64,000 bases of DNA, from positions 1,116,001 through 1,180,000 of the forward strand of contig NZ_CP010429.1 of assembly GCF_000974425.1 (NCBI RefSeq), read 5' to 3'. Of this stretch, positions 1 through 64,000 are shown one piece after another (position 1 is the stretch's first letter; each line of letters begins with the position of its first letter). The notes below the pieces were generated by a model, which was given only the letters and a program-made list of their open reading frames with translations, ran no database searches and was not told the DNA's origin. The position numbers and the translations under genes are program-made. The DNA comes from Spirosoma radiotolerans. GTDB taxonomy: Bacteria; Bacteroidota; Bacteroidia; Cytophagales; Spirosomataceae.

Positions 1-1906
1 GGTATTCGCCCGTGTTGAGATTGATGGCGTTCAGCGTGCCCCAGGGTGGTTTAATGGCCGGGTAGTTGTCCTGGTCCCGAAACTGGGTGTTGCCGTTGTT
101 CAGGTAGGGGGGCATGTACGGAAAATCTTCCCCCTCGGTCGTGGGCGTGTTCACCACTGAACTGTGCTGATCGTTGGATGCGACGGCGGGTTTGGTGTCG
201 AGCTTGAACAGGTACCGGATAATGGCCTCCCGGTCGTCGGCGGTAAGGTGTCCGAACGAAGGCATCCGGCCCCGTCCCGTTACCAGAATAGAGGCTACCT
301 GTTCTTTCGTCAGCCGTTTGTCAACGTCAGTCAGGTTAGGGTAGGCCTGAGCGGTCTGGTTACCCGCTCCCGCTTTTTCGCCCGCAGCGTGGCAGACGGC
401 ACAGTTGGTATTGAACAGGGTTTGGCCGCGCGTGAGGGCTACGCCACCAGCCTGCGCCCGAACGTCGCGCATTTTGAGCCACCAGAGCATGGTGTTGGCA
501 TTCTGGTACAAAATGCCATCAGGGTCGGCGGCATTGCCACCCCACTCGGCCCCGCCACCGAAACCGTATAACAAGGTGCCTTCAAGGTTGGGCGGCATGT
601 ATTTACTGCCGTGCCGGCTGTTTTTGTAGCGATCGAGTACATACGCATGGGCTTCGGGCGTCCGGGTCGTGATTTCACTCTCCGTCAACTCCTGCCGGAC
701 AAATGGTGCTGGTTTTGTTGGAACGGGCTGGGTAGGCCAGGGCTGTTCGCCGGGTAAGGCGGGCGAAGTAGGTACCCGTACTTCGTTTACCGGAAAAAGG
801 GGTTTGCCAGTATCCCGGTCGAAGACAAATACATAGCCATCTTTGGTGGCCTGCGCCACCGCATCTACCATCTTTCCGTTGTGTTTGACCGTAATCAGAT
901 TGGGTGGGCAGGGCAGGTCACGGTCCCACAGGTCGTGGTGCACCGTCTGGAAATGCCAGATTCGTTTGCCGGTTGTTGCATTCAGGGCAATGACGCAATT
1001 GGCGAAGAGGTTCTGCCCTGGGCGGGCTCCGCCATAAAAGTCGACGGAGGGCGATCCCGTACCGGCATACACAACGCCCCGCTTTTCATCGACTACCAGG
1101 CCGGCCCAGCAATTGGCTCCGCCTAATTTTCTGTACGAATCTTTGGCCCAGGTTTCGTAGCCATACTCACCGGGAAGCGGAATGGTGTGAAATACCCATT
1201 CGAGCTTGCCGCTACGCACATTGAACGCCCGCAGATAGCCTGGAGGAGCATCGCCCCCTTCGTTGACGGCCGAACCGGTAATCAGTAAATCTTTGTAAAT
1301 AACGCCGGGGGTCGTGACCCGGATTGACAGGTTGGCTACCTCATGGCCAAGAGTTTCCCTGTCGCCAAGCCCTTCGTGCAGATCGACCGTTCCATTTTTG
1401 CCAAAACTCTCCACCAGCTTTCCCGTTGTGGCATTGACTGCATACAGAAACGAGCCTACTGTATACAGAATCCGTTTATCCTGGCCATCTTCCCAGTACA
1501 TGACCCCGCGAACCGGATGGAACCGGGGCTTTTTTTCGGGATCGGCGAAGGGGTCAAATTGCCAGTGTTGCTTTCCTGTGGCGGCATCAATGGCAAACAG
1601 TTTTAGCCTTGGCGACGTACCATAGAGCACCCCTTTTATAACGATGGGCTGGCACTGGATGTCCATACCCCGCTGACCACTGGCCTTGTTGTCGCCGGTA
1701 TCATAGCTCCAGGCGAGGGTCAGATTTTTTACCGTCTGGGTGTTGATTTGAGACAAAGGTGAGTAGCGATTTCCGGCAGCATTGCCGCCATAAGTCGGCC
1801 AGTCGTTGTTCGGTGGGGACTGTTTTATGGATGGCTTGTCTTCATTCAAGGAGAGGTAACTTCCCAGAATCAATAGGCCGAATAAGGATTTCAGGACAAA
1901 ATTCAT
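1..1906 (-). CDS. PQQ-dependent dehydrogenase with inserted cytochrome c domain (3' end outside window)
   Basis: The reading frame opens at ATG 1906-1904 and runs off the left edge with about 635 codons visible. The first ~20 residues are a hydrophobic export signal (MNFVLKSLFGLLILGSYLSL). The mature part begins with a DWPTYGGNAAGNRYSPL motif typical of quinoprotein glucose/alcohol dehydrogenase beta-propellers, and PQQ-type repeats such as FAIDAATGKQHW follow. A CAVCH heme c motif sits at 389-403 (about residues 502-506), inside the propeller rather than at its end. After it the propeller resumes (WGTLNAINLNTGEY). Enzymes of this family oxidise aldoses or alcohols in the periplasm and pass electrons to the respiratory chain. 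Downstream of the SusCD and dehydratase genes, it could make aldonates for them. The substrate is not determined. Confidence 0.88.
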   Translation of the reverse strand, partial: MNFVLKSLFGLLILGSYLSLNEDKPSIKQSPPNNDWPTYGGNAAGNRYSPLSQINTQTVKNLTLAWSYDTGDNKASGQRGMDIQCQPIVIKGVLYGTSPRLKLFAIDAATGKQHWQFDPFADPEKKPRFHPVRGVMYWEDGQDKRILYTVGSFLYAVNATTGKLVESFGKNGTVDLHEGLGDRETLGHEVANLSIRVTTPGVIYKDLLITGSAVNEGGDAPPGYLRAFNVRSGKLEWVFHTIPLPGEYGYETWAKDSYRKLGGANCWAGLVVDEKRGVVYAGTGSPSVDFYGGARPGQNLFANCVIALNATTGKRIWHFQTVHHDLWDRDLPCPPNLITVKHNGKMVDAVAQATKDGYVFVFDRDTGKPLFPVNEVRVPTSPALPGEQPWPTQPVPTKPAPFVRQELTESEITTRTPEAHAYVLDRYKNSRHGSKYMPPNLEGTLLYGFGGGAEWGGNAADPDGILYQNANTMLWWLKMRDVRAQAGGVALTRGQTLFNTNCAVCHAAGEKAGAGNQTAQAYPNLTDVDKRLTKEQVASILVTGRGRMPSFGHLTADDREAIIRYLFKLDTKPAVASNDQHSSVVNTPTTEGEDFPYMPPYLNNGNTQFRDQDNYPAIKPPWGTLNAINLNTGEY

Positions 1907-1946
1907 GGACTAGTTAGTCGGTTAAGAGTTCTAGAACAAAGGCGTT

Positions 1947-1962
1947 ATTTAAACGTTTGCAG
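1947..1962. promoter_or_regulatory. Possible LacI-type operator before the PQQ dehydrogenase gene
   Basis: ATTTAAACGTTTGCAG is an imperfect palindrome with a central CG, 41 bases upstream of the start at 1906. It resembles the operator-like sites elsewhere in this locus but has only 5 of 7 symmetric pairs, so it is weaker. Confidence 0.3.
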
Positions 1963-2080
1963 AAGCGTTTTTTGAGATTCTCTGGCATGTGGGCCGCCCC
2001 GCTTCGTCAGAATGACAGAAAATGCCGATTATGGCTCGTTCAGGCAAGTTTAAACGGAGTTCAATAGTACTTGATCCGCA

Positions 2081-3055
2081 TTACTTCGCTTTCTCATAAA
2101 ATTCATAGGTAATTTTCCAGGTCACTTCCTTGCCGGGAGGGGCCTCCAGCCGAATATAAGGTTCCGGGCAGGAGGTGGTGGCGCAGGCCCAGTAAACCAG
2201 CTTTTCCATGGGATGGTCACTGGTAATGTGGACGCCCGCCCCGGTCTTCTGGTTTTCGATACGGATGTCGTAATCGCTGGAAACGGGTTTGAATCCTTGC
2301 AAACCCGCACTATAGACCTGTTCTTTTTTTTCTAACTCCCGCGAATAAAATAGCCGGTTGCCCTCCGCCTGAATGGTGGTCCCGAATCCCTTACCCTCCG
2401 CTTTTACCTCGAATGGAAACTTAATGTTGACCGTGGGTCCAGTGGGTTGTTTGTCGATGATAAAGAAGTTGTGGTCATACACGCTTGTCTGGATGGGTTT
2501 GCTACCCGTGTTTTTGAGGCTATGCTCCAGCACCAGTTCAGGTTTGCCCTTGCTCAGTCGAACGGTTTTGGTGTACCGATACCCATAGCCGGTCGGATCG
2601 GTTAGTTCATGCGTAAAATTAATCTGGTCTTTGTGGCGTTTGACGGTCCATTTGCCGTGATCAGCTACCTCGAAATACTTCGCAAAAGAGTAGGCTTTAT
2701 CGTCTGGCTTGCGGAGCGACCCGACCCCAATCTTCACGAATGTATCACCGGGTTTGGCGTCTGCGTAGCCCAGTGGTGTAAACTCCTCGGCGGGCCCATT
2801 GATGGCATCGTGCATCTTGGGGTCGTAGGTGTCAAACCATTGATCAATAAAACTATGTCCTTTGTAGGTAAGATTCCCGAACGCACCCGCCCAGTCGAAC
2901 CGGGTGCCCTGATAGTACCCCTGCTGCTCATCCGGTAGGTATAGGGTCGTTTCAATAACGCCATTCGACAGTTCGGCCTGCGGCCATTCAGCCAGAGGCA
3001 TTGTTGCGGCACATAAGCCGAAAATAGCGGTTGTCAGTACTATTGCCTTTTTCAA
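2081..3055 (-). CDS. Secreted mutarotase-like (aldose epimerase fold) protein
   Basis: This is a 324-residue protein with a TTG start at 3055; the signal peptide MKKAIVLTTAIFGLCAA begins exactly there. The body is beta-rich, with patterns such as GYGYRYTKTVRLSKGKP, a 'lvlEHSLKNTGSKPI' strand pair and a conserved VYDHNFF segment, all typical of galactose-mutarotase-like sandwich domains that bind sugars. No catalytic assignment can be made with certainty. It lies downstream of the first SusD gene, separated from it by a strong 15-bp hairpin (3074-3106), and upstream of the PQQ dehydrogenase. A role in interconverting sugar anomers before oxidation would fit, but that is inference. Confidence 0.65.
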   Translation of the reverse strand: MKKAIVLTTAIFGLCAATMPLAEWPQAELSNGVIETTLYLPDEQQGYYQGTRFDWAGAFGNLTYKGHSFIDQWFDTYDPKMHDAINGPAEEFTPLGYADAKPGDTFVKIGVGSLRKPDDKAYSFAKYFEVADHGKWTVKRHKDQINFTHELTDPTGYGYRYTKTVRLSKGKPELVLEHSLKNTGSKPIQTSVYDHNFFIIDKQPTGPTVNIKFPFEVKAEGKGFGTTIQAEGNRLFYSRELEKKEQVYSAGLQGFKPVSSDYDIRIENQKTGAGVHITSDHPMEKLVYWACATTSCPEPYIRLEAPPGKEVTWKITYEFYEKAK

Positions 3056-3073
3056 AATGGTATGTGTTTGTAA

Positions 3074-3106
3074 AGGCCTATAAGGTTTTTGAAACCTTAT
3101 AGGCCT
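3074..3106. repeat. Perfect 15-bp inverted repeat with 3-base loop
   Basis: The arms are AGGCCTATAAGGTTT (3074-3088) and its exact complement (3092-3106). It lies between the first susD and the mutarotase-like gene. The inner AAGGTTT..AAACCTT resembles the small palindromes near 20929 and 51070. It could attenuate transcription or stabilise the upstream susCD mRNA. Confidence 0.75.
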
Positions 3107-3121
3107 ACTTTGTTAGATCAC

Positions 3122-4594
3122 CTACAAATTTGGGTTAATTGACGTATCGGTGTACGGCAACGGGAACCAATAATTTGCCTTGGTAATTGGCTTGATTGGT
3201 TGCAGATCTTCAGGACTTTTGGCCGCATTGGCAGCTTCTACTTGCTCCAGCCGAATCAGGTCAAACCACCGGGTCCGTTCGCAGGCAAACTCCCAGGCGC
3301 GTTCCTGTACCACGGCGTCGGCAAACTGAGCGGCCGTAAGGCCATCACCCGGTGCAAGTGCCTTGGTTCCCGCCGGCAAACCCCGCAGCCGAACCGCATT
3401 TAATGCATCATAGGCTGCCTGATCCGGTCCACCCGTACCGCGTGCTTTGGCCTCTGCATAGATGGTCAGTACGTGTGGGTAGCGCATCATGACAGATGGC
3501 AGCGAAATGCTGGACGTAACGACATTACCTTTGATGTACCATTTCTTGTAGTACGGATGTTTCGTCAGGCTTTGCTCCCAGGGAATGGTGGTAGCACCCA
3601 AGCCAAACTGCGTCCGGAAGGTAGCATCTTTACGGGGACCAGCGGGGAAGTTCTTAAAGAAATTGAGTTCGGCAAACATATCGTCCCAGCCCCCCTCTTC
3701 ACCCGGCATGGTTGTGTTGCCATACGTAGCGTTGGCCGTACCGCTGCCTCCCGTAAATCCACTGATCTGAAATACCGATTCCGGAATAATTGCCACGGCC
3801 GGATCGTTGTCGAAAACGGCGGCAAACGTTGGCATCAACGCAAAACCATACGCAGCGCGGTTGTCAATCACTTCCTTGGCTTTGGCCGCAGCCAGATCGT
3901 ATTTGTCGGTTTGCTTCAATGGCCAGCCCGCCATGGTCAGGTACACATCGGCCAGGAACGCTTTGGCCGCCCCCGCATTGGGCCGACCCGGATCGCGCCG
4001 GGTGTTGGGTAACAGGGTCTCCGCTTTCTTCAGATCCTCGACGATCAATGCATAGACCTCCGCTGGTGTCGATTTTTTGATGGTGAGTAGACTGGCCGAG
4101 TATTCACCCGCCAGAACCAGTGGGATATTGCCGTAAAAACGGGTTAACCAGTAGTAGGAAAAGCCACGAATGAAATAAGCCTCGCCCGCAATAATGTCGA
4201 TCGTTGCCTTGGTACCGGCCGTTTTCGTGTAATTGTTGATCACGTTGTTGGCGCCCTGAATGGCTTTGTAGCAACCCGTGTAGACAGCTCCTGAGCGCTG
4301 GTTTGTGGTCGATACGTTAAACTGGTCGAACTCGCGCCAGTCGGCTTTGTTACTGGCTGGGTGCGTCGTCACATCGTCGCTACCAATGGTTGCCGCATTG
4401 GCCGATGGGTGAAGGAATCCATAGGTCCACTGATTGCCCAGGCCCCGATAGGCTCCGGTCAGGGCCGACTCCAGACCGTCCTGAGTCGAGAGAACATTTC
4501 CGCCGTATAACAGCCCGGTCGTATCTTCTTCAAGGTAACCTTTGCAGCCTGCGGTGAGCAGGGCCGCCAAGCCAAGTATGACTAATTTTTTCAT
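3122..4594 (-). CDS. SusD/RagB-family outer-membrane lipoprotein (first pair)
   Basis: This 490-residue protein has a lipoprotein signal whose lipobox LTAGC places the lipidated cysteine at residue 17. The helical TPR-like SusD core follows, with signatures such as GEAYFIRGFSYYWLTRFYGNIPLVL, a PNAGAAKAFLADVYLTMAGWP repeat region and the C-terminal WEFACERTRWFDLIRLEQ motif typical of RagB/SusD. It sits on the cell surface as the ligand-capturing lid of the SusC channel encoded just upstream (4696-7686). The genes are about 100 bp apart and that gap holds a repeat element. Neighbouring sugar-acid enzymes suggest an oligosaccharide or uronate/aldonate ligand, though the ligand itself is not readable from sequence. 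Confidence 0.93.
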   Translation of the reverse strand: MKKLVILGLAALLTAGCKGYLEEDTTGLLYGGNVLSTQDGLESALTGAYRGLGNQWTYGFLHPSANAATIGSDDVTTHPASNKADWREFDQFNVSTTNQRSGAVYTGCYKAIQGANNVINNYTKTAGTKATIDIIAGEAYFIRGFSYYWLTRFYGNIPLVLAGEYSASLLTIKKSTPAEVYALIVEDLKKAETLLPNTRRDPGRPNAGAAKAFLADVYLTMAGWPLKQTDKYDLAAAKAKEVIDNRAAYGFALMPTFAAVFDNDPAVAIIPESVFQISGFTGGSGTANATYGNTTMPGEEGGWDDMFAELNFFKNFPAGPRKDATFRTQFGLGATTIPWEQSLTKHPYYKKWYIKGNVVTSSISLPSVMMRYPHVLTIYAEAKARGTGGPDQAAYDALNAVRLRGLPAGTKALAPGDGLTAAQFADAVVQERAWEFACERTRWFDLIRLEQVEAANAAKSPEDLQPIKPITKANYWFPLPYTDTSINPNL

Positions 4595-4606
4595 GATTTG
4601 TTAAAT

Positions 4607-4690
4607 AGGTTTACGGCTTACGGTTTATGGTTCACGGTTGGGCGGGCATGTTTGTGCGTCAGCCACCGGAAACTAAAAACGGAAAACCAG
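4607..4690. repeat. Dispersed intergenic repeat, family 1 (between susD and susC)
   Basis: The segment reads AGGTTTACGGCTTACGGTTT then ATGGTTCACGGTTG, followed by TGCGTCAGCCACCGG. The same two modules (GGTTTAYGGT words plus TGCGTCAGCYAC) recur near 12201, 53335 and 56272. The function is unknown. Confidence 0.6.
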
Positions 4691-4695
4691 TTTTC

Positions 4696-7686
4696 TTAAA
4701 AGCCCAGGTTTATACCGAGCGTATATTGTTTGGCATTTGGATAGGAACCGTAGTCAATACCGATGGCGGTATCGGTGTTCGAACCGACGCGGGCGGACTC
4801 TGGATCCGGGCCCTTGTATTTTGTGATCGTCAGCAGATTCGTTGCGCTGGCAAATACCCGGATATTCGCCTTGTTATGAATGAATCCAGTGGGTACGTTG
4901 TAGGAAAGGCTTACGTTTTTCAAACGAACGAAGCTGCCATTTTCCAGGAACCGGCTCGACTGGGTGAACGGCTGATATGTTTTCGTAAACGCCGGAACGT
5001 CCGATGTTTCATTACCGGGCCGGTAGTAATCCCGAATCTCCGACAGAATGAATTGCCGCGCATCGCCCGAGCCTGACAGGGCTGCTGCCCGAGTATAGTT
5101 GAGCTTATCGACACCAAATACACCGTTGAAGAATACATTCAGGGTCAGTCCTTTATACGTAAATGTGTTGTTCCAGCCACCCGTTGCTTTCGGAAATGCC
5201 CGGCCTATAATCTGAAAGTCATCCGTTGTGATCGAATTGTCGCCGTTGAGATCCTGATAATGTGGATCGCCTGGTACACGACCCTGCTTGGCTGCTGCAT
5301 CGGCTTCGTTTGGTTTCCAGGTTCCCAAATACTTCAGGCCCCAATACGAACCCAGTGGCTCGCCTGGTATCAGCATAAATTCATTCGTGGTCGACATGCC
5401 ACCCCCAACGCCCGTACCCTGTCCCAGCCGGGGCAGCCCACCCAGACTGAGTACTTTGTTCTGTAAAGTAGACAGGTTCAGATTCGTCTCCCAGCGGAAA
5501 CTTCCCGCTACCAAAGGTGTACCGCCGATTGAAAACTCAAAGCCTTTGTTCTCAACCTCACCCACATTTCGGGCCTGGGTACCACCACCGGCATAGCTCG
5601 GAATGGCTACGTTCAGGAGAAGGTCGGTCGTGTTCTTCTTAAAATAATCAGCTTCAATATGCAGCCGTCCGTTCAGAAATTCCATTTCAAGGCCTACGTC
5701 CACCTGCTTGGTTGTTTCCCACTTGAGGTCTGGATTGCCGGGGTTGCCCAAAATAACCCCCGAGGTGGCAGCCGTGTTGTTGAACGCGACCTGGGCTGAG
5801 CTATAGGACGATATCGTCGAGTAAGGACCAAGGGCCTGGCTGCCGGTCATCCCCCAGCTTCCCCGCAGTTTGAGGTTGCTGAATACGTTGAGTTTCTTGA
5901 TAAACTCTTCCTCCGATAAACGCCACCCAAGCGCTACGGATGGGAAAACACTATACTGGTTGCCCGCTGCAAACTTGGATGATCCATCCCGACGGACGGC
6001 CGCTGATACCAGATATTTGTCTTTGTATCCATAGTTGATACGTCCCAGCAACGACAGCAGGGTCCATTTCTGATAACTCGACGCTACGGTAGCGGCTGTA
6101 TTCCCGCCGATGTTGTCATAGCCCAATTGCGGAAACCGTAGTCCTGATGCACTGGCGGTAAAGTCTCTACTAGTGAATTGCTGTGTTTCCAGAACGGCAA
6201 CGGCGTTAATGGAGTGATTGCCTATTTTGACGTCGTAATTCAGATTATTCGTGTTTTGAAGGGTCACCTGCTCGGCCGAATACCGGCTTGCGGTCGGTAC
6301 GTTGTTCGAGAGTCGCTTGCCGTTTAAGTTCAGGTTTTGCAAATTCAGGTAATTGACGGCGTACTGTAAATCGAGCGAAAGCCCTTTGATGGGGAGCTTA
6401 TAGTTCACCCCACCATTGATGTTGATACCGCTCTTGTTGGCATCGACTGACTGATCGTACAGATAATCCAGCGGATTGCGGTAAACGGAACCAATCGGGT
6501 CCGTAAACGTCGGCTGGCCATCGGCACCATAAGCAGGCGTGGTGGGTGCCCAGGCCAGTGCCTGAACGATGGCGCCACCGTCGAGCGTGTTGTGATTTTG
6601 TGACCGTGTAGCCCACAGATTCAGCCGAAACGAAAGTTTGTCATTGATCTGCGTATTTATGTTGGTCCGCAGGTTATACCGCTTAAACCCGCTGTTGTTG
6701 ACGATACCATTTTGATTTAAATAGTTTCCCGACACCAGAAAGGTCGTTTTGTCGCTACCACCCGACAGCGTAATTTGGTGTTGTTGACCAGATCCATTAC
6801 GGAATACCAGGCTCTGCCAGTCGGTGCCGCCATTTTGTTTGAACTGCGCGATCTGATCGGCCGTAAAGGGCAGATTGGAGCCCGTAGCGGTGGCGCGGGC
6901 ATTGACGATTTCGGCAAATTCTCCGGCCGGTAATACGTCGTATTTTTTGATGACTTCCGACGTACTGAACTGACCTTCGTAGTTGACTTTAAGGCCTTTA
7001 GAACCTTTTTTGGTCGTAATGATCACCACGCCATTGGCACCGCGACTACCATAAATGGAGGTCGATGCGGCATCTTTCAGGATCTGAATGGTCTCAATAT
7101 CGCTTGGGTTAACAAAGTTAAAATCAGCGCCAACGAACCCATCGACCACGTACAGCGGGTTGTTATTGCCCAAAACGGAGTTCGCTCCTCTGATCCGAAT
7201 CCTGGCATCGCCACCAGGAGCTCCATTCGTCTGGCTTACCTGCACACCTGCAGCGCGTCCCTGCAGCACCTGATCCAGTCGGGTAACCGGCTGCTGGGCA
7301 AATTCCTTGGTGGAAATGGCCGTCAGCGCACCCGTTACGTCGGTTTTGCGTTGGGTACCGTACCCAACGACAACTACCTCGTTCAATGTTTTCTGGTCCT
7401 CCGCTAACTGAATCGTAACAACGGAGCGACCATTAATAGGCACTGTCTGGCTTATATAGCCGATATTCGAAAAGACCAGCGAGCCATTACCCGGCGCATT
7501 CAGCGTGAAATTGCCAGATGCATCGGTAGCGGTACCCACCGTTGTACCGCTAACCTGAACATTGACGCCCGGCAACCCCTGATTGTCGGGGCCGGTCACC
7601 GTACCCGTCACTCTGGCATTCTGAGCGAAGGCGTAGCCTTGGCACAGCAGCAGCAGCAGGAAGAGATAGTTTACATGTTTTTTCAT
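4696..7686 (-). CDS. SusC/RagA-family TonB-dependent transporter (first pair)
   Basis: This 996-residue outer-membrane protein has a signal peptide (about residues 1-21), then an N-terminal carboxypeptidase-regulatory-like domain (VTGTVTGPDNQGLPGVNVQV, to about residue 95), the EVVVVGYGTQRK TonB-box region, a plug domain with the signature IRIRGANSVLGNNNPLYVVD and ILKDAASTSIYGSRGANGV, and a long beta-barrel ending in GINLGF with a terminal aromatic. It imports the ligand captured by the SusD partner, energised by TonB. It begins 82 bp downstream of the galactonate dehydratase-like gene and is probably co-transcribed with it. The length is normal for SusC-like proteins. Confidence 0.95.
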   Translation of the reverse strand: MKKHVNYLFLLLLLCQGYAFAQNARVTGTVTGPDNQGLPGVNVQVSGTTVGTATDASGNFTLNAPGNGSLVFSNIGYISQTVPINGRSVVTIQLAEDQKTLNEVVVVGYGTQRKTDVTGALTAISTKEFAQQPVTRLDQVLQGRAAGVQVSQTNGAPGGDARIRIRGANSVLGNNNPLYVVDGFVGADFNFVNPSDIETIQILKDAASTSIYGSRGANGVVIITTKKGSKGLKVNYEGQFSTSEVIKKYDVLPAGEFAEIVNARATATGSNLPFTADQIAQFKQNGGTDWQSLVFRNGSGQQHQITLSGGSDKTTFLVSGNYLNQNGIVNNSGFKRYNLRTNINTQINDKLSFRLNLWATRSQNHNTLDGGAIVQALAWAPTTPAYGADGQPTFTDPIGSVYRNPLDYLYDQSVDANKSGININGGVNYKLPIKGLSLDLQYAVNYLNLQNLNLNGKRLSNNVPTASRYSAEQVTLQNTNNLNYDVKIGNHSINAVAVLETQQFTSRDFTASASGLRFPQLGYDNIGGNTAATVASSYQKWTLLSLLGRINYGYKDKYLVSAAVRRDGSSKFAAGNQYSVFPSVALGWRLSEEEFIKKLNVFSNLKLRGSWGMTGSQALGPYSTISSYSSAQVAFNNTAATSGVILGNPGNPDLKWETTKQVDVGLEMEFLNGRLHIEADYFKKNTTDLLLNVAIPSYAGGGTQARNVGEVENKGFEFSIGGTPLVAGSFRWETNLNLSTLQNKVLSLGGLPRLGQGTGVGGGMSTTNEFMLIPGEPLGSYWGLKYLGTWKPNEADAAAKQGRVPGDPHYQDLNGDNSITTDDFQIIGRAFPKATGGWNNTFTYKGLTLNVFFNGVFGVDKLNYTRAAALSGSGDARQFILSEIRDYYRPGNETSDVPAFTKTYQPFTQSSRFLENGSFVRLKNVSLSYNVPTGFIHNKANIRVFASATNLLTITKYKGPDPESARVGSNTDTAIGIDYGSYPNAKQYTLGINLGF

Positions 7687-7768
7687 GATTAAAAATTAAT
7701 TGGGTAAAAGGAATACTGATTTTTAGTGTACTAGGGGATTGTTTAATTGTCTTTCCGTAGCTCGCTGA

Positions 7769-9016
7769 TTACCAGTCGACTACGGAACCGTCGAGGGCGT
7801 TATATGACTCGGGGTTTTTCCAATCGTGGCCGATCTTGTCTTTCATCTTGTCTTCATCCAGTTCGACACCCAAGCCTGGCCCTTGCGGAATCATCACGGT
7901 GCCGTCTTTTTGCAGTTTGAAGGGGTTCTTTAAATACCCTTCGCCTAGGGAGACCTGCTCCTGTACCAGAAAATTGGGTATACTGGCTGCCAGATTAAGG
8001 CCAACGGCGAGGGAGATTGGCCCCATTGGATTATGCGGGGCAACGGGCACGTAGTACGCTTCGGCCATGCCCGCAATCAGGCGGCCTTCGGTGATACCAC
8101 CCGCATGGCACAGGTCTGGTTGAACAATGCTGACGGCTTTCTTCTCCAGTAGTTCACGAAAGCCCCATTTGGTGAAAATGCGCTCTCCGGCCGCTATGGG
8201 TAGGTGGGTACCCCGAGCAATGTCAACCATCGTATCAACGTTCTGCGCCTGACACGGCTCCTCAACGAACATCGGTTGAAACGGCTCTAACTGCTTGATG
8301 AGTACTTTGGCCGTTTGGGGTGAAATATTTCCATGAAAGTCGATGGCAATGTCCATCTCAGGGCCACCAGCTTCCCTCAGGGAAGCGAAATTATCGACGG
8401 CATATTTGATGAATTGGGGGTTTTCGACAATGTTGGCCGGGTTCTTATGGGCAACGCCTGTTTTGATAACCGTATATCCTTCGGCCTTCCGTTTCTTGAT
8501 GTCTTCCGCATTGCTGGCCCGACCGTAAATCCGGACCCGGTCGCGGGTAGGACCACCCAGCAGCTCATAAACCGGCACATTCAGAAGCTTCCCTTTAATA
8601 TCCCACAAAGCATGGTCGATGCCACTCAATGCACTCGTTAAAATGGGACCGCCCCGATAAAAGGCGTGTCGATAAATCGCCTGCCAGTGGTGCACAACAT
8701 GCCGGGGGTCTTTACCGATCAGATACGGTTCTACTTCTTTAATCGCCGTCTGGATTGTTAGCGCCCGACCCTCGAGCAAGGGTTCGCCTAAACCGACGAC
8801 GCCCACATCGGTATGGATTTTAAGGAAAATCCAACGGGGCTTGACCAGGAAGGTTTCCAGTTTTGTAATCTTTACCTTACTATAATCGGCAAAGTGGCCT
8901 GGGCTAACTGCATACGACGATTTCGGTAACGCCATTACGCCCATACCCGTAACACCTAAAACGGACTGTATAGCCGCCCGCCGGGATATGCCGGTTTTTC
9001 TGTTCGATGATTTCAT
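7769..9016 (-). CDS. dgoD: Galactonate dehydratase-like enolase-superfamily enzyme, exported
   Basis: This 415-residue protein matches E. coli DgoD closely from memory (PRWIFLKIHTDVGVVGLGEP, FYRGGPILTSALSGIDHALW, KVLIKQLEPFQPMFVEEP, SIVQPDLCHAGGITE). The predicted metal ligands are D226 (in IDFHGN), E252 and E278 (AAGER), with acid/base candidates H228 and H328 (APHNP). DgoD dehydrates D-galactonate to 2-keto-3-deoxygalactonate. Unlike DgoD, this protein carries about 38 extra N-terminal residues with a twin-arginine pattern (GISRRAAIQSVLG) and a hydrophobic stretch ending SSYA, so export by Tat is likely. An operator-like palindrome lies 28 bp upstream of the start. Substrate could be another aldonate; family assignment is firm. 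Confidence 0.85.
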   Translation of the reverse strand: MKSSNRKTGISRRAAIQSVLGVTGMGVMALPKSSYAVSPGHFADYSKVKITKLETFLVKPRWIFLKIHTDVGVVGLGEPLLEGRALTIQTAIKEVEPYLIGKDPRHVVHHWQAIYRHAFYRGGPILTSALSGIDHALWDIKGKLLNVPVYELLGGPTRDRVRIYGRASNAEDIKKRKAEGYTVIKTGVAHKNPANIVENPQFIKYAVDNFASLREAGGPEMDIAIDFHGNISPQTAKVLIKQLEPFQPMFVEEPCQAQNVDTMVDIARGTHLPIAAGERIFTKWGFRELLEKKAVSIVQPDLCHAGGITEGRLIAGMAEAYYVPVAPHNPMGPISLAVGLNLAASIPNFLVQEQVSLGEGYLKNPFKLQKDGTVMIPQGPGLGVELDEDKMKDKIGHDWKNPESYNALDGSVVDW

Positions 9017-9043
9017 TCTGTTCTGAGTTAAGGAATTCAGTCA

Positions 9044-9061
9044 GTTTAATCGTTTAAGCAA
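9044..9061 (-). promoter_or_regulatory. LacI-type operator before the galactonate dehydratase-like gene
   Basis: On the minus strand this reads TTGCTTAAACGATTAAAC, starting 28 bp upstream of the start codon. It shares GCTTAAACGATTAA with the site at 16975-16992. The palindrome with central CG is the usual form of LacI-family operators. Binding by the regulator at 17004-18044 is inferred. Confidence 0.6.
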
Positions 9062-9076
9062 TTGTCGAAAAAAAAT

Positions 9077-9191
9077 AGTTGTGGAACTCTTCTATGGCCT
9101 GTGTCCTCACAGGCCAGTTATGCGTCAGCTACTGTGAGCCATTTGGTAGAGTGGCCTTTGTCCTCGCAGGCCATGGAAGAGCTCCACAACT
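9077..9191. repeat. Long inverted repeat between two dehydratase genes
   Basis: Arms 9077-9100 and 9168-9191 match at 22 of 24 positions and enclose about 67 bases. The interior repeats TGTCCTCACAGGCC and TTGTCCTCGCAGGCC and contains TGCGTCAGCTAC, a word shared with the repeats near 4650, 12250 and 56340. Confidence 0.65.
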
Positions 9192-9197
9192 AGTGCT

Positions 9198-10553
9198 CTA
9201 CGGCCTGATGATTGTTCCATCCATTCGGCGCACCTGCCAGTTGGACTTGGTGGTGATGGGATACTTGGCCGCTTCCTTCTCGTTGATGTCTACCCCTAAA
9301 CCCGGTACTTCGTTGACCGACATGTAGCCCTTGTCCATCGTCGGACAACCGCTGAAAACAGCTTGCGTCTTCTCCGAAAAAGCCACCGCTTCCTGAATCC
9401 CAAAGTTCCACACCGCCAGATCGATGTGCGCGTGGGCCGCGTGGCCCACCGGCGACACATCCCCCGGTCCGTGCCAGGCCGTCCGTACGTTGAACCACTC
9501 GCCCAACCGGGCCACCTTCATGGCCGGGGTGATGCCCCCAATCTGAGAAACGTGAATCCGGATGTAGTCAAACCACTGGTTGACCATGGGCTCCTTGAAC
9601 TCATTGATGTTGTTGAACAATTCGCCCATTGCGATGGGCACCGTGGTGGTCTGCCGCAGTTGGGCAAACCACTTCATGTTCTCGGGCGAGAAAGGGTCCT
9701 CGATGAAGAACGGCCGGTAGTCTTCCACCTGCTTGATCATGTTGATGGCCTCGATGGGTTGCACCCGCTCATGGACATCATGAAGCAGCTCGATCTCTTC
9801 TCCGCACTGTTTGCGGACTGTCTCGAACATCTTGGGCACTGACTTGAGGTAGCCCATTACATTCATGTAGGCATCGCCTTCATAGCCGAAACCGGCCGTC
9901 TTGAAGTCAGGTTTGTCGACGTTGCTGCCCACCCCACCGTACCCGCCCTGCTGGATGCGGATGTACTTGAAGCCCTGCTCCATGAACTTCTTGACGCTGT
10001 CGGCGGTGGCTTCGGGGGTGTTACCACCGGCGTGGGTGTAGCAGGGAATGGCGAAGCGGACTTTGCCCCCCAGCAGTTGGTAAACCGGCATCTTGGCTCG
10101 TTTGCCTTTGATGTCCCACAGGGCCTGATCCAGCCCCGAGAGGGCGTTGTTGAGCACCGGCCCATTGCGCCAGTAGGAGCTCACGTAAGCCGACTGCCAC
10201 ATATCTTCGATGTTATCGACATCTTTGCCCACACAAAACTCATTGAGGTAGGTGTTGATGGCGACCACGACGGCAGCTGCCCGTTGGGTGAAGGTGGCGC
10301 AACCCAGGCCGTAGAGTCCGGGTTCGGTGGTTTCGACTTTGACCACGATGAGGTTAGATCCCTGGGGGGCGGTGGCGATGGCTTTGACCGATTTGATTTT
10401 GACCGCGGGCGTGCCGATACCGTACTGAGGTTTGATCTGTTGTTCGCGAGCCTCGGCGGTAGACATACCACCAAACAGGCCAAGCAAGCCAGCTGAAGAG
10501 CCGAAGCCTAACATTTTTAACGTGTCACGGCGACTTTGATCAGGGTTAATCAT
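9198..10553 (-). CDS. Mannonate dehydratase/RspA-type enolase-superfamily enzyme, exported
   Basis: This 451-residue protein has the ManD/RspA architecture. Predicted metal ligands are D259 (LLHDVHERV), E285 (FFIEDP) and E311 (AMGELFN). H261 and H361 (AWHGPGDVSPVGH) are the likely catalytic residues, and the family end motif GLGVDINEKEAAKYP is present. Characterised members dehydrate D-mannonate or D-gluconate to 2-keto-3-deoxygluconate; some show little activity, so the substrate is uncertain. The N-terminus is a twin-arginine-type signal (DQSRRDTLKMLGFGSSAG followed by a hydrophobic run, ending TAEA), which implies work outside the cytoplasm. It lies between the second SusCD pair and the galactonate dehydratase-like gene, all on one strand. 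Confidence 0.82.
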   Translation of the reverse strand: MINPDQSRRDTLKMLGFGSSAGLLGLFGGMSTAEAREQQIKPQYGIGTPAVKIKSVKAIATAPQGSNLIVVKVETTEPGLYGLGCATFTQRAAAVVVAINTYLNEFCVGKDVDNIEDMWQSAYVSSYWRNGPVLNNALSGLDQALWDIKGKRAKMPVYQLLGGKVRFAIPCYTHAGGNTPEATADSVKKFMEQGFKYIRIQQGGYGGVGSNVDKPDFKTAGFGYEGDAYMNVMGYLKSVPKMFETVRKQCGEEIELLHDVHERVQPIEAINMIKQVEDYRPFFIEDPFSPENMKWFAQLRQTTTVPIAMGELFNNINEFKEPMVNQWFDYIRIHVSQIGGITPAMKVARLGEWFNVRTAWHGPGDVSPVGHAAHAHIDLAVWNFGIQEAVAFSEKTQAVFSGCPTMDKGYMSVNEVPGLGVDINEKEAAKYPITTKSNWQVRRMDGTIIRP

Positions 10554-10652
10554 AAGGCAAAATGTGAGAGTTTAGCAAATTATAGTTGAGGTAGTTCATC
10601 GACGTCGTGCCCAGAAAACGAAAGTAAGTCTGCCACATGGTCGGGCGTTAAA

Positions 10653-12191
10653 TTATAGTTTTTTGTCCCACCAGACCCGTGTATCCAGCGTATTAGGTCC
10701 CTGCCGTGTAATTGCTTCGTTCAGTTTTCCTGAGTTGACAACAATCTCACTATCAGGATAAGGCATACGTCGGATGAAGTCGCCTTTTACTTCGGAGCCG
10801 GGATAAGGGTTTTTCTTCAGCGCAGGGAAACCACTACGTCGAAAATTGGCGAATGCCTCGGTACCGTCCAGGAAAGAAGCGACCCAGTATTGGGTGTTGA
10901 TCTGATCCAGCGCCTTGGTGGCGTCCAGCGGGTGAGCGTCCAGATAGGCCTTAATACTCGCTTCTGGAATGGTTGAGCCGTACGACGCCATTTGCTCCAG
11001 ATTGGCCCGGATGCCTTTCGCATAATAGTCAGCAGGAGCGCCCGTCACCCAACCCCGAACGGCAGCTTCGGCGAGTAGGAACTGGGTTTGAGCATAGGTG
11101 AGATGGTACTCAGGCGCGTCCAGTTTCAGCACCGTGGTCAGATTTACCTGGGTGAAATCCCATAGGCTGACTACCTTGTTTTGCGCCAGAACCGTGTTGA
11201 TCGATACATCGTTGTAGCCCATCGGCATACCAATTTGCACCGCTGGATCCGATGAGGCCCGCGGGGCTACCTGTTCCTGACCACCTTTGGCCCCTACGTA
11301 GCGTACGGCAAAAATGGGCAGGCGGGGGTCATTATTTGCTTTCAAATAATCGACAAAAGGGGCCGCCAGGTAGAAATTGGTTTTTTCGCGAGCCTGCAAG
11401 TGATTGGCTATGTAATTGTTATAAATAGCTGTATGCCGCAGGGTTGAGTTGTCGGCATTGGATTGCAACACACCACCAGCCACGGCTTTTTTTACGTATG
11501 TTTCAGCCATCGCCGGATCAACCTTGGTTAGCCGCATGGCTGCCCGAAGCATAAAGGAGTACCCTAACTTTTTCCACTTCGCTACGTCGCCACCATATAA
11601 GATATCCGTAACAATTGGCGTTTGCGCGGTAGTTAGACCCGCTGAAGCTTCATCGAGTTCTTTTAACAGATCTTTGTAAATATCCTGTTGTGCGTCGTAT
11701 TTAGGGGTAATAATCTCCGTGGTATACCCCTGTCCTGCTTCAAAATAGGGAATATCTCCATACGTGTCGGTCAGAATCATAAATACGTAGGCTTTCCAGA
11801 TACGGGCTGCCTGGTAGGTGTTTACCTGCAACGGATCGCTCTTAGTTTGATCCAGTACCGCCACCAGTTGTTTGAGCACATTGCGGTAAAAATTCTGCCA
11901 TACCAAGGGCGTATTGCTACTATTGACCTGGTCATAATTGGCACCGGATAATGAGCTGCCATAGGGCGTAATGATCTGTTGCACAATGCCAAAGTTGTAG
12001 GTCAGCATACCCAGCGTGCCAAACCCATCGAGGTAGTTGGTGTTAATAATGGCCTTGTTAAGTACCATTGGAGCGGCCAGAGACGTTGGGTCTACCTTGT
12101 TTGTGTTTACCGTATCAAAGCCCTGATCACAGCCCATCAGCAGACTCAATGAGAGGACCAGCGTAAGTGTATAGTTTATATTTGGTTTCAT
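10653..12191 (-). CDS. SusD/RagB-family lipoprotein (second pair)
   Basis: This 512-residue lipoprotein has its lipidated cysteine at residue 21 (SLLMGC). The pattern matches the SusD-like group that binds glycans or small oligomers: an early FDTVNTNKVDPTSL segment, YGDIPYFEAGQGYTTEIITP, ILYGGDVAKWKKLGYSFMLRAAMR and a C-terminal NTLDTRVWWD motif. The same WW(D) ending occurs in the SusD at 29984-31447, so these two are closer relatives of each other than of the first SusD. It partners with the SusC encoded 91 bp upstream; the gap carries a family 1 repeat. It probably acts in the same uptake programme as the dehydratases beside it. Confidence 0.92.
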   Translation of the reverse strand: MKPNINYTLTLVLSLSLLMGCDQGFDTVNTNKVDPTSLAAPMVLNKAIINTNYLDGFGTLGMLTYNFGIVQQIITPYGSSLSGANYDQVNSSNTPLVWQNFYRNVLKQLVAVLDQTKSDPLQVNTYQAARIWKAYVFMILTDTYGDIPYFEAGQGYTTEIITPKYDAQQDIYKDLLKELDEASAGLTTAQTPIVTDILYGGDVAKWKKLGYSFMLRAAMRLTKVDPAMAETYVKKAVAGGVLQSNADNSTLRHTAIYNNYIANHLQAREKTNFYLAAPFVDYLKANNDPRLPIFAVRYVGAKGGQEQVAPRASSDPAVQIGMPMGYNDVSINTVLAQNKVVSLWDFTQVNLTTVLKLDAPEYHLTYAQTQFLLAEAAVRGWVTGAPADYYAKGIRANLEQMASYGSTIPEASIKAYLDAHPLDATKALDQINTQYWVASFLDGTEAFANFRRSGFPALKKNPYPGSEVKGDFIRRMPYPDSEIVVNSGKLNEAITRQGPNTLDTRVWWDKKL

Positions 12192-12200
12192 GTTTTTTTG

Positions 12201-12279
12201 GGTTTATGGTATTCGGTTTACGGTTTTCTGTTACGCATAGCGGTCTTGCGTCAGCTACCGAAAGCCTCAAACCGAATAC
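12201..12279. repeat. Dispersed intergenic repeat, family 1, hairpin-forming
   Basis: GGTTTATGGTATTCGGTTTA opens the element. GTATTCGGTTT (12209-12219) pairs perfectly with AAACCGAATAC (12269-12279). The loop contains TGCGTCAGCTACCG. It lies between susD and susC, as does the copy near 4607. Confidence 0.65.
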
Positions 12280-12282
12280 TGA

Positions 12283-15200
12283 TCAAAATCGAACATTCAG
12301 GTTAAAGCCGATACTGCGGGTTGGGGGAAGCCCTGGCCAGAAGTCTAGCCCCACGCTGTTATCCGAGGAAACCAGCGCTTCTTCGGGATCCATGTTTTCG
12401 GTCCATTTCTTGATGATCAGAACGTTGTTGGCGACAGCATTCAGCCTTAATCCTTTAATGAACAGGTTCTGAGGAAGTAACTTGGTGAAGTCGTAGCCTA
12501 ACGTAATCTGCCGCAGTTTCCAGAAGCCGGCGTTGTTTACGAAATCTTCGTTGATACCCAGTGGATTAATGGATTCGTAGAAGGGCTGCACAGCCGCTTT
12601 AGTCGTGTTGATCTCTCCATTTGGATTCACTCCGTTGCCGATCACGTACCCTACATCCCGACCCGGTAACGTCCGTTTCGACAACCCGTGCCGCATGTAG
12701 TTGATGTTACGACCCGAAATCATTTTATGACCCAGTTTGAAGTCGATCAGAACCGAGAGGGATAAGCCCTTGTAGTTGAACGTGTTGGTAATACCGCCGA
12801 AGTAGGAGGGGAGGGCGTTCCCCACATCCACCAGCGTGTTGTTACGTAGCGGCATCCCACTATTTTGATCGAATACCTGCCGACCCTGCGCATCCCGCAA
12901 ATACTTGAAGGTGTACAACTGGCCGATGGGTTTGCCCACCACCTGATTCAGTACACGACCGCTGCCACCACTTACCGTAATGACGGTATCATTGGGCGAT
13001 AACCCCAGTTGTAGGACTTTGGACGTATTGTAAGAGGCATTGGCACTCACATCCCAGCGAAATGAAGGGGTAACCACGGGTGAAAACGTCAGCAACATCT
13101 CCAGCCCCTGATTCATACTCCGTCCAACGTTGATCAGCTTGCTGGTATACGACGAGGCATCGGAAATCTGAGCAGCCAGAATCTGGTCTTCAGTTGTTTT
13201 GTGGTAATAGGTAAAATCAAAGCCTACTTTGTTATTAAACAGCTTCAGTTCCAGACCAACTTCGGCTTCCTGGATACGTAGCGGACGCAGGTTTTTGTTC
13301 GGAACTTGCGAGGCATTTATGCCGCCCACCGGCACCAGTTGTCCCGACGGATTCGGGAACGAGTTGTTATCGACCTGATAATAGAGCGCGTTCGAATACG
13401 GATCTACGTTGTCTGACCCGACCTGCGCGTAAGCCGCCCGTAACTTCCCGAATGACAGCCAGGCGGGTAGCCCTTCAAACGCCTGCGAGAACACGAAGCT
13501 ACTGGTAACGGAGGGGTACAAAATACTGCGGTTAGACGGAGCCAGCGTCGAGAACCAGTCGTTTCGAGCCGTTGCGGTCAGGAACAGGAAATCCCGATAG
13601 GAGATGGTTGCCGCCCCAAACAAGGAGTTGATATTCTTCTCCGACAGCGCGTAGATGGGGTTTTTAATCCGGCCGTTGGCTACGGTGTACAGGCCTGGCT
13701 GTATAAAATCCTGTACCGTTACACTATTGTAGTCAATACGGGCGTACCGTGCGTTGCCACCCAGCGTTATATCCACACCGATTTTCCCAAATGTTTTGTT
13801 CGCTCCTAAAATGAAGTCAATGTTTCGTTCGGTGTTCTGGCGTACGTCCTGTGTATATGAACCGTTCACGTAGCCAACAGGAGCTTTGGCAATCGGCGCA
13901 TACCCATTCGGAATATTGTAATCCTGGTTTCTGATATAAAAGTCCTGAGCAATCCGTCCTTGCAGATATAGCCAGTCGGTAAACTGGTATTTGAGGGCAA
14001 CGTTGCCAAAAAGCCGGTCACGTTTGATATTCTCGAAGTGATGGCTCATGGAATAATACGGGTTGTTACGTACCAGAAAGCGCGCGATCGAAAGTTCATC
14101 CCCATTAGCGTACGTCTGATTGTCGCGCAGGGCCTGAAAAGGCATCGAATTGGCCAGTGTAAACACGACCGTCGATACCGAAAAATCCTGCGCGTTTACC
14201 TGTGGAGGATTGACGTTATTCTCCTTCGAGTAATTTATATTTCCCGATGCGGTTAGTTTGCTGTTAATGTTCTGGGTAAATCCCAGGTTAATCACTTTGC
14301 GGTTGAAGGTATTATTCTCCATAATCCCCCGGTTGTCGGTATTGCCAAACGACAGGCTGAAACCACCGTTGGTGCCGTTATTGGCTACGGTTACGGTATT
14401 GGTAAAGTTGGTGCCCACGCGGTAAAACTGCTTCACCCGATTGTAAACCGGTTCGTAAGGATAGGTTTTGTTGTCGAACAGGGTCTGCGTCATGCCCGGC
14501 TGAAACTTTTCGCCAAAACTCCACACGCCCGACGATGGGAAAGCTGTCGTTGGTCGTACACCGCCTTCGCCTTGTCCATATTCGTACTGAAAATCCGTGA
14601 AGTCCAGCGGTGTATCGGTTGTAAAATTGGCGTTATACGTCACGCCGAATCCTTTACCTGCCCCTCGGTTTTTGGTGGTAATCATCACCACGCCATCTTT
14701 GGCGCGCGAGCCGTACAGGGCCGCTGCGGTGCCTCCTTTCAGAACGGTCATCGTTTCAATATCATCGGGGTTGATGCTGCTTAACCCATCGCCCCCATCC
14801 GAACTGTTGACAGGAAGGCCTGTCGTGCTACGGGCGCTATAATCGCCACCGAGGGAGCTGTTCGTATTGTCGATCGGTACGCCATTCACAACGATGAGTG
14901 GGTTGTTCTGACCACTAAACGACGACTGCCCACGAATCCGAATCTTGGCTGTTCCAGCGGGCCCTGTTCCCATGGTGGTAATATTGACACCCGCCATTTT
15001 GCCCTGTAGACCACTCACAAAGTTGGGGGTGCGGTTGGTCGAGATCTGGTCCGCATTGACCGTCGCCGTAGCATAACCCAGTGTTTTAGCCTCTTTCTTG
15101 ATCCCAAGCGCCGTAACGACTACTTCGTTGATAGATTTAGCATCTTCGGCCAGCTGCACATTGATGATCGAGCGGTTATTGACTGGAACGGTCTGGCTCA

Positions 15201-15429
15201 CGTAACTGATGTAGGAGAAAATCAGCGAAGCGTTGGCAGGTGCATTGATGGTATAGTTTCCTGAGGCATCGGTCGCCGTTCCTACCGACGTACCACCCAC
15301 GACCACGTTGACACCGGGTAGGCCCTGGTTATCTGCGCCGGTTACTTTGCCGGTCACGCTGTTCGTTTGTGCGACTGTTAGGCCGCTACTTATCAGCAAA
15401 TAGAAGAGAAAGACTAGAGATTTTTTCAT
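12283..15429 (-). CDS. SusC/RagA-family TonB-dependent transporter (second pair)
   Basis: A TonB-dependent transporter of 1048 residues when started at MKKSLVFLFYLLISSG (15429). An upstream in-frame start would add nine residues before the signal peptide and is less likely. Domains in order: signal peptide, carboxypeptidase-regulatory-like domain (VTGKVTGADNQGLPGVNVVV), EVVVTALGIKKEAKTLGYA box typical of the longer SusC group, plug (IRIRGQSSFSGQNNPLIVVNG, VLKGGTAAALYGSRAKDGV), then the barrel, ending NLNVRF. It forms the channel for the SusD at 10653-12191. A 25-base palindrome and a second hairpin lie 47-104 bp upstream of the start. Confidence 0.94.
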   Translation of the reverse strand: MKKSLVFLFYLLISSGLTVAQTNSVTGKVTGADNQGLPGVNVVVGGTSVGTATDASGNYTINAPANASLIFSYISYVSQTVPVNNRSIINVQLAEDAKSINEVVVTALGIKKEAKTLGYATATVNADQISTNRTPNFVSGLQGKMAGVNITTMGTGPAGTAKIRIRGQSSFSGQNNPLIVVNGVPIDNTNSSLGGDYSARSTTGLPVNSSDGGDGLSSINPDDIETMTVLKGGTAAALYGSRAKDGVVMITTKNRGAGKGFGVTYNANFTTDTPLDFTDFQYEYGQGEGGVRPTTAFPSSGVWSFGEKFQPGMTQTLFDNKTYPYEPVYNRVKQFYRVGTNFTNTVTVANNGTNGGFSLSFGNTDNRGIMENNTFNRKVINLGFTQNINSKLTASGNINYSKENNVNPPQVNAQDFSVSTVVFTLANSMPFQALRDNQTYANGDELSIARFLVRNNPYYSMSHHFENIKRDRLFGNVALKYQFTDWLYLQGRIAQDFYIRNQDYNIPNGYAPIAKAPVGYVNGSYTQDVRQNTERNIDFILGANKTFGKIGVDITLGGNARYARIDYNSVTVQDFIQPGLYTVANGRIKNPIYALSEKNINSLFGAATISYRDFLFLTATARNDWFSTLAPSNRSILYPSVTSSFVFSQAFEGLPAWLSFGKLRAAYAQVGSDNVDPYSNALYYQVDNNSFPNPSGQLVPVGGINASQVPNKNLRPLRIQEAEVGLELKLFNNKVGFDFTYYHKTTEDQILAAQISDASSYTSKLINVGRSMNQGLEMLLTFSPVVTPSFRWDVSANASYNTSKVLQLGLSPNDTVITVSGGSGRVLNQVVGKPIGQLYTFKYLRDAQGRQVFDQNSGMPLRNNTLVDVGNALPSYFGGITNTFNYKGLSLSVLIDFKLGHKMISGRNINYMRHGLSKRTLPGRDVGYVIGNGVNPNGEINTTKAAVQPFYESINPLGINEDFVNNAGFWKLRQITLGYDFTKLLPQNLFIKGLRLNAVANNVLIIKKWTENMDPEEALVSSDNSVGLDFWPGLPPTRSIGFNLNVRF

Positions 15430-15475
15430 GTGGTTCAAAAGATTAAGGAAAGACAATTAGGTAATGTGGTCTGGT

Positions 15476-15533
15476 TATATCAACTTTAAAAGTTGATATA
15501 ATTATATTTTTTATGACTTTTGGATAAAGTCAT
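15476..15533. repeat. Two adjacent palindromes upstream of the second susC
   Basis: Bases 15476-15500 form a 25-base palindrome (12-bp arms TATATCAACTTT and complement around one A). ATGACTTT (15513-15520) then pairs with AAAGTCAT (15526-15533). They could be a regulator site, or a terminator for the enolase gene upstream. Confidence 0.5.
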
Positions 15534-15653
15534 CCAACCCAGACTAGGCTGGGGTTCAGAAATTCATTACTGTACTTTTTAATTAATCTTCAGGTTGTAT
15601 CTCTGCTTACGCTTACTGGACTTGACCGCTAACCAACAGCTTTTGGGACTCAC

Positions 15654-16895
15654 TTACCAGTTATGGATGGCGCCATCCGGGCTTTTCAAAACCGGGTGTG
15701 GGAACGGCGTTTTAGTCGTAACCTCCATCACGAATGTTGCTTTCTTCGGATCGAATTTGACACCTAATCCCGGTTCTGGATTGAGGTATAATTTGCCGTT
15801 TTTGAAATTGATGTAATCTTCATTAAAGTAGGCCGGGCGTTCGGGTTCGCCACCGCCCAGCTCCATCAGGCAGCGCGTAGGACTGCTAGAGCCGAGTACG
15901 TGCACCAGAGCGGCCGTCGACAGGGGGCCTGTAAAGTGGGGAATCATACCGGCATAGTGCGTCTCACAGAGAGCAGCTATCTTTTTAAATTCGCCAAGGC
16001 CGCCTGTGTTGGGTAATGTAATCCGCGTGTAGTCGATCAGGCGTTGCTCGATGAGTTCGTTAATGTCCCATCGATCACCAAATTGCTCGCCAACGGCAAT
16101 GGGCACGGTGGTCATCTGGCGAACCGTTTTGTAAACCGCCGGATTTTCGGACCGAACAATGTCCTCGACAAAATAAGGCTCCATGTTTTCGAGTGCCTTA
16201 CAAATCTTGATACCTTCCGTGGTATCAAATCGGGTATGTAAGTCGAGCGCCCATTTACCACCACCGCCCACGGCAGAGTCGATTCGTTTGCAGAATTCGA
16301 TGGTCTTTTTGGCATTGTCATAAAAATCGAAGGGTTCTTCGCCGTTGCCGCCCGTTGGCCCGATGCGATAGGCGCGTAAGCCTGCCTCGATACAATCGCG
16401 GGCGCGTTCTTCTTCTGTTTTAGCTTTGGAAGCCCGAAAGCCGGTGGCATAACATTCGACATATTCCCGGGTGGCTCCCCCCATTAATTCATAAACAGGA
16501 ACGCCCAGCGCTTTACCCTTCAAATCCCACAAGGCCATTTCCAGGGCACCGAGGGCGTGCAATTTTTCGCGGCCGGGCGGATAAAACATGCCTCGGTACA
16601 CGTTTTGCCAGATGTGCTCGATGCGGAACGGATTTTCGCCGATGATCATTTGGGCGCACTGTTCAAGCATATCTTTGGACCCGCCCTCGCCAATACCGAT
16701 CAGACCCGCATCTGTCTGAATTTCAACAATACCGCGTGCCTGGTTGAAAAGTGGTTTGTTATAACCGGGGGCACTGTAATACCTGATTTTAGTGATTTTA
16801 AGTTTAGGAACCGCCTGAGCCAGACCCATTGGCAGCCCGGCCCAGACCGCCGTTGAACCGACTAATGCAGACTTGAGAAAGTTTCTTCTTTCCAT
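15654..16895 (-). CDS. Mandelate racemase/muconate lactonizing-type enolase-superfamily enzyme, exported
   Basis: This 413-residue protein is the third enolase-superfamily enzyme of the locus. Predicted Mg ligands are D218 (ALDLHTRFD), E244 (YFVEDIV) and E270 (IAVGEQFG); H220 and H320 (IPHFTGP) are acid/base candidates. The family includes sugar-acid dehydratases, racemases and cycloisomerases, and I cannot place this one on a substrate. The N-terminus is a Tat-type signal: MERRNFLKSALVGS, a hydrophobic run, then AQA cleavage. It is the first gene after lacI, with a near-perfect operator-like palindrome 80 bp upstream of the start, so it is probably the most directly regulated gene of the cluster. 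Confidence 0.82.
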   Translation of the reverse strand: MERRNFLKSALVGSTAVWAGLPMGLAQAVPKLKITKIRYYSAPGYNKPLFNQARGIVEIQTDAGLIGIGEGGSKDMLEQCAQMIIGENPFRIEHIWQNVYRGMFYPPGREKLHALGALEMALWDLKGKALGVPVYELMGGATREYVECYATGFRASKAKTEEERARDCIEAGLRAYRIGPTGGNGEEPFDFYDNAKKTIEFCKRIDSAVGGGGKWALDLHTRFDTTEGIKICKALENMEPYFVEDIVRSENPAVYKTVRQMTTVPIAVGEQFGDRWDINELIEQRLIDYTRITLPNTGGLGEFKKIAALCETHYAGMIPHFTGPLSTAALVHVLGSSSPTRCLMELGGGEPERPAYFNEDYINFKNGKLYLNPEPGLGVKFDPKKATFVMEVTTKTPFPHPVLKSPDGAIHNW

Positions 16896-16897
16896 AA

Positions 16898-16958
16898 AGT
16901 TAAGGGTAAGGAATATAGGAATTAAGGGCTAAGCGTAATCAGTTAAGGGTAAGGAATA
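16898..16958. repeat. Two 18-base direct repeats upstream of the enolase gene
   Basis: AGTTAAGGGTAAGGAATA occurs at 16898-16915 and again at 16941-16958, 43 bases apart, in the leader between the operator-like site and the start codon. Confidence 0.6.
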
Positions 16959-16974
16959 GTCAAATTCAGTTTCC

Positions 16975-16992
16975 TGCTTAAACGATTAAGCA
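16975..16992. promoter_or_regulatory. LacI-type operator before the enolase gene
   Basis: TGCTTAAACGATTAAGCA is a palindrome with one broken pair. The symmetry extends two more bases each side (16973-16994), with a central CG. It sits between the end of lacI and the next gene, 80 bp before that gene's start, and shares its core with the sites at 9044 and 18118. Confidence 0.65.
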
Positions 16993-17003
16993 GGACGTCA
17001 AAA

Positions 17004-18044
17004 CTAAGCTTTCAGTGTTTTCTTTGTTTTTGACGACGCACGTTCAATTAATTCTGCCTGCATCAGTATCTGGGCGGGTTCGTCGGGCTTGTTTTTCAAT
17101 TTGTTTATCAAAAGTTCAACGGCTGTCTGGCCTAAATGCACAATGGGTTGTTTTAGGTAGGTAATGGGGCAATAATAAAGTTCAAAGACTTCAGCCTGTC
17201 CGAAACTAACGATGGCCAGCTCATCCGGAACCTTCAATCCCAGCTTATTGATGTATTTTAGTCCACTAACTGCCAGGCTGTAGGTAGCAAACAACAACGC
17301 GTCAATCGGCTGGTCGGATGAGAGCATTTCATCCAGTGCCCGTTTAACTCCGCTCTCAATATCATTGATCCGAACCTCTTTCAGCCAGGATGAATGGTGT
17401 GTTATGTTGTTATCCTGAAGTGCATCCCGATAGCCTCTTATCCGTTCCTTCATGTGAAAAAGCTGCGAATCGTAGGCAATCATGCCAATGTGCTTGTACT
17501 TATTGCGGACCAAATGTGTACCGGCGTCATACGATGCCTTGTAGTGATCAGTCGAAACGAAGTCCGTCGCTATTTCCGGGAAATACCTGTCCAGTAGCAC
17601 AAACGGAATATGCTTGTTCTTCAGGAGTTGAACTTGCTGGTCAGAATTTTCGGCCGATACAATGATAAATCCATCTACCTGCCGGTTGACCAGTACATCG
17701 ATTAAATCCTGTGACTTTTCTGCATTTTCGTCAGAACTACCAATAATGACCGTATATCCATATCGTTTGGCTTCATCTTCAACTACCCGGGCTATGTTTG
17801 CAAAAAATGGGTTCGATATATCGGCAATAATCAAGCCTATGGTATGCGTTTTTCCGCTACGTAAACTCTTTGCTAAATGGCTGGGCTGGTAGTTTAACTC
17901 CGAGGCTATCTGCTTAATCTTTAAAGCGATCTCCTGCCCGACCCGGCTCTCTTTCTCTTTTCCATTCAGCACATAAGACACCAACGCTGTAGAGACCCCC
18001 GCTTTCTGAGCTATATCTTTTATAGACACCTTCGTCTTACTCAT
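17004..18044 (-). CDS. LacI-family transcriptional regulator
   Basis: This 346-residue regulator has a classical LacI helix-turn-helix at residues 7-26 (IKDIAQKAGVSTALVSYVLN), a hinge helix region NYQPSHLAKSLRSGKT, then a periplasmic-binding-protein-like sensor domain beginning TIGLIIADISNPFFANI. LacI-family proteins usually repress catabolic genes until a sugar or sugar acid binds. The gene heads the whole minus-strand locus. Its own upstream region carries an operator-like palindrome abutting a TATATTTG promoter box, and related palindromes precede two dehydratase genes. Autoregulation and control of the locus are inferred from that. The inducer is probably a locus intermediate, but it cannot be named. 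Confidence 0.93.
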   Translation of the reverse strand: MSKTKVSIKDIAQKAGVSTALVSYVLNGKEKESRVGQEIALKIKQIASELNYQPSHLAKSLRSGKTHTIGLIIADISNPFFANIARVVEDEAKRYGYTVIIGSSDENAEKSQDLIDVLVNRQVDGFIIVSAENSDQQVQLLKNKHIPFVLLDRYFPEIATDFVSTDHYKASYDAGTHLVRNKYKHIGMIAYDSQLFHMKERIRGYRDALQDNNITHHSSWLKEVRINDIESGVKRALDEMLSSDQPIDALLFATYSLAVSGLKYINKLGLKVPDELAIVSFGQAEVFELYYCPITYLKQPIVHLGQTAVELLINKLKNKPDEPAQILMQAELIERASSKTKKTLKA

Positions 18045-18109
18045 GCGATCAATGTGTGTTCAGGCGCACACGAATAAGATGGACGTTACCTGATGGAGTT
18101 ATTATGACC

Positions 18110-18117
18110 CAAATATA
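18110..18117 (-). promoter_or_regulatory. Promoter -7 box of lacI
   Basis: On the minus strand this reads TATATTTG, a full match to the Bacteroidota TAnnTTTG box, 66 bp before the lacI start. An ATTG lies about 21 bases further upstream as a possible -33 element. The operator-like palindrome lies between the two. Confidence 0.55.
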
Positions 18118-18135
18118 AGCTTAACCGATTAAACA
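18118..18135. promoter_or_regulatory. LacI-type operator overlapping the lacI promoter
   Basis: AGCTTAACCGATTAAACA shares GCTTAA.CGATTAA with the two operator-like sites at 9044 and 16975. It lies immediately upstream of the TATATTTG box, where a bound repressor would block transcription. Autoregulation is inferred. Confidence 0.6.
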
Positions 18136-18206
18136 AAGCAATAAATATTATTATTTCTACTATTTTTTAGCTTATTAGGTAGTGAATGTATAGGCAGACG
18201 ACGCGC

Positions 18207-18306
18207 GATGGCGCGAGGCTCCGGCCTCTGGCCGGTATTGACCAGCTTGTGTGTATAAGCAAACCAGCAACGACACACCGGCCAGAGGCCGGAGCCTCGC
18301 GCCATC
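18207..18306. repeat. Perfect 30-bp inverted repeat with 40-base loop
   Basis: Arms 18207-18236 and 18277-18306 are exact complements, GC-rich (GGCGCGAGGCTCCGGCCTCT is part of the left arm), in an otherwise AT-rich spacer between divergent lacI and the M28 peptidase gene. The remaining 365-bp spacer shows no gene. Confidence 0.8.
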
Positions 18307-18409
18307 CGCCCGCGTCATCAAGGCCCTTCTTGCGAAGTAACCATTACGATCTTCGGCTTTTGCATTGTACCTTAGTCTTAAAATAATCAGGTAATTCTCA
18401 CTTCATTTA

Positions 18410-20005
18410 ATGACGTACAAACAGTTATTACTGGGGGCCACTTTGGTTGGTCTGCCCTTTCTGAGTTTCGGCCAGAAAAAATACGCTGCTTCCATCACAG
18501 CGGCCGATCTCGAAAAACACCTCCGCATTCTGGCCGCCGATGACATGGAAGGCCGCGAAACAGGCCAGGCGGGCCAGCGTAAAGCCGCTGAATACATTTC
18601 GAAACAGTTTGCCGCTGAAGGATTGAAGCCCATCGTGAAAACAGAGGATGGGAAATTGGTTTATCAGCAACCCTTTACGCTTTACAAGAAAAACTGGGGC
18701 GATTTTTATGTGAGTGCAGGCGGTAAGCGATTCGAGTATCTGAAAGACTTTGTGGTCAATGGCCTGCTCTATCAGCCCACCGAAATAGCCCTGGAGTCGG
18801 TGTTTGTTGGTTACGGTATCGGCGAAACCAATTATGACGATTATGCCGGACGGGACGTAAAAGGGAAAGCTGTTGTCATGCTGGAAGGTGAGCCCAAAAC
18901 AACGGGCGACAAATCACTAATCAGCGGCACCAGCGAAACCTCCAAATGGGGTGGCCCCAATGGATGGCGTGCCAAGAGTTTGCTGGCGAAGGAAAAAGGA
19001 GCGGCTCAGGTGTTTATCATTTCGGCCGAGTCGCCGGAGGCATTTAAGCAGGTACTTGCCCAGCGGGGTGCTTTGCAGGGACGGTTTAACCGATTGACGC
19101 TCAAGCCGGGCGCCGAAAATGTAGGCTCGATGGGTGTATTCCTCGTTTCGTCGGAGACCGCAGCAGCCCTGCTGAACACGTCGGCGGCCACACTCACGCA
19201 GACGACGGCCCAACTTGCTCAATCGACGGCTCCCGTTTCTTCGTCGCTGGCAGGGCATATCAGTGTCAAAGCAGACCGGGTGGAGGAGAAGGCTCAATCA
19301 TCCAACGTGTTGGGCTTTATTGAAGGCACCGATAAAAAAGATGAAGTCCTGATTGTTTCGGCCCATTACGACCATATCGGCATTAGCGCAGACGGCCAGG
19401 TCAACAACGGGGCTAATGACGATGGCTCCGGTACGGTGTCGGTGATCGAGATCGCTCAGGCCTTTGCTAAAGCGAAAGCCGAAGGGAAAGGACCGCGTCG
19501 GTCAATCCTGTTCCTGACGGTTTCGGGGGAAGAAAAAGGGCTGCTCGGGTCTCAATATTATGCCGACATGAGCCCGGTTATTCCGCTCGACAAAACGGTG
19601 GCCGACCTGAATATCGACATGGTGGGCCGGGTCGATGATTTACACAAGGGGAAATCAGACAACTACATTTACGTCATTGGCTCCGACAAGCTTTCGTCTG
19701 AGTTACATACAATCAGCGAAGCCGCGAATGAGAAGAACGTTAAAATGGAGTTGGATTATAAGTATAATGACCCTAAAGATCCCGAACGGATTTACTACCG
19801 TTCTGATCACTATAATTTCGCAAAGCACCAGATTCCCATCATTTTTTACTTCAACGGTTTGCACGGCGACTACCATAAGCCAACTGATGATGTAGAGAAA
19901 ATTGACTTCAACCTTGCCGAACGGAGTGCCCGCCTGGTGTTCTACACGGCCTGGGAAATTGCCAACCGCGATGAACGGCTGGTGGTCGATAGCAACAAAC
20001 AGTAA
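18410..20005 (+). CDS. Secreted M28-family zinc aminopeptidase
   Basis: This 531-residue protein has a signal peptide (about residues 1-21, ending LSFGQ). An apical PA-type insert lies around residues 90-250. The M28 catalytic core follows, with zinc-ligand motifs H319 (SAHYDH), D337 (NNGANDDGSGT), the E374-E375 pair (VSGEEKGLLGSQ), D403 (NIDMVGR) and a late histidine in LHGDYHKPTDD. All five expected metal-binding positions are present, so it should be active. M28 enzymes remove N-terminal residues from peptides outside the cytoplasm. It is divergent from lacI and ends in a terminator shared with the convergent hydrolase. Confidence 0.9.
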   Translation: MTYKQLLLGATLVGLPFLSFGQKKYAASITAADLEKHLRILAADDMEGRETGQAGQRKAAEYISKQFAAEGLKPIVKTEDGKLVYQQPFTLYKKNWGDFYVSAGGKRFEYLKDFVVNGLLYQPTEIALESVFVGYGIGETNYDDYAGRDVKGKAVVMLEGEPKTTGDKSLISGTSETSKWGGPNGWRAKSLLAKEKGAAQVFIISAESPEAFKQVLAQRGALQGRFNRLTLKPGAENVGSMGVFLVSSETAAALLNTSAATLTQTTAQLAQSTAPVSSSLAGHISVKADRVEEKAQSSNVLGFIEGTDKKDEVLIVSAHYDHIGISADGQVNNGANDDGSGTVSVIEIAQAFAKAKAEGKGPRRSILFLTVSGEEKGLLGSQYYADMSPVIPLDKTVADLNIDMVGRVDDLHKGKSDNYIYVIGSDKLSSELHTISEAANEKNVKMELDYKYNDPKDPERIYYRSDHYNFAKHQIPIIFYFNGLHGDYHKPTDDVEKIDFNLAERSARLVFYTAWEIANRDERLVVDSNKQ

Positions 20006-20019
20006 AACAGACGTTTATG

Positions 20020-20047
20020 AGGGGAACAGCTGTTAATCTGTTCCCCT
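20020..20047. terminator. Bidirectional terminator hairpin
   Basis: A 10-bp stem, AGGGGAACAG paired with CTGTTCCCCT, encloses an 8-base loop. It sits between the ends of two convergent genes. Confidence 0.7.
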
Positions 20048-20055
20048 TATATCTT

Positions 20056-20859
20056 CTAGTGGGCGGTTAACCAGTTGCGAACGCGGGGGTTAAAGTCGTC
20101 GATACACTCCCAGTGAAACGCATGTCCGGCATCGTCGTAGAGGTGCAGTTCGCTATTGGGAATGGCCCCGGCTACTTCTTCGCTCATCCAGACGGGGGTA
20201 AAAATATCTTTACGGCCACCAATAACCAGACAGGGCTTGTTTATCGAACTCAGTTCTGCCAGCGTATTGTGGGTTATGCAGGCTTCGGCTTGCCCTTCGA
20301 GGCCGTGCAACGGCTGGGGCGATGAATCAACGGCGGCCTGCTGCCGACCAGCCAGAAGGTCGGCAAACATAGTGTCGTCGTCCCAGCTTCGTTTGGCGTA
20401 GATCAGCAACTGAATGTAATTCGAAAACTCCTCGGGTCGTAATCGGGCCTTGATGGTGGCCATGTGCCGAAAGATCGCTTCGGCCGTTCGGTCGCAGCGT
20501 GCCCATGGGCACATGAGTACCAGCGAACGTACTTTATCAGGATGCCGTAAGGCAAGTTGCTGGGCAATGGTGCTACCCATCGAGACCCCCACAACCCGCA
20601 CTGAGCCCAGGCCAAGCGCGTCGATCAGGCCCGCGTAATCGTCGGCCATCTGGGCGGTAGTGTAAGGTCCTGCCGGTTTATCCGACTGGCCAACGCCCCG
20701 GTTATCGCCCATAATGCAGCGAAACTGGTGGTGCCAGTCATCGGCGTGTTTTTCCCAAACGGAACCGGGTGCTGTGATACCCATGATCAGCAGAAGTGGC
20801 TCCCCCGAGCCTCGTTCCTCATAATACAGGTTGATGCCGTTGGTTTTTAGTAGAGGCAT
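20056..20859 (-). CDS. Alpha/beta-hydrolase
   Basis: This 267-residue hydrolase starts at MPLLKTNGINLYYEERG (20859). The frame continues 67 codons further upstream, but that part crosses intergenic repeats and is not protein-like. Catalytic features are the oxyanion HG-like GSGEPLLLIMG segment, nucleophile motif GVSMGSTIAQQ, a late aspartate (GGRKDIFTP) and histidine (DDAGHAFHWE). No signal peptide is seen, so it is cytoplasmic. The family covers esterases, lactonases and haloperoxidase-like enzymes, and the substrate is unknown. It sits downstream of a sugar phosphate isomerase-like gene on the same strand. Confidence 0.85.
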   Translation of the reverse strand: MPLLKTNGINLYYEERGSGEPLLLIMGITAPGSVWEKHADDWHHQFRCIMGDNRGVGQSDKPAGPYTTAQMADDYAGLIDALGLGSVRVVGVSMGSTIAQQLALRHPDKVRSLVLMCPWARCDRTAEAIFRHMATIKARLRPEEFSNYIQLLIYAKRSWDDDTMFADLLAGRQQAAVDSSPQPLHGLEGQAEACITHNTLAELSSINKPCLVIGGRKDIFTPVWMSEEVAGAIPNSELHLYDDAGHAFHWECIDDFNPRVRNWLTAH

Positions 20860-20928
20860 GGTGAAAGAGTGAAAGGGCGAATGAGTGAAAGAGTGCCTGT
20901 GCAGCCGGTTACTTACTAACCGACCGGG

Positions 20929-21001
20929 AAGGTTTCTTAAAACCTTTTGTCGTTGTTTATCGAGGTTTTGAGAAACCTCACTCATCAGATGTAAGCATCT
21001 G
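20929..21001. repeat. Cluster of small palindromes, family 2
   Basis: AAGGTTTCTTAAAACCTTT (20929-20947), GAGGTTTTGAGAAACCTC (20962-20979) and CAGATGTAAGCATCTG (20986-21001) lie in a row. The first two share the core GGTTTyTnAAAACC in opposite orientations, as at 51070-51168. Confidence 0.65.
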
Positions 21002-21056
21002 ACGGCACAACAAAGAGTGAAAGAGGAAATGAGTGAAACCTCTGGATGGCATTTAT

Positions 21057-21887
21057 TCACTCTTTGATTCCTGGAAGCAACGTTTCGTACACCCAGCGAC
21101 CGTCATGAAGGGTGACGCCGTCGGGATCATCCATGGCTTCGGGGCCTTCATCTTCGCAGATAATCCAGCCGCTGTATTGCTGCTCGACCAACCATTGAGT
21201 GATACCTACAAAATCAACTTTGCCGTTGCCGAGTAACGCAAATTCGGGCTCGCCGTTCCAGTCTTTATAATGGACAAGGTTGATGAGCGACGCGTACTCT
21301 TTCATTTTGGTCAACGGGTCCATGCCGCCGTTGATGAGGTGGCCGACGTCGGGTGTCCAGCCCGTGACCGAGGCATCGAGCGATTCGATAATGACCCGGT
21401 AATCCTCCTCCGTACGGGTGATGGACGAGTGGGGCGAATTGGGGTGAAACGTGCAGGGAACCCCCTGATCGACCGCCCGGCGCGATACCCGGTTGACAAT
21501 ATTAACGAGGTTACGACGACGGGTTTCGAGGTCATGTCGCCCCGTTGGTTTCTGCACGGTGCACAGCAACGCCCCCGGAAAGTGTTTCAGCAAGGCAATG
21601 GCCCGATCGGCCTCGTATTTTTCCTGCTCGGTTTCGTCGGGGTTGTTCCAGTCCAGTGCCAGGGCAATGGCTGCCAGCTCAACGCCCTGTTCGGTTAATT
21701 TTACGCCCAGACTGTCGGGGTCGGGCAGGTCGCCCATCCAGTTGAAGATAGGTTCGATGCCCGCGAAACCTGCCTGCGCCGTAATGTCGATCATGTGCCC
21801 CAGGCGGTTGGCGTGGGTTTGACCATTGTTATTCATGAACCAGGTATAAGCTTCGGCACCAAAGCGAAAAGGGAAAGAAGAGTCCAT
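21057..21887 (-). CDS. Sugar phosphate isomerase/epimerase-like TIM barrel
   Basis: This 276-residue protein has the AP-endonuclease-2/xylose isomerase-like TIM-barrel pattern. It opens with FGAEAYTWF, then TAQAGFAGIEPIFNWMGD, has a mid-protein metal-binding zone VPCTFHPNSPHSS and WTPDVGHLINGGMDP, and closes with NLVHYKDWNG and GWIICEDEGPEA. The histidine, aspartate and glutamate residues at those strand ends are the usual metal ligands of this family. Members isomerise or epimerise sugars and inositols, often next to sugar oxidoreductases and ThuA proteins, as here. No export signal is present. The exact reaction cannot be called. Confidence 0.8.
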   Translation of the reverse strand: MDSSFPFRFGAEAYTWFMNNNGQTHANRLGHMIDITAQAGFAGIEPIFNWMGDLPDPDSLGVKLTEQGVELAAIALALDWNNPDETEQEKYEADRAIALLKHFPGALLCTVQKPTGRHDLETRRRNLVNIVNRVSRRAVDQGVPCTFHPNSPHSSITRTEEDYRVIIESLDASVTGWTPDVGHLINGGMDPLTKMKEYASLINLVHYKDWNGEPEFALLGNGKVDFVGITQWLVEQQYSGWIICEDEGPEAMDDPDGVTLHDGRWVYETLLPGIKE

Positions 21888-21917
21888 TTAAGAATAAATA
21901 GTAGTAGCTAAGGGACT

Positions 21918-21992
21918 GCTGATTTTTATGATCCTTATGATTTGGAAATGATTGAAACATCATAACTGATCTTAACAATCCTAAAAATCAGC
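21918..21992. repeat. Inverted repeat in spacer
   Basis: GCTGATTTTTA (21918-21928) pairs perfectly with TAAAAATCAGC (21982-21992) across 53 bases that themselves contain partial symmetry. It lies upstream of the isomerase-like gene. Confidence 0.5.
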
Positions 21993-22016
21993 GGTCTATT
22001 CAATGTGTGAAGTCAA

Positions 22017-25000
22017 TTATTTTTCCATCGGGTGTTCTTTCAACAACTGTTGCGGAGAGTAAAAATCCTTTTTGCGTTCGGTAGCGGCCCGTACTCTCTT
22101 AACCTGGTCGGGAAGCACGGCGGGGGCCTGATTGCCGAATGAGTTTCTGACGTAGGTTAGTACGGCCGCAATTTCATTGTCTTTCAGTAACCCGCCAAAC
22201 GGGGTCATGGGCACCTGTCCGGGATACGTTTTACCAACGACGTCGATAGGCCCCATGAGTCCTTTGAGGGCTATTTTTATCAACCGTTCCTCATTTCCCG
22301 ACACCCAGTTGGTGCCGGTGAGAGGAGGGAAGCCAGAGGCAGTAAGCCCTTTTCCATCGGGCTGGTGACAGGTGGTGCAATAGCCTTCCTTCGAATAGAT
22401 TTGCTTGCCCATGTTGTAGAGGGCCAGCTCTTCGCCTTTCAGTGTCGATGTCACGACCTTTTCTTCTACCTTCTTCACGTTGACCCCTTTGAGGTGGGCA
22501 ACGGCCGCTTCGTGGGCGTGAACCATCCATTCATCCAGCGGTTTTTTGGTGGCTTCGGCCAGAATAGGAAGGCCCTTTTCCTTACCGATCCAGGAAGCGG
22601 CCACAATGGCCGCCAACCGAACCCGGCTGTTGTCGTCCCGGACGGCCTGCATGAGCAGATCGGCCTGGTCGGCAACCTGATGGCCGGTATACCGAACAAC
22701 CTGAATGGCAGCGGCCCGGGCGTGGTAGTCTTTCGCTTTAAGCACTTGCCGCAGCAGTTTCTGGTCTACTTTATTCATACCCCAGCTTACCCAAAGCCCT
22801 TCCAGCAGATGATGTTCGTAGCGGGGGTCATTCTTATCGAGTCCGGCTACCCAGGTATTTAGTTTCGCCAAAACCTGATTGACATCCCGACCGCGAAGTT
22901 CGCGCCGGGTGCGGTAGCGCGTGCGGTACTCGGGTAGTTTGAGGTTATCCAGCAGTTCGTCGATGCTGGCACCGTCTATTTTAGCGGGCGTTACCAGCGG
23001 CCGCGATGGGTACGTAATCCGGTAAATCCGTCCGTGCGAATGGTCGCGCAGGGGGTCGCGGGCGTTGTGCTGCATGTGCCCGATCAGGATGTTGTGCCAG
23101 TCGATCAAATAGAGCGAGCCATCGGGTGCGAACTCCATATCGACCGGACGGAAGTTGCGGTCTTCACTCACCACCAGATCGGCCCGGTGCTTACTGATGT
23201 AGCCCGTACCGTCGTCTTTCAGGGTGTGCTCTTTCATACCCAGAAAACCAATGGTGTTGTTGATCAGGAAATCGCCCTGGATGTCGTCCGGAAAGTGGCG
23301 GCTGGAAACAAACTCCAGCCCGGATGTTGGCCGAACCCGGTGAGCCTCTTCAATCAACTGAGCCGATTTGTGGGTAGCTTCACCATAGCGCGGCAATACC
23401 GAACCGGGCATCATCCACCGCACATCGGGGCTGGAGGTTTCGGCAAAGAACGGCTGGCCCCAGTCGTCAAACGCAATGCCCCAGGGGTTTGGAATGGACA
23501 ACTGTGCGGTGCGTTCCAGTTTATGAAGCTGTGGGCTGTAGCGATAGAAGCCGCCATTGGTGGCCCGAACGGTGCCGTAAGGCGTTTCTACGTTGGTGTG
23601 TAGAAATACACCTTCTCCCGAGTAGATAGCGCCCGAAGGATCGACCGTAAAGGCGTGGCTGTTGTGGTGGGTGTCGTGGTCATCGAAGCCGCTGAGCAGA
23701 ATTTCCCGTTTGTCGGCCTTGCCATCGCCATCGGTATCAACGAGCAGTTTCAGGTTAGTGCCCTGTGACACATAAACGCCTTCTTTCGCAATCTCGAAGC
23801 CAAGCGGCAAGTGAAGTCCATTGGCGAAAACAGTTTCCTTATCGGCCTTCCCGTCGTTGTTGGTATCTTCAAAAATCAGAATCTTGTCGTCGGGCTTGGC
23901 ATCGCCCGGTTTGTAATGCGGATAACTTGGCATGACCGCTACCCACAGCCGCCCTTTGTTATCGAAGGACATCTGCATGGGTTTCGCCAGGTCAGGAAAC
24001 TCTTCTTCAGAAGCAAAAAGCTCGATTTTGTAGCCCTGAGGTACTTTTAGTTTGCTCAACGCTTCCTGCCCGTAGAGGTACGTCAGGCTACCATTCTTCT
24101 CCGGGTTGAAATTGGTTTTTACGGCGGGAAGTTGTTTCGTTTTCTTGTCGGCCGCAGCAATGTCCATTTTTTCTCCTTTCGCAGCGGCCATCCAGACGGC
24201 CGTATCCCGAATGGCGGTCATTTCCCGAATCTTCTCTATTTCGGCCGGGTAGTTGTCCGGGCCAAAGGGATTGTACCGGCGACCATACACGTGAACACCG
24301 TTCGGAATTTTATAGTCATTATGCCACATCCAGTTCTTTTCCAGCACGGCATCGTGCACCAAGGCCCGGTTCGGTTCGGCTTTTGGGGTTGTTTTACCAA
24401 AAATCTGATCGGCCAACAGAACGCCCAGTTTTTTATAGCCAGCTTCGTTCAGCTGAGAGCCATCGATGGTCAGCGGTTCCTTGCTGGCATCGTACCATTG
24501 TTTGGAAGGCGTAAAGGCATCGACAAATAGGACATTGTTTTGATCGGCTACCTCTTTCATTGCCTTCGTGTAAAGCAAAAGGTTCTCGTTTTCCTTTTTG
24601 CCGTTTGGCAGATCATACATAGCCGACAAATCCTCGAACGCAATGGGCGACACAATAGCGAGCTTGGGTGCACTGACCCCGTTGTACGTTTGCTTCAGCG
24701 TCCACTTGATAAAGGCGTCCAGTTCCGCCTTGTAGTTGGCCAGTCCTTCTTTTCCCTGAAAAGATTCGCTATAGCCAAAAAAGGCAACGATCACATCGGC
24801 TTTCAGGCGGGTGAGCCATTGGTCGGGATAATCAAAATGCCCTTCACTCTCCGAATTGTTGGCGTACTCCGTCTGAAATTTCTCGGCTCCCGGAAAGGCC
24901 CAGGGCGTGTTTCGGCTGGCATGGGGCCTGAAGCCGGGGGTATCACCGCCATCGCACATGTTCCGGATGTAAAGCATGTCATCGGGATAGCGAACCTGCA

Positions 25001-25202
25001 TTTCCGTCTCGAAATGACCGTAGTTCATCATCCTTGACCCCAGATTACCACCCAGGAGCATAATATGAGACCCTTTCTTGACGGCCAACGGTTCGACGGT
25101 GTTAACCAGGCCCCGGTTTGTTTGAAACGCGCTAACCGCAATCAGCACGAGCACCGATACAATGAGCAATCGATTGAGGGTATTTTTTCTGGGTAGCGAC
25201 AT
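22017..25202 (-). CDS. SGNH hydrolase / beta-propeller / HEAT / cytochrome c fusion protein
   Basis: The preferred start is MSLPRKNTLNRLLIVSVLVL (25202), which gives 1061 residues; an upstream start would add 18 residues ahead of the signal. Order: signal anchor (10-26); SGNH/GDSL-like domain (about 45-270, GGNLGSRMMN and DGSQLNEAGY); PVC-type dehydrogenase propeller (about 390-730, with calcium-binding-like DTNNDGKADKE and DTDGDGKADKRE loops); HEAT-like helices (about 745-905); cytochrome c (about 925-1025) with heme motif CTTCH at 942-946 and probable axial methionine M999. Such proteins are probably periplasmic sugar oxidoreductases. It lies just downstream of a ThuA gene (57-bp gap), so the two are probably co-transcribed. 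Confidence 0.85.
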   Translation of the reverse strand: MSLPRKNTLNRLLIVSVLVLIAVSAFQTNRGLVNTVEPLAVKKGSHIMLLGGNLGSRMMNYGHFETEMQVRYPDDMLYIRNMCDGGDTPGFRPHASRNTPWAFPGAEKFQTEYANNSESEGHFDYPDQWLTRLKADVIVAFFGYSESFQGKEGLANYKAELDAFIKWTLKQTYNGVSAPKLAIVSPIAFEDLSAMYDLPNGKKENENLLLYTKAMKEVADQNNVLFVDAFTPSKQWYDASKEPLTIDGSQLNEAGYKKLGVLLADQIFGKTTPKAEPNRALVHDAVLEKNWMWHNDYKIPNGVHVYGRRYNPFGPDNYPAEIEKIREMTAIRDTAVWMAAAKGEKMDIAAADKKTKQLPAVKTNFNPEKNGSLTYLYGQEALSKLKVPQGYKIELFASEEEFPDLAKPMQMSFDNKGRLWVAVMPSYPHYKPGDAKPDDKILIFEDTNNDGKADKETVFANGLHLPLGFEIAKEGVYVSQGTNLKLLVDTDGDGKADKREILLSGFDDHDTHHNSHAFTVDPSGAIYSGEGVFLHTNVETPYGTVRATNGGFYRYSPQLHKLERTAQLSIPNPWGIAFDDWGQPFFAETSSPDVRWMMPGSVLPRYGEATHKSAQLIEEAHRVRPTSGLEFVSSRHFPDDIQGDFLINNTIGFLGMKEHTLKDDGTGYISKHRADLVVSEDRNFRPVDMEFAPDGSLYLIDWHNILIGHMQHNARDPLRDHSHGRIYRITYPSRPLVTPAKIDGASIDELLDNLKLPEYRTRYRTRRELRGRDVNQVLAKLNTWVAGLDKNDPRYEHHLLEGLWVSWGMNKVDQKLLRQVLKAKDYHARAAAIQVVRYTGHQVADQADLLMQAVRDDNSRVRLAAIVAASWIGKEKGLPILAEATKKPLDEWMVHAHEAAVAHLKGVNVKKVEEKVVTSTLKGEELALYNMGKQIYSKEGYCTTCHQPDGKGLTASGFPPLTGTNWVSGNEERLIKIALKGLMGPIDVVGKTYPGQVPMTPFGGLLKDNEIAAVLTYVRNSFGNQAPAVLPDQVKRVRAATERKKDFYSPQQLLKEHPMEK

Positions 25203-25259
25203 GGCGATTGTTGAAGATAATGACCAACTAATTGTACGTATGTGCTTCGCAAACACGTA

Positions 25260-26159
25260 TCAGGATTTGTTCGGATGGCCGTATGGTACGTCAATGGCTA
25301 GTTTGCCTTTCCAGGTTTTAGGGACTGGCAAACCCAGTTCCCAATGGATGGCATTGATCACCAATCGCTGAAATGATTCTATCTGAAAATCTTCGGGGTG
25401 TCCCAGGGTGGTTAGAAATGCTTTGCCACCCCACTGGTTTTTCCAGGTCCAGGCGACAGGGTTATCAATGGCGGCTTTGTCGGGATTGACCGATTTTCCC
25501 ATCAACAGCGGAACGGCTCCTTTGGCCGGATAGTCGGGCAGCACCCGGTAGAGCCAGGAAGCTGCGTGGAAACTGGGCGCAACACCGGTCAGGATGGGGT
25601 TTTTGGCGGCTTCGGGAATGATCGTGACATCGGTTGTACTTTTGTGGCCGTAGTGGGTATGCTGCGCCTTACCACCCCAGCCCGGTGGTGCCCCAAAAGC
25701 AAACTCGCCAAATGAATTCCAGTGTTGCCGTTCGTCGCCGTCGGGGTAATTGAACGCGTGGGTTGTGGTTCGGAACCCCATTACGGGCTTCCCCGATTTT
25801 AGGTAAGCGTCGATGTAATTCAATTGATCCTGAGGAAGTTGCCGCCAGCGAAGGAAGAAGACGGCCAAATCAGCTTCTTTCAATGCCTCCAGGCCGGGAA
25901 TGTCTTTCTCACCATTGTAGTCGGGATAAGCTTTCAGCACTTTCGTGCGCATGCCGTAGTTTTTCTCTAGTTCGGCGGCAATAACAGGTAATGTCAGCTC
26001 TCCGCTGTATTCGTGGTCGCCGGTGACGAAAACGACATAAGGTTTCTTCGCTTTGGCTGAAGGCGATGCACTGGCCAGGACCTCCGCAAAAGATAACGGG
26101 TAGGCTAAAGCCAATAGACCAGCGGCCTGTTGAAGGAAAGTTCGGCGTTGGTTTTTCAT
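25260..26159 (-). CDS. ThuA-domain protein, exported
   Basis: This 299-residue protein has a twin-arginine-like signal (NQRRTFLQQAAGLLALAYPL, cleavage around residue 32). The ThuA/class I glutamine amidotransferase-like fold follows: VVFVTGDHEYSGELTLPVIA, DLAVFFLRWRQLPQDQ, KPVMGFRTTTHAF, and C-terminal VAWTWKNQWGGKAFLTTLGHPEDF. ThuA proteins were named from a rhizobial trehalose utilisation locus, and their biochemical role is still poorly defined. Members are frequently encoded beside PVC-type heme dehydrogenases, as here. The cytochrome fusion gene starts 57 bp downstream. A role in periplasmic sugar oxidation is suggested by context only. Confidence 0.85.
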   Translation of the reverse strand: MKNQRRTFLQQAAGLLALAYPLSFAEVLASASPSAKAKKPYVVFVTGDHEYSGELTLPVIAAELEKNYGMRTKVLKAYPDYNGEKDIPGLEALKEADLAVFFLRWRQLPQDQLNYIDAYLKSGKPVMGFRTTTHAFNYPDGDERQHWNSFGEFAFGAPPGWGGKAQHTHYGHKSTTDVTIIPEAAKNPILTGVAPSFHAASWLYRVLPDYPAKGAVPLLMGKSVNPDKAAIDNPVAWTWKNQWGGKAFLTTLGHPEDFQIESFQRLVINAIHWELGLPVPKTWKGKLAIDVPYGHPNKS

Positions 26160-26515
26160 GTAAGGCGTTTTTATACGGAAGAGTAAGCTGATAACGTAAG
26201 AAAATCCAGCGCTGAATTTACTTGGTTCGCTGGCCTGGCGGCCAAAAAAGTTATGGTTCGAGCCGTTGTGCCGTCACGTTTTGTCCACAATTAATAGCGC
26301 CATTTTTGAACGTATGTGTACGCAGAACGGTGCGTAGGGATAGTAGAGTCGTCCTGTTATGGCTCCCCGGTCTTTGAGGGCACTTCAGTGCAGAACAAAA
26401 CAAAAAAGAGCGTGCCCTTGGGTAGCTCCATCAGGCTAATTACAAAGCGGTCATCGCACTTTGCCCTGTACTTAGGGGAAGACGCAGGCCACGGCGTGTA
26501 GACTAATCAGACCAA
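26160..26515. other. 356-bp spacer with no recognisable gene
   Basis: No convincing coding region or known RNA was recognised. TACGCA(GAACGG)TGCGTA forms a small hairpin at 26319-26336. AGGGCAC pairs with GTGCCCT around 26377-26425 across an A-rich loop. A short frame on each strand spans part of it, but neither resembles a known protein. It could hold a small RNA or decayed coding DNA. Confidence 0.4.
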
Positions 26516-28507
26516 TCATTTGAAGCCCGAAAATTGGGCCGGGCCGCTGGGCGATTCGGACAGGATTAGCTTCACGGCTTCGTGAGCGTTAAGTAACCCA
26601 CCCGACCGACTTAACCTTTTGAACGCTACTGTTTGACCCGACCGCCCCGGCCTCCGAACTTGCACATCCGGTTTATAACTGCTCCTGAGGAGTATGTCCT
26701 TCACCTGTACCGCCGTTAGTTTCGGAAAATAGGATCGCAGTAAAGCCGCTACGCCTGCCGTCATCGGGGCCGCCATGCTGGTGCCCGAAAAGCTGGCGTA
26801 CTCATTATGAGGAAGCGTCGAGAGAATCTCGGTGCCGGGCGCAAAAATATCCACGGTTTGCAGGCCATAGTTTGACGACCGGCTGGGCAATCCCTCGCCG
26901 ATGCGCCAGGTGCTGTTGCCGACGACCAGCACATTCCGGGCCGTTTTTCCATTTTCGTACCGGGCCGACGGATAGGCTGGAAGCGAGTCATAGTTTTCAC
27001 CGTTGTTGCCCGCTGCGTGCACGATCAGCACGTCATGTTCTTCGGCGAATCGGATGGCAGCATCGACTTGTTCTTTAAAGGGAGATAACCGCTTGCCAAA
27101 ACTCATATTAATTACTTTGGCTCCATTCTCAACGGCGTAGCGAATGCCATTGGCCACATCTTTATCGCGCTCATCGCCATTGGCTGGCACGACAGAAACG
27201 GGCATAATCCGAACGTTGTCGGCCACGCCGTCTATCCCCCGACCATTGCCCCGTTTGGCGGCAATGATCCCCGCTACATGACTGCCGTGCATGGCCAGTT
27301 GCTGCGATTGACCAATGATCAGTCGGGGGCTTCCGTAATAGCGTTCGGTTGGGTTGGCCGGGTTGTCGCCAACAGATGCGCGTGCATTATAATCCGGGTT
27401 ATAGGCAATGGTGGCTTCACTGCCCATGATCTGCCGGAACCGTGCCCAGTTCTGGCGAACCAGGACCGTGTAATACGAAAATGGGCCATATTGGGGGAAA
27501 TACCCGTCAGCCAGAATCGTTTTTACCGCAGCGGCTATAGAATCAGTTCCCAGATCGACCTGACGAATAGCGGCCTGTGAGGTTGTCGAATCCGGTAAGC
27601 TGGCGGCAATCTGACGAGCTACCGCCCAGAATTTCACGGTATCGGCAAAGGCCATGCGTTTGGGCTGATCGACCGCGTAACGGTTCAGAAACTGCTTTTT
27701 GGCCGTCTGGTAGGTGTTGTATTGCCGTTTCTCGGAAGGGCTAAGTGTGGCAGGGTTCGCCTTGTCGTACTTATTTCGCAGCAAAACATAGGTTTGGGTA
27801 ATTTCGGGCTGGTCGTATTCGTAGGTCGTGCCATCTTTAGCGCCCATAAAATTCCAGCCATTCAGATCATCAGTATACCCATTTTTGTCGTCGTCGATTT
27901 GATTATCCGGTCGCTCTTTCGGATTCACCCAGATCACATCGCGCAAATCCTCGTGGGTAATATCAACGCCCGAATCCAGCACGCCCACGATAACGGGTAC
28001 CGACGTTCGGCCTTTCAATAAGTCATAGGCCCGATAAAGACTGATCCCCGCTATGGAATCGGCTGTGGGGTCGAGGTAAGGCCAGTTGCGCGGGGGCTGA
28101 TTTGGGGAAGAACGCTGACGGACAAACGGCGTTTTTGACACGAAGATTTGCTGTCGTTCCGGGCAATCATCCGATAGGAGTTGTAAGGCCAAATTTTCGC
28201 CATTGTTTGTATAAATAAGTTTATAAAGGCCTGTTGCGTTATTACCGCACGAGTTTTGCCCCGTAATTTTTTGTAACAGCAGGGTATCGCCCAGTTGCCG
28301 ATACCGCATAGTTTCGGGGGCGGCAGATGCACTTTCTGGTGTGAGAAGCAACGTATCCCGTTGAAATGTCATTGTAGCCTGGGCATTCGTCGATGCCAGC
28401 ACCACACCCTGCCAGCGCGTACCACGAACGGGCAATTGCGCCTGGGCAACCGAAAAAATCCCGATCAGGAAGTAGGCAAACAACAGCTGAACTTTTGGTG
28501 AATTCAT
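26516..28507 (-). CDS. Secreted subtilisin-like (S8) serine protease
   Basis: This 663-residue protease has a signal peptide (about 1-24) and an N-terminal region of ~140 residues before the catalytic domain. The triad is complete: D178 (GVLDSGVDITHEDLRD), H407 (MHGSHVAGIIAAKRG) and S577 (SFSGTSMAAPMTAGVAALL), with oxyanion N501 (HAAGNNGE). About 220 residues separate the Asp and His motifs, much longer than in subtilisin. This insert (about 195-400) contains YDKANPATLSPSEKRQYNTY and predicted helices, and is a known feature of some Bacteroidota S8 enzymes. No CHU_C or type IX sorting domain is visible at the C-terminus. It probably degrades extracellular or periplasmic protein. Confidence 0.92.
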   Translation of the reverse strand: MNSPKVQLLFAYFLIGIFSVAQAQLPVRGTRWQGVVLASTNAQATMTFQRDTLLLTPESASAAPETMRYRQLGDTLLLQKITGQNSCGNNATGLYKLIYTNNGENLALQLLSDDCPERQQIFVSKTPFVRQRSSPNQPPRNWPYLDPTADSIAGISLYRAYDLLKGRTSVPVIVGVLDSGVDITHEDLRDVIWVNPKERPDNQIDDDKNGYTDDLNGWNFMGAKDGTTYEYDQPEITQTYVLLRNKYDKANPATLSPSEKRQYNTYQTAKKQFLNRYAVDQPKRMAFADTVKFWAVARQIAASLPDSTTSQAAIRQVDLGTDSIAAAVKTILADGYFPQYGPFSYYTVLVRQNWARFRQIMGSEATIAYNPDYNARASVGDNPANPTERYYGSPRLIIGQSQQLAMHGSHVAGIIAAKRGNGRGIDGVADNVRIMPVSVVPANGDERDKDVANGIRYAVENGAKVINMSFGKRLSPFKEQVDAAIRFAEEHDVLIVHAAGNNGENYDSLPAYPSARYENGKTARNVLVVGNSTWRIGEGLPSRSSNYGLQTVDIFAPGTEILSTLPHNEYASFSGTSMAAPMTAGVAALLRSYFPKLTAVQVKDILLRSSYKPDVQVRRPGRSGQTVAFKRLSRSGGLLNAHEAVKLILSESPSGPAQFSGFK

Positions 28508-28611
28508 GATTGATTCCGTTAACTTTCGTCGAAAATAACGCTTTATTAATGGATACTAACGGTACGATTGCCTTAGTAGTCTACATCAATTTACTCAGAA
28601 GAGCACGTTTT

Positions 28612-29343
28612 ATGGATTATTCATTCGCCTTTTTGATTTGTTTATTCCTTGTTGGGTTCGTTTATGCCTCAGTAGGGCATGGAGGAGCCAGTGGTTATCT
28701 GGCCACAATGGCGCTGTTCGGGATTGCCCCGGCATTGGCTAAACCGTCGGCGCTGATCCTGAATCTGTTCGTGTCAACGATCTCATTTATACAATTTTAC
28801 CGCGCCGGATACTTTCGGTGGAATACGTTCTGGCCCTTTGCCATAGCCAGTATTCCCCTGGCCTTTCTGGGCGCTCGTATACCCCTCAGCGACACGCTGT
28901 ATCGGCAATTGCTGGCGGTTTGCCTGTTATTGGTCGTAGTTCGGCTGCTCTGGACAGTGCGGGGACAGGAAGAGCAAACGCGGCCTATTCCGTTGGCCGG
29001 GGGGCTACTGACGGGGGGCATCATTGGGTTGCTATCGGGTATGATCGGTATTGGAGGAGGCATTATCCTGAGTCCGTTGATGCTCCTGTTTCGGTGGGCA
29101 CGGCTGAAAGAAGTTGCTGCTACCTCAGCCTTATTCATTTTTGTCAATTCCCTGTCGGGCCTGTTTGGCCTTCTGAGCAAAGGATACTCGCCCGACCCAA
29201 CCTTGTATGGCTGGATTGGGGCCGCTTTTGCCGGGGGCATTTTAGGCGGGTATTTTGGAAGCCATCGGTTCAACGTACCAACTTTACGTTACATGCTCGC
29301 TTTTGGTGTGGGGGTAGCCTGTGTGAAATTGATTTTTACGTAA
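28612..29343 (+). CDS. TauE/SafE-family sulfite exporter-like permease
   Basis: This 243-residue permease starts at MDYSFAFLICLFLVGFVYAS. Another in-frame ATG 34 codons earlier would add a non-hydrophobic leader and is less likely. Eight or so hydrophobic segments and the duplicated glycine-rich motifs of TauE/SafE proteins are visible (SVGHGGASGYLATMAL, and later LLSGMIGIGGGIILSPLMLL). Family members move sulfite, sulfoacetate, or similar organosulfur anions across the inner membrane. No sulfur gene lies beside it, so the substrate is open. It is divergent from the subtilisin gene and ends at a strong terminator. Confidence 0.88.
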   Translation: MDYSFAFLICLFLVGFVYASVGHGGASGYLATMALFGIAPALAKPSALILNLFVSTISFIQFYRAGYFRWNTFWPFAIASIPLAFLGARIPLSDTLYRQLLAVCLLLVVVRLLWTVRGQEEQTRPIPLAGGLLTGGIIGLLSGMIGIGGGIILSPLMLLFRWARLKEVAATSALFIFVNSLSGLFGLLSKGYSPDPTLYGWIGAAFAGGILGGYFGSHRFNVPTLRYMLAFGVGVACVKLIFT

Positions 29344-29390
29344 ACGACCGGGGCGCTTACATACGCGATTAACTATTCATAAAACAAAAA

Positions 29391-29414
29391 CGCCTTCCGA
29401 TTGATCGGAAGGCG
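29391..29414. terminator. Bidirectional terminator hairpin
   Basis: CGCCTTCCGAT (29391-29401) pairs with ATCGGAAGGCG (29404-29414), flanked by A-runs on the left and TTTT on the right. It serves the convergent permease and lipoprotein genes. Confidence 0.85.
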
Positions 29415-29438
29415 TTTTGATGAAAACTGACTCGTTGC

Positions 29439-29954
29439 TTACGCGACGATGCGAACCCGAACGGGCTCAGGAACAATCTGCGTACCATCATCCAGCGTAA
29501 CCAAGAACAGAAACTGAATTTCCGTATAGTTTGGCAGCGCAACGGGTGCTGTTGCCACTGAAGGATATTTCGCTTTGAACGCAGCAAGTGTTGTCGTGAA
29601 AACCGCTGTCGTGCCACTACCGGCAATAGGGGCGGAATTAAAGGCGGTCGTTGCAGTAGCTGCATTCAGTGTAGCCACGTTGATACCCGTAGCTCCTCCA
29701 ACCACTTTGGTGATCTCCTTAATGGTACGACCACTGGTCGATGGAATCGACAGGGTAAACTGAATGGGGGCACCCGCTGCCAGCGACGTAACAATAAAGG
29801 GGTTAAACCCGTAGGTTGTCGTGCCGGGAAAAGTTACCGGAATGGCCGGGCGGTTATCACGAACCAGGTCGCTGTAAACGAGGTCGTCTTTGCAGGAGAA
29901 ACTGCCACCTGCCAGAAGAGCAAGCAACAATATATTTATGAATGTATTTTTCAT
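29439..29954 (-). CDS. Small SusCD-associated lipoprotein of unknown function
   Basis: This 171-residue lipoprotein has its lipidated cysteine at residue 21 (AGGSFSC). The mature part is rich in Thr, Ala and Val and appears all-beta, ending PEPVRVRIVA. It begins 30 bp after the stop of the third SusD gene on the same strand and closes that operon. Third-position lipoproteins in SusCD operons often act as extra surface glycan-binding proteins (SusE/F-like role), but this one is much shorter than those. I do not recognise a family. Confidence 0.75.
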   Translation of the reverse strand: MKNTFINILLLALLAGGSFSCKDDLVYSDLVRDNRPAIPVTFPGTTTYGFNPFIVTSLAAGAPIQFTLSIPSTSGRTIKEITKVVGGATGINVATLNAATATTAFNSAPIAGSGTTAVFTTTLAAFKAKYPSVATAPVALPNYTEIQFLFLVTLDDGTQIVPEPVRVRIVA

Positions 29955-29983
29955 GCACTATGCGTGTTTAAAGTCTTGACTAA

Positions 29984-31447
29984 TTAATCGATATCCCACC
30001 AAACACGAATGTTCGATTGAGGAGACGGGTTCGGGAAGTTCGGATTGCGCTGAACCTCGTTGCTGATGTACACCGCCCGTACTGGCCGTGTGCCATCGAT
30101 ACCAGCCGCATTCTGCGAAGGTTGCAGCGTTGGGTAGCCCGTCCGACGATAGTCATTCCATAGCTCTAAACCATTACCCGTAAACGCAATGTATTTCTGG
30201 GTGATAACCTGAGCAATTTTCTGCTCTGTCGTTCCTGTCAGGTTTGCTACTGTTGGATTCGCAGTCAGATAAGCATTGATCTGATCGGTGGTTAAACCGG
30301 CCAGTGACATTGATGCTTTAATTCCTTCCGTATACAGCGCCTGTGGATCGCCGGGGGTGCCCAGACGAAGCGCGGCTTCGGCCAGAATAAACGCCCGCTG
30401 GAAATTCGTTACCAACCGAACGGGACCTTCTCCCGAATTGCCCGTAACGTATTTGTTATAACGCGACCAGTTTGCGGTTGGTGTTGGCAATGTACCGCGG
30501 AAACCATTGTCGATCGTTACGTAGTTAGGGCCAGGTTTTGTGAAGAAAATGGGTAGCCGCGGATCATTCAGGCTGTTGAGCAGATTCAGATAACGCGTAC
30601 TCAGCAGCATATCGTTCTGGAATGAACTCACAAACGTGTACGTATACCGAGGGTCCTGGCTACCTACGCTAGAGCCAAAGTTGAAGTTCATGTCGTTGGC
30701 GTTGCTCGTAATGTAGTTAGCCCCCGTCAGTACTTCATTGATCACGCTGGTTGCCAGCGCTGGTTCTTTACGGCTGATCGTCATCGCAAATTTCAACAGC
30801 AGGGTATTACCCGCCTGCTTCCATTTGGTCAAATTACCGGCATAGATGATATCATCACCAGCGGGCTTGAGGGTTGATGCCGCATCGAGATCTTTGATTC
30901 CTTCACGGACCAGATCGAACAGGCTCTGAATACCCAGCGTTGCGTTGCCTTTGTAGATATCCTCCTGCTTGTCGAGCCGTGGCGCGGTATTGGCTTCACC
31001 CTGCAACGCCTGCGAATAGGGAACATCTCCCCAAACATCGGTGGCAATGCTAAAGGTATACGCCTTCATGATTTTGGCAATGCCTGAATACGCCTTTGAG
31101 TTTGTCGCATCACCCAGTTCAATCAACTTCTGGTAGTTGATCAGGGGGCCGTTATAGAGTTCGCCATTCCACTGGTTCCCAAAATCGGCGCTGTTTGTTT
31201 GGTATACGTCATAGTTAGACGGATTGTTAGCAGCACCCGCCAGTTGGTTCACCAATACAGAGGCAAACCGGTTCAATTCGTTGGCATTCACAAATGCGCT
31301 GCCACCTTCGGCCCCCGCCAATAGCACCGCCGGAGTCACACTCGTTGGGTTATTAGGGCTTACGTTGACGTCTAGATAACTGCTGCAGGCGCCCATTCCT
31401 AGAAAGAACGGGACGAGCAAATAGCTTTTTGGAATTATAAATTTCAT
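29984..31447 (-). CDS. SusD/RagB-family lipoprotein (third pair)
   Basis: This 487-residue lipoprotein has its lipidated cysteine at residue 21 (FLGMGAC). Typical SusD segments are present: YLDVNVSPNNPTSVTPAVLLAG near the start, DVWGDVPYSQALQGE, IIYAGNLTKWKQAGNTLLLKFAM and NIRVWWDID at the end. The start is 24 bp past the stop of the SusC gene, so the two are translationally close. No glycoside hydrolase, peptidase or regulator accompanies the pair, so the ligand is unknown. The pair could import peptides or a glycan degraded by enzymes encoded elsewhere. Confidence 0.93.
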   Translation of the reverse strand: MKFIIPKSYLLVPFFLGMGACSSYLDVNVSPNNPTSVTPAVLLAGAEGGSAFVNANELNRFASVLVNQLAGAANNPSNYDVYQTNSADFGNQWNGELYNGPLINYQKLIELGDATNSKAYSGIAKIMKAYTFSIATDVWGDVPYSQALQGEANTAPRLDKQEDIYKGNATLGIQSLFDLVREGIKDLDAASTLKPAGDDIIYAGNLTKWKQAGNTLLLKFAMTISRKEPALATSVINEVLTGANYITSNANDMNFNFGSSVGSQDPRYTYTFVSSFQNDMLLSTRYLNLLNSLNDPRLPIFFTKPGPNYVTIDNGFRGTLPTPTANWSRYNKYVTGNSGEGPVRLVTNFQRAFILAEAALRLGTPGDPQALYTEGIKASMSLAGLTTDQINAYLTANPTVANLTGTTEQKIAQVITQKYIAFTGNGLELWNDYRRTGYPTLQPSQNAAGIDGTRPVRAVYISNEVQRNPNFPNPSPQSNIRVWWDID

Positions 31448-31471
31448 GAGTAATTCGAATGAATAGAGTGA

Positions 31472-34400
31472 TTAGAACGTGAGCCGAATGTTACCGCCGA
31501 AGTTCCGTGTATTTGGCGGTCCGTTCAGGTCAAGGCCCTGAATGTTACCAGCTCCCTGGGTGTTAACCTCTGGGTCAGCTGGGAAGTTAGGCGCATAGAA
31601 GAACAGGTTACGACCGCTCACGCCTACCGAAATAGTACCAAATGGCGTTTTGCCCAGGAGTGATTTCGGTATGGTGTAATTCAGGGCCACCTCGCGCAGA
31701 CGATAGACTGTTGCATCGTAAACGGCGGCTTCCGAAGCCAGACCACCTAACGCACTCCAGTAAGTTTGCGGTGCTAGCTGAATGTTGTTCTGGCGGAAAG
31801 TACCATCCGCATTCTGAATCACGCCTGGCAGAATGCGCGGCTGATCGCGATCAATACCCGTTACATACATTGAACCGTTTTGGCGAGCATCAACTGCATT
31901 GAACGAGAAAAGCTGACCACCCTGACGGGTATCTACCAATATAGACAGGGCTACGCCTTTGTAGGAGAATGTATTGGTCAAACCGGCGATGTAGTTAGGC
32001 TGCGGATTCGATATAACCGAGTTGGCGATACCTGGCACAAACTGCCCATTGGTTCCACTGACAACATACTGGCCGGCAAACTGACCGGTTGCATCATAGT
32101 ACAAACCATTTGGGTCTGTATTCTGAGCCCGGGCATTGGCTGTACTGACAATAACGCCATAGGGATAGCCTTCGTAAATAGAGGGAGCAATACCGGTGAA
32201 GGAGTTACCCGTGATGTTGGACGACTTCACGCCGGGAGCAATGGAAACAACCTTGTTCCGAATCAGGGTATAGTTCAGCGTAGCATCCCATTTGAAGCCA
32301 CCGATCCGTAGCGGAGTTGCATTCAGGACCAATTCAACCCCCCGGTTTTGCAACTCACCAACGTTGGTTGTCCGGGTGTCGAATCCCGACGAGTTGGAAA
32401 CCGCTACGTTGAAAATCTGCTGCGTGCTTCTCGAATCGAAATAGGTAGCATCGATGCTCAGACGGTTCTTGAAGAAGCCGAGATTTACGCCAAATTCGTA
32501 CGAGGTGACAAATTCAGGCTTGAGGGTGTTGCTGCCAATCCGGGTTCCAATGCTGAATCCAGGTGTATTGTTGGGGGCCAATGGATACGTAATACTGGCA
32601 ACGTTATTACCATATGACGTGGTTGAATAGGTCGTACTCAACTGGTATGGATCCGCATCGCGACCAACTTTTGCAATGCTGGCCCGTACTTTCGCGTAGG
32701 AAAGTACATCAGAGTTAATCTTGAAGGCATCTGTTGGGACAAAGCTAATCGACGCAGCCGGATAGAAATACGTGTTATTTGCTTTCGGCAGGGTAGACGA
32801 TTGGTCGGCACGTCCCGATAATTCCAGAAAGAGGTAATTGTTGTAATTCAACGACAACTGGCCATAATAACCTACCAGACGGCGCATTGTCGAGCTTTCG
32901 AACGTACCTGTGAAAACCGTACCGCTGTTGATGTTGTAAAAGCCCGGAAGCGTCAGCGAAGCAGCATCGGCGGCTGACTCCTGCGTTTTCCGCTGATTAA
33001 TGTTATTGCCTAACAACAGGTTCGCATTCAGCCCTTCCATAAATAAGTTATCCTTGCGGGCCGTGATCAGTAAATCACCGTTCAACTCATTCCGGAAAAA
33101 GTTGTCCTGCTGTACTTCACCAGCTGGAGCACGACCCGAACCAATAGGGAGAGTCAGCTTACGGCGATCGGTGTAGGTATCGCCCGTAACACGGTAGGCA
33201 ACAGTCAACCATTTAGCCACATCGTAGCTCAACTGGAAGTTACCAAAGAAGCGGTCAACCTGGCTATCCAGCCGTTCGTTGTTAACACTCCATTGTGGGT
33301 TGTTCGTGGATGGCGTAAAATAGATGCTCTTCCCATCAGGACCCTGATAAGGTTCGTTAGCCAAGTCATAGCTACGTGGAATCCGGGTGATTTGGCCGAA
33401 TGCGCTGGCGCCATTACCACCAGGAACACCGCGTGATACCGTTTGTACGTACGTGCCGGTACCGCTGATTTTTAGCCCATTCTGCAGCTTGGACTCACCA
33501 CCCAACTGAACGTTCGTCCGGTTGAACTTCGTGTTCTGAACGATACCACTCTGAAGCGTATTACCAATGGCAATGATGTAGTTGCGGGTAGCATCACCCG
33601 AGGCAATGTTCACCGAGTTCTGCAGAATAGTGCCCTGCCGGTAAAAGTCCTTCACGTTATTCGGATATGCCTGATACGGCACTACATTGCCCTGGTTATT
33701 GGTTACAGAAGTTGGTCCGCCTACGAATGGAGGGCCCCAGGAGTTGTTCGATGTGGGTGTAAAGAGGTTGTTGGCTCCCTGACCATAGTCATTCTGAAAC
33801 TTGGGAATGCCATAAACGTTCTGTACGTTGTACGACGAGTTAACCGTTACTTCCGTCTTGTTATTCTGGTTACGACCCGATTTCGTCGTGATCACGATTG
33901 CACCGGCCGATGCCCGCGAACCATAAAGAACAGCCGCAGCGGGTCCTTTCAGGATGTTGACAGACTCAATACTTTCTGGGTTGATGTCGGCCAGACGGTT
34001 GGAAGGCTGCGTACCGAACAGGGTGTTCTGAGTTGCGTTAACGTCGTTGCTGAAGATGATACCGTCAACAATGATCAGCGGCTGGTTGCTGCCGTTGAAG
34101 GATGTAATCCCCCGAATGTTGATGTTTGTTGATGCACCCGGTGCACCACTGGACCCTGTAATATTGACACCGGCTACTTTGCCCTGAAGCGCATTGAGCA
34201 GGTTGGGCTCTGAGCGTTGAGCCAGCACGTTGCCGCCTACTTCCTGCGTTGCGTACCCCAGCGACCGCTTGTCACGCTCGATGCCCTGGGCTGTTACGAC
34301 GATTTCATCGAGACTCTGTGAGCCAGCGACCAGGCTTACATTGATGGTTGTTTTATTGCCAACTGCTATTTCCTGGCCTGTATAGCCAATGAAACTAAAT

Positions 34401-34615
34401 ACAAGTCTTGCGTTGGCTGGGACGCTGATTTTGTAATCCCCGTTGGCATCAGTTATGGCACCACGAGTTGTTCCTTTTACTTGCACGCTCACACCCGGTA
34501 GAGTCGAGCCGTCATCTGATGAAGTGACGCGGCCACTAACGGCTATATCCTGCGCTATGGATGGCAAACAGAATAACAGCGAAAGCAGCCAGCTTCCGAA
34601 TAAAATTTTCTGCAT
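31472..34615 (-). CDS. SusC/RagA-family TonB-dependent transporter (third pair)
   Basis: This 1047-residue transporter has a signal peptide (about 1-21), carboxypeptidase-regulatory-like domain (SGRVTSSDDGSTLPGVSVQV), EIVVTAQGIERDKRSLGYA box, plug (NIRGITSFNGSNQPLIIVDG, ILKGPAAAVLYGSRASAGA) and barrel ending GGNIRLTF. It resembles the second SusC of the window (12283-15429) in box type and length. It is the first gene of a three-gene operon with SusD and a small lipoprotein. A Bacteroidota-type promoter (TTTAG, 19 bases, TACCTTTG) lies 48 bp upstream of its start. Confidence 0.95.
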   Translation of the reverse strand: MQKILFGSWLLSLLFCLPSIAQDIAVSGRVTSSDDGSTLPGVSVQVKGTTRGAITDANGDYKISVPANARLVFSFIGYTGQEIAVGNKTTINVSLVAGSQSLDEIVVTAQGIERDKRSLGYATQEVGGNVLAQRSEPNLLNALQGKVAGVNITGSSGAPGASTNINIRGITSFNGSNQPLIIVDGIIFSNDVNATQNTLFGTQPSNRLADINPESIESVNILKGPAAAVLYGSRASAGAIVITTKSGRNQNNKTEVTVNSSYNVQNVYGIPKFQNDYGQGANNLFTPTSNNSWGPPFVGGPTSVTNNQGNVVPYQAYPNNVKDFYRQGTILQNSVNIASGDATRNYIIAIGNTLQSGIVQNTKFNRTNVQLGGESKLQNGLKISGTGTYVQTVSRGVPGGNGASAFGQITRIPRSYDLANEPYQGPDGKSIYFTPSTNNPQWSVNNERLDSQVDRFFGNFQLSYDVAKWLTVAYRVTGDTYTDRRKLTLPIGSGRAPAGEVQQDNFFRNELNGDLLITARKDNLFMEGLNANLLLGNNINQRKTQESAADAASLTLPGFYNINSGTVFTGTFESSTMRRLVGYYGQLSLNYNNYLFLELSGRADQSSTLPKANNTYFYPAASISFVPTDAFKINSDVLSYAKVRASIAKVGRDADPYQLSTTYSTTSYGNNVASITYPLAPNNTPGFSIGTRIGSNTLKPEFVTSYEFGVNLGFFKNRLSIDATYFDSRSTQQIFNVAVSNSSGFDTRTTNVGELQNRGVELVLNATPLRIGGFKWDATLNYTLIRNKVVSIAPGVKSSNITGNSFTGIAPSIYEGYPYGVIVSTANARAQNTDPNGLYYDATGQFAGQYVVSGTNGQFVPGIANSVISNPQPNYIAGLTNTFSYKGVALSILVDTRQGGQLFSFNAVDARQNGSMYVTGIDRDQPRILPGVIQNADGTFRQNNIQLAPQTYWSALGGLASEAAVYDATVYRLREVALNYTIPKSLLGKTPFGTISVGVSGRNLFFYAPNFPADPEVNTQGAGNIQGLDLNGPPNTRNFGGNIRLTF

Positions 34616-34662
34616 TGGTGAGTAAAGATTTAATTAATAGTAAAAAAAAGTAAAATGGGAAA

Positions 34663-34694
34663 CAAAGGTACAATATGAGATTGGAACAACTAAA
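34663..34694 (-). promoter_or_regulatory. Promoter of the third susC operon
   Basis: On the minus strand TTTAG (34694-34690) is followed after 19 bases by TACCTTTG (34670-34663), a full TAnnTTTG match. The surrounding DNA is very AT-rich with runs of A/T toward the start codon. Confidence 0.45.
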
Positions 34695-34901
34695 GAATAT
34701 GAGATTTTTTTTAGAAAGTAATAGTAAAAAAAAGCATTGTTGGGAATTGACTTTTAATATGTGCATATTCAATTTATTATGCAGCTCCATCCTATGCATC
34801 AGTACATAGGAGTGCCATCACTGCACTAGTCGTCGTAACTTATTTAAGTAAATCAGTAAATAATTTCTTTAATGTACGTACAGCCAAAATTGAATAATTT
34901 G

Positions 34902-36239
34902 ATGAATAAACCATTTATTTGTGCCGGCCTGTTAGGCCTTAGCGTATTGGTTATCCCAGCTGCATTTGCGCAAAATCCGGGCTTGAATGCGCGAATGGAT
35001 AAAACCGCCGAGAGCCTGGAAAAAAAGGTGGTCGCTTGGCGACGGGATTTTCACCAGCACCCCGAATTAGGCAACCGTGAATTTCAAACGGCCGCTAAAA
35101 TTGCGGCACATCTGCAATCGCTCGGTATGGAGGTGAAGACGGGTGTTGGCAAAACGGGTGTTGTGGGGCTGCTCAAAGGAGGTAAGCCGGGACCCGTCGT
35201 TGCCTTGCGTGCCGATATGGATGGCCTGCCCGTAACCGAACGGGTCGATCTGCCGTTCAAATCAGAAGCCCATACCGAGTACAATGGCCAGCAAACAGGC
35301 ATCATGCATGCCTGCGGACATGATACCCACGTAGCCATGCTCATGGGCGCAGCCGAAGTGCTGGCTTCTGTCAAAAGTGATTTGCGAGGTACGGTTAAGT
35401 TTATCTTTCAACCAGCCGAAGAAGGCGCACCGGCTGGCGAAGAAGGGGGCGCCAAGCTGATGGTGAAAGAAGGGGTGCTCGAAAACCCGAAGGTGGATGC
35501 CATTTTTGGCCTGCACATTAATTCGCAAACCGAAGTAGGCACGATCAAATACCGCCCTGGCGCAACGATGGCCGCCGTGGATGAGTATGCGATCAAAATT
35601 AAAGGAAAACAGACCCACGGCGCGGCCCCCTGGTCGGGTGTCGATCCGATTGTGACATCAGCGCAAGTGGTGATGGGGCTGCAAACCATTGTGAGCCGAA
35701 ACGTCATCCTCACCGACAATGCCGCTGTAGTAACGGTGGGTGCCCTGCATAGCGGTATTCGGCAGAACATCATCCCGGAGGAGGCTAATATGATTGGAAC
35801 CATCCGGACGTTTAGCCCCGAAACACAGACGTTGGTTCATCGACGCATCAATGAAATTGCGACGAACATTGCCGAAAGTGCGGGCGCGAAGGCGGATGTA
35901 AAAATCAACATCATGTATCCGGTTACGTACAATGATCCGAAATTGACGGACCAAATGGCTCCTTCACTGGAAGCTGTGGCTGGTAAAAATAATGTGAAGC
36001 TGACACCAGCCCAGACGGGTGCCGAAGACTTTTCCTTTTTTCAGCAAAAAGTGCCCGGCTTTTTCTATTTCCTGGGAGGGATGACCAAAGGGAAGAAGGT
36101 CGAGGATGCGGCCCCCCACCACACGCCTGATTTCCAGATCGACGAAGCCTGCTTTGTGCTGGGTATGAAGTCGCTTTGCCGCCTGACAGCCGATTATATG
36201 GAACAGTCGGCCAAAGGGGGCGCTGTTAGCGGAAAGTAG
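34902..36239 (+). CDS. M20-family amidohydrolase (hippurate/IAA-amino acid hydrolase type), secreted
   Basis: This 445-residue protein starts at MNKPFICAGLLGLSVLV, a signal peptide ending AAFAQ; an ATG 10 codons earlier is in frame but would precede the signal. M20D features: WRRDFHQHPELGNREFQTA, LRADMDGLPV, MHACGHDTHVAMLMGAA (metal ligands), FIFQPAEEGAPAGEEGGAK (catalytic and ligand glutamates), and the dimerisation insert KGKQTHGAAPW. Such enzymes cleave N-acyl amino acids or related amides with two metal ions. Export suggests that it acts on amides in the periplasm. It is divergent from the SusC operon and ends at a hairpin shared with the SDR gene. Confidence 0.9.
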   Translation: MNKPFICAGLLGLSVLVIPAAFAQNPGLNARMDKTAESLEKKVVAWRRDFHQHPELGNREFQTAAKIAAHLQSLGMEVKTGVGKTGVVGLLKGGKPGPVVALRADMDGLPVTERVDLPFKSEAHTEYNGQQTGIMHACGHDTHVAMLMGAAEVLASVKSDLRGTVKFIFQPAEEGAPAGEEGGAKLMVKEGVLENPKVDAIFGLHINSQTEVGTIKYRPGATMAAVDEYAIKIKGKQTHGAAPWSGVDPIVTSAQVVMGLQTIVSRNVILTDNAAVVTVGALHSGIRQNIIPEEANMIGTIRTFSPETQTLVHRRINEIATNIAESAGAKADVKINIMYPVTYNDPKLTDQMAPSLEAVAGKNNVKLTPAQTGAEDFSFFQQKVPGFFYFLGGMTKGKKVEDAAPHHTPDFQIDEACFVLGMKSLCRLTADYMEQSAKGGAVSGK

Positions 36240-36260
36240 TGAAAGCGTTTAATGTCACAA

Positions 36261-36306
36261 ATATGTCCAGCAGACGGAGAAATTGGCTCCCGTTTGCTGG
36301 ACATAT
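36261..36306. terminator. Bidirectional terminator hairpin
   Basis: A 17-base arm beginning ATATGTCCAGCA pairs with its complement at 36290-36306 with one mismatch, around a 12-base loop. It lies between convergent genes. Confidence 0.75.
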
Positions 36307-36310
36307 TCAT

Positions 36311-37114
36311 TTACGTGCCTTGCTGATTACGCAGTATTCTGGAGAGTAATCCTGGTAAAAAACGTTTCAGGTAGATGCCATAGGTTTCTTTACCACCAAT
36401 ATACACTTCTTCTTTTCCCTGACTAACTGCCCGTAACAGCTGCTTCGCAAAGGCACTGGCAGACATGCCTTTCTCCTGATTTTCATCCATCTGGCCGTGT
36501 TTCTGGCCGTTGGCATTCAATGCATTCGTCGAAATAGCGGTACGAATATAGCCAGGGCAAACCAGGGTTACGCGCAATCCTTCCGCATAGGTTTCGGCGC
36601 GAAGTGCGTCGAAAAAACCATGGAGCGCATGTTTGCTGGCGCAGTACCCCGAACGCTGTTTGGTGCCTAGTTTGCCCGCTACGCTGCTCGTGACCACAAA
36701 ATGCCCATGACCTTGTGCCAGCATAATGGGGAGAACGGCTTTGGTGAGCGCTACCACACTAAAGAAATTGATGTCCATGAGCCGTTGGTAAACAGAAAAG
36801 TCGGTGTCGACAACGGCACTGCGTTGTGAAATACCTGCGTTCTGGAAAATGTAATCAATCCGCCCAAAGCGCTGGTATACAGCATCGACGCAACTGGGCA
36901 AACGTTCAGTGTCGCTCATGTCCATCGGCAACACCATAATATTGGTTTCCGGAAGGCCAGTTTGGCTGGCCACTCGTCTTAACTCCTCCTCACGCCGGGC
37001 TGACAAGACTAGGCGAACGCTCTGAAATCGGGCCAGCTCAATAGCAACCGCTTCGCCAATGCCCGATGAGGCACCCGTAATCCAAATTACAGCGTCAGAG
37101 AATACAGGGGGCAT
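36311..37114 (-). CDS. Short-chain dehydrogenase/reductase
   Basis: This 267-residue classical SDR has the nucleotide-binding TGASSGIGEAV motif at residues 14-24, an IFQNAG (NAG) motif, catalytic serine in VVTSSVAGKLG, and YCASKHALHGF (YxxxK). The order and spacing are normal, so it should be an active NAD(P)-dependent oxidoreductase. It resembles DltE-type or DhrS7-like family members that reduce unknown carbonyl substrates. The upstream LD-carboxypeptidase gene ends 6 bp before its start, so the two are probably one operon, although no functional link is obvious. Confidence 0.9.
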   Translation of the reverse strand: MPPVFSDAVIWITGASSGIGEAVAIELARFQSVRLVLSARREEELRRVASQTGLPETNIMVLPMDMSDTERLPSCVDAVYQRFGRIDYIFQNAGISQRSAVVDTDFSVYQRLMDINFFSVVALTKAVLPIMLAQGHGHFVVTSSVAGKLGTKQRSGYCASKHALHGFFDALRAETYAEGLRVTLVCPGYIRTAISTNALNANGQKHGQMDENQEKGMSASAFAKQLLRAVSQGKEEVYIGGKETYGIYLKRFLPGLLSRILRNQQGT

Positions 37115-37120
37115 GGCTGC

Positions 37121-38032
37121 TTAGCTTGAAAATTTGAGGCTGGCTTCTTCCGCCTGAACGACCAGGCCAATTGGTTTACCAATGGGTAAAGCCAGGTTAT
37201 AATCGACATGCCCGGCCGGAAAATTAAATAGGACTGGATAAGCGTAACCCGAGACAGCATCGGCAATAATCTCGTAGGAATCTTTGCCAAACGGCAGAGA
37301 CAAATTTGCGCGCATGTCCGTAAACTGACCGACAACTAGACCGGCCAGTTCGGCCAGGCGACCGGACCGGCGAAGTTGCGTCATCATACGATCAAGGGAA
37401 AAAAGCGTCTCGTCGATATCTTCGATGAAGAGAATTTTTTCGCTAAAGTCGAGATCCGTTGGCGTGCCCAGCGAGTTGATCAGCATGGTCAGGTTTCCAC
37501 CCACAAGTTGGCCGGTTGCCTGACCCTGTCGATTCAGGTAATGTATCGGGGCGTCATAATGAGTTGGAGGCATGCCAAACAGCCATTGCCTTACAGATTC
37601 CAGTGACTCGGCCCGGTCGGGATCACCAAATTGCCGGGGCATAAGGCCATGCAGACTCACCAACTTGTGATTACACAGTAAACTCAGCAGGACAGTTACG
37701 TCGCTAAAGCCGACAAGCCATTTAGGGCTGGCCTGTAGCCCTGACAAATCGAGTCCATCAGCAATACGGTAGCAACCATAACCGCCCCGAGCCGCAAATA
37801 CCGCCCGCACTGTTGGGTCATCGAAAAGTCGCTGGAGATCGGCCCGGCGGAGGTCGTCAGAGCCCGCAAAGGGACCCTCCGTTGCGTGTAGGCTAGCGCC
37901 TTCGATTACATTAAGCTGCCAGCGGTGGCGTAAGATATGTAATCCTTCAGCCAGCTCATCATAAGGAAACCAACTGGCTGGGGCCACCACCCCGACGGTA
38001 TCGCCGGGCGACAAAAAAGGAGGTACAATCAC
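37121..38032 (-). CDS. LD-carboxypeptidase (S66 family)
   Basis: This 303-residue protein starts at a GTG (38032). It matches the LdcA fold: PPFLSPGDTVGVVAPAS at the N-terminus, AARGGYGCYRIADGLD, nucleophile serine in LVGFSDVTVLL, glutamate in FIEDIDETLFSLDRMM and histidine in FPAGHVDYNLALPIG, which complete the Ser-Glu-His triad of S66 peptidases. LdcA trims the terminal D-alanine from muropeptide tetrapeptides during cell-wall recycling in the cytoplasm; no signal peptide is seen, which agrees. Other S66 members cleave microcin C7, so that remains an alternative. The SDR gene follows after 6 bp. Confidence 0.9.
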   Translation of the reverse strand: MIVPPFLSPGDTVGVVAPASWFPYDELAEGLHILRHRWQLNVIEGASLHATEGPFAGSDDLRRADLQRLFDDPTVRAVFAARGGYGCYRIADGLDLSGLQASPKWLVGFSDVTVLLSLLCNHKLVSLHGLMPRQFGDPDRAESLESVRQWLFGMPPTHYDAPIHYLNRQGQATGQLVGGNLTMLINSLGTPTDLDFSEKILFIEDIDETLFSLDRMMTQLRRSGRLAELAGLVVGQFTDMRANLSLPFGKDSYEIIADAVSGYAYPVLFNFPAGHVDYNLALPIGKPIGLVVQAEEASLKFSS

Positions 38033-38135
38033 GTTACGGTGTCTGATTTAGGGTTAACGGTATTTGGTTTATGGCCTGCAAAAGATAGCATTGAGGTAGT
38101 GGAAGCAGCGGCTACCAACAACCGAGTACCTACGC

Positions 38136-39128
38136 TTAATTTAGGGGAGCCTCTTCGGTTTCGTCGAGTTTATCCAGATCAAGCCGTACTGGCGTCTGCT
38201 CGCTGCCGTCAAACATAGGTCGAAACTTTTGAGCCCATTTTACTTCGTTGTATCGGTAAGAGAAGCGGGTGTGCACATTTTGCATAAAGGTGTCATCCAG
38301 CGCCTGGACGGAAACCAAAAACTCCGTGTCTGATTGTTCAAGATCTTCGGGAGTGCAGCCATACAAGGGGCTGTGTTCGGTAATGGGGTGAACCAGCGTC
38401 CAGTTTGTCGGGAAAAAAGACACCTTGTTCCGTTCAAGACTCAGGTTGTAATACTTTCTGGATAGTGCCCCATCGGATTTTGGTTCCACCCGCGACATGG
38501 ATACCGAAACCTCCAGGTTAATAAGCTGATTGGCCCTCGTATTGATAATGCGAAACATCCAGCCATTGACGTCCAGATAAGGAGCAAACACCGCTTGTTT
38601 CGAAAATCGAATGTGCGCCATTGGACGGGAAAAACGCCCGTAAAGCAAGCCTGTGGCCAGCGCGAACGCCAGTAATCCCATCATGGATTCAAAGGCGGCA
38701 ATGGAACTGGTCAGGAAACTATCCGGCGAAATATGACCGTAGCCAACCGTGGTGAGCGTTTGTGAACTGAAGAAAAAGCATTTCCAGAAAGGGCTGTAGA
38801 GTACCTTATCATCGGCGGCTTTAAGGCTGTCGGCCCCGGCCAGCATATACACCTCGGCAAACAACGTATTGGCGGTTACATAAAACACAAGCAGCCAGCT
38901 CAGAAACTGAATCCAGCCCATGGTGATCAGCCGGTTATATACATTGAGCCGATCCCATAAGGAGCTATTGACCCGGACAATATTGAAGGTGCCATCCTGA
39001 TTGATGAGCCGCGAATGAGAATCGGTTAATTTAGTGCCAAAGCCGATATCGTCGCGCCGAACTTCCTGCTCAACTAATTTACTTTCTTTATTTGTTTGGT
39101 TGAAAAGGCGTTGATTTGCAGTATTCAT
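38136..39128 (-). CDS. KirBac-type inward-rectifier potassium channel
   Basis: This 330-residue protein has an N-terminal amphipathic region, a first membrane helix (about 72-95, WIQFLSWLLVFYVTANTLF), a pore helix and selectivity filter TVGYGH at residues 127-132, a second membrane helix (about 140-165), then a cytoplasmic immunoglobulin-like Kir domain from about residue 170. The KirBac hallmark SSQTLTTVGYGHISP is clear. It conducts K+ across the inner membrane. It is divergent from a Na+/H+ antiporter gene 103 bp away, so the two may share stimuli affecting membrane potential or pH. Confidence 0.93.
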   Translation of the reverse strand: MNTANQRLFNQTNKESKLVEQEVRRDDIGFGTKLTDSHSRLINQDGTFNIVRVNSSLWDRLNVYNRLITMGWIQFLSWLLVFYVTANTLFAEVYMLAGADSLKAADDKVLYSPFWKCFFFSSQTLTTVGYGHISPDSFLTSSIAAFESMMGLLAFALATGLLYGRFSRPMAHIRFSKQAVFAPYLDVNGWMFRIINTRANQLINLEVSVSMSRVEPKSDGALSRKYYNLSLERNKVSFFPTNWTLVHPITEHSPLYGCTPEDLEQSDTEFLVSVQALDDTFMQNVHTRFSYRYNEVKWAQKFRPMFDGSEQTPVRLDLDKLDETEEAPLN

Positions 39129-39146
39129 GGTGGATCGGTCGGGCTG

Positions 39147-39176
39147 CGAAAGTAGTTCGATAGGCCGATTAACAAA
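39147..39176 (-). promoter_or_regulatory. Possible promoter of the KirBac gene
   Basis: On the minus strand TTTG (39176-39173) precedes TACTTTCG (39154-39147) by 18 bases. One base differs from TAnnTTTG. It lies 19 bp before the start codon. Confidence 0.35.
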
Positions 39177-39231
39177 GTTATTGCAAATTTGACCCGCTCT
39201 TCACTGCTCAACCTGAAATTCTGTTTAACCT

Positions 39232-40833
39232 ATGCACCCAATTGAGATTGTAACCAGTTTACTCGGTGTAACAACACTACTGGCGGTCATTGCCCGTCGG
39301 CTACGCATCTCTTATCCCATACTGCTGGTTATTACCGGACTAGTTATTGGCTGGGTTCCTGGTTTGCCACCCGTAATTTTATCCCCCGATGCTGTTTTTC
39401 TGGTATTTCTACCCCCACTGCTTTACTATGCCGCCTGGCAGATCGACAATGTGGAACTGAAGCTGTATAGCCGCTCAGTATCGTTTCTGGCAGTTGGGTT
39501 GGTGCTGTTTACTTCCACCGTGGTGGCGCTGGTTGCCTACACGTTCATTCCCGGTTTTTCGTTGGCGCAGGGGTATTTACTAGGCGCCATCATTGCGCCA
39601 CCCGACGCTATTGCAGCCTCGTCGGTAATGAAAGGACTGAACGTACCCAAACGCATTACAACCGTACTGGAAGGCGAAAGCCTGATAAACGACGCCAGTA
39701 GCTTGATTATTTATCGCTACGGGTTAATTGCTATTCTAACCAGTCAGTTTGTATTATGGAAGGCGGGCCTGCAATTTATTGGTATTGCGCTGGCTAGTGT
39801 GTTATTAGGCTTACTGATTGGCTGGGTCGCTATCTTCGTCCACAAGGCTATCAGCCGGGACACCGTCACAAATACCGCCATCACTTTATTGATCCCGTAT
39901 GGCTCTTATCTGATCGCCGAAGAATTACACATCTCCGGTGTGTTGGTTGTCGTAACGGTTGGCTTGTATGTATCGGCTCGTAGTGTGGACGTATTTACCT
40001 ACCAAAGCCGGTTGCAGACAAACTCGGTTTGGGAAACCGTCGTGTTTCTGCTCAACGGACTGGTCTTTATCCTGATTGGTCTACAATTGCCTACTATCGT
40101 ATCGGAGTTGAATGGCTATACGCTTACGCAGGCGCTCAACTATGCTCTGCTTATCAGTGCTGTCGCCATTATTTGTCGGATTATCTGGGTTTTTCCGGGC
40201 GCTTACCTGCCCCGATGGTTTAGCAAACGCATTCGTCAGCGAGAGGTAAAACCCAGTTGGCAGCAGGTTTCGGTTGTGAGCTGGGCTGGTATGCGGGGTG
40301 TTGTCTCCCTGGCCGGTGCGCTGGCTTTGCCGCTCACATTGCCCAATGGCCAGCCGTTTCCGGGCCGTGACCTGATTTTGTTTATCACCTTCGGCGTCAT
40401 CTTCTGCACGCTGGTGTTGCAGGGACTCACACTCCCTGTCCTGATTGATGAGTTAAATGTGCGCGCGGTGGTGGATGAAAAGCTGGAAGAGCGTAAGCTC
40501 AGACGAAAAATGGCGCAACAAGTTATCACACATCTGGAGGCCAACCACTCAGCAGGATCGGTTCATGACGATGTGCTGAATTATGTAAAAAATGCATATG
40601 AGTTGCGCATCAATGAGCTCAATGGAATGCTTAGGGCAAATAACGCATCAAACCGGCCCGCCGAACTGTATCAGGAAGCCATTCGACTTCAACTGGAGTT
40701 ACTGTCCGTAGAGCGGGCGGTGTTAAGTGAACAGCGCAAGGATAGTTTGCTGGATGATGACACACTCCGAAAGCTGGAACAGGAGTTGGATCTGGAAGCC
40801 GCTCGACTCTCCCTGGTACAGCCTGTTATATGA
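39232..40833 (+). CDS. CPA1-family Na+/H+ antiporter
   Basis: This 533-residue protein has about 12 membrane segments in the first ~410 residues and a ~120-residue charged cytoplasmic tail with coiled-coil character (EERKLRRKMAQQVITHLEAN onward). Diagnostic segments are LVFLPPLLYYAAW, the IIAPPDAIAASSVMKGLNVP ion-binding aspartate region and EGESLINDASSLIIY, all typical of bacterial NhaP/CPA1 exchangers. It exchanges cytoplasmic Na+ or K+ for protons to regulate pH and salt. It is divergent from the K+ channel gene; a 184-bp AT-rich spacer follows it. Confidence 0.92.
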   Translation: MHPIEIVTSLLGVTTLLAVIARRLRISYPILLVITGLVIGWVPGLPPVILSPDAVFLVFLPPLLYYAAWQIDNVELKLYSRSVSFLAVGLVLFTSTVVALVAYTFIPGFSLAQGYLLGAIIAPPDAIAASSVMKGLNVPKRITTVLEGESLINDASSLIIYRYGLIAILTSQFVLWKAGLQFIGIALASVLLGLLIGWVAIFVHKAISRDTVTNTAITLLIPYGSYLIAEELHISGVLVVVTVGLYVSARSVDVFTYQSRLQTNSVWETVVFLLNGLVFILIGLQLPTIVSELNGYTLTQALNYALLISAVAIICRIIWVFPGAYLPRWFSKRIRQREVKPSWQQVSVVSWAGMRGVVSLAGALALPLTLPNGQPFPGRDLILFITFGVIFCTLVLQGLTLPVLIDELNVRAVVDEKLEERKLRRKMAQQVITHLEANHSAGSVHDDVLNYVKNAYELRINELNGMLRANNASNRPAELYQEAIRLQLELLSVERAVLSEQRKDSLLDDDTLRKLEQELDLEAARLSLVQPVI

Positions 40834-41017
40834 ACTAAACTGTATTTTTTAATATATAAAAGCGAATACTATATACACTTGTTGAACTATATTAAATAGG
40901 ATCGTTAGTTTGCTATTAAAATTTATAGGTATAGTAGCAATCAATTAGGTAATAATACTTAATTTGGTGCGAAAATAAAGGAAATCGTCCGTAACGATCC
41001 TTAACAACAAAGAAAAT

Positions 41018-42013
41018 ATGAAATTTCCGTCAGGTATGATTAGTTTAATCGTACCAGCTTTCAACGAAGAAGAGAACTTATCCGTACTGGTTCATCGACT
41101 CATGACTGTCATGGAACCATACGATTCTTACGAAATTCTGATTATTGATGACGGTAGTACCGACCAGACGCGTCATGTACTTCGGCAGTTGAGCCAAGCC
41201 TATTCTGTCGTTCGGTTCCTGTCGTTTTCCCGAAATTTCGGGCATCAAATGGCTTTACGGGCTGGCTACGATAATGCGCGTGGCGAAGCCGTTATTTGTC
41301 TGGATGCCGATCTGCAACATCCGCCAGAACTGATTCCAACCCTGATTGACAAATGGCGCGAAGGCTACGAAGTGGTGTACACCGTTCGGCAAGCTGATCC
41401 CAAATTGTCGTGGTTCAAACGAACGACATCGAAATACTTTTATCAATTACTTCGCAACGTTTCCAACTTACAGATTGAAGATGGGGCCGCTGATTTCCGG
41501 CTCCTCGATCGCAAAGTGGTCAACACGCTGAAGCAGTTTAAAGAAAACGATCTTTTTTTAAGGGGTGCTATCTCCTGGGTAGGGTTCCGGCAGTGCCGTA
41601 TTCTTTACGAACCAGCCGCCCGATACGCTGGCCGGTCGAAGTATTCATTCCGGAAAATGCTGCAACTGGCAGCCATGGGCATCACGTCTTTTTCGACAAG
41701 ACCGCTATACATGTCTGTTTTGCTCGGATTCGGTATGTTTTTTCTGGCGTCTTTATTCGGTGCGGAAGCGTTGTATGAACATTATTTTACGCATGCGACC
41801 GTATCTGGCTGGACAACGCTGGTCCTGCTGATGGTGCTCATTGGGGGCGTCCAGTTTATAATGATTGGAATCATCGGTGTATATTTGGGCAAAACGTTCG
41901 TGGAAGTCAAAGGCCGCCCGGCTTATATTATTGGCGACACGAGCGAGATAGAGGAGAGCGTAACGACATGGCAAGCCCCAATTCAGGAAGTATTTTATTC
42001 ACCGTTGACGTAG
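41018..42013 (+). CDS. Family 2 glycosyltransferase with C-terminal membrane anchor (GtrB/DPM1 type)
   Basis: This 331-residue protein has a GT-A domain in the first ~210 residues: ISLIVPAFNEEENLSVLVHR, EILIIDDGSTDQT, and LDADLQHPPELIP (nucleotide/metal site). Two membrane helices follow (about 230-255 and 265-295), and it ends with the YLGKTFVEVKGRPAYII motif of GtrB-like transferases. These enzymes load a sugar onto undecaprenyl phosphate at the inner membrane. The downstream deacetylase gene begins 46 bp before this one ends, so the two are translationally coupled. A 10-bp inverted repeat (40898-40907 with 40992-41001) lies in the AT-rich leader. Confidence 0.92.
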   Translation: MKFPSGMISLIVPAFNEEENLSVLVHRLMTVMEPYDSYEILIIDDGSTDQTRHVLRQLSQAYSVVRFLSFSRNFGHQMALRAGYDNARGEAVICLDADLQHPPELIPTLIDKWREGYEVVYTVRQADPKLSWFKRTTSKYFYQLLRNVSNLQIEDGAADFRLLDRKVVNTLKQFKENDLFLRGAISWVGFRQCRILYEPAARYAGRSKYSFRKMLQLAAMGITSFSTRPLYMSVLLGFGMFFLASLFGAEALYEHYFTHATVSGWTTLVLLMVLIGGVQFIMIGIIGVYLGKTFVEVKGRPAYIIGDTSEIEESVTTWQAPIQEVFYSPLT

Positions 42014-42780
42014 AAGAGTTTGATACCGCCGTTGAATTCGGTCACGATATTCCCTTAAGTGAACAAGTGGCCGTTTCAACGCGTGGGTTAACCTTACTGG
42101 CCGAGCGATTTGAGTCGGTTGGCGCCCGAACAACGCTGTTTACAACGGCCAATTATGCCCTTCACGAACCTGCCTTCATTCGGTCGCTGGCCCGCAAACA
42201 TGAAATCGCGTCGCACGGCTATTTTCATACAACGTTCGAGCCTGCCGATCTCCTGAAATCCCGGCTAGCCCTGGAAGCCTTGTTAAATCAACCCATAACG
42301 GGTTTCCGGCGGGCACGAATGGGGTTCGTTGATCCCGAAGACGTACATCAGGCGGGCTATACCTACAATTCATCGCTGCATCCTACCTGGCTGCCTGGCC
42401 GGTATAACCACTGGGGCGAACCCCGTCACCCGTTCCGCGAATCAGGCGTCTGGCAGATTCCGGCTTCAGTAACGCCTACACTGCGCTTACCGCTATTCTG
42501 GTTAAGCCTGAAAAACTTCCCGTTTGCATATTATAAACAGCTTTGCCGTCAAACGCTGCGAGCAGACGGTTTTCTGAACCTGTATGTTCACCCCTGGGAA
42601 TTCACTGACCTGTCAGCTTATGAAAAAATCCCTGGATACGTCCGTCGGCACTCGCGGGATGAACTACTGGACCGGGTCGAAAAGTTGTTGCGCTATCTGA
42701 AGCCGCTTGGTCAATTTGTGACGATGGGTGAATTTGCCAATACCTTGAGCTTACATACATCCGTCGGAAAAGTAATCTAA
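41968..42780 (+). CDS. Polysaccharide deacetylase-family protein
   Basis: This 270-residue protein has a NodB-type fold. The first conserved motif is FTVDVEEFD at about residue 11, then IASHGYFHT with the H-x3-H metal pair, and GFRRARMGF. The LHPTWLPGRYNHWGEPRHP and NLYVHPWEF segments resemble deacetylases found in exopolysaccharide loci. The ATG at 41968 is the only usable start because the first motif follows almost at once; it makes a 46-bp overlap with the glycosyltransferase gene. It probably deacetylates a lipid-linked or secreted glycan made by that enzyme. No signal peptide is seen. Confidence 0.88.
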   Translation: MASPNSGSILFTVDVEEFDTAVEFGHDIPLSEQVAVSTRGLTLLAERFESVGARTTLFTTANYALHEPAFIRSLARKHEIASHGYFHTTFEPADLLKSRLALEALLNQPITGFRRARMGFVDPEDVHQAGYTYNSSLHPTWLPGRYNHWGEPRHPFRESGVWQIPASVTPTLRLPLFWLSLKNFPFAYYKQLCRQTLRADGFLNLYVHPWEFTDLSAYEKIPGYVRRHSRDELLDRVEKLLRYLKPLGQFVTMGEFANTLSLHTSVGKVI

Positions 42781-42784
42781 AAGG

Positions 42785-42844
42785 TATCCCAAATGCAAAA
42801 GGGCGCACAGTTTCAATGCTGTGCGCCCTTTTGCATTTGGGATA
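42785..42844. terminator. Very long perfect terminator-like hairpin
   Basis: A 26-bp perfect stem (25-base arms 42786-42810 and 42819-42843 plus one more pair) encloses the 8-base loop TTTCAATG. It lies between convergent deacetylase and DUF721 genes. It is longer than ordinary intrinsic terminators. Confidence 0.75.
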
Positions 42845-42852
42845 TTATCTGT

Positions 42853-43179
42853 CTAGATGAAAATGACATCGTCGATCACCTCCGTACCCATGTCTTTGTT
42901 GACAAGCTGAATGAGTTTCTGCTTGGCGTTGACGAGTTCGTTACGAAGGGGCGCTGAGGCAATTTCGATATAGAGCTTACGATCACGGACGTAGAGCCGG
43001 TTCGTGCGGGAGGCAATGGATGGCCCCATCATACGACCCCAGAACGCTTCAAGGTACGTCTCATTGAATCGGGTTTGAAGCTGGTAGGCTTTCAACAACT
43101 GCCCAATAGCATCTTTTAAGGACGTAACTCCGGCCACGCGGGTGGCATTTTCACGATTATAGCGGTACGTCTGGTTCAT
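42853..43179 (-). CDS. DUF721 family protein
   Basis: This 108-residue protein has the DUF721 pattern: SLKDAIGQLLKAYQLQTRF, a WGRMMGPSIASRTNRLYVRD central motif, and LYIEIASAPLRNELVNAKQKLIQLVN. The wider family includes DciA, a loader of the replicative helicase in bacteria without DnaC, and Bacteroidota proteins of this length are usually annotated only as DUF721. A nucleic-acid role is plausible. It is a single gene transcribed away from the methionine operon and ends at a long hairpin. Confidence 0.85.
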   Translation of the reverse strand: MNQTYRYNRENATRVAGVTSLKDAIGQLLKAYQLQTRFNETYLEAFWGRMMGPSIASRTNRLYVRDRKLYIEIASAPLRNELVNAKQKLIQLVNKDMGTEVIDDVIFI

Positions 43180-43284
43180 GGGGAGGGGTTCTTATTGCAA
43201 AAGTAAACAATGAATTGACTTAATTGAGCGGAGGGAAGCGAACCGTATTAAAAAAAGTTAATCATGTAGAAAAAAGAAGTGGTG

Positions 43285-43316
43285 TTTGGATTCACGCCGT
43301 TTGGCTAGTATACTTG
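43285..43316 (+). promoter_or_regulatory. Promoter of the methionine operon
   Basis: TTTG (43285-43288), a 20-base spacer and TATACTTG (43309-43316) match the Bacteroidota promoter form with one deviation. Transcription from here would make a ~360-base leader containing the riboswitch-like element. Confidence 0.5.
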
Positions 43317-43383
43317 CGCCATCAAGTCAATTGCAACGCGTCATCTCTATGACTTACGACGCGCGTTGATTTATAAAGAAGCG

Positions 43384-43446
43384 AGGAGAGATCAGGCTCT
43401 GTGAACCGCTGGCAACCTACCGCATGGCAAGGTGCTAACTCCTGCC
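43384..43446 (+). promoter_or_regulatory. SAM riboswitch-like element (SAM-I-type core) before metY
   Basis: The RNA would contain GUGAACCGCUGGCAACCU followed after a short stem by AAGGUGCUAACUCC. These correspond to the GAA.CC..GCAACC and AAGGUGCUAA.UCC signatures of SAM-I-type aptamers. The usual GGAGGGACUGGCCC part of helix P2 is not visible, so the element is compact. A terminator-like hairpin at 43541-43571 and the position ahead of metY and metX support sensing of S-adenosylmethionine. Confidence 0.7.
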
Positions 43447-43540
43447 TAAAGTTATTTAGGGACTATAAATCGTTAACACACATGCTTTATCTTCAGCAAT
43501 GTATGTCCTCCGGGGCTTACTAGGCATCTCCACCAACCGA

Positions 43541-43571
43541 CACGAAAACCGGGAGGGTTTGTCGTGCTTTT
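43541..43571 (+). terminator. Possible riboswitch-controlled terminator hairpin
   Basis: CACGAAAACC pairs with GGTTTGTCGTG with one bulged base around GGGAG and is followed by CTTTT, 112 bases before the metY start. Confidence 0.45.
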
Positions 43572-43604
43572 CACTATCCCGATGGTCGACGGTTTGTCGG
43601 TTGA

Positions 43605-44996
<1,392 letters not shown>

Positions 44997-45006
44997 TTTT
45001 AGGTTT

Positions 45007-45075
45007 GGTTTATGGTGTACAGTATACGGTTATTACCCACAAAGGCCCCTGACCGTATACTGTACACCATAAACC
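45007..45075. repeat. Perfect 24-bp inverted repeat between metY and metX
   Basis: The left arm (45007-45030, beginning GGTTTATGGTGTACAG) is exactly complementary to 45052-45075, with a 21-base loop. The word GGTTTATGGT links it to the family 1 repeats near 12201 and 53335. It would fold in the metYX transcript just before the TTG start of metX. Confidence 0.75.
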
Positions 45076-45090
45076 ATAAATTTTTTTCGA

Positions 45091-46170
45091 TTGAATCTTA
45101 ACTACTTCGATTATAAGTATTCGTTTCCGCTCGAATCGGGAGAAAGCTTGCCGGGGTTCCGGTTGGCTTATACCACACGCGGTACCCTCAACAGCGACCA
45201 ATCGAATGTTGTTTGGGTTTGCCATGCCTTAACGGGAAATGCGGATGCTGGCGACTGGTGGGGCGGTATGGTTGGGCCGGGTAAATACTACGACCCGGAA
45301 CGCAAGTTTATAATCTGCGCCAATGTTATTGGTTCCTGTTATGGATCGACAGGGCCCTTGTCAGTCAATCCGGCGACGGGTAGAGCCTATCACCACGATT
45401 TCCCAATGATTACGGTTCGGGATATGGTAGCGGCCCTGGATTTGCTTCGCCAGGAGTTAGGCATCGAAAAAATTCATGCTTGCATTGGTGGATCCGTAGG
45501 GGGCGAACAGGCGCTTGAATGGGCCATTTTGCAGCCGAACCTGATCGAAAATCTGGTATTGATTGCGGCTAGCGCCATTGCCTCTCCCTGGTGCATTGCG
45601 TTTAACGAAGCGCAACGGATGGCGATTGAAGCCGATCCGACCTGGGCTGAACAACGTGACGACGCCGGTCTGGCAGGCATGAAAGCTGCCCGGGCCATGG
45701 CCATGATTTCGTACCGAAACTACGATACGTACGGGTTTACCCAGGCCCTTGATAACAATGAGCAATTAGATGGGTTTAAAGCTGCAGGCTACCAGCGGTA
45801 TCAGGGTGAAAAACTGGCTGACCGGTTCAATGCGTTTACGTATTGGGTACTGTCGAAGGTGATGGACTCGCACAATGTAGGTCGAAACCGAGGCAGCATT
45901 CTAAATGCACTGGGACAGGTGAAGGCCCGGACCTTGGTTGTTGGTATCCGGTCTGATCTGCTTTTTCCGCCCTCTGAACAGCAGTTTCTGGCCAGACACA
46001 TTCCTAACGCGTTCTATGAAGAGATCGACTCCTTGTATGGGCACGATGGTTTTTTAATTGAATTCAAACCACTGACGGGCATTATCCGGAAGTGGATGGC
46101 GAGTGCAGCTTCGGCTGCCGTGGTTCCGACAGCCAACTCGTTACTAGATAGCAATCAGTCGGTTAAATAG
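45091..46170 (+). CDS. metX: Homoserine O-acetyltransferase
   Basis: This 359-residue alpha/beta-hydrolase-fold enzyme starts at TTG (45091); an in-frame stop at 45070 rules out an earlier start, and homologous sequence begins at once (NYFDYKYSFPLESGESLPGF). Hallmarks: VVWVCHALTGNADAGDWWGG, CYGSTGPLSVNP, nucleophile S135 in CIGGSVGGEQALEW, aspartate in VVGIRSDLLFP and histidine in YGHDGFLIE. It acetylates homoserine with acetyl-CoA, feeding metY. Substrate could be succinyl-CoA in some relatives, but pairing with metY favours acetyl. The 94-bp gap to metY is almost filled by an inverted repeat. Confidence 0.94.
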   Translation: MNLNYFDYKYSFPLESGESLPGFRLAYTTRGTLNSDQSNVVWVCHALTGNADAGDWWGGMVGPGKYYDPERKFIICANVIGSCYGSTGPLSVNPATGRAYHHDFPMITVRDMVAALDLLRQELGIEKIHACIGGSVGGEQALEWAILQPNLIENLVLIAASAIASPWCIAFNEAQRMAIEADPTWAEQRDDAGLAGMKAARAMAMISYRNYDTYGFTQALDNNEQLDGFKAAGYQRYQGEKLADRFNAFTYWVLSKVMDSHNVGRNRGSILNALGQVKARTLVVGIRSDLLFPPSEQQFLARHIPNAFYEEIDSLYGHDGFLIEFKPLTGIIRKWMASAASAAVVPTANSLLDSNQSVK

Positions 46171-46176
46171 TTCATT

Positions 46177-46770
46177 ATGGTTTGGTACGAAGCCGACGTT
46201 CGGGAAGTAGAAAATAGAGTAGCCGCTATACCTCAGGCAACCAATCGGGTTGTTTTTTATGGGAGTTCATCCATTCGGCTCTGGACAACACTGGCACAGG
46301 ATTTCCCCAACAGTAAAACGCTTAATACAGGATTCGGCGGCTCAACATTAGCTGCCTGTGCCTGGTTTTTCGAGCGATTGATTGTCCCGGTTGCCCCCCA
46401 GTCACTGGTTTTTTACGCGGGTGATAATGACCTCGGCGATGGTCGCCATCCGCAGGAAGTTTACTTGTTTTTTTGCGCATTTGCCGAAAAAATGAGCCGG
46501 TTACTACCTGGTGTCCCCTGGTATTTTTTGTCCATCAAAGTCAGCCCTGCTCGCTGGGGGATTTCTCAGCAGATTCTGGAAACAAATAAATTGATTCGTG
46601 ATGAGTTAATTAATGTGCCTGATTGTCAGTATGTTGATATGACGACGCCTTTGCTGGCCGCTGATGGTAAACCGCGCCGGGAGTTTTTTGAAGGTGACGG
46701 CTTGCACCTGAGTCCGGTCGGTTATCGGGTATGGCAACAGGCTTTGCAGCAGCAGGCGCAGATTTTTTAA
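46177..46770 (+). CDS. SGNH/GDSL-family hydrolase
   Basis: This 197-residue single-domain SGNH hydrolase has block I VVFYGSSSIRLW (nucleophile serine), block II NTGFGGSTLAA, block III VFYAGDNDLGDG and block V DGLHLSPVGYRVW (Asp-His). All four catalytic blocks are intact. There is no export signal. The start is 6 bp after the metX stop, so it is probably co-transcribed with the methionine genes, though a functional link is not evident. Likely an esterase or acetylhydrolase on small esters. Confidence 0.88.
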   Translation: MVWYEADVREVENRVAAIPQATNRVVFYGSSSIRLWTTLAQDFPNSKTLNTGFGGSTLAACAWFFERLIVPVAPQSLVFYAGDNDLGDGRHPQEVYLFFCAFAEKMSRLLPGVPWYFLSIKVSPARWGISQQILETNKLIRDELINVPDCQYVDMTTPLLAADGKPRREFFEGDGLHLSPVGYRVWQQALQQQAQIF

Positions 46771-46844
46771 CGATTTGTTTATCCACATAGTCGTTGAGGT
46801 TCTCCTTAATTAGTGCAATTTCACAGGTACCTAATGCCGACGTT

Positions 46845-47573
46845 ATGCACCGTGAGTATCATAAATGGTTTAGCCCCAACCTAAACCGCGACATGGAACT
46901 GCTTATTTTGGGTCATGCTGGTGCCCGTGTGCTGGTATTTCCCACTCGTCGTGGGCGGTTCTATGAGTATGAAACACTAGGTTTAGTAGATGCGCTGGCC
47001 GAGAAAATCGAAAATGGGTGGCTGCAGCTCTATTGCGTAGACAGCATAGATCGCGAAAGCGTCTATAATAGCGAGGCTCATCCCTATGATCGTATTCGTA
47101 GGCATGGACAATATGAGCAGTACATCATTAACGAAGTGCTGCCTCTGTCGCGGCTCAAAAACCCGCAGCCATTTATGATCTCGCACGGCTGTAGCCTGGG
47201 CGCTTACCATGCGTTAAACATTGCTTTTCGGCATCCACAGTGGTTTGGCAAGGTCGTCGCGTTTAGTGGCCGCTATAATCTGTCGGAGCCTGTTGGGGAG
47301 TTTCGTGGCTTGTTTGATGACTATTACGACGAAGAAATTTATTTTCACAGCCCCAACCATTTCCTGCCCAATCTGGACGATTCCGCTCTGCTCGATTCGC
47401 TACGTCGCCTGCAAATTGTGATGACTATTGGCGCCGAAGACCCGTTTCTGGCTAGTAATGTCACCTTAAGTTCAGCCCTTCAGGACAAGCAAATTGCCCA
47501 CGAACTGTATGTATGGGAAGGCCGGGCTCACCAGGCCAGCGATTGGCAGAAAATGGTGCAACTGTATTTATAG
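46845..47573 (+). CDS. Esterase-family alpha/beta-hydrolase
   Basis: The preferred start is ATG 46845 (MHREYHKWFSPNLNRDMELL), giving 242 residues; a TTG 17 codons upstream is in frame but precedes a segment not seen as conserved. The protein resembles the putative esterase family (esterase D-like): YHKWFSPNLNRDMELLILGH at the N-terminus, nucleophile in SHGCSLGAYHALN, aspartate in IGAEDPFLA and histidine in WEGRAHQASDW. The oxyanion and triad motifs are complete. It follows the SGNH hydrolase on the same strand. Likely a cytoplasmic carboxylesterase of unknown substrate. Confidence 0.82.
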   Translation: MHREYHKWFSPNLNRDMELLILGHAGARVLVFPTRRGRFYEYETLGLVDALAEKIENGWLQLYCVDSIDRESVYNSEAHPYDRIRRHGQYEQYIINEVLPLSRLKNPQPFMISHGCSLGAYHALNIAFRHPQWFGKVVAFSGRYNLSEPVGEFRGLFDDYYDEEIYFHSPNHFLPNLDDSALLDSLRRLQIVMTIGAEDPFLASNVTLSSALQDKQIAHELYVWEGRAHQASDWQKMVQLYL

Positions 47574-47597
47574 AAAGCTGCCTGCTCCTATAAGGTG

Positions 47598-48680
47598 TTA
47601 AGGCAATTTTTCGGCCAGGTATAAATAAGGTGGGTGAAAATGATGGGTAAAAATCTTCTCCTCACTATCCGGGTACTTTTTAAAGTACTCATTATCTGCT
47701 TTCAAAACGATTGTTGTCCCGGTTCGTACATAGTCATTGCTGTTGTAGTAGCTGGGGGCCACGTAGCCGCTGAGGTTCTTCTTGACCGTTTTGGAAGCCA
47801 GCCGTCCCAGGTATTTCTGGTAGTTTCGCTGCGCTTTCAGTGCCGGTTTACTCAAGCTATTGTAAATGTACTTGAGCACAATACGTTGGGGTAATTTCTG
47901 TTTTTTGATCAGAGCCGGTGCCCCCTTGAACGGGTTTGTGGTGTTGACGTCGTTGATCGTTTGAATGGAAAAAGGGACTTCGGGTACCCAATCTGCTGAG
48001 TTAACGACGTTATAGCCCCAGCCATTTTGTGTAGCCGCTTCGTACTCGTAGGCGAAGTATAAATTGCCCGGTTTTGGCCCTGCGCTGCAATAGGTCTTGA
48101 ACTGAATATCGGCCGGAAGCCGGGACTGCTTCTGTAAACTTTTCAGGTGGGCGGTCAGCAAATAAGCAATAGCACCCCCCTGACTATGCCCCATGATGAG
48201 CATGTTTTTGATACCTGCCCGGTAACAGGAGTCGATCTTGGGCAACATGTCTTTCACCAAAAAAGCCGTGCCGACCAGCCAGCCCACGTGAATGGCAGCT
48301 TTAGGGTCGTCTGCCAGCTGATAACTGAATTTCTCGGAATCGCTGATCTGAATTTCGCCCTTTGCCGGCACCATGGCTGCATAAAAATTGCTGAGCCAGC
48401 TAACGCTATTGGCGGTCGTTCCCCGAATACTGATGACGGCTACGGACTGATTATCGGCCCATAAATCCCAACGATTGTCTAGCCCCATGACGGGCGACCG
48501 ATAGGCAAGTCTAAATTGTTGCGGAGCCGGAAACGAACTGACGTAGGTAGAATCGCCAAACTGGGCCGACACTTTGAGTAGTTCAATGTACTCGGCCTTG
48601 TCGAAGCCCGGTTTGAGTTTTTGGCCGAGAACGGCGCACGGAAGTACGAGCAGAGCGACAAAAGTAGATAGGTATTTCAT
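47598..48680 (-). CDS. Class 3 lipase-like protein, secreted
   Basis: This 360-residue protein has a signal peptide (about 1-19) and a class 3 lipase core: VAVISIRGTTANSVSWLSNFY (oxyanion and early strand), MLIMGHSQGGAIAYLLTAHLKS (nucleophile elbow GHSQGG), YCSAGPKPGNLYFAYEYEA and VNSADWVPEVPFS (acid region). A late histidine occurs in the C-terminal tail (FTHHFHPPYLY). It probably acts on lipids or esters outside the cell. It is convergent with the esterase gene; the 24-bp gap contains no strong terminator. Confidence 0.86.
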   Translation of the reverse strand: MKYLSTFVALLVLPCAVLGQKLKPGFDKAEYIELLKVSAQFGDSTYVSSFPAPQQFRLAYRSPVMGLDNRWDLWADNQSVAVISIRGTTANSVSWLSNFYAAMVPAKGEIQISDSEKFSYQLADDPKAAIHVGWLVGTAFLVKDMLPKIDSCYRAGIKNMLIMGHSQGGAIAYLLTAHLKSLQKQSRLPADIQFKTYCSAGPKPGNLYFAYEYEAATQNGWGYNVVNSADWVPEVPFSIQTINDVNTTNPFKGAPALIKKQKLPQRIVLKYIYNSLSKPALKAQRNYQKYLGRLASKTVKKNLSGYVAPSYYNSNDYVRTGTTIVLKADNEYFKKYPDSEEKIFTHHFHPPYLYLAEKLP

Positions 48681-48771
48681 CGGTAGGGAATGGTTTTGGA
48701 TACGTATGCTGCCAGGTTGATGAATGACGCTCTAATTGATCAGCCGCAGGACGTTTACCCTACTCATGATG

Positions 48772-48838
48772 GCCGGTACACGTTAAGGAGGATCATTCTT
48801 TAGTAGTCGAAAGTTGCCTCCTTAACGAGTTGTACGGC
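48772..48838. repeat. Long imperfect hairpin upstream of the lipase gene
   Basis: CGTTAAGGAGG (48781-48791) pairs perfectly with CCTCCTTAACG (48817-48827), extended outward by GCCGGTACA with TGTACGGC and small bulges. It occupies the spacer between two minus-strand genes without a T-run, so it is a structural repeat more than a clear terminator. Confidence 0.5.
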
Positions 48839-48844
48839 AAAAGG

Positions 48845-50053
48845 TTAACTTGTTAGCAGGCTGGTTTCCTGGACAATTGCCTGCGCTTGCACTAAAGCTC
48901 GGGCGTAAGGCTCCACCAGTACCCGACCGACCGGATTCGTTGACAGATCGGCATCCCATAAGCCGGAATGATGCCAATAGTCGGTGTGGTCCCAATCGGG
49001 GCGGTCGATGATCGGGTATAAGCATACACCCAGAAGTGGTACATCGGCTTGTAAAACGGCCAGACATTCACGAGCAATCATTTTGACCCAAATGGGCCGG
49101 TCGATTCCCGAATGACTGGTCTCGGTGAGGGCGATGGGCCGCCCATAACGTCGGTAGGCTTTTACCAGCAAGTGACGTAGGGGCACCCAACGTGGATCTG
49201 GAATGAGATCATTCCAGCCCAGAAACGTACCTGTTCCATCAATCCACTGGTTATTGTAATAGTAGTTGAAACCCAGCAGGTCGACGTATTCGGGAGATCC
49301 GCCTAATTCAGGCGCTAGTTTACCCGCCAGCATATCCACCGACTGAAACTGGTTTTCATCGGCAATCGCTGCGTTAATGATCTGTTCCTCAGTTGCATTG
49401 AGCGGGGGCACCATTTGCACCAGCGGTTCGGTAGTTAGTATGCGAATGGTGGGGTCGAGTTCACGCATGGCCGCGATTCCCTCAATGTAGGCACGCATCA
49501 AACCAATTTTTACTTCCCAGCCTTGTTTGGTGCAATAGGGTGAGGTACCGCAGGCATCGCCCCCCAGCCACGACATGAAGCTTACCTCATTGATGGGCGT
49601 CACAATCAGTGTTTCGTACGGGTAGTGTTCGCGGTAAAACGTAACGAACGCCCGGCATAAAGCCGCAAAGCGTCGGGCAAACATCGGGTGTAGGGGCGTC
49701 AGGTCGTCGGGATAGCCGAAGTGGCATAAATCCCAAACCTGCTGAATACCCTGTCGATGTCCTTCGGCCATCATGGCGCTGACAACGCTCCAATCGTATT
49801 GATACGGTCTTTTCTCAACATGGCTCCATTGAATACCTTCCCGAACGGTTCGAATATTGAACGTCTGGATTTGCTGGTAATCTTCACGGATCAGTTGTAC
49901 ATGTCCCGACTGGCGTAATAAATCGACTCGGTTTCCGAAGCAGTTTAGCTGGTCGCTGCATTCGTAACCAGCCCACCAAAAGGACTGGAAAGGATTTGTG
50001 AATGGCGAGGTTGTTGAGTTGAGTAGCAAGGAGAAAGTGGTTGGTATACCCAA
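48845..50053 (-). CDS. Clan A glycoside hydrolase (family 1-like)
   Basis: This 402-residue protein has a TIM-barrel glycosidase pattern. FWWAGYECSDQLN opens the barrel; acid/base glutamate lies in VTPINEVSFMSW and nucleophile glutamate in IALTETSHSG, with VDLLGFNYYYNNQW and LYPIIDRPDWDHTDYWHHSG around the active site. The NE...E arrangement is that of clan GH-A beta-glycosidases. The start is a TTG (50053) about 22 residues before the conserved part, and no ATG lies nearby, so the start is uncertain. No signal peptide is evident. Some relatives are annotated only as family 1 glycosylhydrolase; the substrate is unknown. Confidence 0.78.
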   Translation of the reverse strand: MGIPTTFSLLLNSTTSPFTNPFQSFWWAGYECSDQLNCFGNRVDLLRQSGHVQLIREDYQQIQTFNIRTVREGIQWSHVEKRPYQYDWSVVSAMMAEGHRQGIQQVWDLCHFGYPDDLTPLHPMFARRFAALCRAFVTFYREHYPYETLIVTPINEVSFMSWLGGDACGTSPYCTKQGWEVKIGLMRAYIEGIAAMRELDPTIRILTTEPLVQMVPPLNATEEQIINAAIADENQFQSVDMLAGKLAPELGGSPEYVDLLGFNYYYNNQWIDGTGTFLGWNDLIPDPRWVPLRHLLVKAYRRYGRPIALTETSHSGIDRPIWVKMIARECLAVLQADVPLLGVCLYPIIDRPDWDHTDYWHHSGLWDADLSTNPVGRVLVEPYARALVQAQAIVQETSLLTS

Positions 50054-50177
50054 ATATCAGGAAAAGGAAGACAGCCGTCAACAACTGGTCCCTTTTCTGA
50101 GGCAAAGGTTTAATTTAGCTAAGTATCATGAACTGGCCAGGCTGTTTCATGGAGATCCGGTAGAACGTTAAACGTCG

Positions 50178-51005
50178 TCACTTACCCAGCGCCTGAACAA
50201 TAGCAATCACGAGTTTGGCCGAGTTGCGGGCAGCCGTCGGGTAAAATTTATCATAAGCAATGTGCGCTTCGGCATCGGCCCGGTCGCTTAGGCTGCGAAT
50301 AATCAGATGCGGGACCTGAATCTGATAACAAACCTGTGCCACAGCAGCGCCTTCCATCTCAGTAGCATCAGCGCCAAAATCAGCCCGCAAACTGCTCACT
50401 TTGGTCGGCGAGGCCACAAAAACATCACCCGTAACCACCGTGCCCGTCATCACCTTTACCGGCCGGTTCGACACGCCCCCCGACGCCAGCGGGATGCCTT
50501 CCAGCGACACACCTTTTACGACCGTTTCGGCTACTTTTAGCAGCGCGGAGTCGGCCGGGAAGTAGACTGGGTTAAATTGTTTGGTCAGCGCGTTTCGGGT
50601 TTGCCGGGTCGGTGTATTTTTATCGGTAATCGAGCCGTAATCATGATGCGCTGTTCGTCCGGCAATGACGATGTCGCCAGGTTGAAGATCGGGGTTTGTG
50701 CCACCGGCAATACCCGTAAATAAAACCCGTTGCGGCCGAAAATGGTCAAGTAACAGAGCTGTTGTCATGGCAGCGTTCACTTTGCCTATTCCTGTCTCCG
50801 CTACGACAACCCGTTGATTACCAATTCGTCCGGTCGTGAATGTGATCCCATCGACAATAACTGTTTTGGGTTTCTTCAAAGATTGGTTGACCAAGGCTAC
50901 TTCGGCTCCGAACGCCCCTAATAAACCCGTTACAGGGCGGGGTTTGTAGTGCTGACCCAGGGACACATTGGCGAGAAGAAGGAAAATCAGGGTTACTTTT
51001 TTCAT
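50178..51005 (-). CDS. Secreted MTA/SAH-type nucleosidase
   Basis: This 275-residue protein is started at MKKVTLIFLLLANVSLG (51005), a signal peptide; the frame extends 27 codons upstream through repeat DNA. It has the nucleoside phosphorylase fold: VTGLLGAFGAEVALVNQSL, VAETGIGKVNAAMTTALL, LFTGIAGGTNPDLQPGDIVI, the ATEMEGAAVAQVCYQ substrate motif and IIRSLSDRADAEA with the catalytic aspartate. 5'-methylthioadenosine/S-adenosylhomocysteine nucleosidases hydrolyse the bond to release adenine. Most are cytoplasmic, so the signal peptide is unusual. The neighbouring purine permease gene suggests base scavenging in the periplasm. Confidence 0.86.
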   Translation of the reverse strand: MKKVTLIFLLLANVSLGQHYKPRPVTGLLGAFGAEVALVNQSLKKPKTVIVDGITFTTGRIGNQRVVVAETGIGKVNAAMTTALLLDHFRPQRVLFTGIAGGTNPDLQPGDIVIAGRTAHHDYGSITDKNTPTRQTRNALTKQFNPVYFPADSALLKVAETVVKGVSLEGIPLASGGVSNRPVKVMTGTVVTGDVFVASPTKVSSLRADFGADATEMEGAAVAQVCYQIQVPHLIIRSLSDRADAEAHIAYDKFYPTAARNSAKLVIAIVQALGK

Positions 51006-51069
51006 CTGGTTGTATTTAAAAAATATGAATTCCTGCAAATAGCGTTGGCCGTACCATGCCTGTGCTGTC

Positions 51070-51168
51070 GGTTTCTTAAAACCCACATAGTGAGGTTTCT
51101 CAAAACCTCGTTCAGGCTATTTAGTAAGGTTTTAAGAAACCTTGCATGTCAGTTTTAAGAAACTGACA
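51070..51168. repeat. Cluster of four small palindromes, family 2
   Basis: GGTTTCTTAAAACC (51070-51083), GAGGTTTCTCAAAACCTC (51092-51109), AAGGTTTTAAGAAACCTT (51126-51143) and a larger one with core CAGTTTTAAGAAACTG (51147-51168) lie in tandem between nucleosidase and permease genes. They share a core and differ in the flanking stem bases. Confidence 0.7.
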
Positions 51169-51197
51169 CCACTGTAACTGACATCACCTTAAGAAGA

Positions 51198-52514
51198 TCA
51201 GTGCCCGCTGGCTAAAGCCAATACGCAAAAAATATCGACAATCCACAAGCCCAGGGGCACCTCGCGGCTTTTGCCAATGGATACCTTGATAACGGTCCAT
51301 AATAAAAATCCCCAGATCAATCCCTGGGTGATCGAGTAGCTGAACGGAATCAGGACAAGCGCCAGAAAAGCGGGTAGTGCATCATCTAATTGGTCCCACT
51401 CAATGCGCGTAATGGGCTTCATCATAAAAGCTCCCACCAGCACCAGCGCCGGAGCTGTCGCAATAGACGGAATAATGGAAAGCAAAGGCGACAGGAATAG
51501 AAAGGGTAGAAAACAAAAGCCTGCTACGATGGCCGTAAGCCCGGTACGCCCACCCTGAGCAATGCCCACCGCCGACTCAATGTAGGCCGTTCCGGGACTG
51601 GTGCCCACTAGGCCCGCCAGCGTAGTTGCCACGGCATCGGTTAGGAGCGATCGGTTCAGGTTTCGCGGCTGGCCATCCGCATCCTGCAGGCCGCCAGCTT
51701 CGGCAACACCTACGAACGTAGACAGGCTATCGAACAGATCGGTAAAGGCAAAGGCGAAAATAACGGGCCAGAGCGACCACGAAAGTGAACCGACCAGATC
51801 TAGTTTCCCAATCATCGAAAAATCAGGCATGGACCAGATGCCCTGGAAATTGACCAGCGTTTTTTGCCCGAAATTAACGGCCGAGGCATCGCCCCAAAAA
51901 CGCCCAATGGGCCAGGCTGCGAGTGTTGTCAGGATAATGCCGATAATAATGCCCCCCGGTATGTCGCGTACCACCAGCACGCTCATGAGCAAAAGACCAA
52001 AAACAAAGGTCAGTACGATAGGGTCGTTGAATGATGCAATGCTCACTAAGGTAGCCGGATTGGCCACAATAAATCGGGCGTTTTCGAAACCAATAAGGGT
52101 GATAAACAACCCAATACCCGCCGAAACGGCATAGCGTAAGGGTTGTGGAATGGCCCGCACAATGGCCGACCGAATATTGAATATTGACAGCAATAGAAAC
52201 AACATGCCCGCCCAGAACACGGCTCCCAGGGCCACTTCGGGCCGGATGCCCATGCCCTTCACGGCGGTAAACGTAAAGAAGGCATTCATGCCCATGCCCG
52301 GCGCGACAACAATCGGATTTCGGGCATAAAGCCCCATCATCAGACTGCAGAAAAACGAGAGCAGCACCGTTGCTGTCAATACACCACTAAATGGCAAACC
52401 TGCCTGGCTCAGAATGGCCGGGTTGACAACAATGATGTACATTGTTGCCAGAAACGTGGAAATACCAGCAAGAACTTCAGTTCGACGGGAAGAAGTAGTA
52501 AACGCAGTAGACAA
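51198..52514 (-). CDS. NCS2-family purine permease (AzgA type)
   Basis: This 438-residue permease starts at a TTG (52514); the next methionine lies inside the first membrane helix, so TTG is preferred. AzgA-type hallmarks: RTEVLAGISTFLATMYIIVVNP, the PGMGMNAFFTFTAV motif, FAFTDLFDSLSTFVGVAEAG, and SPGTAYIESAVGIAQGGRTG. About 13 membrane segments are expected. Members carry adenine, guanine or hypoxanthine with protons across the inner membrane. The secreted nucleosidase encoded next on the same strand could supply its substrate. Confidence 0.9.
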   Translation of the reverse strand: MSTAFTTSSRRTEVLAGISTFLATMYIIVVNPAILSQAGLPFSGVLTATVLLSFFCSLMMGLYARNPIVVAPGMGMNAFFTFTAVKGMGIRPEVALGAVFWAGMLFLLLSIFNIRSAIVRAIPQPLRYAVSAGIGLFITLIGFENARFIVANPATLVSIASFNDPIVLTFVFGLLLMSVLVVRDIPGGIIIGIILTTLAAWPIGRFWGDASAVNFGQKTLVNFQGIWSMPDFSMIGKLDLVGSLSWSLWPVIFAFAFTDLFDSLSTFVGVAEAGGLQDADGQPRNLNRSLLTDAVATTLAGLVGTSPGTAYIESAVGIAQGGRTGLTAIVAGFCFLPFLFLSPLLSIIPSIATAPALVLVGAFMMKPITRIEWDQLDDALPAFLALVLIPFSYSITQGLIWGFLLWTVIKVSIGKSREVPLGLWIVDIFCVLALASGH

Positions 52515-52584
52515 GAGGAATAGGGTTTGGGTTGGGCGGTTGTAAGGGTCAAGCGGTACAAACTACAAACTACCCGCCACAAAC

Positions 52585-53316
52585 TCAAACGCCTGCTAAC
52601 AAACTTCCGGCCGCTTCATCGACCCAAATCTGTGCATTCGGATGCGTTTGCATGATGCTGGCTGGAATTTGCTCCGAAACGGGTCCTTGCAGAGCGTCGC
52701 GTAAAATGCCCGCTTTTTTCGCCCCGCTAACCAGCAGAATGACTTGGTGGGCTTCGGTCAGGTGGCGCAAACCGAGCGTAATGCCCTGAGTGAGTGTGGT
52801 TTCTTTCTCAAAATATTTCTGCCCAACGGTTTTGGTACTTTCGGCTAATTCCGAGATGTGGCACCCTAATGTAAAGGATGTACCCGGCTCGTTTAGGGCA
52901 ATGTGTCCGTTCATACCCATGCCAACAAGCAGTACGTCAAGTCCTCCTTTTGCCTGAATCAGCGCATCGATTCGGGTACATTCGGCCGTGAGATCGGCGG
53001 CTTTAGCGTCGAAAACATGAATCTGATCGGGGCGAAGCGCCAACGGGACGAATAAATCCCGAAATACATAGTACGAACAACTTCCGAAGTCGTCAGGCCC
53101 GAAGCCAACCCATTCGTCGAGCCCAACGAAGGTACACTGGCTAACGTCTACGCGGCCCGCTTTGACCAGTTCAACAAACCGGTGATAGGTTTCAATCGGT
53201 GTATCGCCCGATGCCAGACAGAGCGTTGCGTCAGGTTTCTGATTAATGATGGCGGCAAGATGCTCCGCCGTATACTGCGATAGGGTGGCGTGGTCGGGAA
53301 ATTTCTGAATGGTCAC
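52585..53316 (-). CDS. nagB: Glucosamine-6-phosphate deaminase
   Basis: This 243-residue cytoplasmic enzyme starts at a GTG (53316). It has NagB motifs: LCLASGDTPIETYHRFVEL, FVGLDEWVGF (catalytic aspartate), VLLVGMGMNGHIALNEPG (catalytic histidine loop), and HLTEAHQVILLVSGAKKAGIL. It isomerises and deaminates glucosamine-6-phosphate to fructose-6-phosphate and ammonia, a step in amino-sugar catabolism and cell-wall recycling. The closely related 6-phosphogluconolactonases lack the NGHIALNEPG loop in this form, so NagB is preferred. It is the upstream neighbour of the permease on the same strand. Confidence 0.88.
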   Translation of the reverse strand: MTIQKFPDHATLSQYTAEHLAAIINQKPDATLCLASGDTPIETYHRFVELVKAGRVDVSQCTFVGLDEWVGFGPDDFGSCSYYVFRDLFVPLALRPDQIHVFDAKAADLTAECTRIDALIQAKGGLDVLLVGMGMNGHIALNEPGTSFTLGCHISELAESTKTVGQKYFEKETTLTQGITLGLRHLTEAHQVILLVSGAKKAGILRDALQGPVSEQIPASIMQTHPNAQIWVDEAAGSLLAGV

Positions 53317-53334
53317 GTTTTTTTATGTTTGTGG

Positions 53335-53546
53335 TTTAGGGTATTCGGTTTACGGTTCGTGGTTCAGGGTTTGTAGTATTGAGGTTTGTGGTATACGGTT
53401 TGATGTTTACGGTTGTGCATCCGTGACCCGTATCGTTTTCCGTGTCCCGTGTCCTCACGGGCCACTTTTCTGACATGAAACGGTTTCTGACGTGAAGGTG
53501 ACCCGTGAGGACACGGGCCACGGATGCATAACCACAAACCGAATAC
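53335..53546. repeat. Large nested inverted repeat, family 1
   Basis: Three nested arm pairs: GTATTCGGTTT (53341-53351) with 53536-53546; GGTTGTGCATCCGTG (53411-53425) with 53519-53533 (14 of 15); and a 20-base arm (53446-53465) with 53498-53517 (19 of 20). It fills the spacer between nagB and the phosphatase gene. It shares GCATCCGTG and CTCACGGGCCACTTTT with 56272-56390. Confidence 0.7.
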
Positions 53547-53553
53547 CGAACAC

Positions 53554-54954
53554 TTATTTCAACTCGCTCGCCCGCACATCGCGGCTCCAGCGCTCAGTGC
53601 CTTTCTGATCGTAAACTTTGATGTTGAGCACCCGATCGGCCAAGGGGCCGCTGACACTCAGAAGGCCAAAATTACGGTCTGTGACCAAGGTGCCATCGAC
53701 GTAAGTCGGCAACTTTAACTCGTCGGCCAGCGGTTTTGCCGGGCTAGACGTCAGGGGCGATATGGTTAGATCGTACAACGGATACGTTCCGGCTCGATCC
53801 AGCTTGTGTAAGATCGAGTGGTGGCGGTCGCCAGTGATGAACAGGACGCCGGGAATTTTGGCGTCCGAAATGGCTTTGAACAGCCGGTCGCGTTCAGTGC
53901 CGTAAATGGCGTAATTCTCAAATGACTTGGTTGGATTAACAATCTGCCCACCCGTTACGATAAACTTGAACGTTGCTTTGCTGAATGTTAGAGCGTCCAA
54001 TAACCATTGAAGTTGTTTATCGGCAAAATAGGTCTTGTCGGGACCGTCGGGCATTTTGTCGGGCGCCCGAAACGTGCGGTCATCGAGCATAAAAAACTGG
54101 CAGTCGTTCCAGGTGAACGTACCGGCACAGCTTTCGGGGAATATAAAATTCGGATTTGCCCAGAATAACTTGAACGCGTCGAGGGTCACTTCTTTCAACC
54201 AGTAAGAGCGATCGGAGTCGTCGGGCCCATAATCGTGATCGTCCCAGATGGCGTAATTGTGCGTAGCGGCCAGCAGCGGCTGCATCTCCGGCAACGAGCG
54301 CGTATGGGTATACCGACGCAACACCCCGCTACGGCTGTTCCAGTCTGCCTCCCGCGTGTAGGTATTGTCGCCCGTCCAGAGCATAAAATCGGGCTTCTGG
54401 GCCGCCAGCGCCGTAAAAATCTCATAACCTCCGCCGTAGGGCGTTCCGGGCCGGTCGAACCTAGCTTCGTTGACGTAAGTGCAGCTTCCGACGCCGAAGT
54501 GAAACGTCGGAGGGTCGGTCCGCCACTGCCACAGGTTTTGGGTTTGGAACTGAGTCGGGTAGGGCAGGCTCACCTTCTGGCCCTCGATCAACAGTTCGTA
54601 CGTGTACTTTTTTCCGGGTTCCACCTGATCGGCGAGCAGGTGGGCTGTAAAAGCCGTTTGCCGGTTGGTGTATACTTCGTTGGTCACATAACTGGTCGGC
54701 GGGTTGCCGTCAGCCGAGCTTTTGTCTTCATGGTAACGGATCTGGACATGAGCCGGCTGACTGGTTTGCACCCAGAGTTTTACCTCGCGCATGTCCGAAT
54801 AGCCAACCATCGGCCCCGACTGAAGCACCTTCGTCTGCACTGCATTTTTTTTGCCATTTCGGGCAACGGGAGCCTGTCGCTTCGCCGTCGACTGGCCATA
54901 TAACACGGCCTGACCAGATAATAGAAGGACTAAGAGTAACTGAATTTTGTACAT
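53554..54954 (-). CDS. PhoD-like alkaline phosphatase, secreted
   Basis: This 466-residue protein is started at MYKIQLLLVLLLSGQAVLYG (54954), a signal peptide; an upstream in-frame start adds 16 residues before it. An N-terminal fibronectin-like PhoD domain (VGYSDMREVKLWVQTSQPAH) is followed by the metallophosphatase domain: FGVGSCTYVNEARF, DFMLWTGDNTYTREADWN, YAIWDDHDYGPDDSDRSY (metal ligands WDDHD), FIVTGGQIVNPTK and FITGDRHHSILHKL. PhoD enzymes hydrolyse phosphate mono- and diesters with Fe/Ca centres. It is divergent from lysA, 42 bp apart. No pho-box was recognised. Confidence 0.9.
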   Translation of the reverse strand: MYKIQLLLVLLLSGQAVLYGQSTAKRQAPVARNGKKNAVQTKVLQSGPMVGYSDMREVKLWVQTSQPAHVQIRYHEDKSSADGNPPTSYVTNEVYTNRQTAFTAHLLADQVEPGKKYTYELLIEGQKVSLPYPTQFQTQNLWQWRTDPPTFHFGVGSCTYVNEARFDRPGTPYGGGYEIFTALAAQKPDFMLWTGDNTYTREADWNSRSGVLRRYTHTRSLPEMQPLLAATHNYAIWDDHDYGPDDSDRSYWLKEVTLDAFKLFWANPNFIFPESCAGTFTWNDCQFFMLDDRTFRAPDKMPDGPDKTYFADKQLQWLLDALTFSKATFKFIVTGGQIVNPTKSFENYAIYGTERDRLFKAISDAKIPGVLFITGDRHHSILHKLDRAGTYPLYDLTISPLTSSPAKPLADELKLPTYVDGTLVTDRNFGLLSVSGPLADRVLNIKVYDQKGTERWSRDVRASELK

Positions 54955-54996
54955 GGGGGAAAGATGGCGTAATTTTGCGGTTCGTTCAATGAAGTC

Positions 54997-56268
54997 ATGC
55001 AACTAAATAACCGTACTTACCAGATTCAGGATGTCAATGTATTGGATATAGCCGATGAATTCGGTTTGCCTTTATACGTCTACGACGCTGACAAAATTAT
55101 CGAAAAAATCGGCTTGCTCCGGTCATCCTTTAGCGGAGTCAACCTAAAGATAAAGTATGCGGCCAAGGCACTGACCAATATATCAATTTTGAAGTTGATG
55201 CGTCAGCAGGGCGTTGAAATGGATTCGGTATCGGTCAACGAAGCCCGCATGGGTATGCTGGCTGGTTTTGCACCGGGCCAGATCATGTTTACCCCCAGTG
55301 GCGTGTCGTTTGAGGAGATCCGCGAAGCGGTTGATTTGGGCTTACAGCTCAATGTAGACAGCCTGCCGCTGCTGGAATGGGTGGGTCAAACGTATGGAAG
55401 TCAGGTCGCGGTTAGTATCCGGATCAACCCGCACATTAGCGAGGGCGGCAATATCAAGATTTCGACGGGTCATGCCGATTCCAAATTTGGTGTTTCAATT
55501 CTGCAGCGGGACGCCATTCGTGAACTGACTGAAAAGTACCAGATTCCGGTTTCTGGGCTGCACATTCATACCGGCTCGGATTTCAAGAACGCCGATGCCT
55601 TTCTGCGTGGAGCGGATATCCTGTTCGACCTCGCTGCCGATTACCCAAATCTGACATTCATCGACTTTGGCAGTGGCTTTAAAGTAGCTTACAAAGAAGG
55701 CGATCACGTAACTGACGTGGCCGAGCTGGGCCGTAAAGTATCAGCGGCTTTTCAGAATTTCTGTCAGCAATACGGGCGCGATATCGAGCTTTGGTTTGAG
55801 CCGGGTAAGTTTCTGGTCAGCGAAAGCGGGCATCTGCTGGTTAAAACCAATATCGTTAAGGAGAATCCGACACGCACGTTTGTAGCTGTTGATTCTGGCT
55901 TGAATCACCTGATTCGCCCCATGATGTACGATGCGTATCACGACATCAAAAACATCTCGAATCCATCGGTGGCGGACGAAACGCCAGTTGAGAAAACCTA
56001 CAACGTCGTCGGGTATATTTGCGAGACGGACACCTTTGCTACTGATCGCTCATTGCCTGAAGTAAAACCCGGCGATGTGCTGTCGTTCGAGAATGCGGGC
56101 GCGTATGGCTTCAGTATGGCATCGAATTACAACGCCCGGTTTCGCCCTGCCGAAGTGCTTGTGTATGAGGGACGTCCATACCTGATCCGTCAACGCGAAA
56201 CGTTCGATGACTTGTTACGGGGCCAGGTCGATATACCCGCATTAAATTTGGAAGTAATAGAGCAGTAA
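54997..56268 (+). CDS. lysA: Diaminopimelate decarboxylase
   Basis: This 423-residue PLP enzyme is of the alanine-racemase-like fold type. PLP lysine K57 lies in IKYAAKA; GLHIHTGSDF and FIDFGSGFKV bind the cofactor phosphate, EPGKFLVSESG follows, and YICETDTFATDRSLPEV carries the active-site cysteine from the partner subunit. It decarboxylates meso-diaminopimelate to lysine, the last step of lysine synthesis. The CETDT form of the cysteine motif is usual in Bacteroidota. It is divergent from the phosphatase gene, and a family 1 repeat separates it from the YebC gene on the same strand. Confidence 0.92.
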   Translation: MQLNNRTYQIQDVNVLDIADEFGLPLYVYDADKIIEKIGLLRSSFSGVNLKIKYAAKALTNISILKLMRQQGVEMDSVSVNEARMGMLAGFAPGQIMFTPSGVSFEEIREAVDLGLQLNVDSLPLLEWVGQTYGSQVAVSIRINPHISEGGNIKISTGHADSKFGVSILQRDAIRELTEKYQIPVSGLHIHTGSDFKNADAFLRGADILFDLAADYPNLTFIDFGSGFKVAYKEGDHVTDVAELGRKVSAAFQNFCQQYGRDIELWFEPGKFLVSESGHLLVKTNIVKENPTRTFVAVDSGLNHLIRPMMYDAYHDIKNISNPSVADETPVEKTYNVVGYICETDTFATDRSLPEVKPGDVLSFENAGAYGFSMASNYNARFRPAEVLVYEGRPYLIRQRETFDDLLRGQVDIPALNLEVIEQ

Positions 56269-56271
56269 AAT

Positions 56272-56390
56272 AGGTTTACGGTGTGTAGTTTACAGCGGAC
56301 CGGCTGCATCCGTGGCTCGTGCTCTCACGGGCCACTTTTGCGTCAGCCAACCGTAAACCACAAACTGTATACCAAAACCCGAAACGCACA
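56272..56390. repeat. Dispersed intergenic repeat, family 1
   Basis: GGTTTACGG (56273-56281) pairs with CCGTAAACC (56351-56359). The interior carries GCATCCGTGGCTCGTG, CTCACGGGCCACTTTTGCG and GTCAGCC, shared with the elements at 4607, 9077, 12201 and 53335. Confidence 0.65.
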
Positions 56391-56405
56391 AACCAAAAAC
56401 GAATA

Positions 56406-57119
56406 ATGGGACGCGCATTTGAATACCGGAAAGCCCGAAAAATGAAACGATGGGGGCAGATGGCCAAGACCTTCACCCGTATCGGTAAAGACATTGTGAT
56501 GGCCGTTAAGGGCGGTGGTCCAGATCCTGACACCAACGGTCGGCTACGGGCTATTATCCAGAATGCCAAGGCGGCTAACATGCCGAAAGAAAACGTAGAC
56601 CGGGCCATTAAAAAGGCATCGTCCAAGGAGCAGGAGGATTACAAAGAAATCGTGTACGAAGCCTATGCTCCTCATGGCATTGCGCTCGTAATTGAAACGG
56701 CTACGGATAACCATAACCGCACTGTAGCCAACGTTCGTAGTTACCTGAACAAACTGGGGGGTAGCCTGGGCACGCAGGGCATGCTCGACTTTATGTTCGA
56801 CCGGAAGTCGGTATTCCGGATTCCCGCCGAAGGCATCGACCAGGAAGAGCTTGAACTTGAACTGATCGACGTAGGCGGTGATGAAGTAGAATTCGATGAA
56901 GAAGCCAATCAGTACATCATTTATGGTGAATTTACGGCATTTGGCAGTGTCCAGAAATTTTTGGAAGAGAAAGGGTACGAAATTAAACAGGCTGAGTTTG
57001 AGCGTATCCCGAATGACTATAAAGAGTTGACGGACGAGGAAGCCGCCGATGTAGAGAAGCTCATTGAGCGAATCGAAGAGGACGACGATGTTCAGATGGT
57101 TTATCACAACATGAAATAG
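56406..57119 (+). CDS. YebC/PmpR-family protein
   Basis: This 237-residue protein is started at MGRAFEYRKARKMKRWGQMA (56406). The frame extends 29 codons upstream through repeat DNA, which is not conserved protein. YebC hallmarks: TRIGKDIVMAVKGGGPDPDTN, ANMPKENVDRAIKKAS, YEAYAPHGIALVIETATDNHNRTVANVRSYLNKLGGSLG, and an acidic C-terminus. The family was described as a transcription regulator and, more recently, as a ribosome-linked factor easing translation of proline stretches; which applies here is not visible. It ends at a strong terminator. Confidence 0.93.
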   Translation: MGRAFEYRKARKMKRWGQMAKTFTRIGKDIVMAVKGGGPDPDTNGRLRAIIQNAKAANMPKENVDRAIKKASSKEQEDYKEIVYEAYAPHGIALVIETATDNHNRTVANVRSYLNKLGGSLGTQGMLDFMFDRKSVFRIPAEGIDQEELELELIDVGGDEVEFDEEANQYIIYGEFTAFGSVQKFLEEKGYEIKQAEFERIPNDYKELTDEEAADVEKLIERIEEDDDVQMVYHNMK

Positions 57120-57120
57120 A

Positions 57121-57147
57121 AAAAGGCCGGTTGAACCGGCCTTTTTC
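57121..57147. terminator. Bidirectional intrinsic terminator
   Basis: AAAAAGGCCGGTT pairs with AACCGGCCTTTTT around a tiny loop, with A and T runs on both sides. It is shared by the YebC gene and the convergent CHU_C gene. Confidence 0.88.
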
Positions 57148-57150
57148 TAT

Positions 57151-60042
57151 TTAGCGTAAACTGGTTTCTTCCCGAATGATCTGGACCCAGCTTTTGAGGA
57201 TCAGGGGCGGGGCGTTGCGGTCCAGCAAGGCAAACCGAACCGTGGCCTGGTAGTAGTACAAACCCGTGGGCAAAGCCGACCCGTCGCTGCCCCGCCCATC
57301 CCAGCTCAGCGTTGCCCCCGTGCTCTCATAGACCTTGGCCCCCCACCGGGTGTAGACCACAAAGCTCACCTGCTCGACAAACCGAGGACACTTCAACGGT
57401 GTAAACACATCGTTCTTGCCATCCCCGTTGGGGGTGAACACGTTGGGCAGCACAAACGAGGGGCAGGCCTCGTTGCAGACCTTGTTGGAAGGCGCACTCT
57501 CCAGCCCCCGCTGGCTCACCGCCGTCACATAGTAACAGCCCGCCACCGTGCTCAGGTTGCTGTGCTCGAAGCGGGTGGCAGGCACGGCCACGCTGCTCAG
57601 GGCGGCCAGCGTGTCCTGCCGGTAGCGACCGTAGTAGATCTTGTAGGCCGCCACGTTGGCATCACAGCTGGGCCCCCCGCCCGGCGTCCAGCTGAGCTGG
57701 TTGGTGAAGCTGGTCTGGTCGCAGAGGCTCTCATTGGTCAGCCTGGCACAGGCCAGGCTGTCGAGCGAGAGGCTGGGCGGGCAGGGCCGGGTGGTGTCGG
57801 TGGGGCTGGCACAGAGGATCTGGCTGTAGTTGGTCAGGATGCCCAGGCGGGTCAGCTGAGCATCGGTGTACTGCCCACGGGTCATCACCCGGTAGCAGTA
57901 GCTCGAATCGGCCGAGAGCACCCGGCTGGTGTTGCCATCGGCCAGGAAGCTATCGGTGCCGTCATCGGTGAAGACGTAGGGCGTGCCCTGGACGGCCACC
58001 TCGCGGATCTTGTTGAAGGGGCCGTTGGGTCCTGATCGGCTGCGGTAGATGTCGTGGGTCTGCTTGTCGTTACTCCAGGGCACGTTGGCCTGCCAGGAGA
58101 GGGTGATCTGGCGGTTGGCGGGGCTGGCCGCCAGGCGCACCGAGGAGGCCGGCTCGGTCACATCGAGCCGGGTGAGCTGGCCCGTGGTGGGGTCGGTGTA
58201 GTAGAACTCCAGGCGGTAGCGGTAAGCGTTGGCCACCGTGTTGAGGGCCGAGGTGGAGCTTCCCCGGTCGATGTAGACGGTGTCAGCGGCTGAAGGCTGG
58301 AGGGAGGTGTTGATGGTGGCGATGGGGGTGTAAGTGGTGCCGTCCAGGCCGGTGGCCCGCTGGAGCCGGTACTGGTAGGGCCCGCCCAGGTCGCCGGGGT
58401 TGAGCCCGATGGGTCGTGTCCAGCGGACGGTGATCTGTCCGGTGGCGGTTTGGGTGGAGTCGACGGTGACCTGGGTGATGACGGGTGCCAGCAGGGGCAG
58501 GTTCAGACAGGCCTGCTCGGAGGCCCGGCTGGCTCCGCCGTTGGTGCCCCCGTTGACATCGGGGTAGAGGGCCACCAGTCGGTAGGAGTAGGTGACGCCC
58601 CGTCGCAGGGCGGAGGTGTCGGTGTAGGTGGTGGCGGAGGTGGGCACCTGAGCGATGAGGGTGTAGCCCGGTGGCACCCCGGTGGAGCACTTGTCCAGGA
58701 CAAGGGGCTCACAGCCCTCTTTGCGGTAGATGGCCAGCTTGGTACCGGGCAGTCCGCAGGTGTAGGGGCTCCAGTTGAGCTGGATGGCTCTGCCGTTGGC
58801 GGTGGCGGTGGGCCGGGCGGTGAGGTTCTGGATGGGTGGACCGATGAGCCGGATGCGGAAGGTCTGGAAGGAGACCAGGGAGGGGGTGGGTTTGGGGGGC
58901 ACATCGGTGACCTTGAAGGTGACGTCGTAGGGGGTTTCCCGGATCTGGTTGCAGTTGGTCTGCCAGGTGAAGGTGGCGGTGGCAGGTTGGTTTTGGGTGA
59001 TGTCTCCGTTGATGAGTCGGGCGTAAGCGGGCTGGATGAGCTCGGCCGCTGGCAGGGGCTGCCGGTCGGCTCCGATGTTGAAGACCCCGCCGAAGCCGGA
59101 GATGATGACGCGTTGTCCATCGGGGTCGGTGGCGGTGACGGGTTGGTTGATGAGGGTGCCCGCTTCGACGCAGAGGTCGGGGATGGGCTGGATAAGGGGT
59201 CGTTTGTTGGGGCTGTCGACCACAATGATCTGCATGTCTCGGGTGATCTCGCCAATGAGCACGCCATTACGCCACTCCTCGATGATGAAAGCGAAGTTAA
59301 ATTGGCCGAGTTCACCAGGGGCATCCCAGCAGAGTTCGCCGGTGATGGGGTTGATTGAGAAGGTAGGCGGTGCACCGCCGTCCTCGCGGGCGGTGCTAAA
59401 GCGAGTCGGATCCTGATAGGCGGGGATCGCTCGACCGACACATCCGTTATCCGTCAAACTAGTTGCAGGCACACTCAATCGGTAGGCGAGGCTGTCGCCA
59501 TCGGCATCGAAGGCGGCCGGGTTGTGGCAAAACTTCTGGCCGACCCGTCCCGAGTCTAGGGGTGGGTTGAGCATCACCGGGGTGGAGTTGGTCAGCAGGG
59601 CTGCATTGATGTAAATCGTCGTCGATACAAAGAATCGAATTTGGTCAGAGCTGGCGGCTGGCGGAAGGTTCTTGGTATCAGCGTTTCGGTTAGGTACAGT
59701 AACCCCAATGGTGTAAGTACCAGGTCCGGGATAGGTATGAATAGCCGTATAGCTGTTAACCGATGACGTCCGGCCATTAATGTAAACACGGCTACTGCGC
59801 CGAACATCAGCCGTTGTGCCATCACCAAAGCAGAACGTGTAATTTTCTGCCTGATCGGCTGCCGGTTTACCTTTCACTTCATCAAAATAGGCCGTAAAGG
59901 TTACTTTGTATGTTAGGGAAGTTTGGGAAATACGTTTAGTCGTAATCTCGCCAGCCCGAACGTGGGTTGCCTGACTAATGCTGGGGTAGAGTACAGCACC
60001 CAAAAAAAGGCTCAAAAGCCCAGATAGATAAAGAAACCGCAT
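57151..60042 (-). CDS. Secreted FN3-repeat protein with CHU_C gliding/T9SS domain (copy A)
   Basis: This 963-residue protein has a signal peptide (1-25) and an N-terminal beta domain (27-140, PKD-like: CFGDGTTADV, HTYPGPGTYTIGV). A cadherin-like stretch follows (150-390, FDADGDSLAYRLSVP, ATDPDGQRVIISGFGG), then three to four fibronectin III-like domains (about 402-858) and the gliding-motility-associated C-terminal domain from 863 (FVLPNVFTPNGDGKNDVFTP to SWVQIIREE). CHU_C ends are probably used by the type IX secretion system for surface export. The cysteine-rich interior suggests disulfides. Residues ~213-957 are nearly identical to copy B upstream, and the base composition is clearly GC-richer than flanking genes. 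Confidence 0.9.
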   Translation of the reverse strand: MRFLYLSGLLSLFLGAVLYPSISQATHVRAGEITTKRISQTSLTYKVTFTAYFDEVKGKPAADQAENYTFCFGDGTTADVRRSSRVYINGRTSSVNSYTAIHTYPGPGTYTIGVTVPNRNADTKNLPPAASSDQIRFFVSTTIYINAALLTNSTPVMLNPPLDSGRVGQKFCHNPAAFDADGDSLAYRLSVPATSLTDNGCVGRAIPAYQDPTRFSTAREDGGAPPTFSINPITGELCWDAPGELGQFNFAFIIEEWRNGVLIGEITRDMQIIVVDSPNKRPLIQPIPDLCVEAGTLINQPVTATDPDGQRVIISGFGGVFNIGADRQPLPAAELIQPAYARLINGDITQNQPATATFTWQTNCNQIRETPYDVTFKVTDVPPKPTPSLVSFQTFRIRLIGPPIQNLTARPTATANGRAIQLNWSPYTCGLPGTKLAIYRKEGCEPLVLDKCSTGVPPGYTLIAQVPTSATTYTDTSALRRGVTYSYRLVALYPDVNGGTNGGASRASEQACLNLPLLAPVITQVTVDSTQTATGQITVRWTRPIGLNPGDLGGPYQYRLQRATGLDGTTYTPIATINTSLQPSAADTVYIDRGSSTSALNTVANAYRYRLEFYYTDPTTGQLTRLDVTEPASSVRLAASPANRQITLSWQANVPWSNDKQTHDIYRSRSGPNGPFNKIREVAVQGTPYVFTDDGTDSFLADGNTSRVLSADSSYCYRVMTRGQYTDAQLTRLGILTNYSQILCASPTDTTRPCPPSLSLDSLACARLTNESLCDQTSFTNQLSWTPGGGPSCDANVAAYKIYYGRYRQDTLAALSSVAVPATRFEHSNLSTVAGCYYVTAVSQRGLESAPSNKVCNEACPSFVLPNVFTPNGDGKNDVFTPLKCPRFVEQVSFVVYTRWGAKVYESTGATLSWDGRGSDGSALPTGLYYYQATVRFALLDRNAPPLILKSWVQIIREETSLR

Positions 60043-60122
60043 AGAATTATCGCGTTTTTCTTAAAACGCTTCACCGGGTGAAAAGTGTATTAATATTAGG
60101 TTGTAAGATAAGGTAAAAAGAA

Positions 60123-60167
60123 AAAAGGAGAAAGAGAAATAGTTTGTGGCTATTTCTTTCTCCTTTT
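60123..60167 (-). terminator. Terminator hairpin between the two CHU_C genes
   Basis: AAAAGGAGAAAGAGAAATAG pairs with CTATTTCTTTCTCCTTTT around TTTGTGG with a two-base bulge. It is downstream of copy B and upstream of copy A. Confidence 0.6.
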
Positions 60168-60189
60168 ACGCCACTCATTAGCCTATTTT

Positions 60190-63093
60190 CTACCGCAACG
60201 TCATCTCCTCCCGAATGATCTGGACCCAGCTTTTGAGGATCAGGGGCGGGGCGTTGCGGTCCAGCAAGGCAAACCGAACCGTGGCCTGGTAGTAGTACAA
60301 ACCCGTGGGCAAAGCCGACCCGTCGCTGCCCCGCCCATCCCAGCTCAGCGTTGCCCCCGTGCTCTCATAGACCTTGGCCCCCCACCGGGTGTAGACCACA
60401 AAGCTCACCTGCTCGACAAACCGAGGACACTTCAACGGTGTAAACACATCGTTCTTGCCATCCCCGTTGGGGGTGAACACGTTGGGCAGCACAAACGAGG
60501 GGCAGGCCTCGTTGCAGACCTTGTTGGAAGGCGCACTCTCCAGCCCCCGCTGGCTCACCGCCGTCACATAGTAACAGCCCGCCACCGTGCTCAGGTTGCT
60601 GTGCTCGAAGCGGGTGGCAGGCACGGCCACGCTGCTCAGGGCGGCCAGCGTGTCCTGCCGGTAGCGACCGTAGTAGATCTTGTAGGCCGCCACGTTGGCA
60701 TCACAGCTGGGCCCCCCGCCCGGCGTCCAGCTGAGCTGGTTGGTGAAGCTGGTCTGGTCGCAGAGGCTCTCATTGGTCAGCCTGGCACAGGCCAGGCTGT
60801 CGAGCGAGAGGCTGGGCGGGCAGGGCCGGGTGGTGTCGGTGGGGCTGGCACAGAGGATCTGGCTGTAGTTGGTCAGGATGCCCAGGCGGGTCAGCTGAGC
60901 ATCGGTGTACTGCCCACGGGTCATCACCCGGTAGCAGTAGCTCGAATCGGCCGAGAGCACCCGGCTGGTGTTGCCATCGGCCAGGAAGCTATCGGTGCCG
61001 TCATCGGTGAAGACGTAGGGGGCTGCCTGGACGGCCACCTCGCGGATCTTGTTGAAGGGGCCGTTGGGTCCTGTCCGGCTGCGGTAGATGTCGTGAGTCT
61101 GCTTGTCGTTACTCCAGGGCACGTTGGCCTGCCAGGAGAGGGTGATCTGGCGGTTGGCGGGGCTGGCCGCCAGGCGCACCGAGGAGGCCGGCTCGGTCAC
61201 ATCGAGCCGGGTGAGCTGGCCCGTGGTGGGGTCGGTGTAGTAGAACTCCAGGCGGTAGCGGTAAGCGTTGGCCACCGTGTTGAGGGCCGAGGTGGAGCTT
61301 CCCCGGTCGATGTAGACGGTGTCAGCGGCTGAAGGCTGGAGGGAGGTGTTGATGGTGGCGATGGGGGTGTAAGTGGTGCCGTCCAGGCCGGTGGCCCGCT
61401 GGAGCCGGTACTGGTAGGGCCCGCCCAGGTCGCCGGGGTTGAGCCCGATGGGTCGTGTCCAGCGGACGGTGATCTGTCCGGTGGCGGTTTGGGTGGAGTC
61501 GACGGTGACCTGGGTGATGACGGGTGCCAGCAGGGGCAGGTTCAGACAGGCCTGCTCGGAGGCCCGGCTGGCTCCGCCGTTGGTGCCCCCGTTGACATCG
61601 GGGTAGAGGGCCACCAGTCGGTAGGAGTAGGTGACGCCCCGTCGCAGGGCGGAGGTGTCGGTGTAGGTGGTGGCGGAGGTGGGCACCTGAGCGATGAGGG
61701 TGTAGCCCGGTGGCACCCCGGTGGAGCACTTGTCCAGGACAAGGGGCTCACAGCCCTCTTTGCGGTAGATGGCCAGCTTGGTACCGGGCAGTCCGCAGGT
61801 GTAGGGGCTCCAGTTGAGCTGGATGGCTCTGCCGTTGGCGGTGGCGGTGGGCCGGGCGGTGAGGTTCTGGATGGGTGGACCGATGAGCCGGATGCGGAAG
61901 GTCTGGAAGGAGACCAGGGAGGGGGTGGGTTTGGGGGGCACATCGGTGACCTTGAAGGTGACGTCGTAGGGGGTTTCCCGGATCTGGTTGCAGTTGGTCT
62001 GCCAGGTGAAGGTGGCGGTGGCAGGTTGGTTTTGGGTGATGTCTCCGTTGATGAGTCGGGCGTAAGCGGGCTGGATGAGCTCGGCCGCTGGCAGGGGCTG
62101 CCGGTCGGCTCCGATGTTGAAGACCCCGCCGAAGCCGGAGATGATGACGCGTTGTCCATCGGGGTCGGTGGCGGTGACGGGTTGGTTGATGAGGGTGCCC
62201 GCTTCGACGCAGAGGTCGGGGATGGGCTGGATAAGGGGTCGTTTGTTGGGGCTGTCGACCACAATGATCTGCATGTCTCGGGTGATCTCGCCAATGAGCA
62301 CGCCATTACGCCACTCCTCGATGATGAAAGCGAAGTTAAATTGGCCGAGTTCACCAGGGGCATCCCAGCAGAGTTCGCCGGTGATGGGGTTGATTGAGAA
62401 GGTAGGCGGTGCACCGCCGTCCTCGCGGGCGGTGCTAAAGCGGGTAGGGTCCTGATAAACTGCGATTGCCCGTCCGACACAACTATTATCGGTAGGTGCC
62501 GTTTTGGGCACACTCAATCGGTAGGCGAGGCTGTCGCCATCGGCATCGAAGGCGGCCGGGTTGTGGCAAAACTTCTGGCCGACCCGTCCCGAGTCTAGGG
62601 GTGGGTTGAGCATCACCGGGGTGGAGTTGGTCAGCAGGGCTGCATTGATGTAAATCGTCGTGGAGACGAAAAAAGGAATGATTAATGACTGATCGGGTGG
62701 AGGCAGATTAATCGTTCCCTTATTGCGATTGACAACGGTAATGCCAATGGTGAAGGTGCCCGGCCCAGCATAGGTATGCGTAGTCTTATAAATGTTTATG
62801 GATGAGGTGTTGCCGTTGATGTACGTTATTTTGCTTCGCTTAACTACCTCGGTGGTCCCGTCGCCAAAGCACATGGTATACTCGTTAGCCAAATCGGCTG
62901 CCTGCTTTCCGCCATTTGGGCCGGTGGTATAGTCATAATAGGCGGTAAACGTAATCTCGTACGTCAGGGAGGTTGTGGAAATCCGTTTTGTCGTGATTTC
63001 CCCCGCCCGTACGTGGGTGGCCTGGCTGACGCCCGGCAATAGGATACAACTTAGGAAGAAAACCGGAAGGCCAAGACTGTAAATAAATCGCAT
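60190..63093 (-). CDS. Secreted FN3-repeat protein with CHU_C gliding/T9SS domain (copy B)
   Basis: This 967-residue protein has the same architecture as copy A: signal peptide, N-terminal PKD-like domain (CFGDGTTEVVKRSK, HTYAGPGTFTIGI), cadherin-like and fibronectin III-like domains, CHU_C end. From about residue 217 onward the two proteins differ by only three residues until the last few (EEMTLR here, EETSLR in copy A), while residues 1-140 differ widely. Both genes have their own signal peptide and stop, so both should be expressed. The N-terminal domain may decide binding partners while the rest is a shared scaffold. Actual function is unknown; adhesion or matrix roles are common for such proteins. 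Confidence 0.9.
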   Translation of the reverse strand: MRFIYSLGLPVFFLSCILLPGVSQATHVRAGEITTKRISTTSLTYEITFTAYYDYTTGPNGGKQAADLANEYTMCFGDGTTEVVKRSKITYINGNTSSINIYKTTHTYAGPGTFTIGITVVNRNKGTINLPPPDQSLIIPFFVSTTIYINAALLTNSTPVMLNPPLDSGRVGQKFCHNPAAFDADGDSLAYRLSVPKTAPTDNSCVGRAIAVYQDPTRFSTAREDGGAPPTFSINPITGELCWDAPGELGQFNFAFIIEEWRNGVLIGEITRDMQIIVVDSPNKRPLIQPIPDLCVEAGTLINQPVTATDPDGQRVIISGFGGVFNIGADRQPLPAAELIQPAYARLINGDITQNQPATATFTWQTNCNQIRETPYDVTFKVTDVPPKPTPSLVSFQTFRIRLIGPPIQNLTARPTATANGRAIQLNWSPYTCGLPGTKLAIYRKEGCEPLVLDKCSTGVPPGYTLIAQVPTSATTYTDTSALRRGVTYSYRLVALYPDVNGGTNGGASRASEQACLNLPLLAPVITQVTVDSTQTATGQITVRWTRPIGLNPGDLGGPYQYRLQRATGLDGTTYTPIATINTSLQPSAADTVYIDRGSSTSALNTVANAYRYRLEFYYTDPTTGQLTRLDVTEPASSVRLAASPANRQITLSWQANVPWSNDKQTHDIYRSRTGPNGPFNKIREVAVQAAPYVFTDDGTDSFLADGNTSRVLSADSSYCYRVMTRGQYTDAQLTRLGILTNYSQILCASPTDTTRPCPPSLSLDSLACARLTNESLCDQTSFTNQLSWTPGGGPSCDANVAAYKIYYGRYRQDTLAALSSVAVPATRFEHSNLSTVAGCYYVTAVSQRGLESAPSNKVCNEACPSFVLPNVFTPNGDGKNDVFTPLKCPRFVEQVSFVVYTRWGAKVYESTGATLSWDGRGSDGSALPTGLYYYQATVRFALLDRNAPPLILKSWVQIIREEMTLR

Positions 63094-63168
63094 ACGATTA
63101 GTCCATTTGCATCTTAAACGTAAACAAATGGAAAAGCGTATTCTTTTTGCTGGTGACTAACGCCGTGA

Positions 63169-64000
63169 TTAAACTTTGTAAAAACCCGGTCTGTTAAAGA
63201 CGGTTTTCCAGAAGAATTGGAGGAAAACGCCTACCTGTTTGGCAAACGCCCGTTGGTTTTCCAGACCACCGAACAGGAGTTGCCGATCCCGAATGTTAAC
63301 GGCTAGTTTCCAGACGAATACGACAGGAATCATCAGGATATAATGGAATATAAGCACCAGGTACGCGCTCATTCCATACTGCTTACGTACCCAGAGTAGT
63401 TGCGATACCTGCACCTGTGATTTAAAGCGGTTGATGTGCGTAACCACGTGTTGCTGGTTATCTTCACTACTGCCATATTCCAGATGAATGAACTGGACAT
63501 CACGCAATAGTAGGAGACGTCCCTGTTTTCCCAGTCGATAACCCCACTCAACATCTTCACCGTACATGAAAAAACATTCGTCCATCATGCCTGCTTTGTC
63601 GATGACGGATTGGCGGGTCATCAAAAACGCGCCCGACAGCCATTCTACCTGATTTGGGTCAGCAAAATGGGGATCGGGCATCAACCGGTTCAGCAGTCGC
63701 TCGGCTGCTTCTCCGCCAGGCAGGATATAAAATGCCCGGCGCATCTGCCCAAACGTAGTGTACAGATTGGGGCGCAGTTGCCGATCCGCTTTTAGCTGTA
63801 CCGCACTCACGGCCGCTACATCCGGCTGGTTTTGCAGTACCCTGACAGCGCTGGCCAGCGCATTGTCGACCAGGAGTGTGTCTGAATTGAGTAAAAGAAG
63901 TAAAGGCGCTTGAGCCTGACGAATGCCGAAATTATTGGCTCGGGCAAAGCCCGAATTATAGCCCATCTGAAACCACCGTATGGCTGGATAAACTGTCTGG
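63169..64000 (-). CDS. Family 2 glycosyltransferase (rhamnosyltransferase-like), 5' end outside window
   Basis: About 277 codons are visible and the frame stays open to the right edge; residues VYPAIRWFQ before the internal MGYNSGFARANN are in frame and belong to the same conserved domain, so that methionine is not the start. The GT-A core shows NSGFARANNFGI, LLLLNSDTLLVDNAL (DxD-like), EWLSGAFLMTRQSVIDKAG and MYGEDVEWGYRLGKQG. One or two membrane helices follow near the end (LVLIFHYILMIPVVFVWKL). Such enzymes extend cell-surface polysaccharides with rhamnose or similar sugars. It precedes copy B of the CHU_C genes on the same strand. Confidence 0.9.
   Translation of the reverse strand, partial: QTVYPAIRWFQMGYNSGFARANNFGIRQAQAPLLLLLNSDTLLVDNALASAVRVLQNQPDVAAVSAVQLKADRQLRPNLYTTFGQMRRAFYILPGGEAAERLLNRLMPDPHFADPNQVEWLSGAFLMTRQSVIDKAGMMDECFFMYGEDVEWGYRLGKQGRLLLLRDVQFIHLEYGSSEDNQQHVVTHINRFKSQVQVSQLLWVRKQYGMSAYLVLIFHYILMIPVVFVWKLAVNIRDRQLLFGGLENQRAFAKQVGVFLQFFWKTVFNRPGFYKV

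Follow-up and report, generated by a model that had tools for sequence, protein, structure and literature searches.

A candidate De Ley-Doudoroff route divided by the inner membrane in Spirosoma radiotolerans

On which side of the inner membrane would Spirosoma radiotolerans dehydrate sugar acids? The usual version of the oxidative galactose-type pathway runs inside the cell. The question is raised by a gene cluster lying in a window of 64,000 nt (the whole stretch of DNA analysed, NZ_CP010429.1 positions 1,116,001 to 1,180,000), for which a preliminary description had proposed oxidation and dehydration outside the cytoplasm followed by import, with the later steps encoded elsewhere. We consider it fairly probable that the cluster encodes a De Ley-Doudoroff route that the inner membrane divides in two: the sugar would be oxidised and the acid dehydrated on the periplasmic side, and the 2-keto-3-deoxy acid would then be imported. 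The extracytoplasmic part of the earlier proposal is supported by conserved leaders, a leaderless kinase and aldolase, an operator and leaderless counterparts of one dehydratase; its claim about the later steps did not stand.

Gene content of the cluster and its continuation

The ORFs, coordinates and strand were re-checked, and all cluster genes in the window lie on the minus strand. Pfam searches found MR_MLE_N and MR_MLE_C in all three enolase-superfamily proteins (E1, E2 and E3), a PQQ propeller with cytochrome c, TonB plug domains, SusD families and LacI. The two SusCD pairs and the LacI regulator reported earlier on one strand were thus confirmed, with the TonB-dependent transporters SusC1 at 4696..7686 and SusC2 at 12283..15456, SusD1 at 3122..4594 and SusD2 (SusD-like_2, 288.2 bits) at 10653..12191.

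The absence of a visible KDG kinase, aldolase or transporter holds for the window only. Such genes lie beside the PQQ gene as the next genes of the cluster, starting about 300 bases past the first base of the window; their minus-strand coordinates are given on L013 (window position equals L013 position minus 16000). The DgoK kinase (L013:14660-15709) scored 206.6 bits against PF05035, above the gathering score of 25, and is the sole DGOK match of the genome; the protein had no NCBIfam match at E <=0.001. The KDPG-family aldolase (L013:14010-14663) passed both cut-offs (TIGR01182, 176.7 versus 156.05; PF01081, 136.1 versus 27.8). These two genes overlap by 4 bases, and neither product has a leader by eye. 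The MFS permease (L013:12471-13766) resembles the D-galactonate transporter family TIGR00893 at a score of 239, below the cut-off of 395, and could be an importer of aldonates instead. Two genes past the permease, for a 3-hydroxyacyl-CoA dehydrogenase-like protein and a membrane dipeptidase, were considered as members and set aside, being near E1 in 0/53 and 1/53 full-length loci of relatives. The oxidase (of putative substrate), dehydratase, kinase and aldolase of a De Ley-Doudoroff pathway are encoded together here. A galK above its cut-off is also present in the genome, so galactose has another route.

The three dehydratases and their leaders

The nine metal ligands named earlier are at the expected residues (D226/E252/E278 in E1; D259/E285/E311 and D218/E244/E270 in the other two), and the twin-arginine-type leaders were confirmed as well. 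The ligands of E1, E2 and E3 are invariant in 79/79, 48/48 and 53/53 rows of relatives (at least 60% identity and 80% coverage). E1 (7769..9016, minus strand) scored 445 bits against NF010624 (galactonate dehydratase, cut-off 311), which no other protein of the whole genome passed. Its D226, H228, E252, E278, D301, H328 and E353, which we take to be the metal ligands and acid/base residues of DgoD, align with those of 3rr1, the nearest solved structure, and are invariant in 79/79. By family score and active-site residues, E1 is a candidate galactonate dehydratase.

E2 (9198..10553, minus strand) and E3 (15654..16895, minus strand) missed the ManD cut-off of 550 (NF043051), with scores of 403 and 203. 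Among solved structures, E2 was nearest to 3t6c/4ihc/3tw9 (about 460 bits), followed by an intermediate set from 3s47 to 3dfh (375-398 bits) and by 3vcn/4e4f, named mannonate dehydratase (308-313 bits); a gluconate activity was not named for any of these matches. Presumably 3tw9 and its kin are gluconate-type members of the ManD subgroup, and E2 is a candidate dehydratase of this type; a second copy elsewhere in the genome has 96.6% DNA identity. E3 appears to be a distant ManD-like protein whose top structure match reached just 157 bits.

We think it unlikely that these enzymes use other substrates (deoxy- or anhydro-sugar acids, uronates) or are epimerases, the galactonate label being an inherited annotation. 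The ManD scores of E2 and E3 and the remote structural match of E3 leave room for this explanation, and misannotation in enzyme superfamilies is a studied problem (PMC2781113, in part). However, E1 exceeds the galactonate dehydratase cut-off, its seven active-site positions are invariant and matched in 3rr1, and it clusters with DgoK.

The leaders of the three enolases read ISRRAAIQS, QSRRDTLKM and MERRNFLKS; judged by eye, an uncharged stretch and a candidate cleavage site (S-x-A or A-x-A) come after each of them. A Tat-type leader is retained in 73/78, 44/47 and 53/53 relatives of E1, E2 and E3, respectively; across the three, the RR motif with its uncharged stretch is found in 170/178. Moreover, the genome encodes TatC (161.8 bits, cut-off 132.7), so that RR motif, uncharged stretch and transporter component, the sequence marks of a Tat substrate, are all present. 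We infer that E1-E3 are exported by Tat. It is highly improbable that the leaders are non-functional and that the dehydratases work in the cytoplasm, in a De Ley-Doudoroff route of the ordinary kind supplied with imported aldonates. Such a route would accommodate the likeness of the MFS protein to a galactonate transporter, and export is predicted from the leader motif; against this stand the retention of that motif among relatives, the presence of TatC and the existence of leaderless DgoDs in the same order (Cytophagales). Five of the latter were found, starting at the residue that matches residue 48 of E1, and three of them (L123, L124, L127) lie beside DgoK and an aldolase. In the tree, one 100/100 branch separates 80 E1-type rows from five leaderless rows. 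At the motif level, E1 is not a leaderless dehydratase of the kind found in the De Ley-Doudoroff clusters of these related genomes. Since E1 and DgoK are the only matches to their families in the genome, any DgoK route that a DgoD supplies in this genome must run through E1, which bears a leader. Titles and abstract starts among the literature matches listed, which held few subscription papers and no bioRxiv preprints, mentioned no exported galactonate, gluconate or mannonate dehydratase.

As a separate observation, an RR leader was seen by eye at the start of 7 of the 12 'mandelate racemase/muconate lactonizing' proteins that the genome encodes.

Oxidation, conservation of the locus and its operator

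The PQQ dehydrogenase with heme c reported earlier is present (Pfam), although the window edge cuts its gene: positions 1..1906 (minus strand) lie in the window, the last ~313 bases lie outside, and the complete protein has 739 aa. The part in the window scored 513.6 bits against PF01011 (gathering score 26.7). Its cytochrome c lies within the propeller sequence, CxxCH and HHDxWD are found in 31/31 PQQ enzyme sequences (the genome's own three included), and in fold the enzyme neighbours the PQQ alcohol and methanol dehydrogenases. It fell below the cut-offs of TIGR03074, the membrane PQQ glucose dehydrogenase (472 versus 832.65), and of TIGR03075 (253 versus 480.05). The best stretch of TIGR03074 begins at model position 148 of 783, the N-terminal membrane part being missing from our enzyme. 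Its substrate could be another alcohol. The genome has no pqqE match above cut-off, so PQQ may come from outside or the enzyme may be idle; the pqqC counts (0/61 and 0/14) carry no weight, as the controls gave no match either.

Might the dehydratases act, still in the periplasm, on sugar acids taken up ready-made from the environment, such as aldonates or aldobionates that other microbes supply, with the PQQ enzyme an accessory for other sugars? We regard this as rather unlikely. Among 53 full-length loci of relatives, DgoK was found in 35, the aldolase in 34, the PQQ enzyme in 28 and all three in 27. In favour of ready-made acids, the PQQ gene is missing near E1 in 25/53; all six Larkinella loci, which lack it, keep E1, E3, DgoK, aldolase and MFS; and the seven Cyclobacterium loci have E3-E1-E2 (two also SusC2/SusD2) with flanks lacking PQQ gene, DgoK and aldolase. 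Nevertheless, where the PQQ gene is present, DgoK and aldolase accompany it in 27/28 loci, and in S. radiotolerans the PQQ and DgoK genes are immediate neighbours. Furthermore, the combination of SusCD with a PQQ dehydrogenase and an RR-leader E2-like protein is found at two other loci of this genome. In a sample of 118 genomes of the order, S. radiotolerans being one of them, DGOK occurred in 5/5 with an E1 of at least 80% identity versus 10/113 others (Fisher p 1.7e-5, kinship ignored).

The 324-aa secreted protein (2081..3055, minus strand) has no Pfam family, and sequence searches gave no significant family for it or for 15 homologues. In agreement with its earlier description as mutarotase-like, the neighbours of its fold model (mean pLDDT 85.8) were headed by aldose 1-epimerases/GalM, the first eight at TM 0.51-0.56, with YidC periplasmic domains ranking lower. 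The model makes it a candidate aldose 1-epimerase-like protein. A lactonase identity was weighed and not adopted because of these neighbours; such a role may also be possible. DUF4380 proteins adjoin E1 in L028 and L054.

The LacI-family regulator (17004..18044, minus strand, 346 aa; LacI 50 bits, Peripla_BP_1 105.7) is accompanied by a LacI-type 16-bp operator, of which the 64 kb hold three copies at up to two mismatches (0.05 expected). They lie upstream of LacI (18119..18134, one mismatch; TATATTTG comes next after a single base), of E3 (16976..16991, no mismatch) and of E1 (9044..9059, no mismatch). In relatives' loci, 90/94 sites lie upstream of SusC2, E3, LacI or E1, and across 80 such loci the operator is present in 38/39 with a LacI gene versus 3/41 without; a LacI orthologue was found in 37/53 full-length loci. 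Control of E1 through an operator of its own is no general feature, as just 6 loci of relatives show a site directly upstream of this gene. We also looked for a wider regulon. Genome-wide, 33 sites at up to two mismatches compare with 30 for the reversed pattern used as control. At up to one mismatch, the sites outside the cluster are two that precede a LacI paralogue as a pair, one intragenic and one between two gene ends, so we claim no wider regulon. A sigma-70 and terminator scan gave nothing above chance.

A divided route and its known counterparts

The sequence directly shows which genes are present and in what order, together with the leader motifs, the intact active sites, the operator and the conservation; the following scheme goes further and infers the substrates, whether the proteins are exported, which way transport runs, cotranscription, the inducer and PQQ loading. 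The two SusCD pairs would bring sugars into the periplasm, where the mutarotase-fold protein would interconvert anomers and the exported PQQ dehydrogenase would oxidise an aldose (galactose, probably glucose too) to the lactone/aldonate, its electrons passing via heme c to the respiratory chain. In the same compartment, E1-E3, exported folded by Tat, would turn aldonates into 2-keto-3-deoxy acids by dehydration, E1 acting on galactonate, E2 on an acid of gluconate or mannonate type and E3 on a third acid. The MFS permease would import the products, DgoK would phosphorylate them and the aldolase would yield pyruvate and glyceraldehyde 3-phosphate. Repression of the gene set may come from the LacI regulator acting at the 16-bp operator.

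In Pseudomonas and acetic acid bacteria, a membrane PQQ glucose dehydrogenase oxidises the aldose in the periplasm, and the resulting aldonate enters the cytoplasm for further metabolism. Extracytoplasmic aldose oxidation with electrons going to the respiratory chain would be common to both systems. In S. radiotolerans, however, dehydration too is predicted outside, and the enzyme lacks the N-terminal part of TIGR03074 and carries its cytochrome c in the propeller sequence.

In the De Ley-Doudoroff pathway, as outlined in parts of PMC5507952, galactose is converted to galactonate, and dehydratase, kinase and aldolase then lead to pyruvate and GAP. The order of steps is the same here, and the last three are assigned to the same kinds of enzyme; in contrast, the oxidiser is a PQQ-heme c enzyme, taken as exported, and the dehydratase has a Tat-type leader whereas kinase and aldolase have none. 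In the carrageenan regulon of Zobellia (DauA-D; PMC5698469, in part), a polysaccharide utilisation locus includes a sugar-acid cycloisomerase together with a KDGal kinase and an aldolase, DauA having NAD+/NADP+ as acceptor and anhydrogalactose as substrate. Our search recovered its cycloisomerase (5olc), accompanied there by kinase and aldolase, as an enolase-superfamily relative. The oxidation differs, being NAD+/NADP+-dependent in DauA, and the term 'pqq-dependent' is absent from PMC5698469.

If the divided route is correct, sugar-acid dehydration is not limited to the cytoplasm. Periplasmic dehydration would let one permease handle several acids, carbon would be committed ahead of import and the electrons of the first step would go straight to respiration. 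PQQ would be a shared good for bacteria unable to make it, and there would be a role for those 'mandelate racemase/muconate lactonizing' proteins of environmental Bacteroidota that bear leaders. More tentatively, and with some doubt, we speculate that extracytoplasmic sugar-acid dehydration is widespread and overlooked, in Bacteroidota as in other phyla. Groups of enolases exported by Tat, which in some Sphingobacteriales form six-member arrays accompanied by a Tat-type UxuA and a secreted RraA-like aldolase, might turn many sugar acids into few 2-keto-3-deoxy acids in the periplasm, some loci cleaving them there too, with a PQQ branch reliant on the cofactor of neighbours.

Close counterparts of this cluster are L123, L124 and L127, in which DgoD, DgoK and aldolase are likewise side by side; their DgoD starts where the mature part of E1 starts. 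L124 further contains an SMP-30 lactonase; in L127 there is an SDR dehydrogenase, and the locus opens, as judged by eye, with a frame resembling that lactonase.

Gene set and predicted enzymes

The window covers positions 1116001–1180000 of a genome consisting of one contig of 7.03 Mb; judged by E1, Spirosoma is its nearest relative in the set of rows compared. An ORF check bore out all the genes of the preliminary description, their places and their minus strand, as profile searches did the families. The metal ligands of the dehydratases E1 (7769–9016, minus strand), E2 (9198–10553, minus) and E3 (15654–16895, minus) had also been read correctly, and they are invariant in 79/79, 48/48 and 53/53 relatives, respectively (rows with at least 60% identity and 80% coverage). 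What has to be revised is the statement that no KDG kinase, aldolase or transporter was visible and that the later steps lay elsewhere: all three are encoded next door, in L013, the stretch left of the window, into which the cluster runs on the same strand with the end of the PQQ dehydrogenase gene, a kinase, an aldolase and an MFS permease. The kinase belongs to the DGOK family (206.6 bits, cut-off 25) and the aldolase to the KDPG/KHG family (136.1 bits, cut-off 27.8; 176.7 bits against TIGR01182, cut-off 156.05). As listed, the kinase frame overlaps the PQQ gene; the likelier start is an internal ATG at residue 16, which leaves a gap of about 22 bases. The kinase and aldolase genes overlap by 4 bases, and 243 bases separate the aldolase from the permease, for which ‘D-galactonate transporter’ is the top-scoring NCBIfam family (239 bits, under the cut-off of 395).

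By model and residues, E1 is a predicted galactonate dehydratase, and D-galactonate is its likely substrate. E2 scores under the ManD cut-off and is closest to 3t6c/4ihc/3tw9 (about 460 bits), followed by an intermediate set (375–398) and 3vcn/4e4f (308–313); we take the 3tw9 group to be of the gluconate dehydratase type. A second copy of E2 (L017:8720–10099), with 96.6% DNA identity to window 9198–10553, lies in an otherwise diverged SusCD-PQQ locus of which the PQQ gene is only 67% identical, and is apparently the product of a recent duplication or gene conversion. E3 is a distant ManD-like protein with a D-x-H-x-R signature. The PQQ dehydrogenase scores higher with the glucose-type model (472 bits) than with the alcohol type (253), both under cut-off, and HHDxWD, presumably the catalytic-Asp region of glucose dehydrogenase, is kept in 31/31 sequences. 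Its AlphaFold model (mean pLDDT 72.7, weak near the heme insert) matches the fold of PQQ alcohol and methanol dehydrogenases. Aldose oxidation by this enzyme is likely. With the pqqE model this genome gave weak relatives only (best 59.7 bits against 381), and since 0/14 control genomes reached this cut-off, the search lacked a positive control; for pqqC there was no match in 61 and 14 genomes, the controls being silent too. E. coli depends on outside PQQ, and we think that this genome does so.

Leaders and compartment of the dehydratases

E1 matches the galactonate dehydratase model from residue 49 onward only, and its alignment with the DgoD structure 3rr1 starts at residue 48; the part ahead of residues 48–49 is a predicted leader. 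We scored as a leader an RR within the first 45 residues, then at least 13 uncharged residues beginning within 9 residues. Of the relatives that reached 60% identity and 85% coverage, frames as called, 73/78 E1, 44/47 E2 and 53/53 E3 proteins passed. Truncated frames or starts called too far upstream seem to account for most of the eight misses, and in three (L078, L099, L100) the RR motif is present further in. The genome encodes TatC, and export of the three dehydratases is very likely on these predictions. The PQQ dehydrogenase has a hydrophobic stretch at its N-terminus, and its CxxCH heme site is kept in 31/31 sequences, the genome's own three counted; c-type heme attachment implies export. 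By eye, the mutarotase-fold protein (2081–3055) starts with a Sec-like leader, and neither kinase nor aldolase has one. If the kinase and aldolase are cytoplasmic and E1–E3 periplasmic, it would be the 2-keto-3-deoxy acid that passes through the inner membrane; its import by the MFS protein is the least certain step. Neither the parts nor the reaction sequence is new; extracytoplasmic dehydration by a Tat-type enolase set under one regulator is not described among the open-access matches listed. The excerpts seen of PMC5507952, PMC6262041 and PMC5698469 mention no exported dehydratase of this kind, with 0 occurrences of ‘pqq’ in the first two and of ‘pqq-dependent’ in the third. A SelA/DgaE-like PLP enzyme (L013:812–2035, below cut-offs) begins with MLSRRNLIKNL, another normally cytoplasmic enzyme type bearing an RR leader.

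Leaderless DgoD relatives also occur. At E up to 1e-100, E1 has matches in 11 of 118 genomes of the order; five have at least 80% identity and span residues 1–415, and six have 47–51% identity and start at residue 42–48. Frames were read for five of these six (G051 left out), and all the E1-like parts (L123–L127) are leaderless, starting with MKIT or MKIR; that of L123 is overlapped by longer antisense frames. DgoK and aldolase adjoin them in L123, L124 (also with an SMP-30 lactonase) and L127 (with an SDR dehydrogenase); neither was found within the stretch read in L125 and L126, and the genome of L125 (G106) has a DGOK at another place. A Segetibacter locus (L067) encodes DgoD of both kinds. 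In an 85-row tree, one 100/100 branch sets apart five leaderless rows (L067, L124–L127); because its rows were sampled around E1, the tree gives no date for leader gain.

Conservation and related loci

Relatives' loci were the best 80 of at least 575. Gene counts, by per-gene identity threshold, come from the 53 of these that reach 21 kb, and are lower bounds because 10-kb flanks lose more distant members. E3 was present in at least 47 of the 53, E2 in 40, SusC2 (12283–15456) in 39, SusD2 (10653–12191) in 38, LacI (17004–18044) in 37, DgoK in 35, the aldolase in 34, the PQQ dehydrogenase in 28, the MFS permease and SusD1 (3122–4594) in 24 each, SusC1 (4696–7686) in 23 and the mutarotase-fold protein in 13, again at least; PQQ dehydrogenase, DgoK and aldolase occur together in at least 27. 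Exceptions argue against a fixed pathway: Larkinella loci (6/6) are without PQQ dehydrogenase and E2, and Cyclobacterium loci (7/7) have E3-E1-E2 without PQQ, DgoK or aldolase in the locus, SusC2/SusD2 being present in 2/7. A DUF4380 protein adjoins E1 in L028 and L054. Eight E1 rows at 67–73% identity (L095–L102) are from Planctomycetota, Acidobacteriota, Verrucomicrobiota, Omnitrophota or other bacteria; five satisfy the leader criterion and three (L097, L099, L100) do not, and E1 neighbours include a KDPG-family aldolase (L096) and a PfkB kinase (L102).

Two Sphingobacteriales loci (L061:3935–15057 and L059) hold arrays of six enolase-superfamily proteins with a UxuA-family and an RraA-like protein. 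In L061 an RR leader is visible on 5/6 enolases and on the UxuA-family protein, and by eye the RraA-like protein has a leader; dehydration and cleavage might both take place outside the cytoplasm there. In the Spirosoma genome itself, an RR-leader enolase is paired with RraA-like proteins, which look secreted, at L014:8522–10821 and L016:9504–13226, and L014 has an MFS gene with 51% identity to that of the cluster. The genome's third SusCD, PQQ dehydrogenase and ManD-like locus (L018:9159–19999) includes a GDSL/TPR protein; L017 also encodes a GDSL protein. At window 22017–25256, a 1079-aa protein combines DUF7133, HEAT repeats and cytochrome c with a GDSL-like stretch that scores below cut-off.

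A candidate operator for the LacI regulator

A scan of upstream regions for CG-centred palindromes found GYTTAAWCGWTTAARC. Three copies with at most 2 mismatches and the central CG lie in the 64-kb window, one each upstream of E1, E3 and LacI, where 20 first-order Markov sequences gave 0.05 on average. Its 12-base core (at most 1 mismatch) has four matches in the window against 0.59 expected, and 1/100 shuffles had as many; the fourth lies inside SusC2, without central CG. The 80 relatives' loci (best of at least 575; 1.40 Mb) contain 94 sites: SusC2 is preceded by 38 (20 loci), E3 by 28 (26), LacI by 18 (16) and E1 by 6 (6), with 4 at other places. This placement is partly circular, since the pattern was derived from the same regions. 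Relatives do not generally have a site directly upstream of E1. Among loci with a LacI gene, 38 of 39 carry a site, as against 3 of 41 that lack the gene (41 site-bearing loci in total); the pattern thus follows this gene and is a candidate operator tied to the cluster's regulator.

Genome-wide, the only mismatch-free sites are those at E1 and E3. Five sites have 1 mismatch: one at LacI, one within a gene, one between two gene ends and two upstream of a LacI paralogue (L120:8856–10092, 47% identity), with which cross-talk is possible. Allowing up to 2 mismatches raises the count to 33, near the 30 of the reversed pattern, and 2-mismatch sites away from the cluster therefore carry no meaning. 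TAnnTTTG, which we take to be the Bacteroidota −7 element, follows within 45 nt at 30/94 sites, and in 26/30 it begins 17 nt from the operator's first base, one base past its end (random-position control, 15/1600); within the window, this box accompanies the LacI copy alone. E1 heads a run with SusC1, SusD1, mutarotase, PQQ, DgoK and aldolase (largest gap, 174 bases), from which we infer cotranscription, and the PQQ and kinase genes may therefore share the control of E1. Upstream of the LacI operator, at window 18207–18306, lies a perfect inverted repeat of 30 nt, with 40 nt between its arms.
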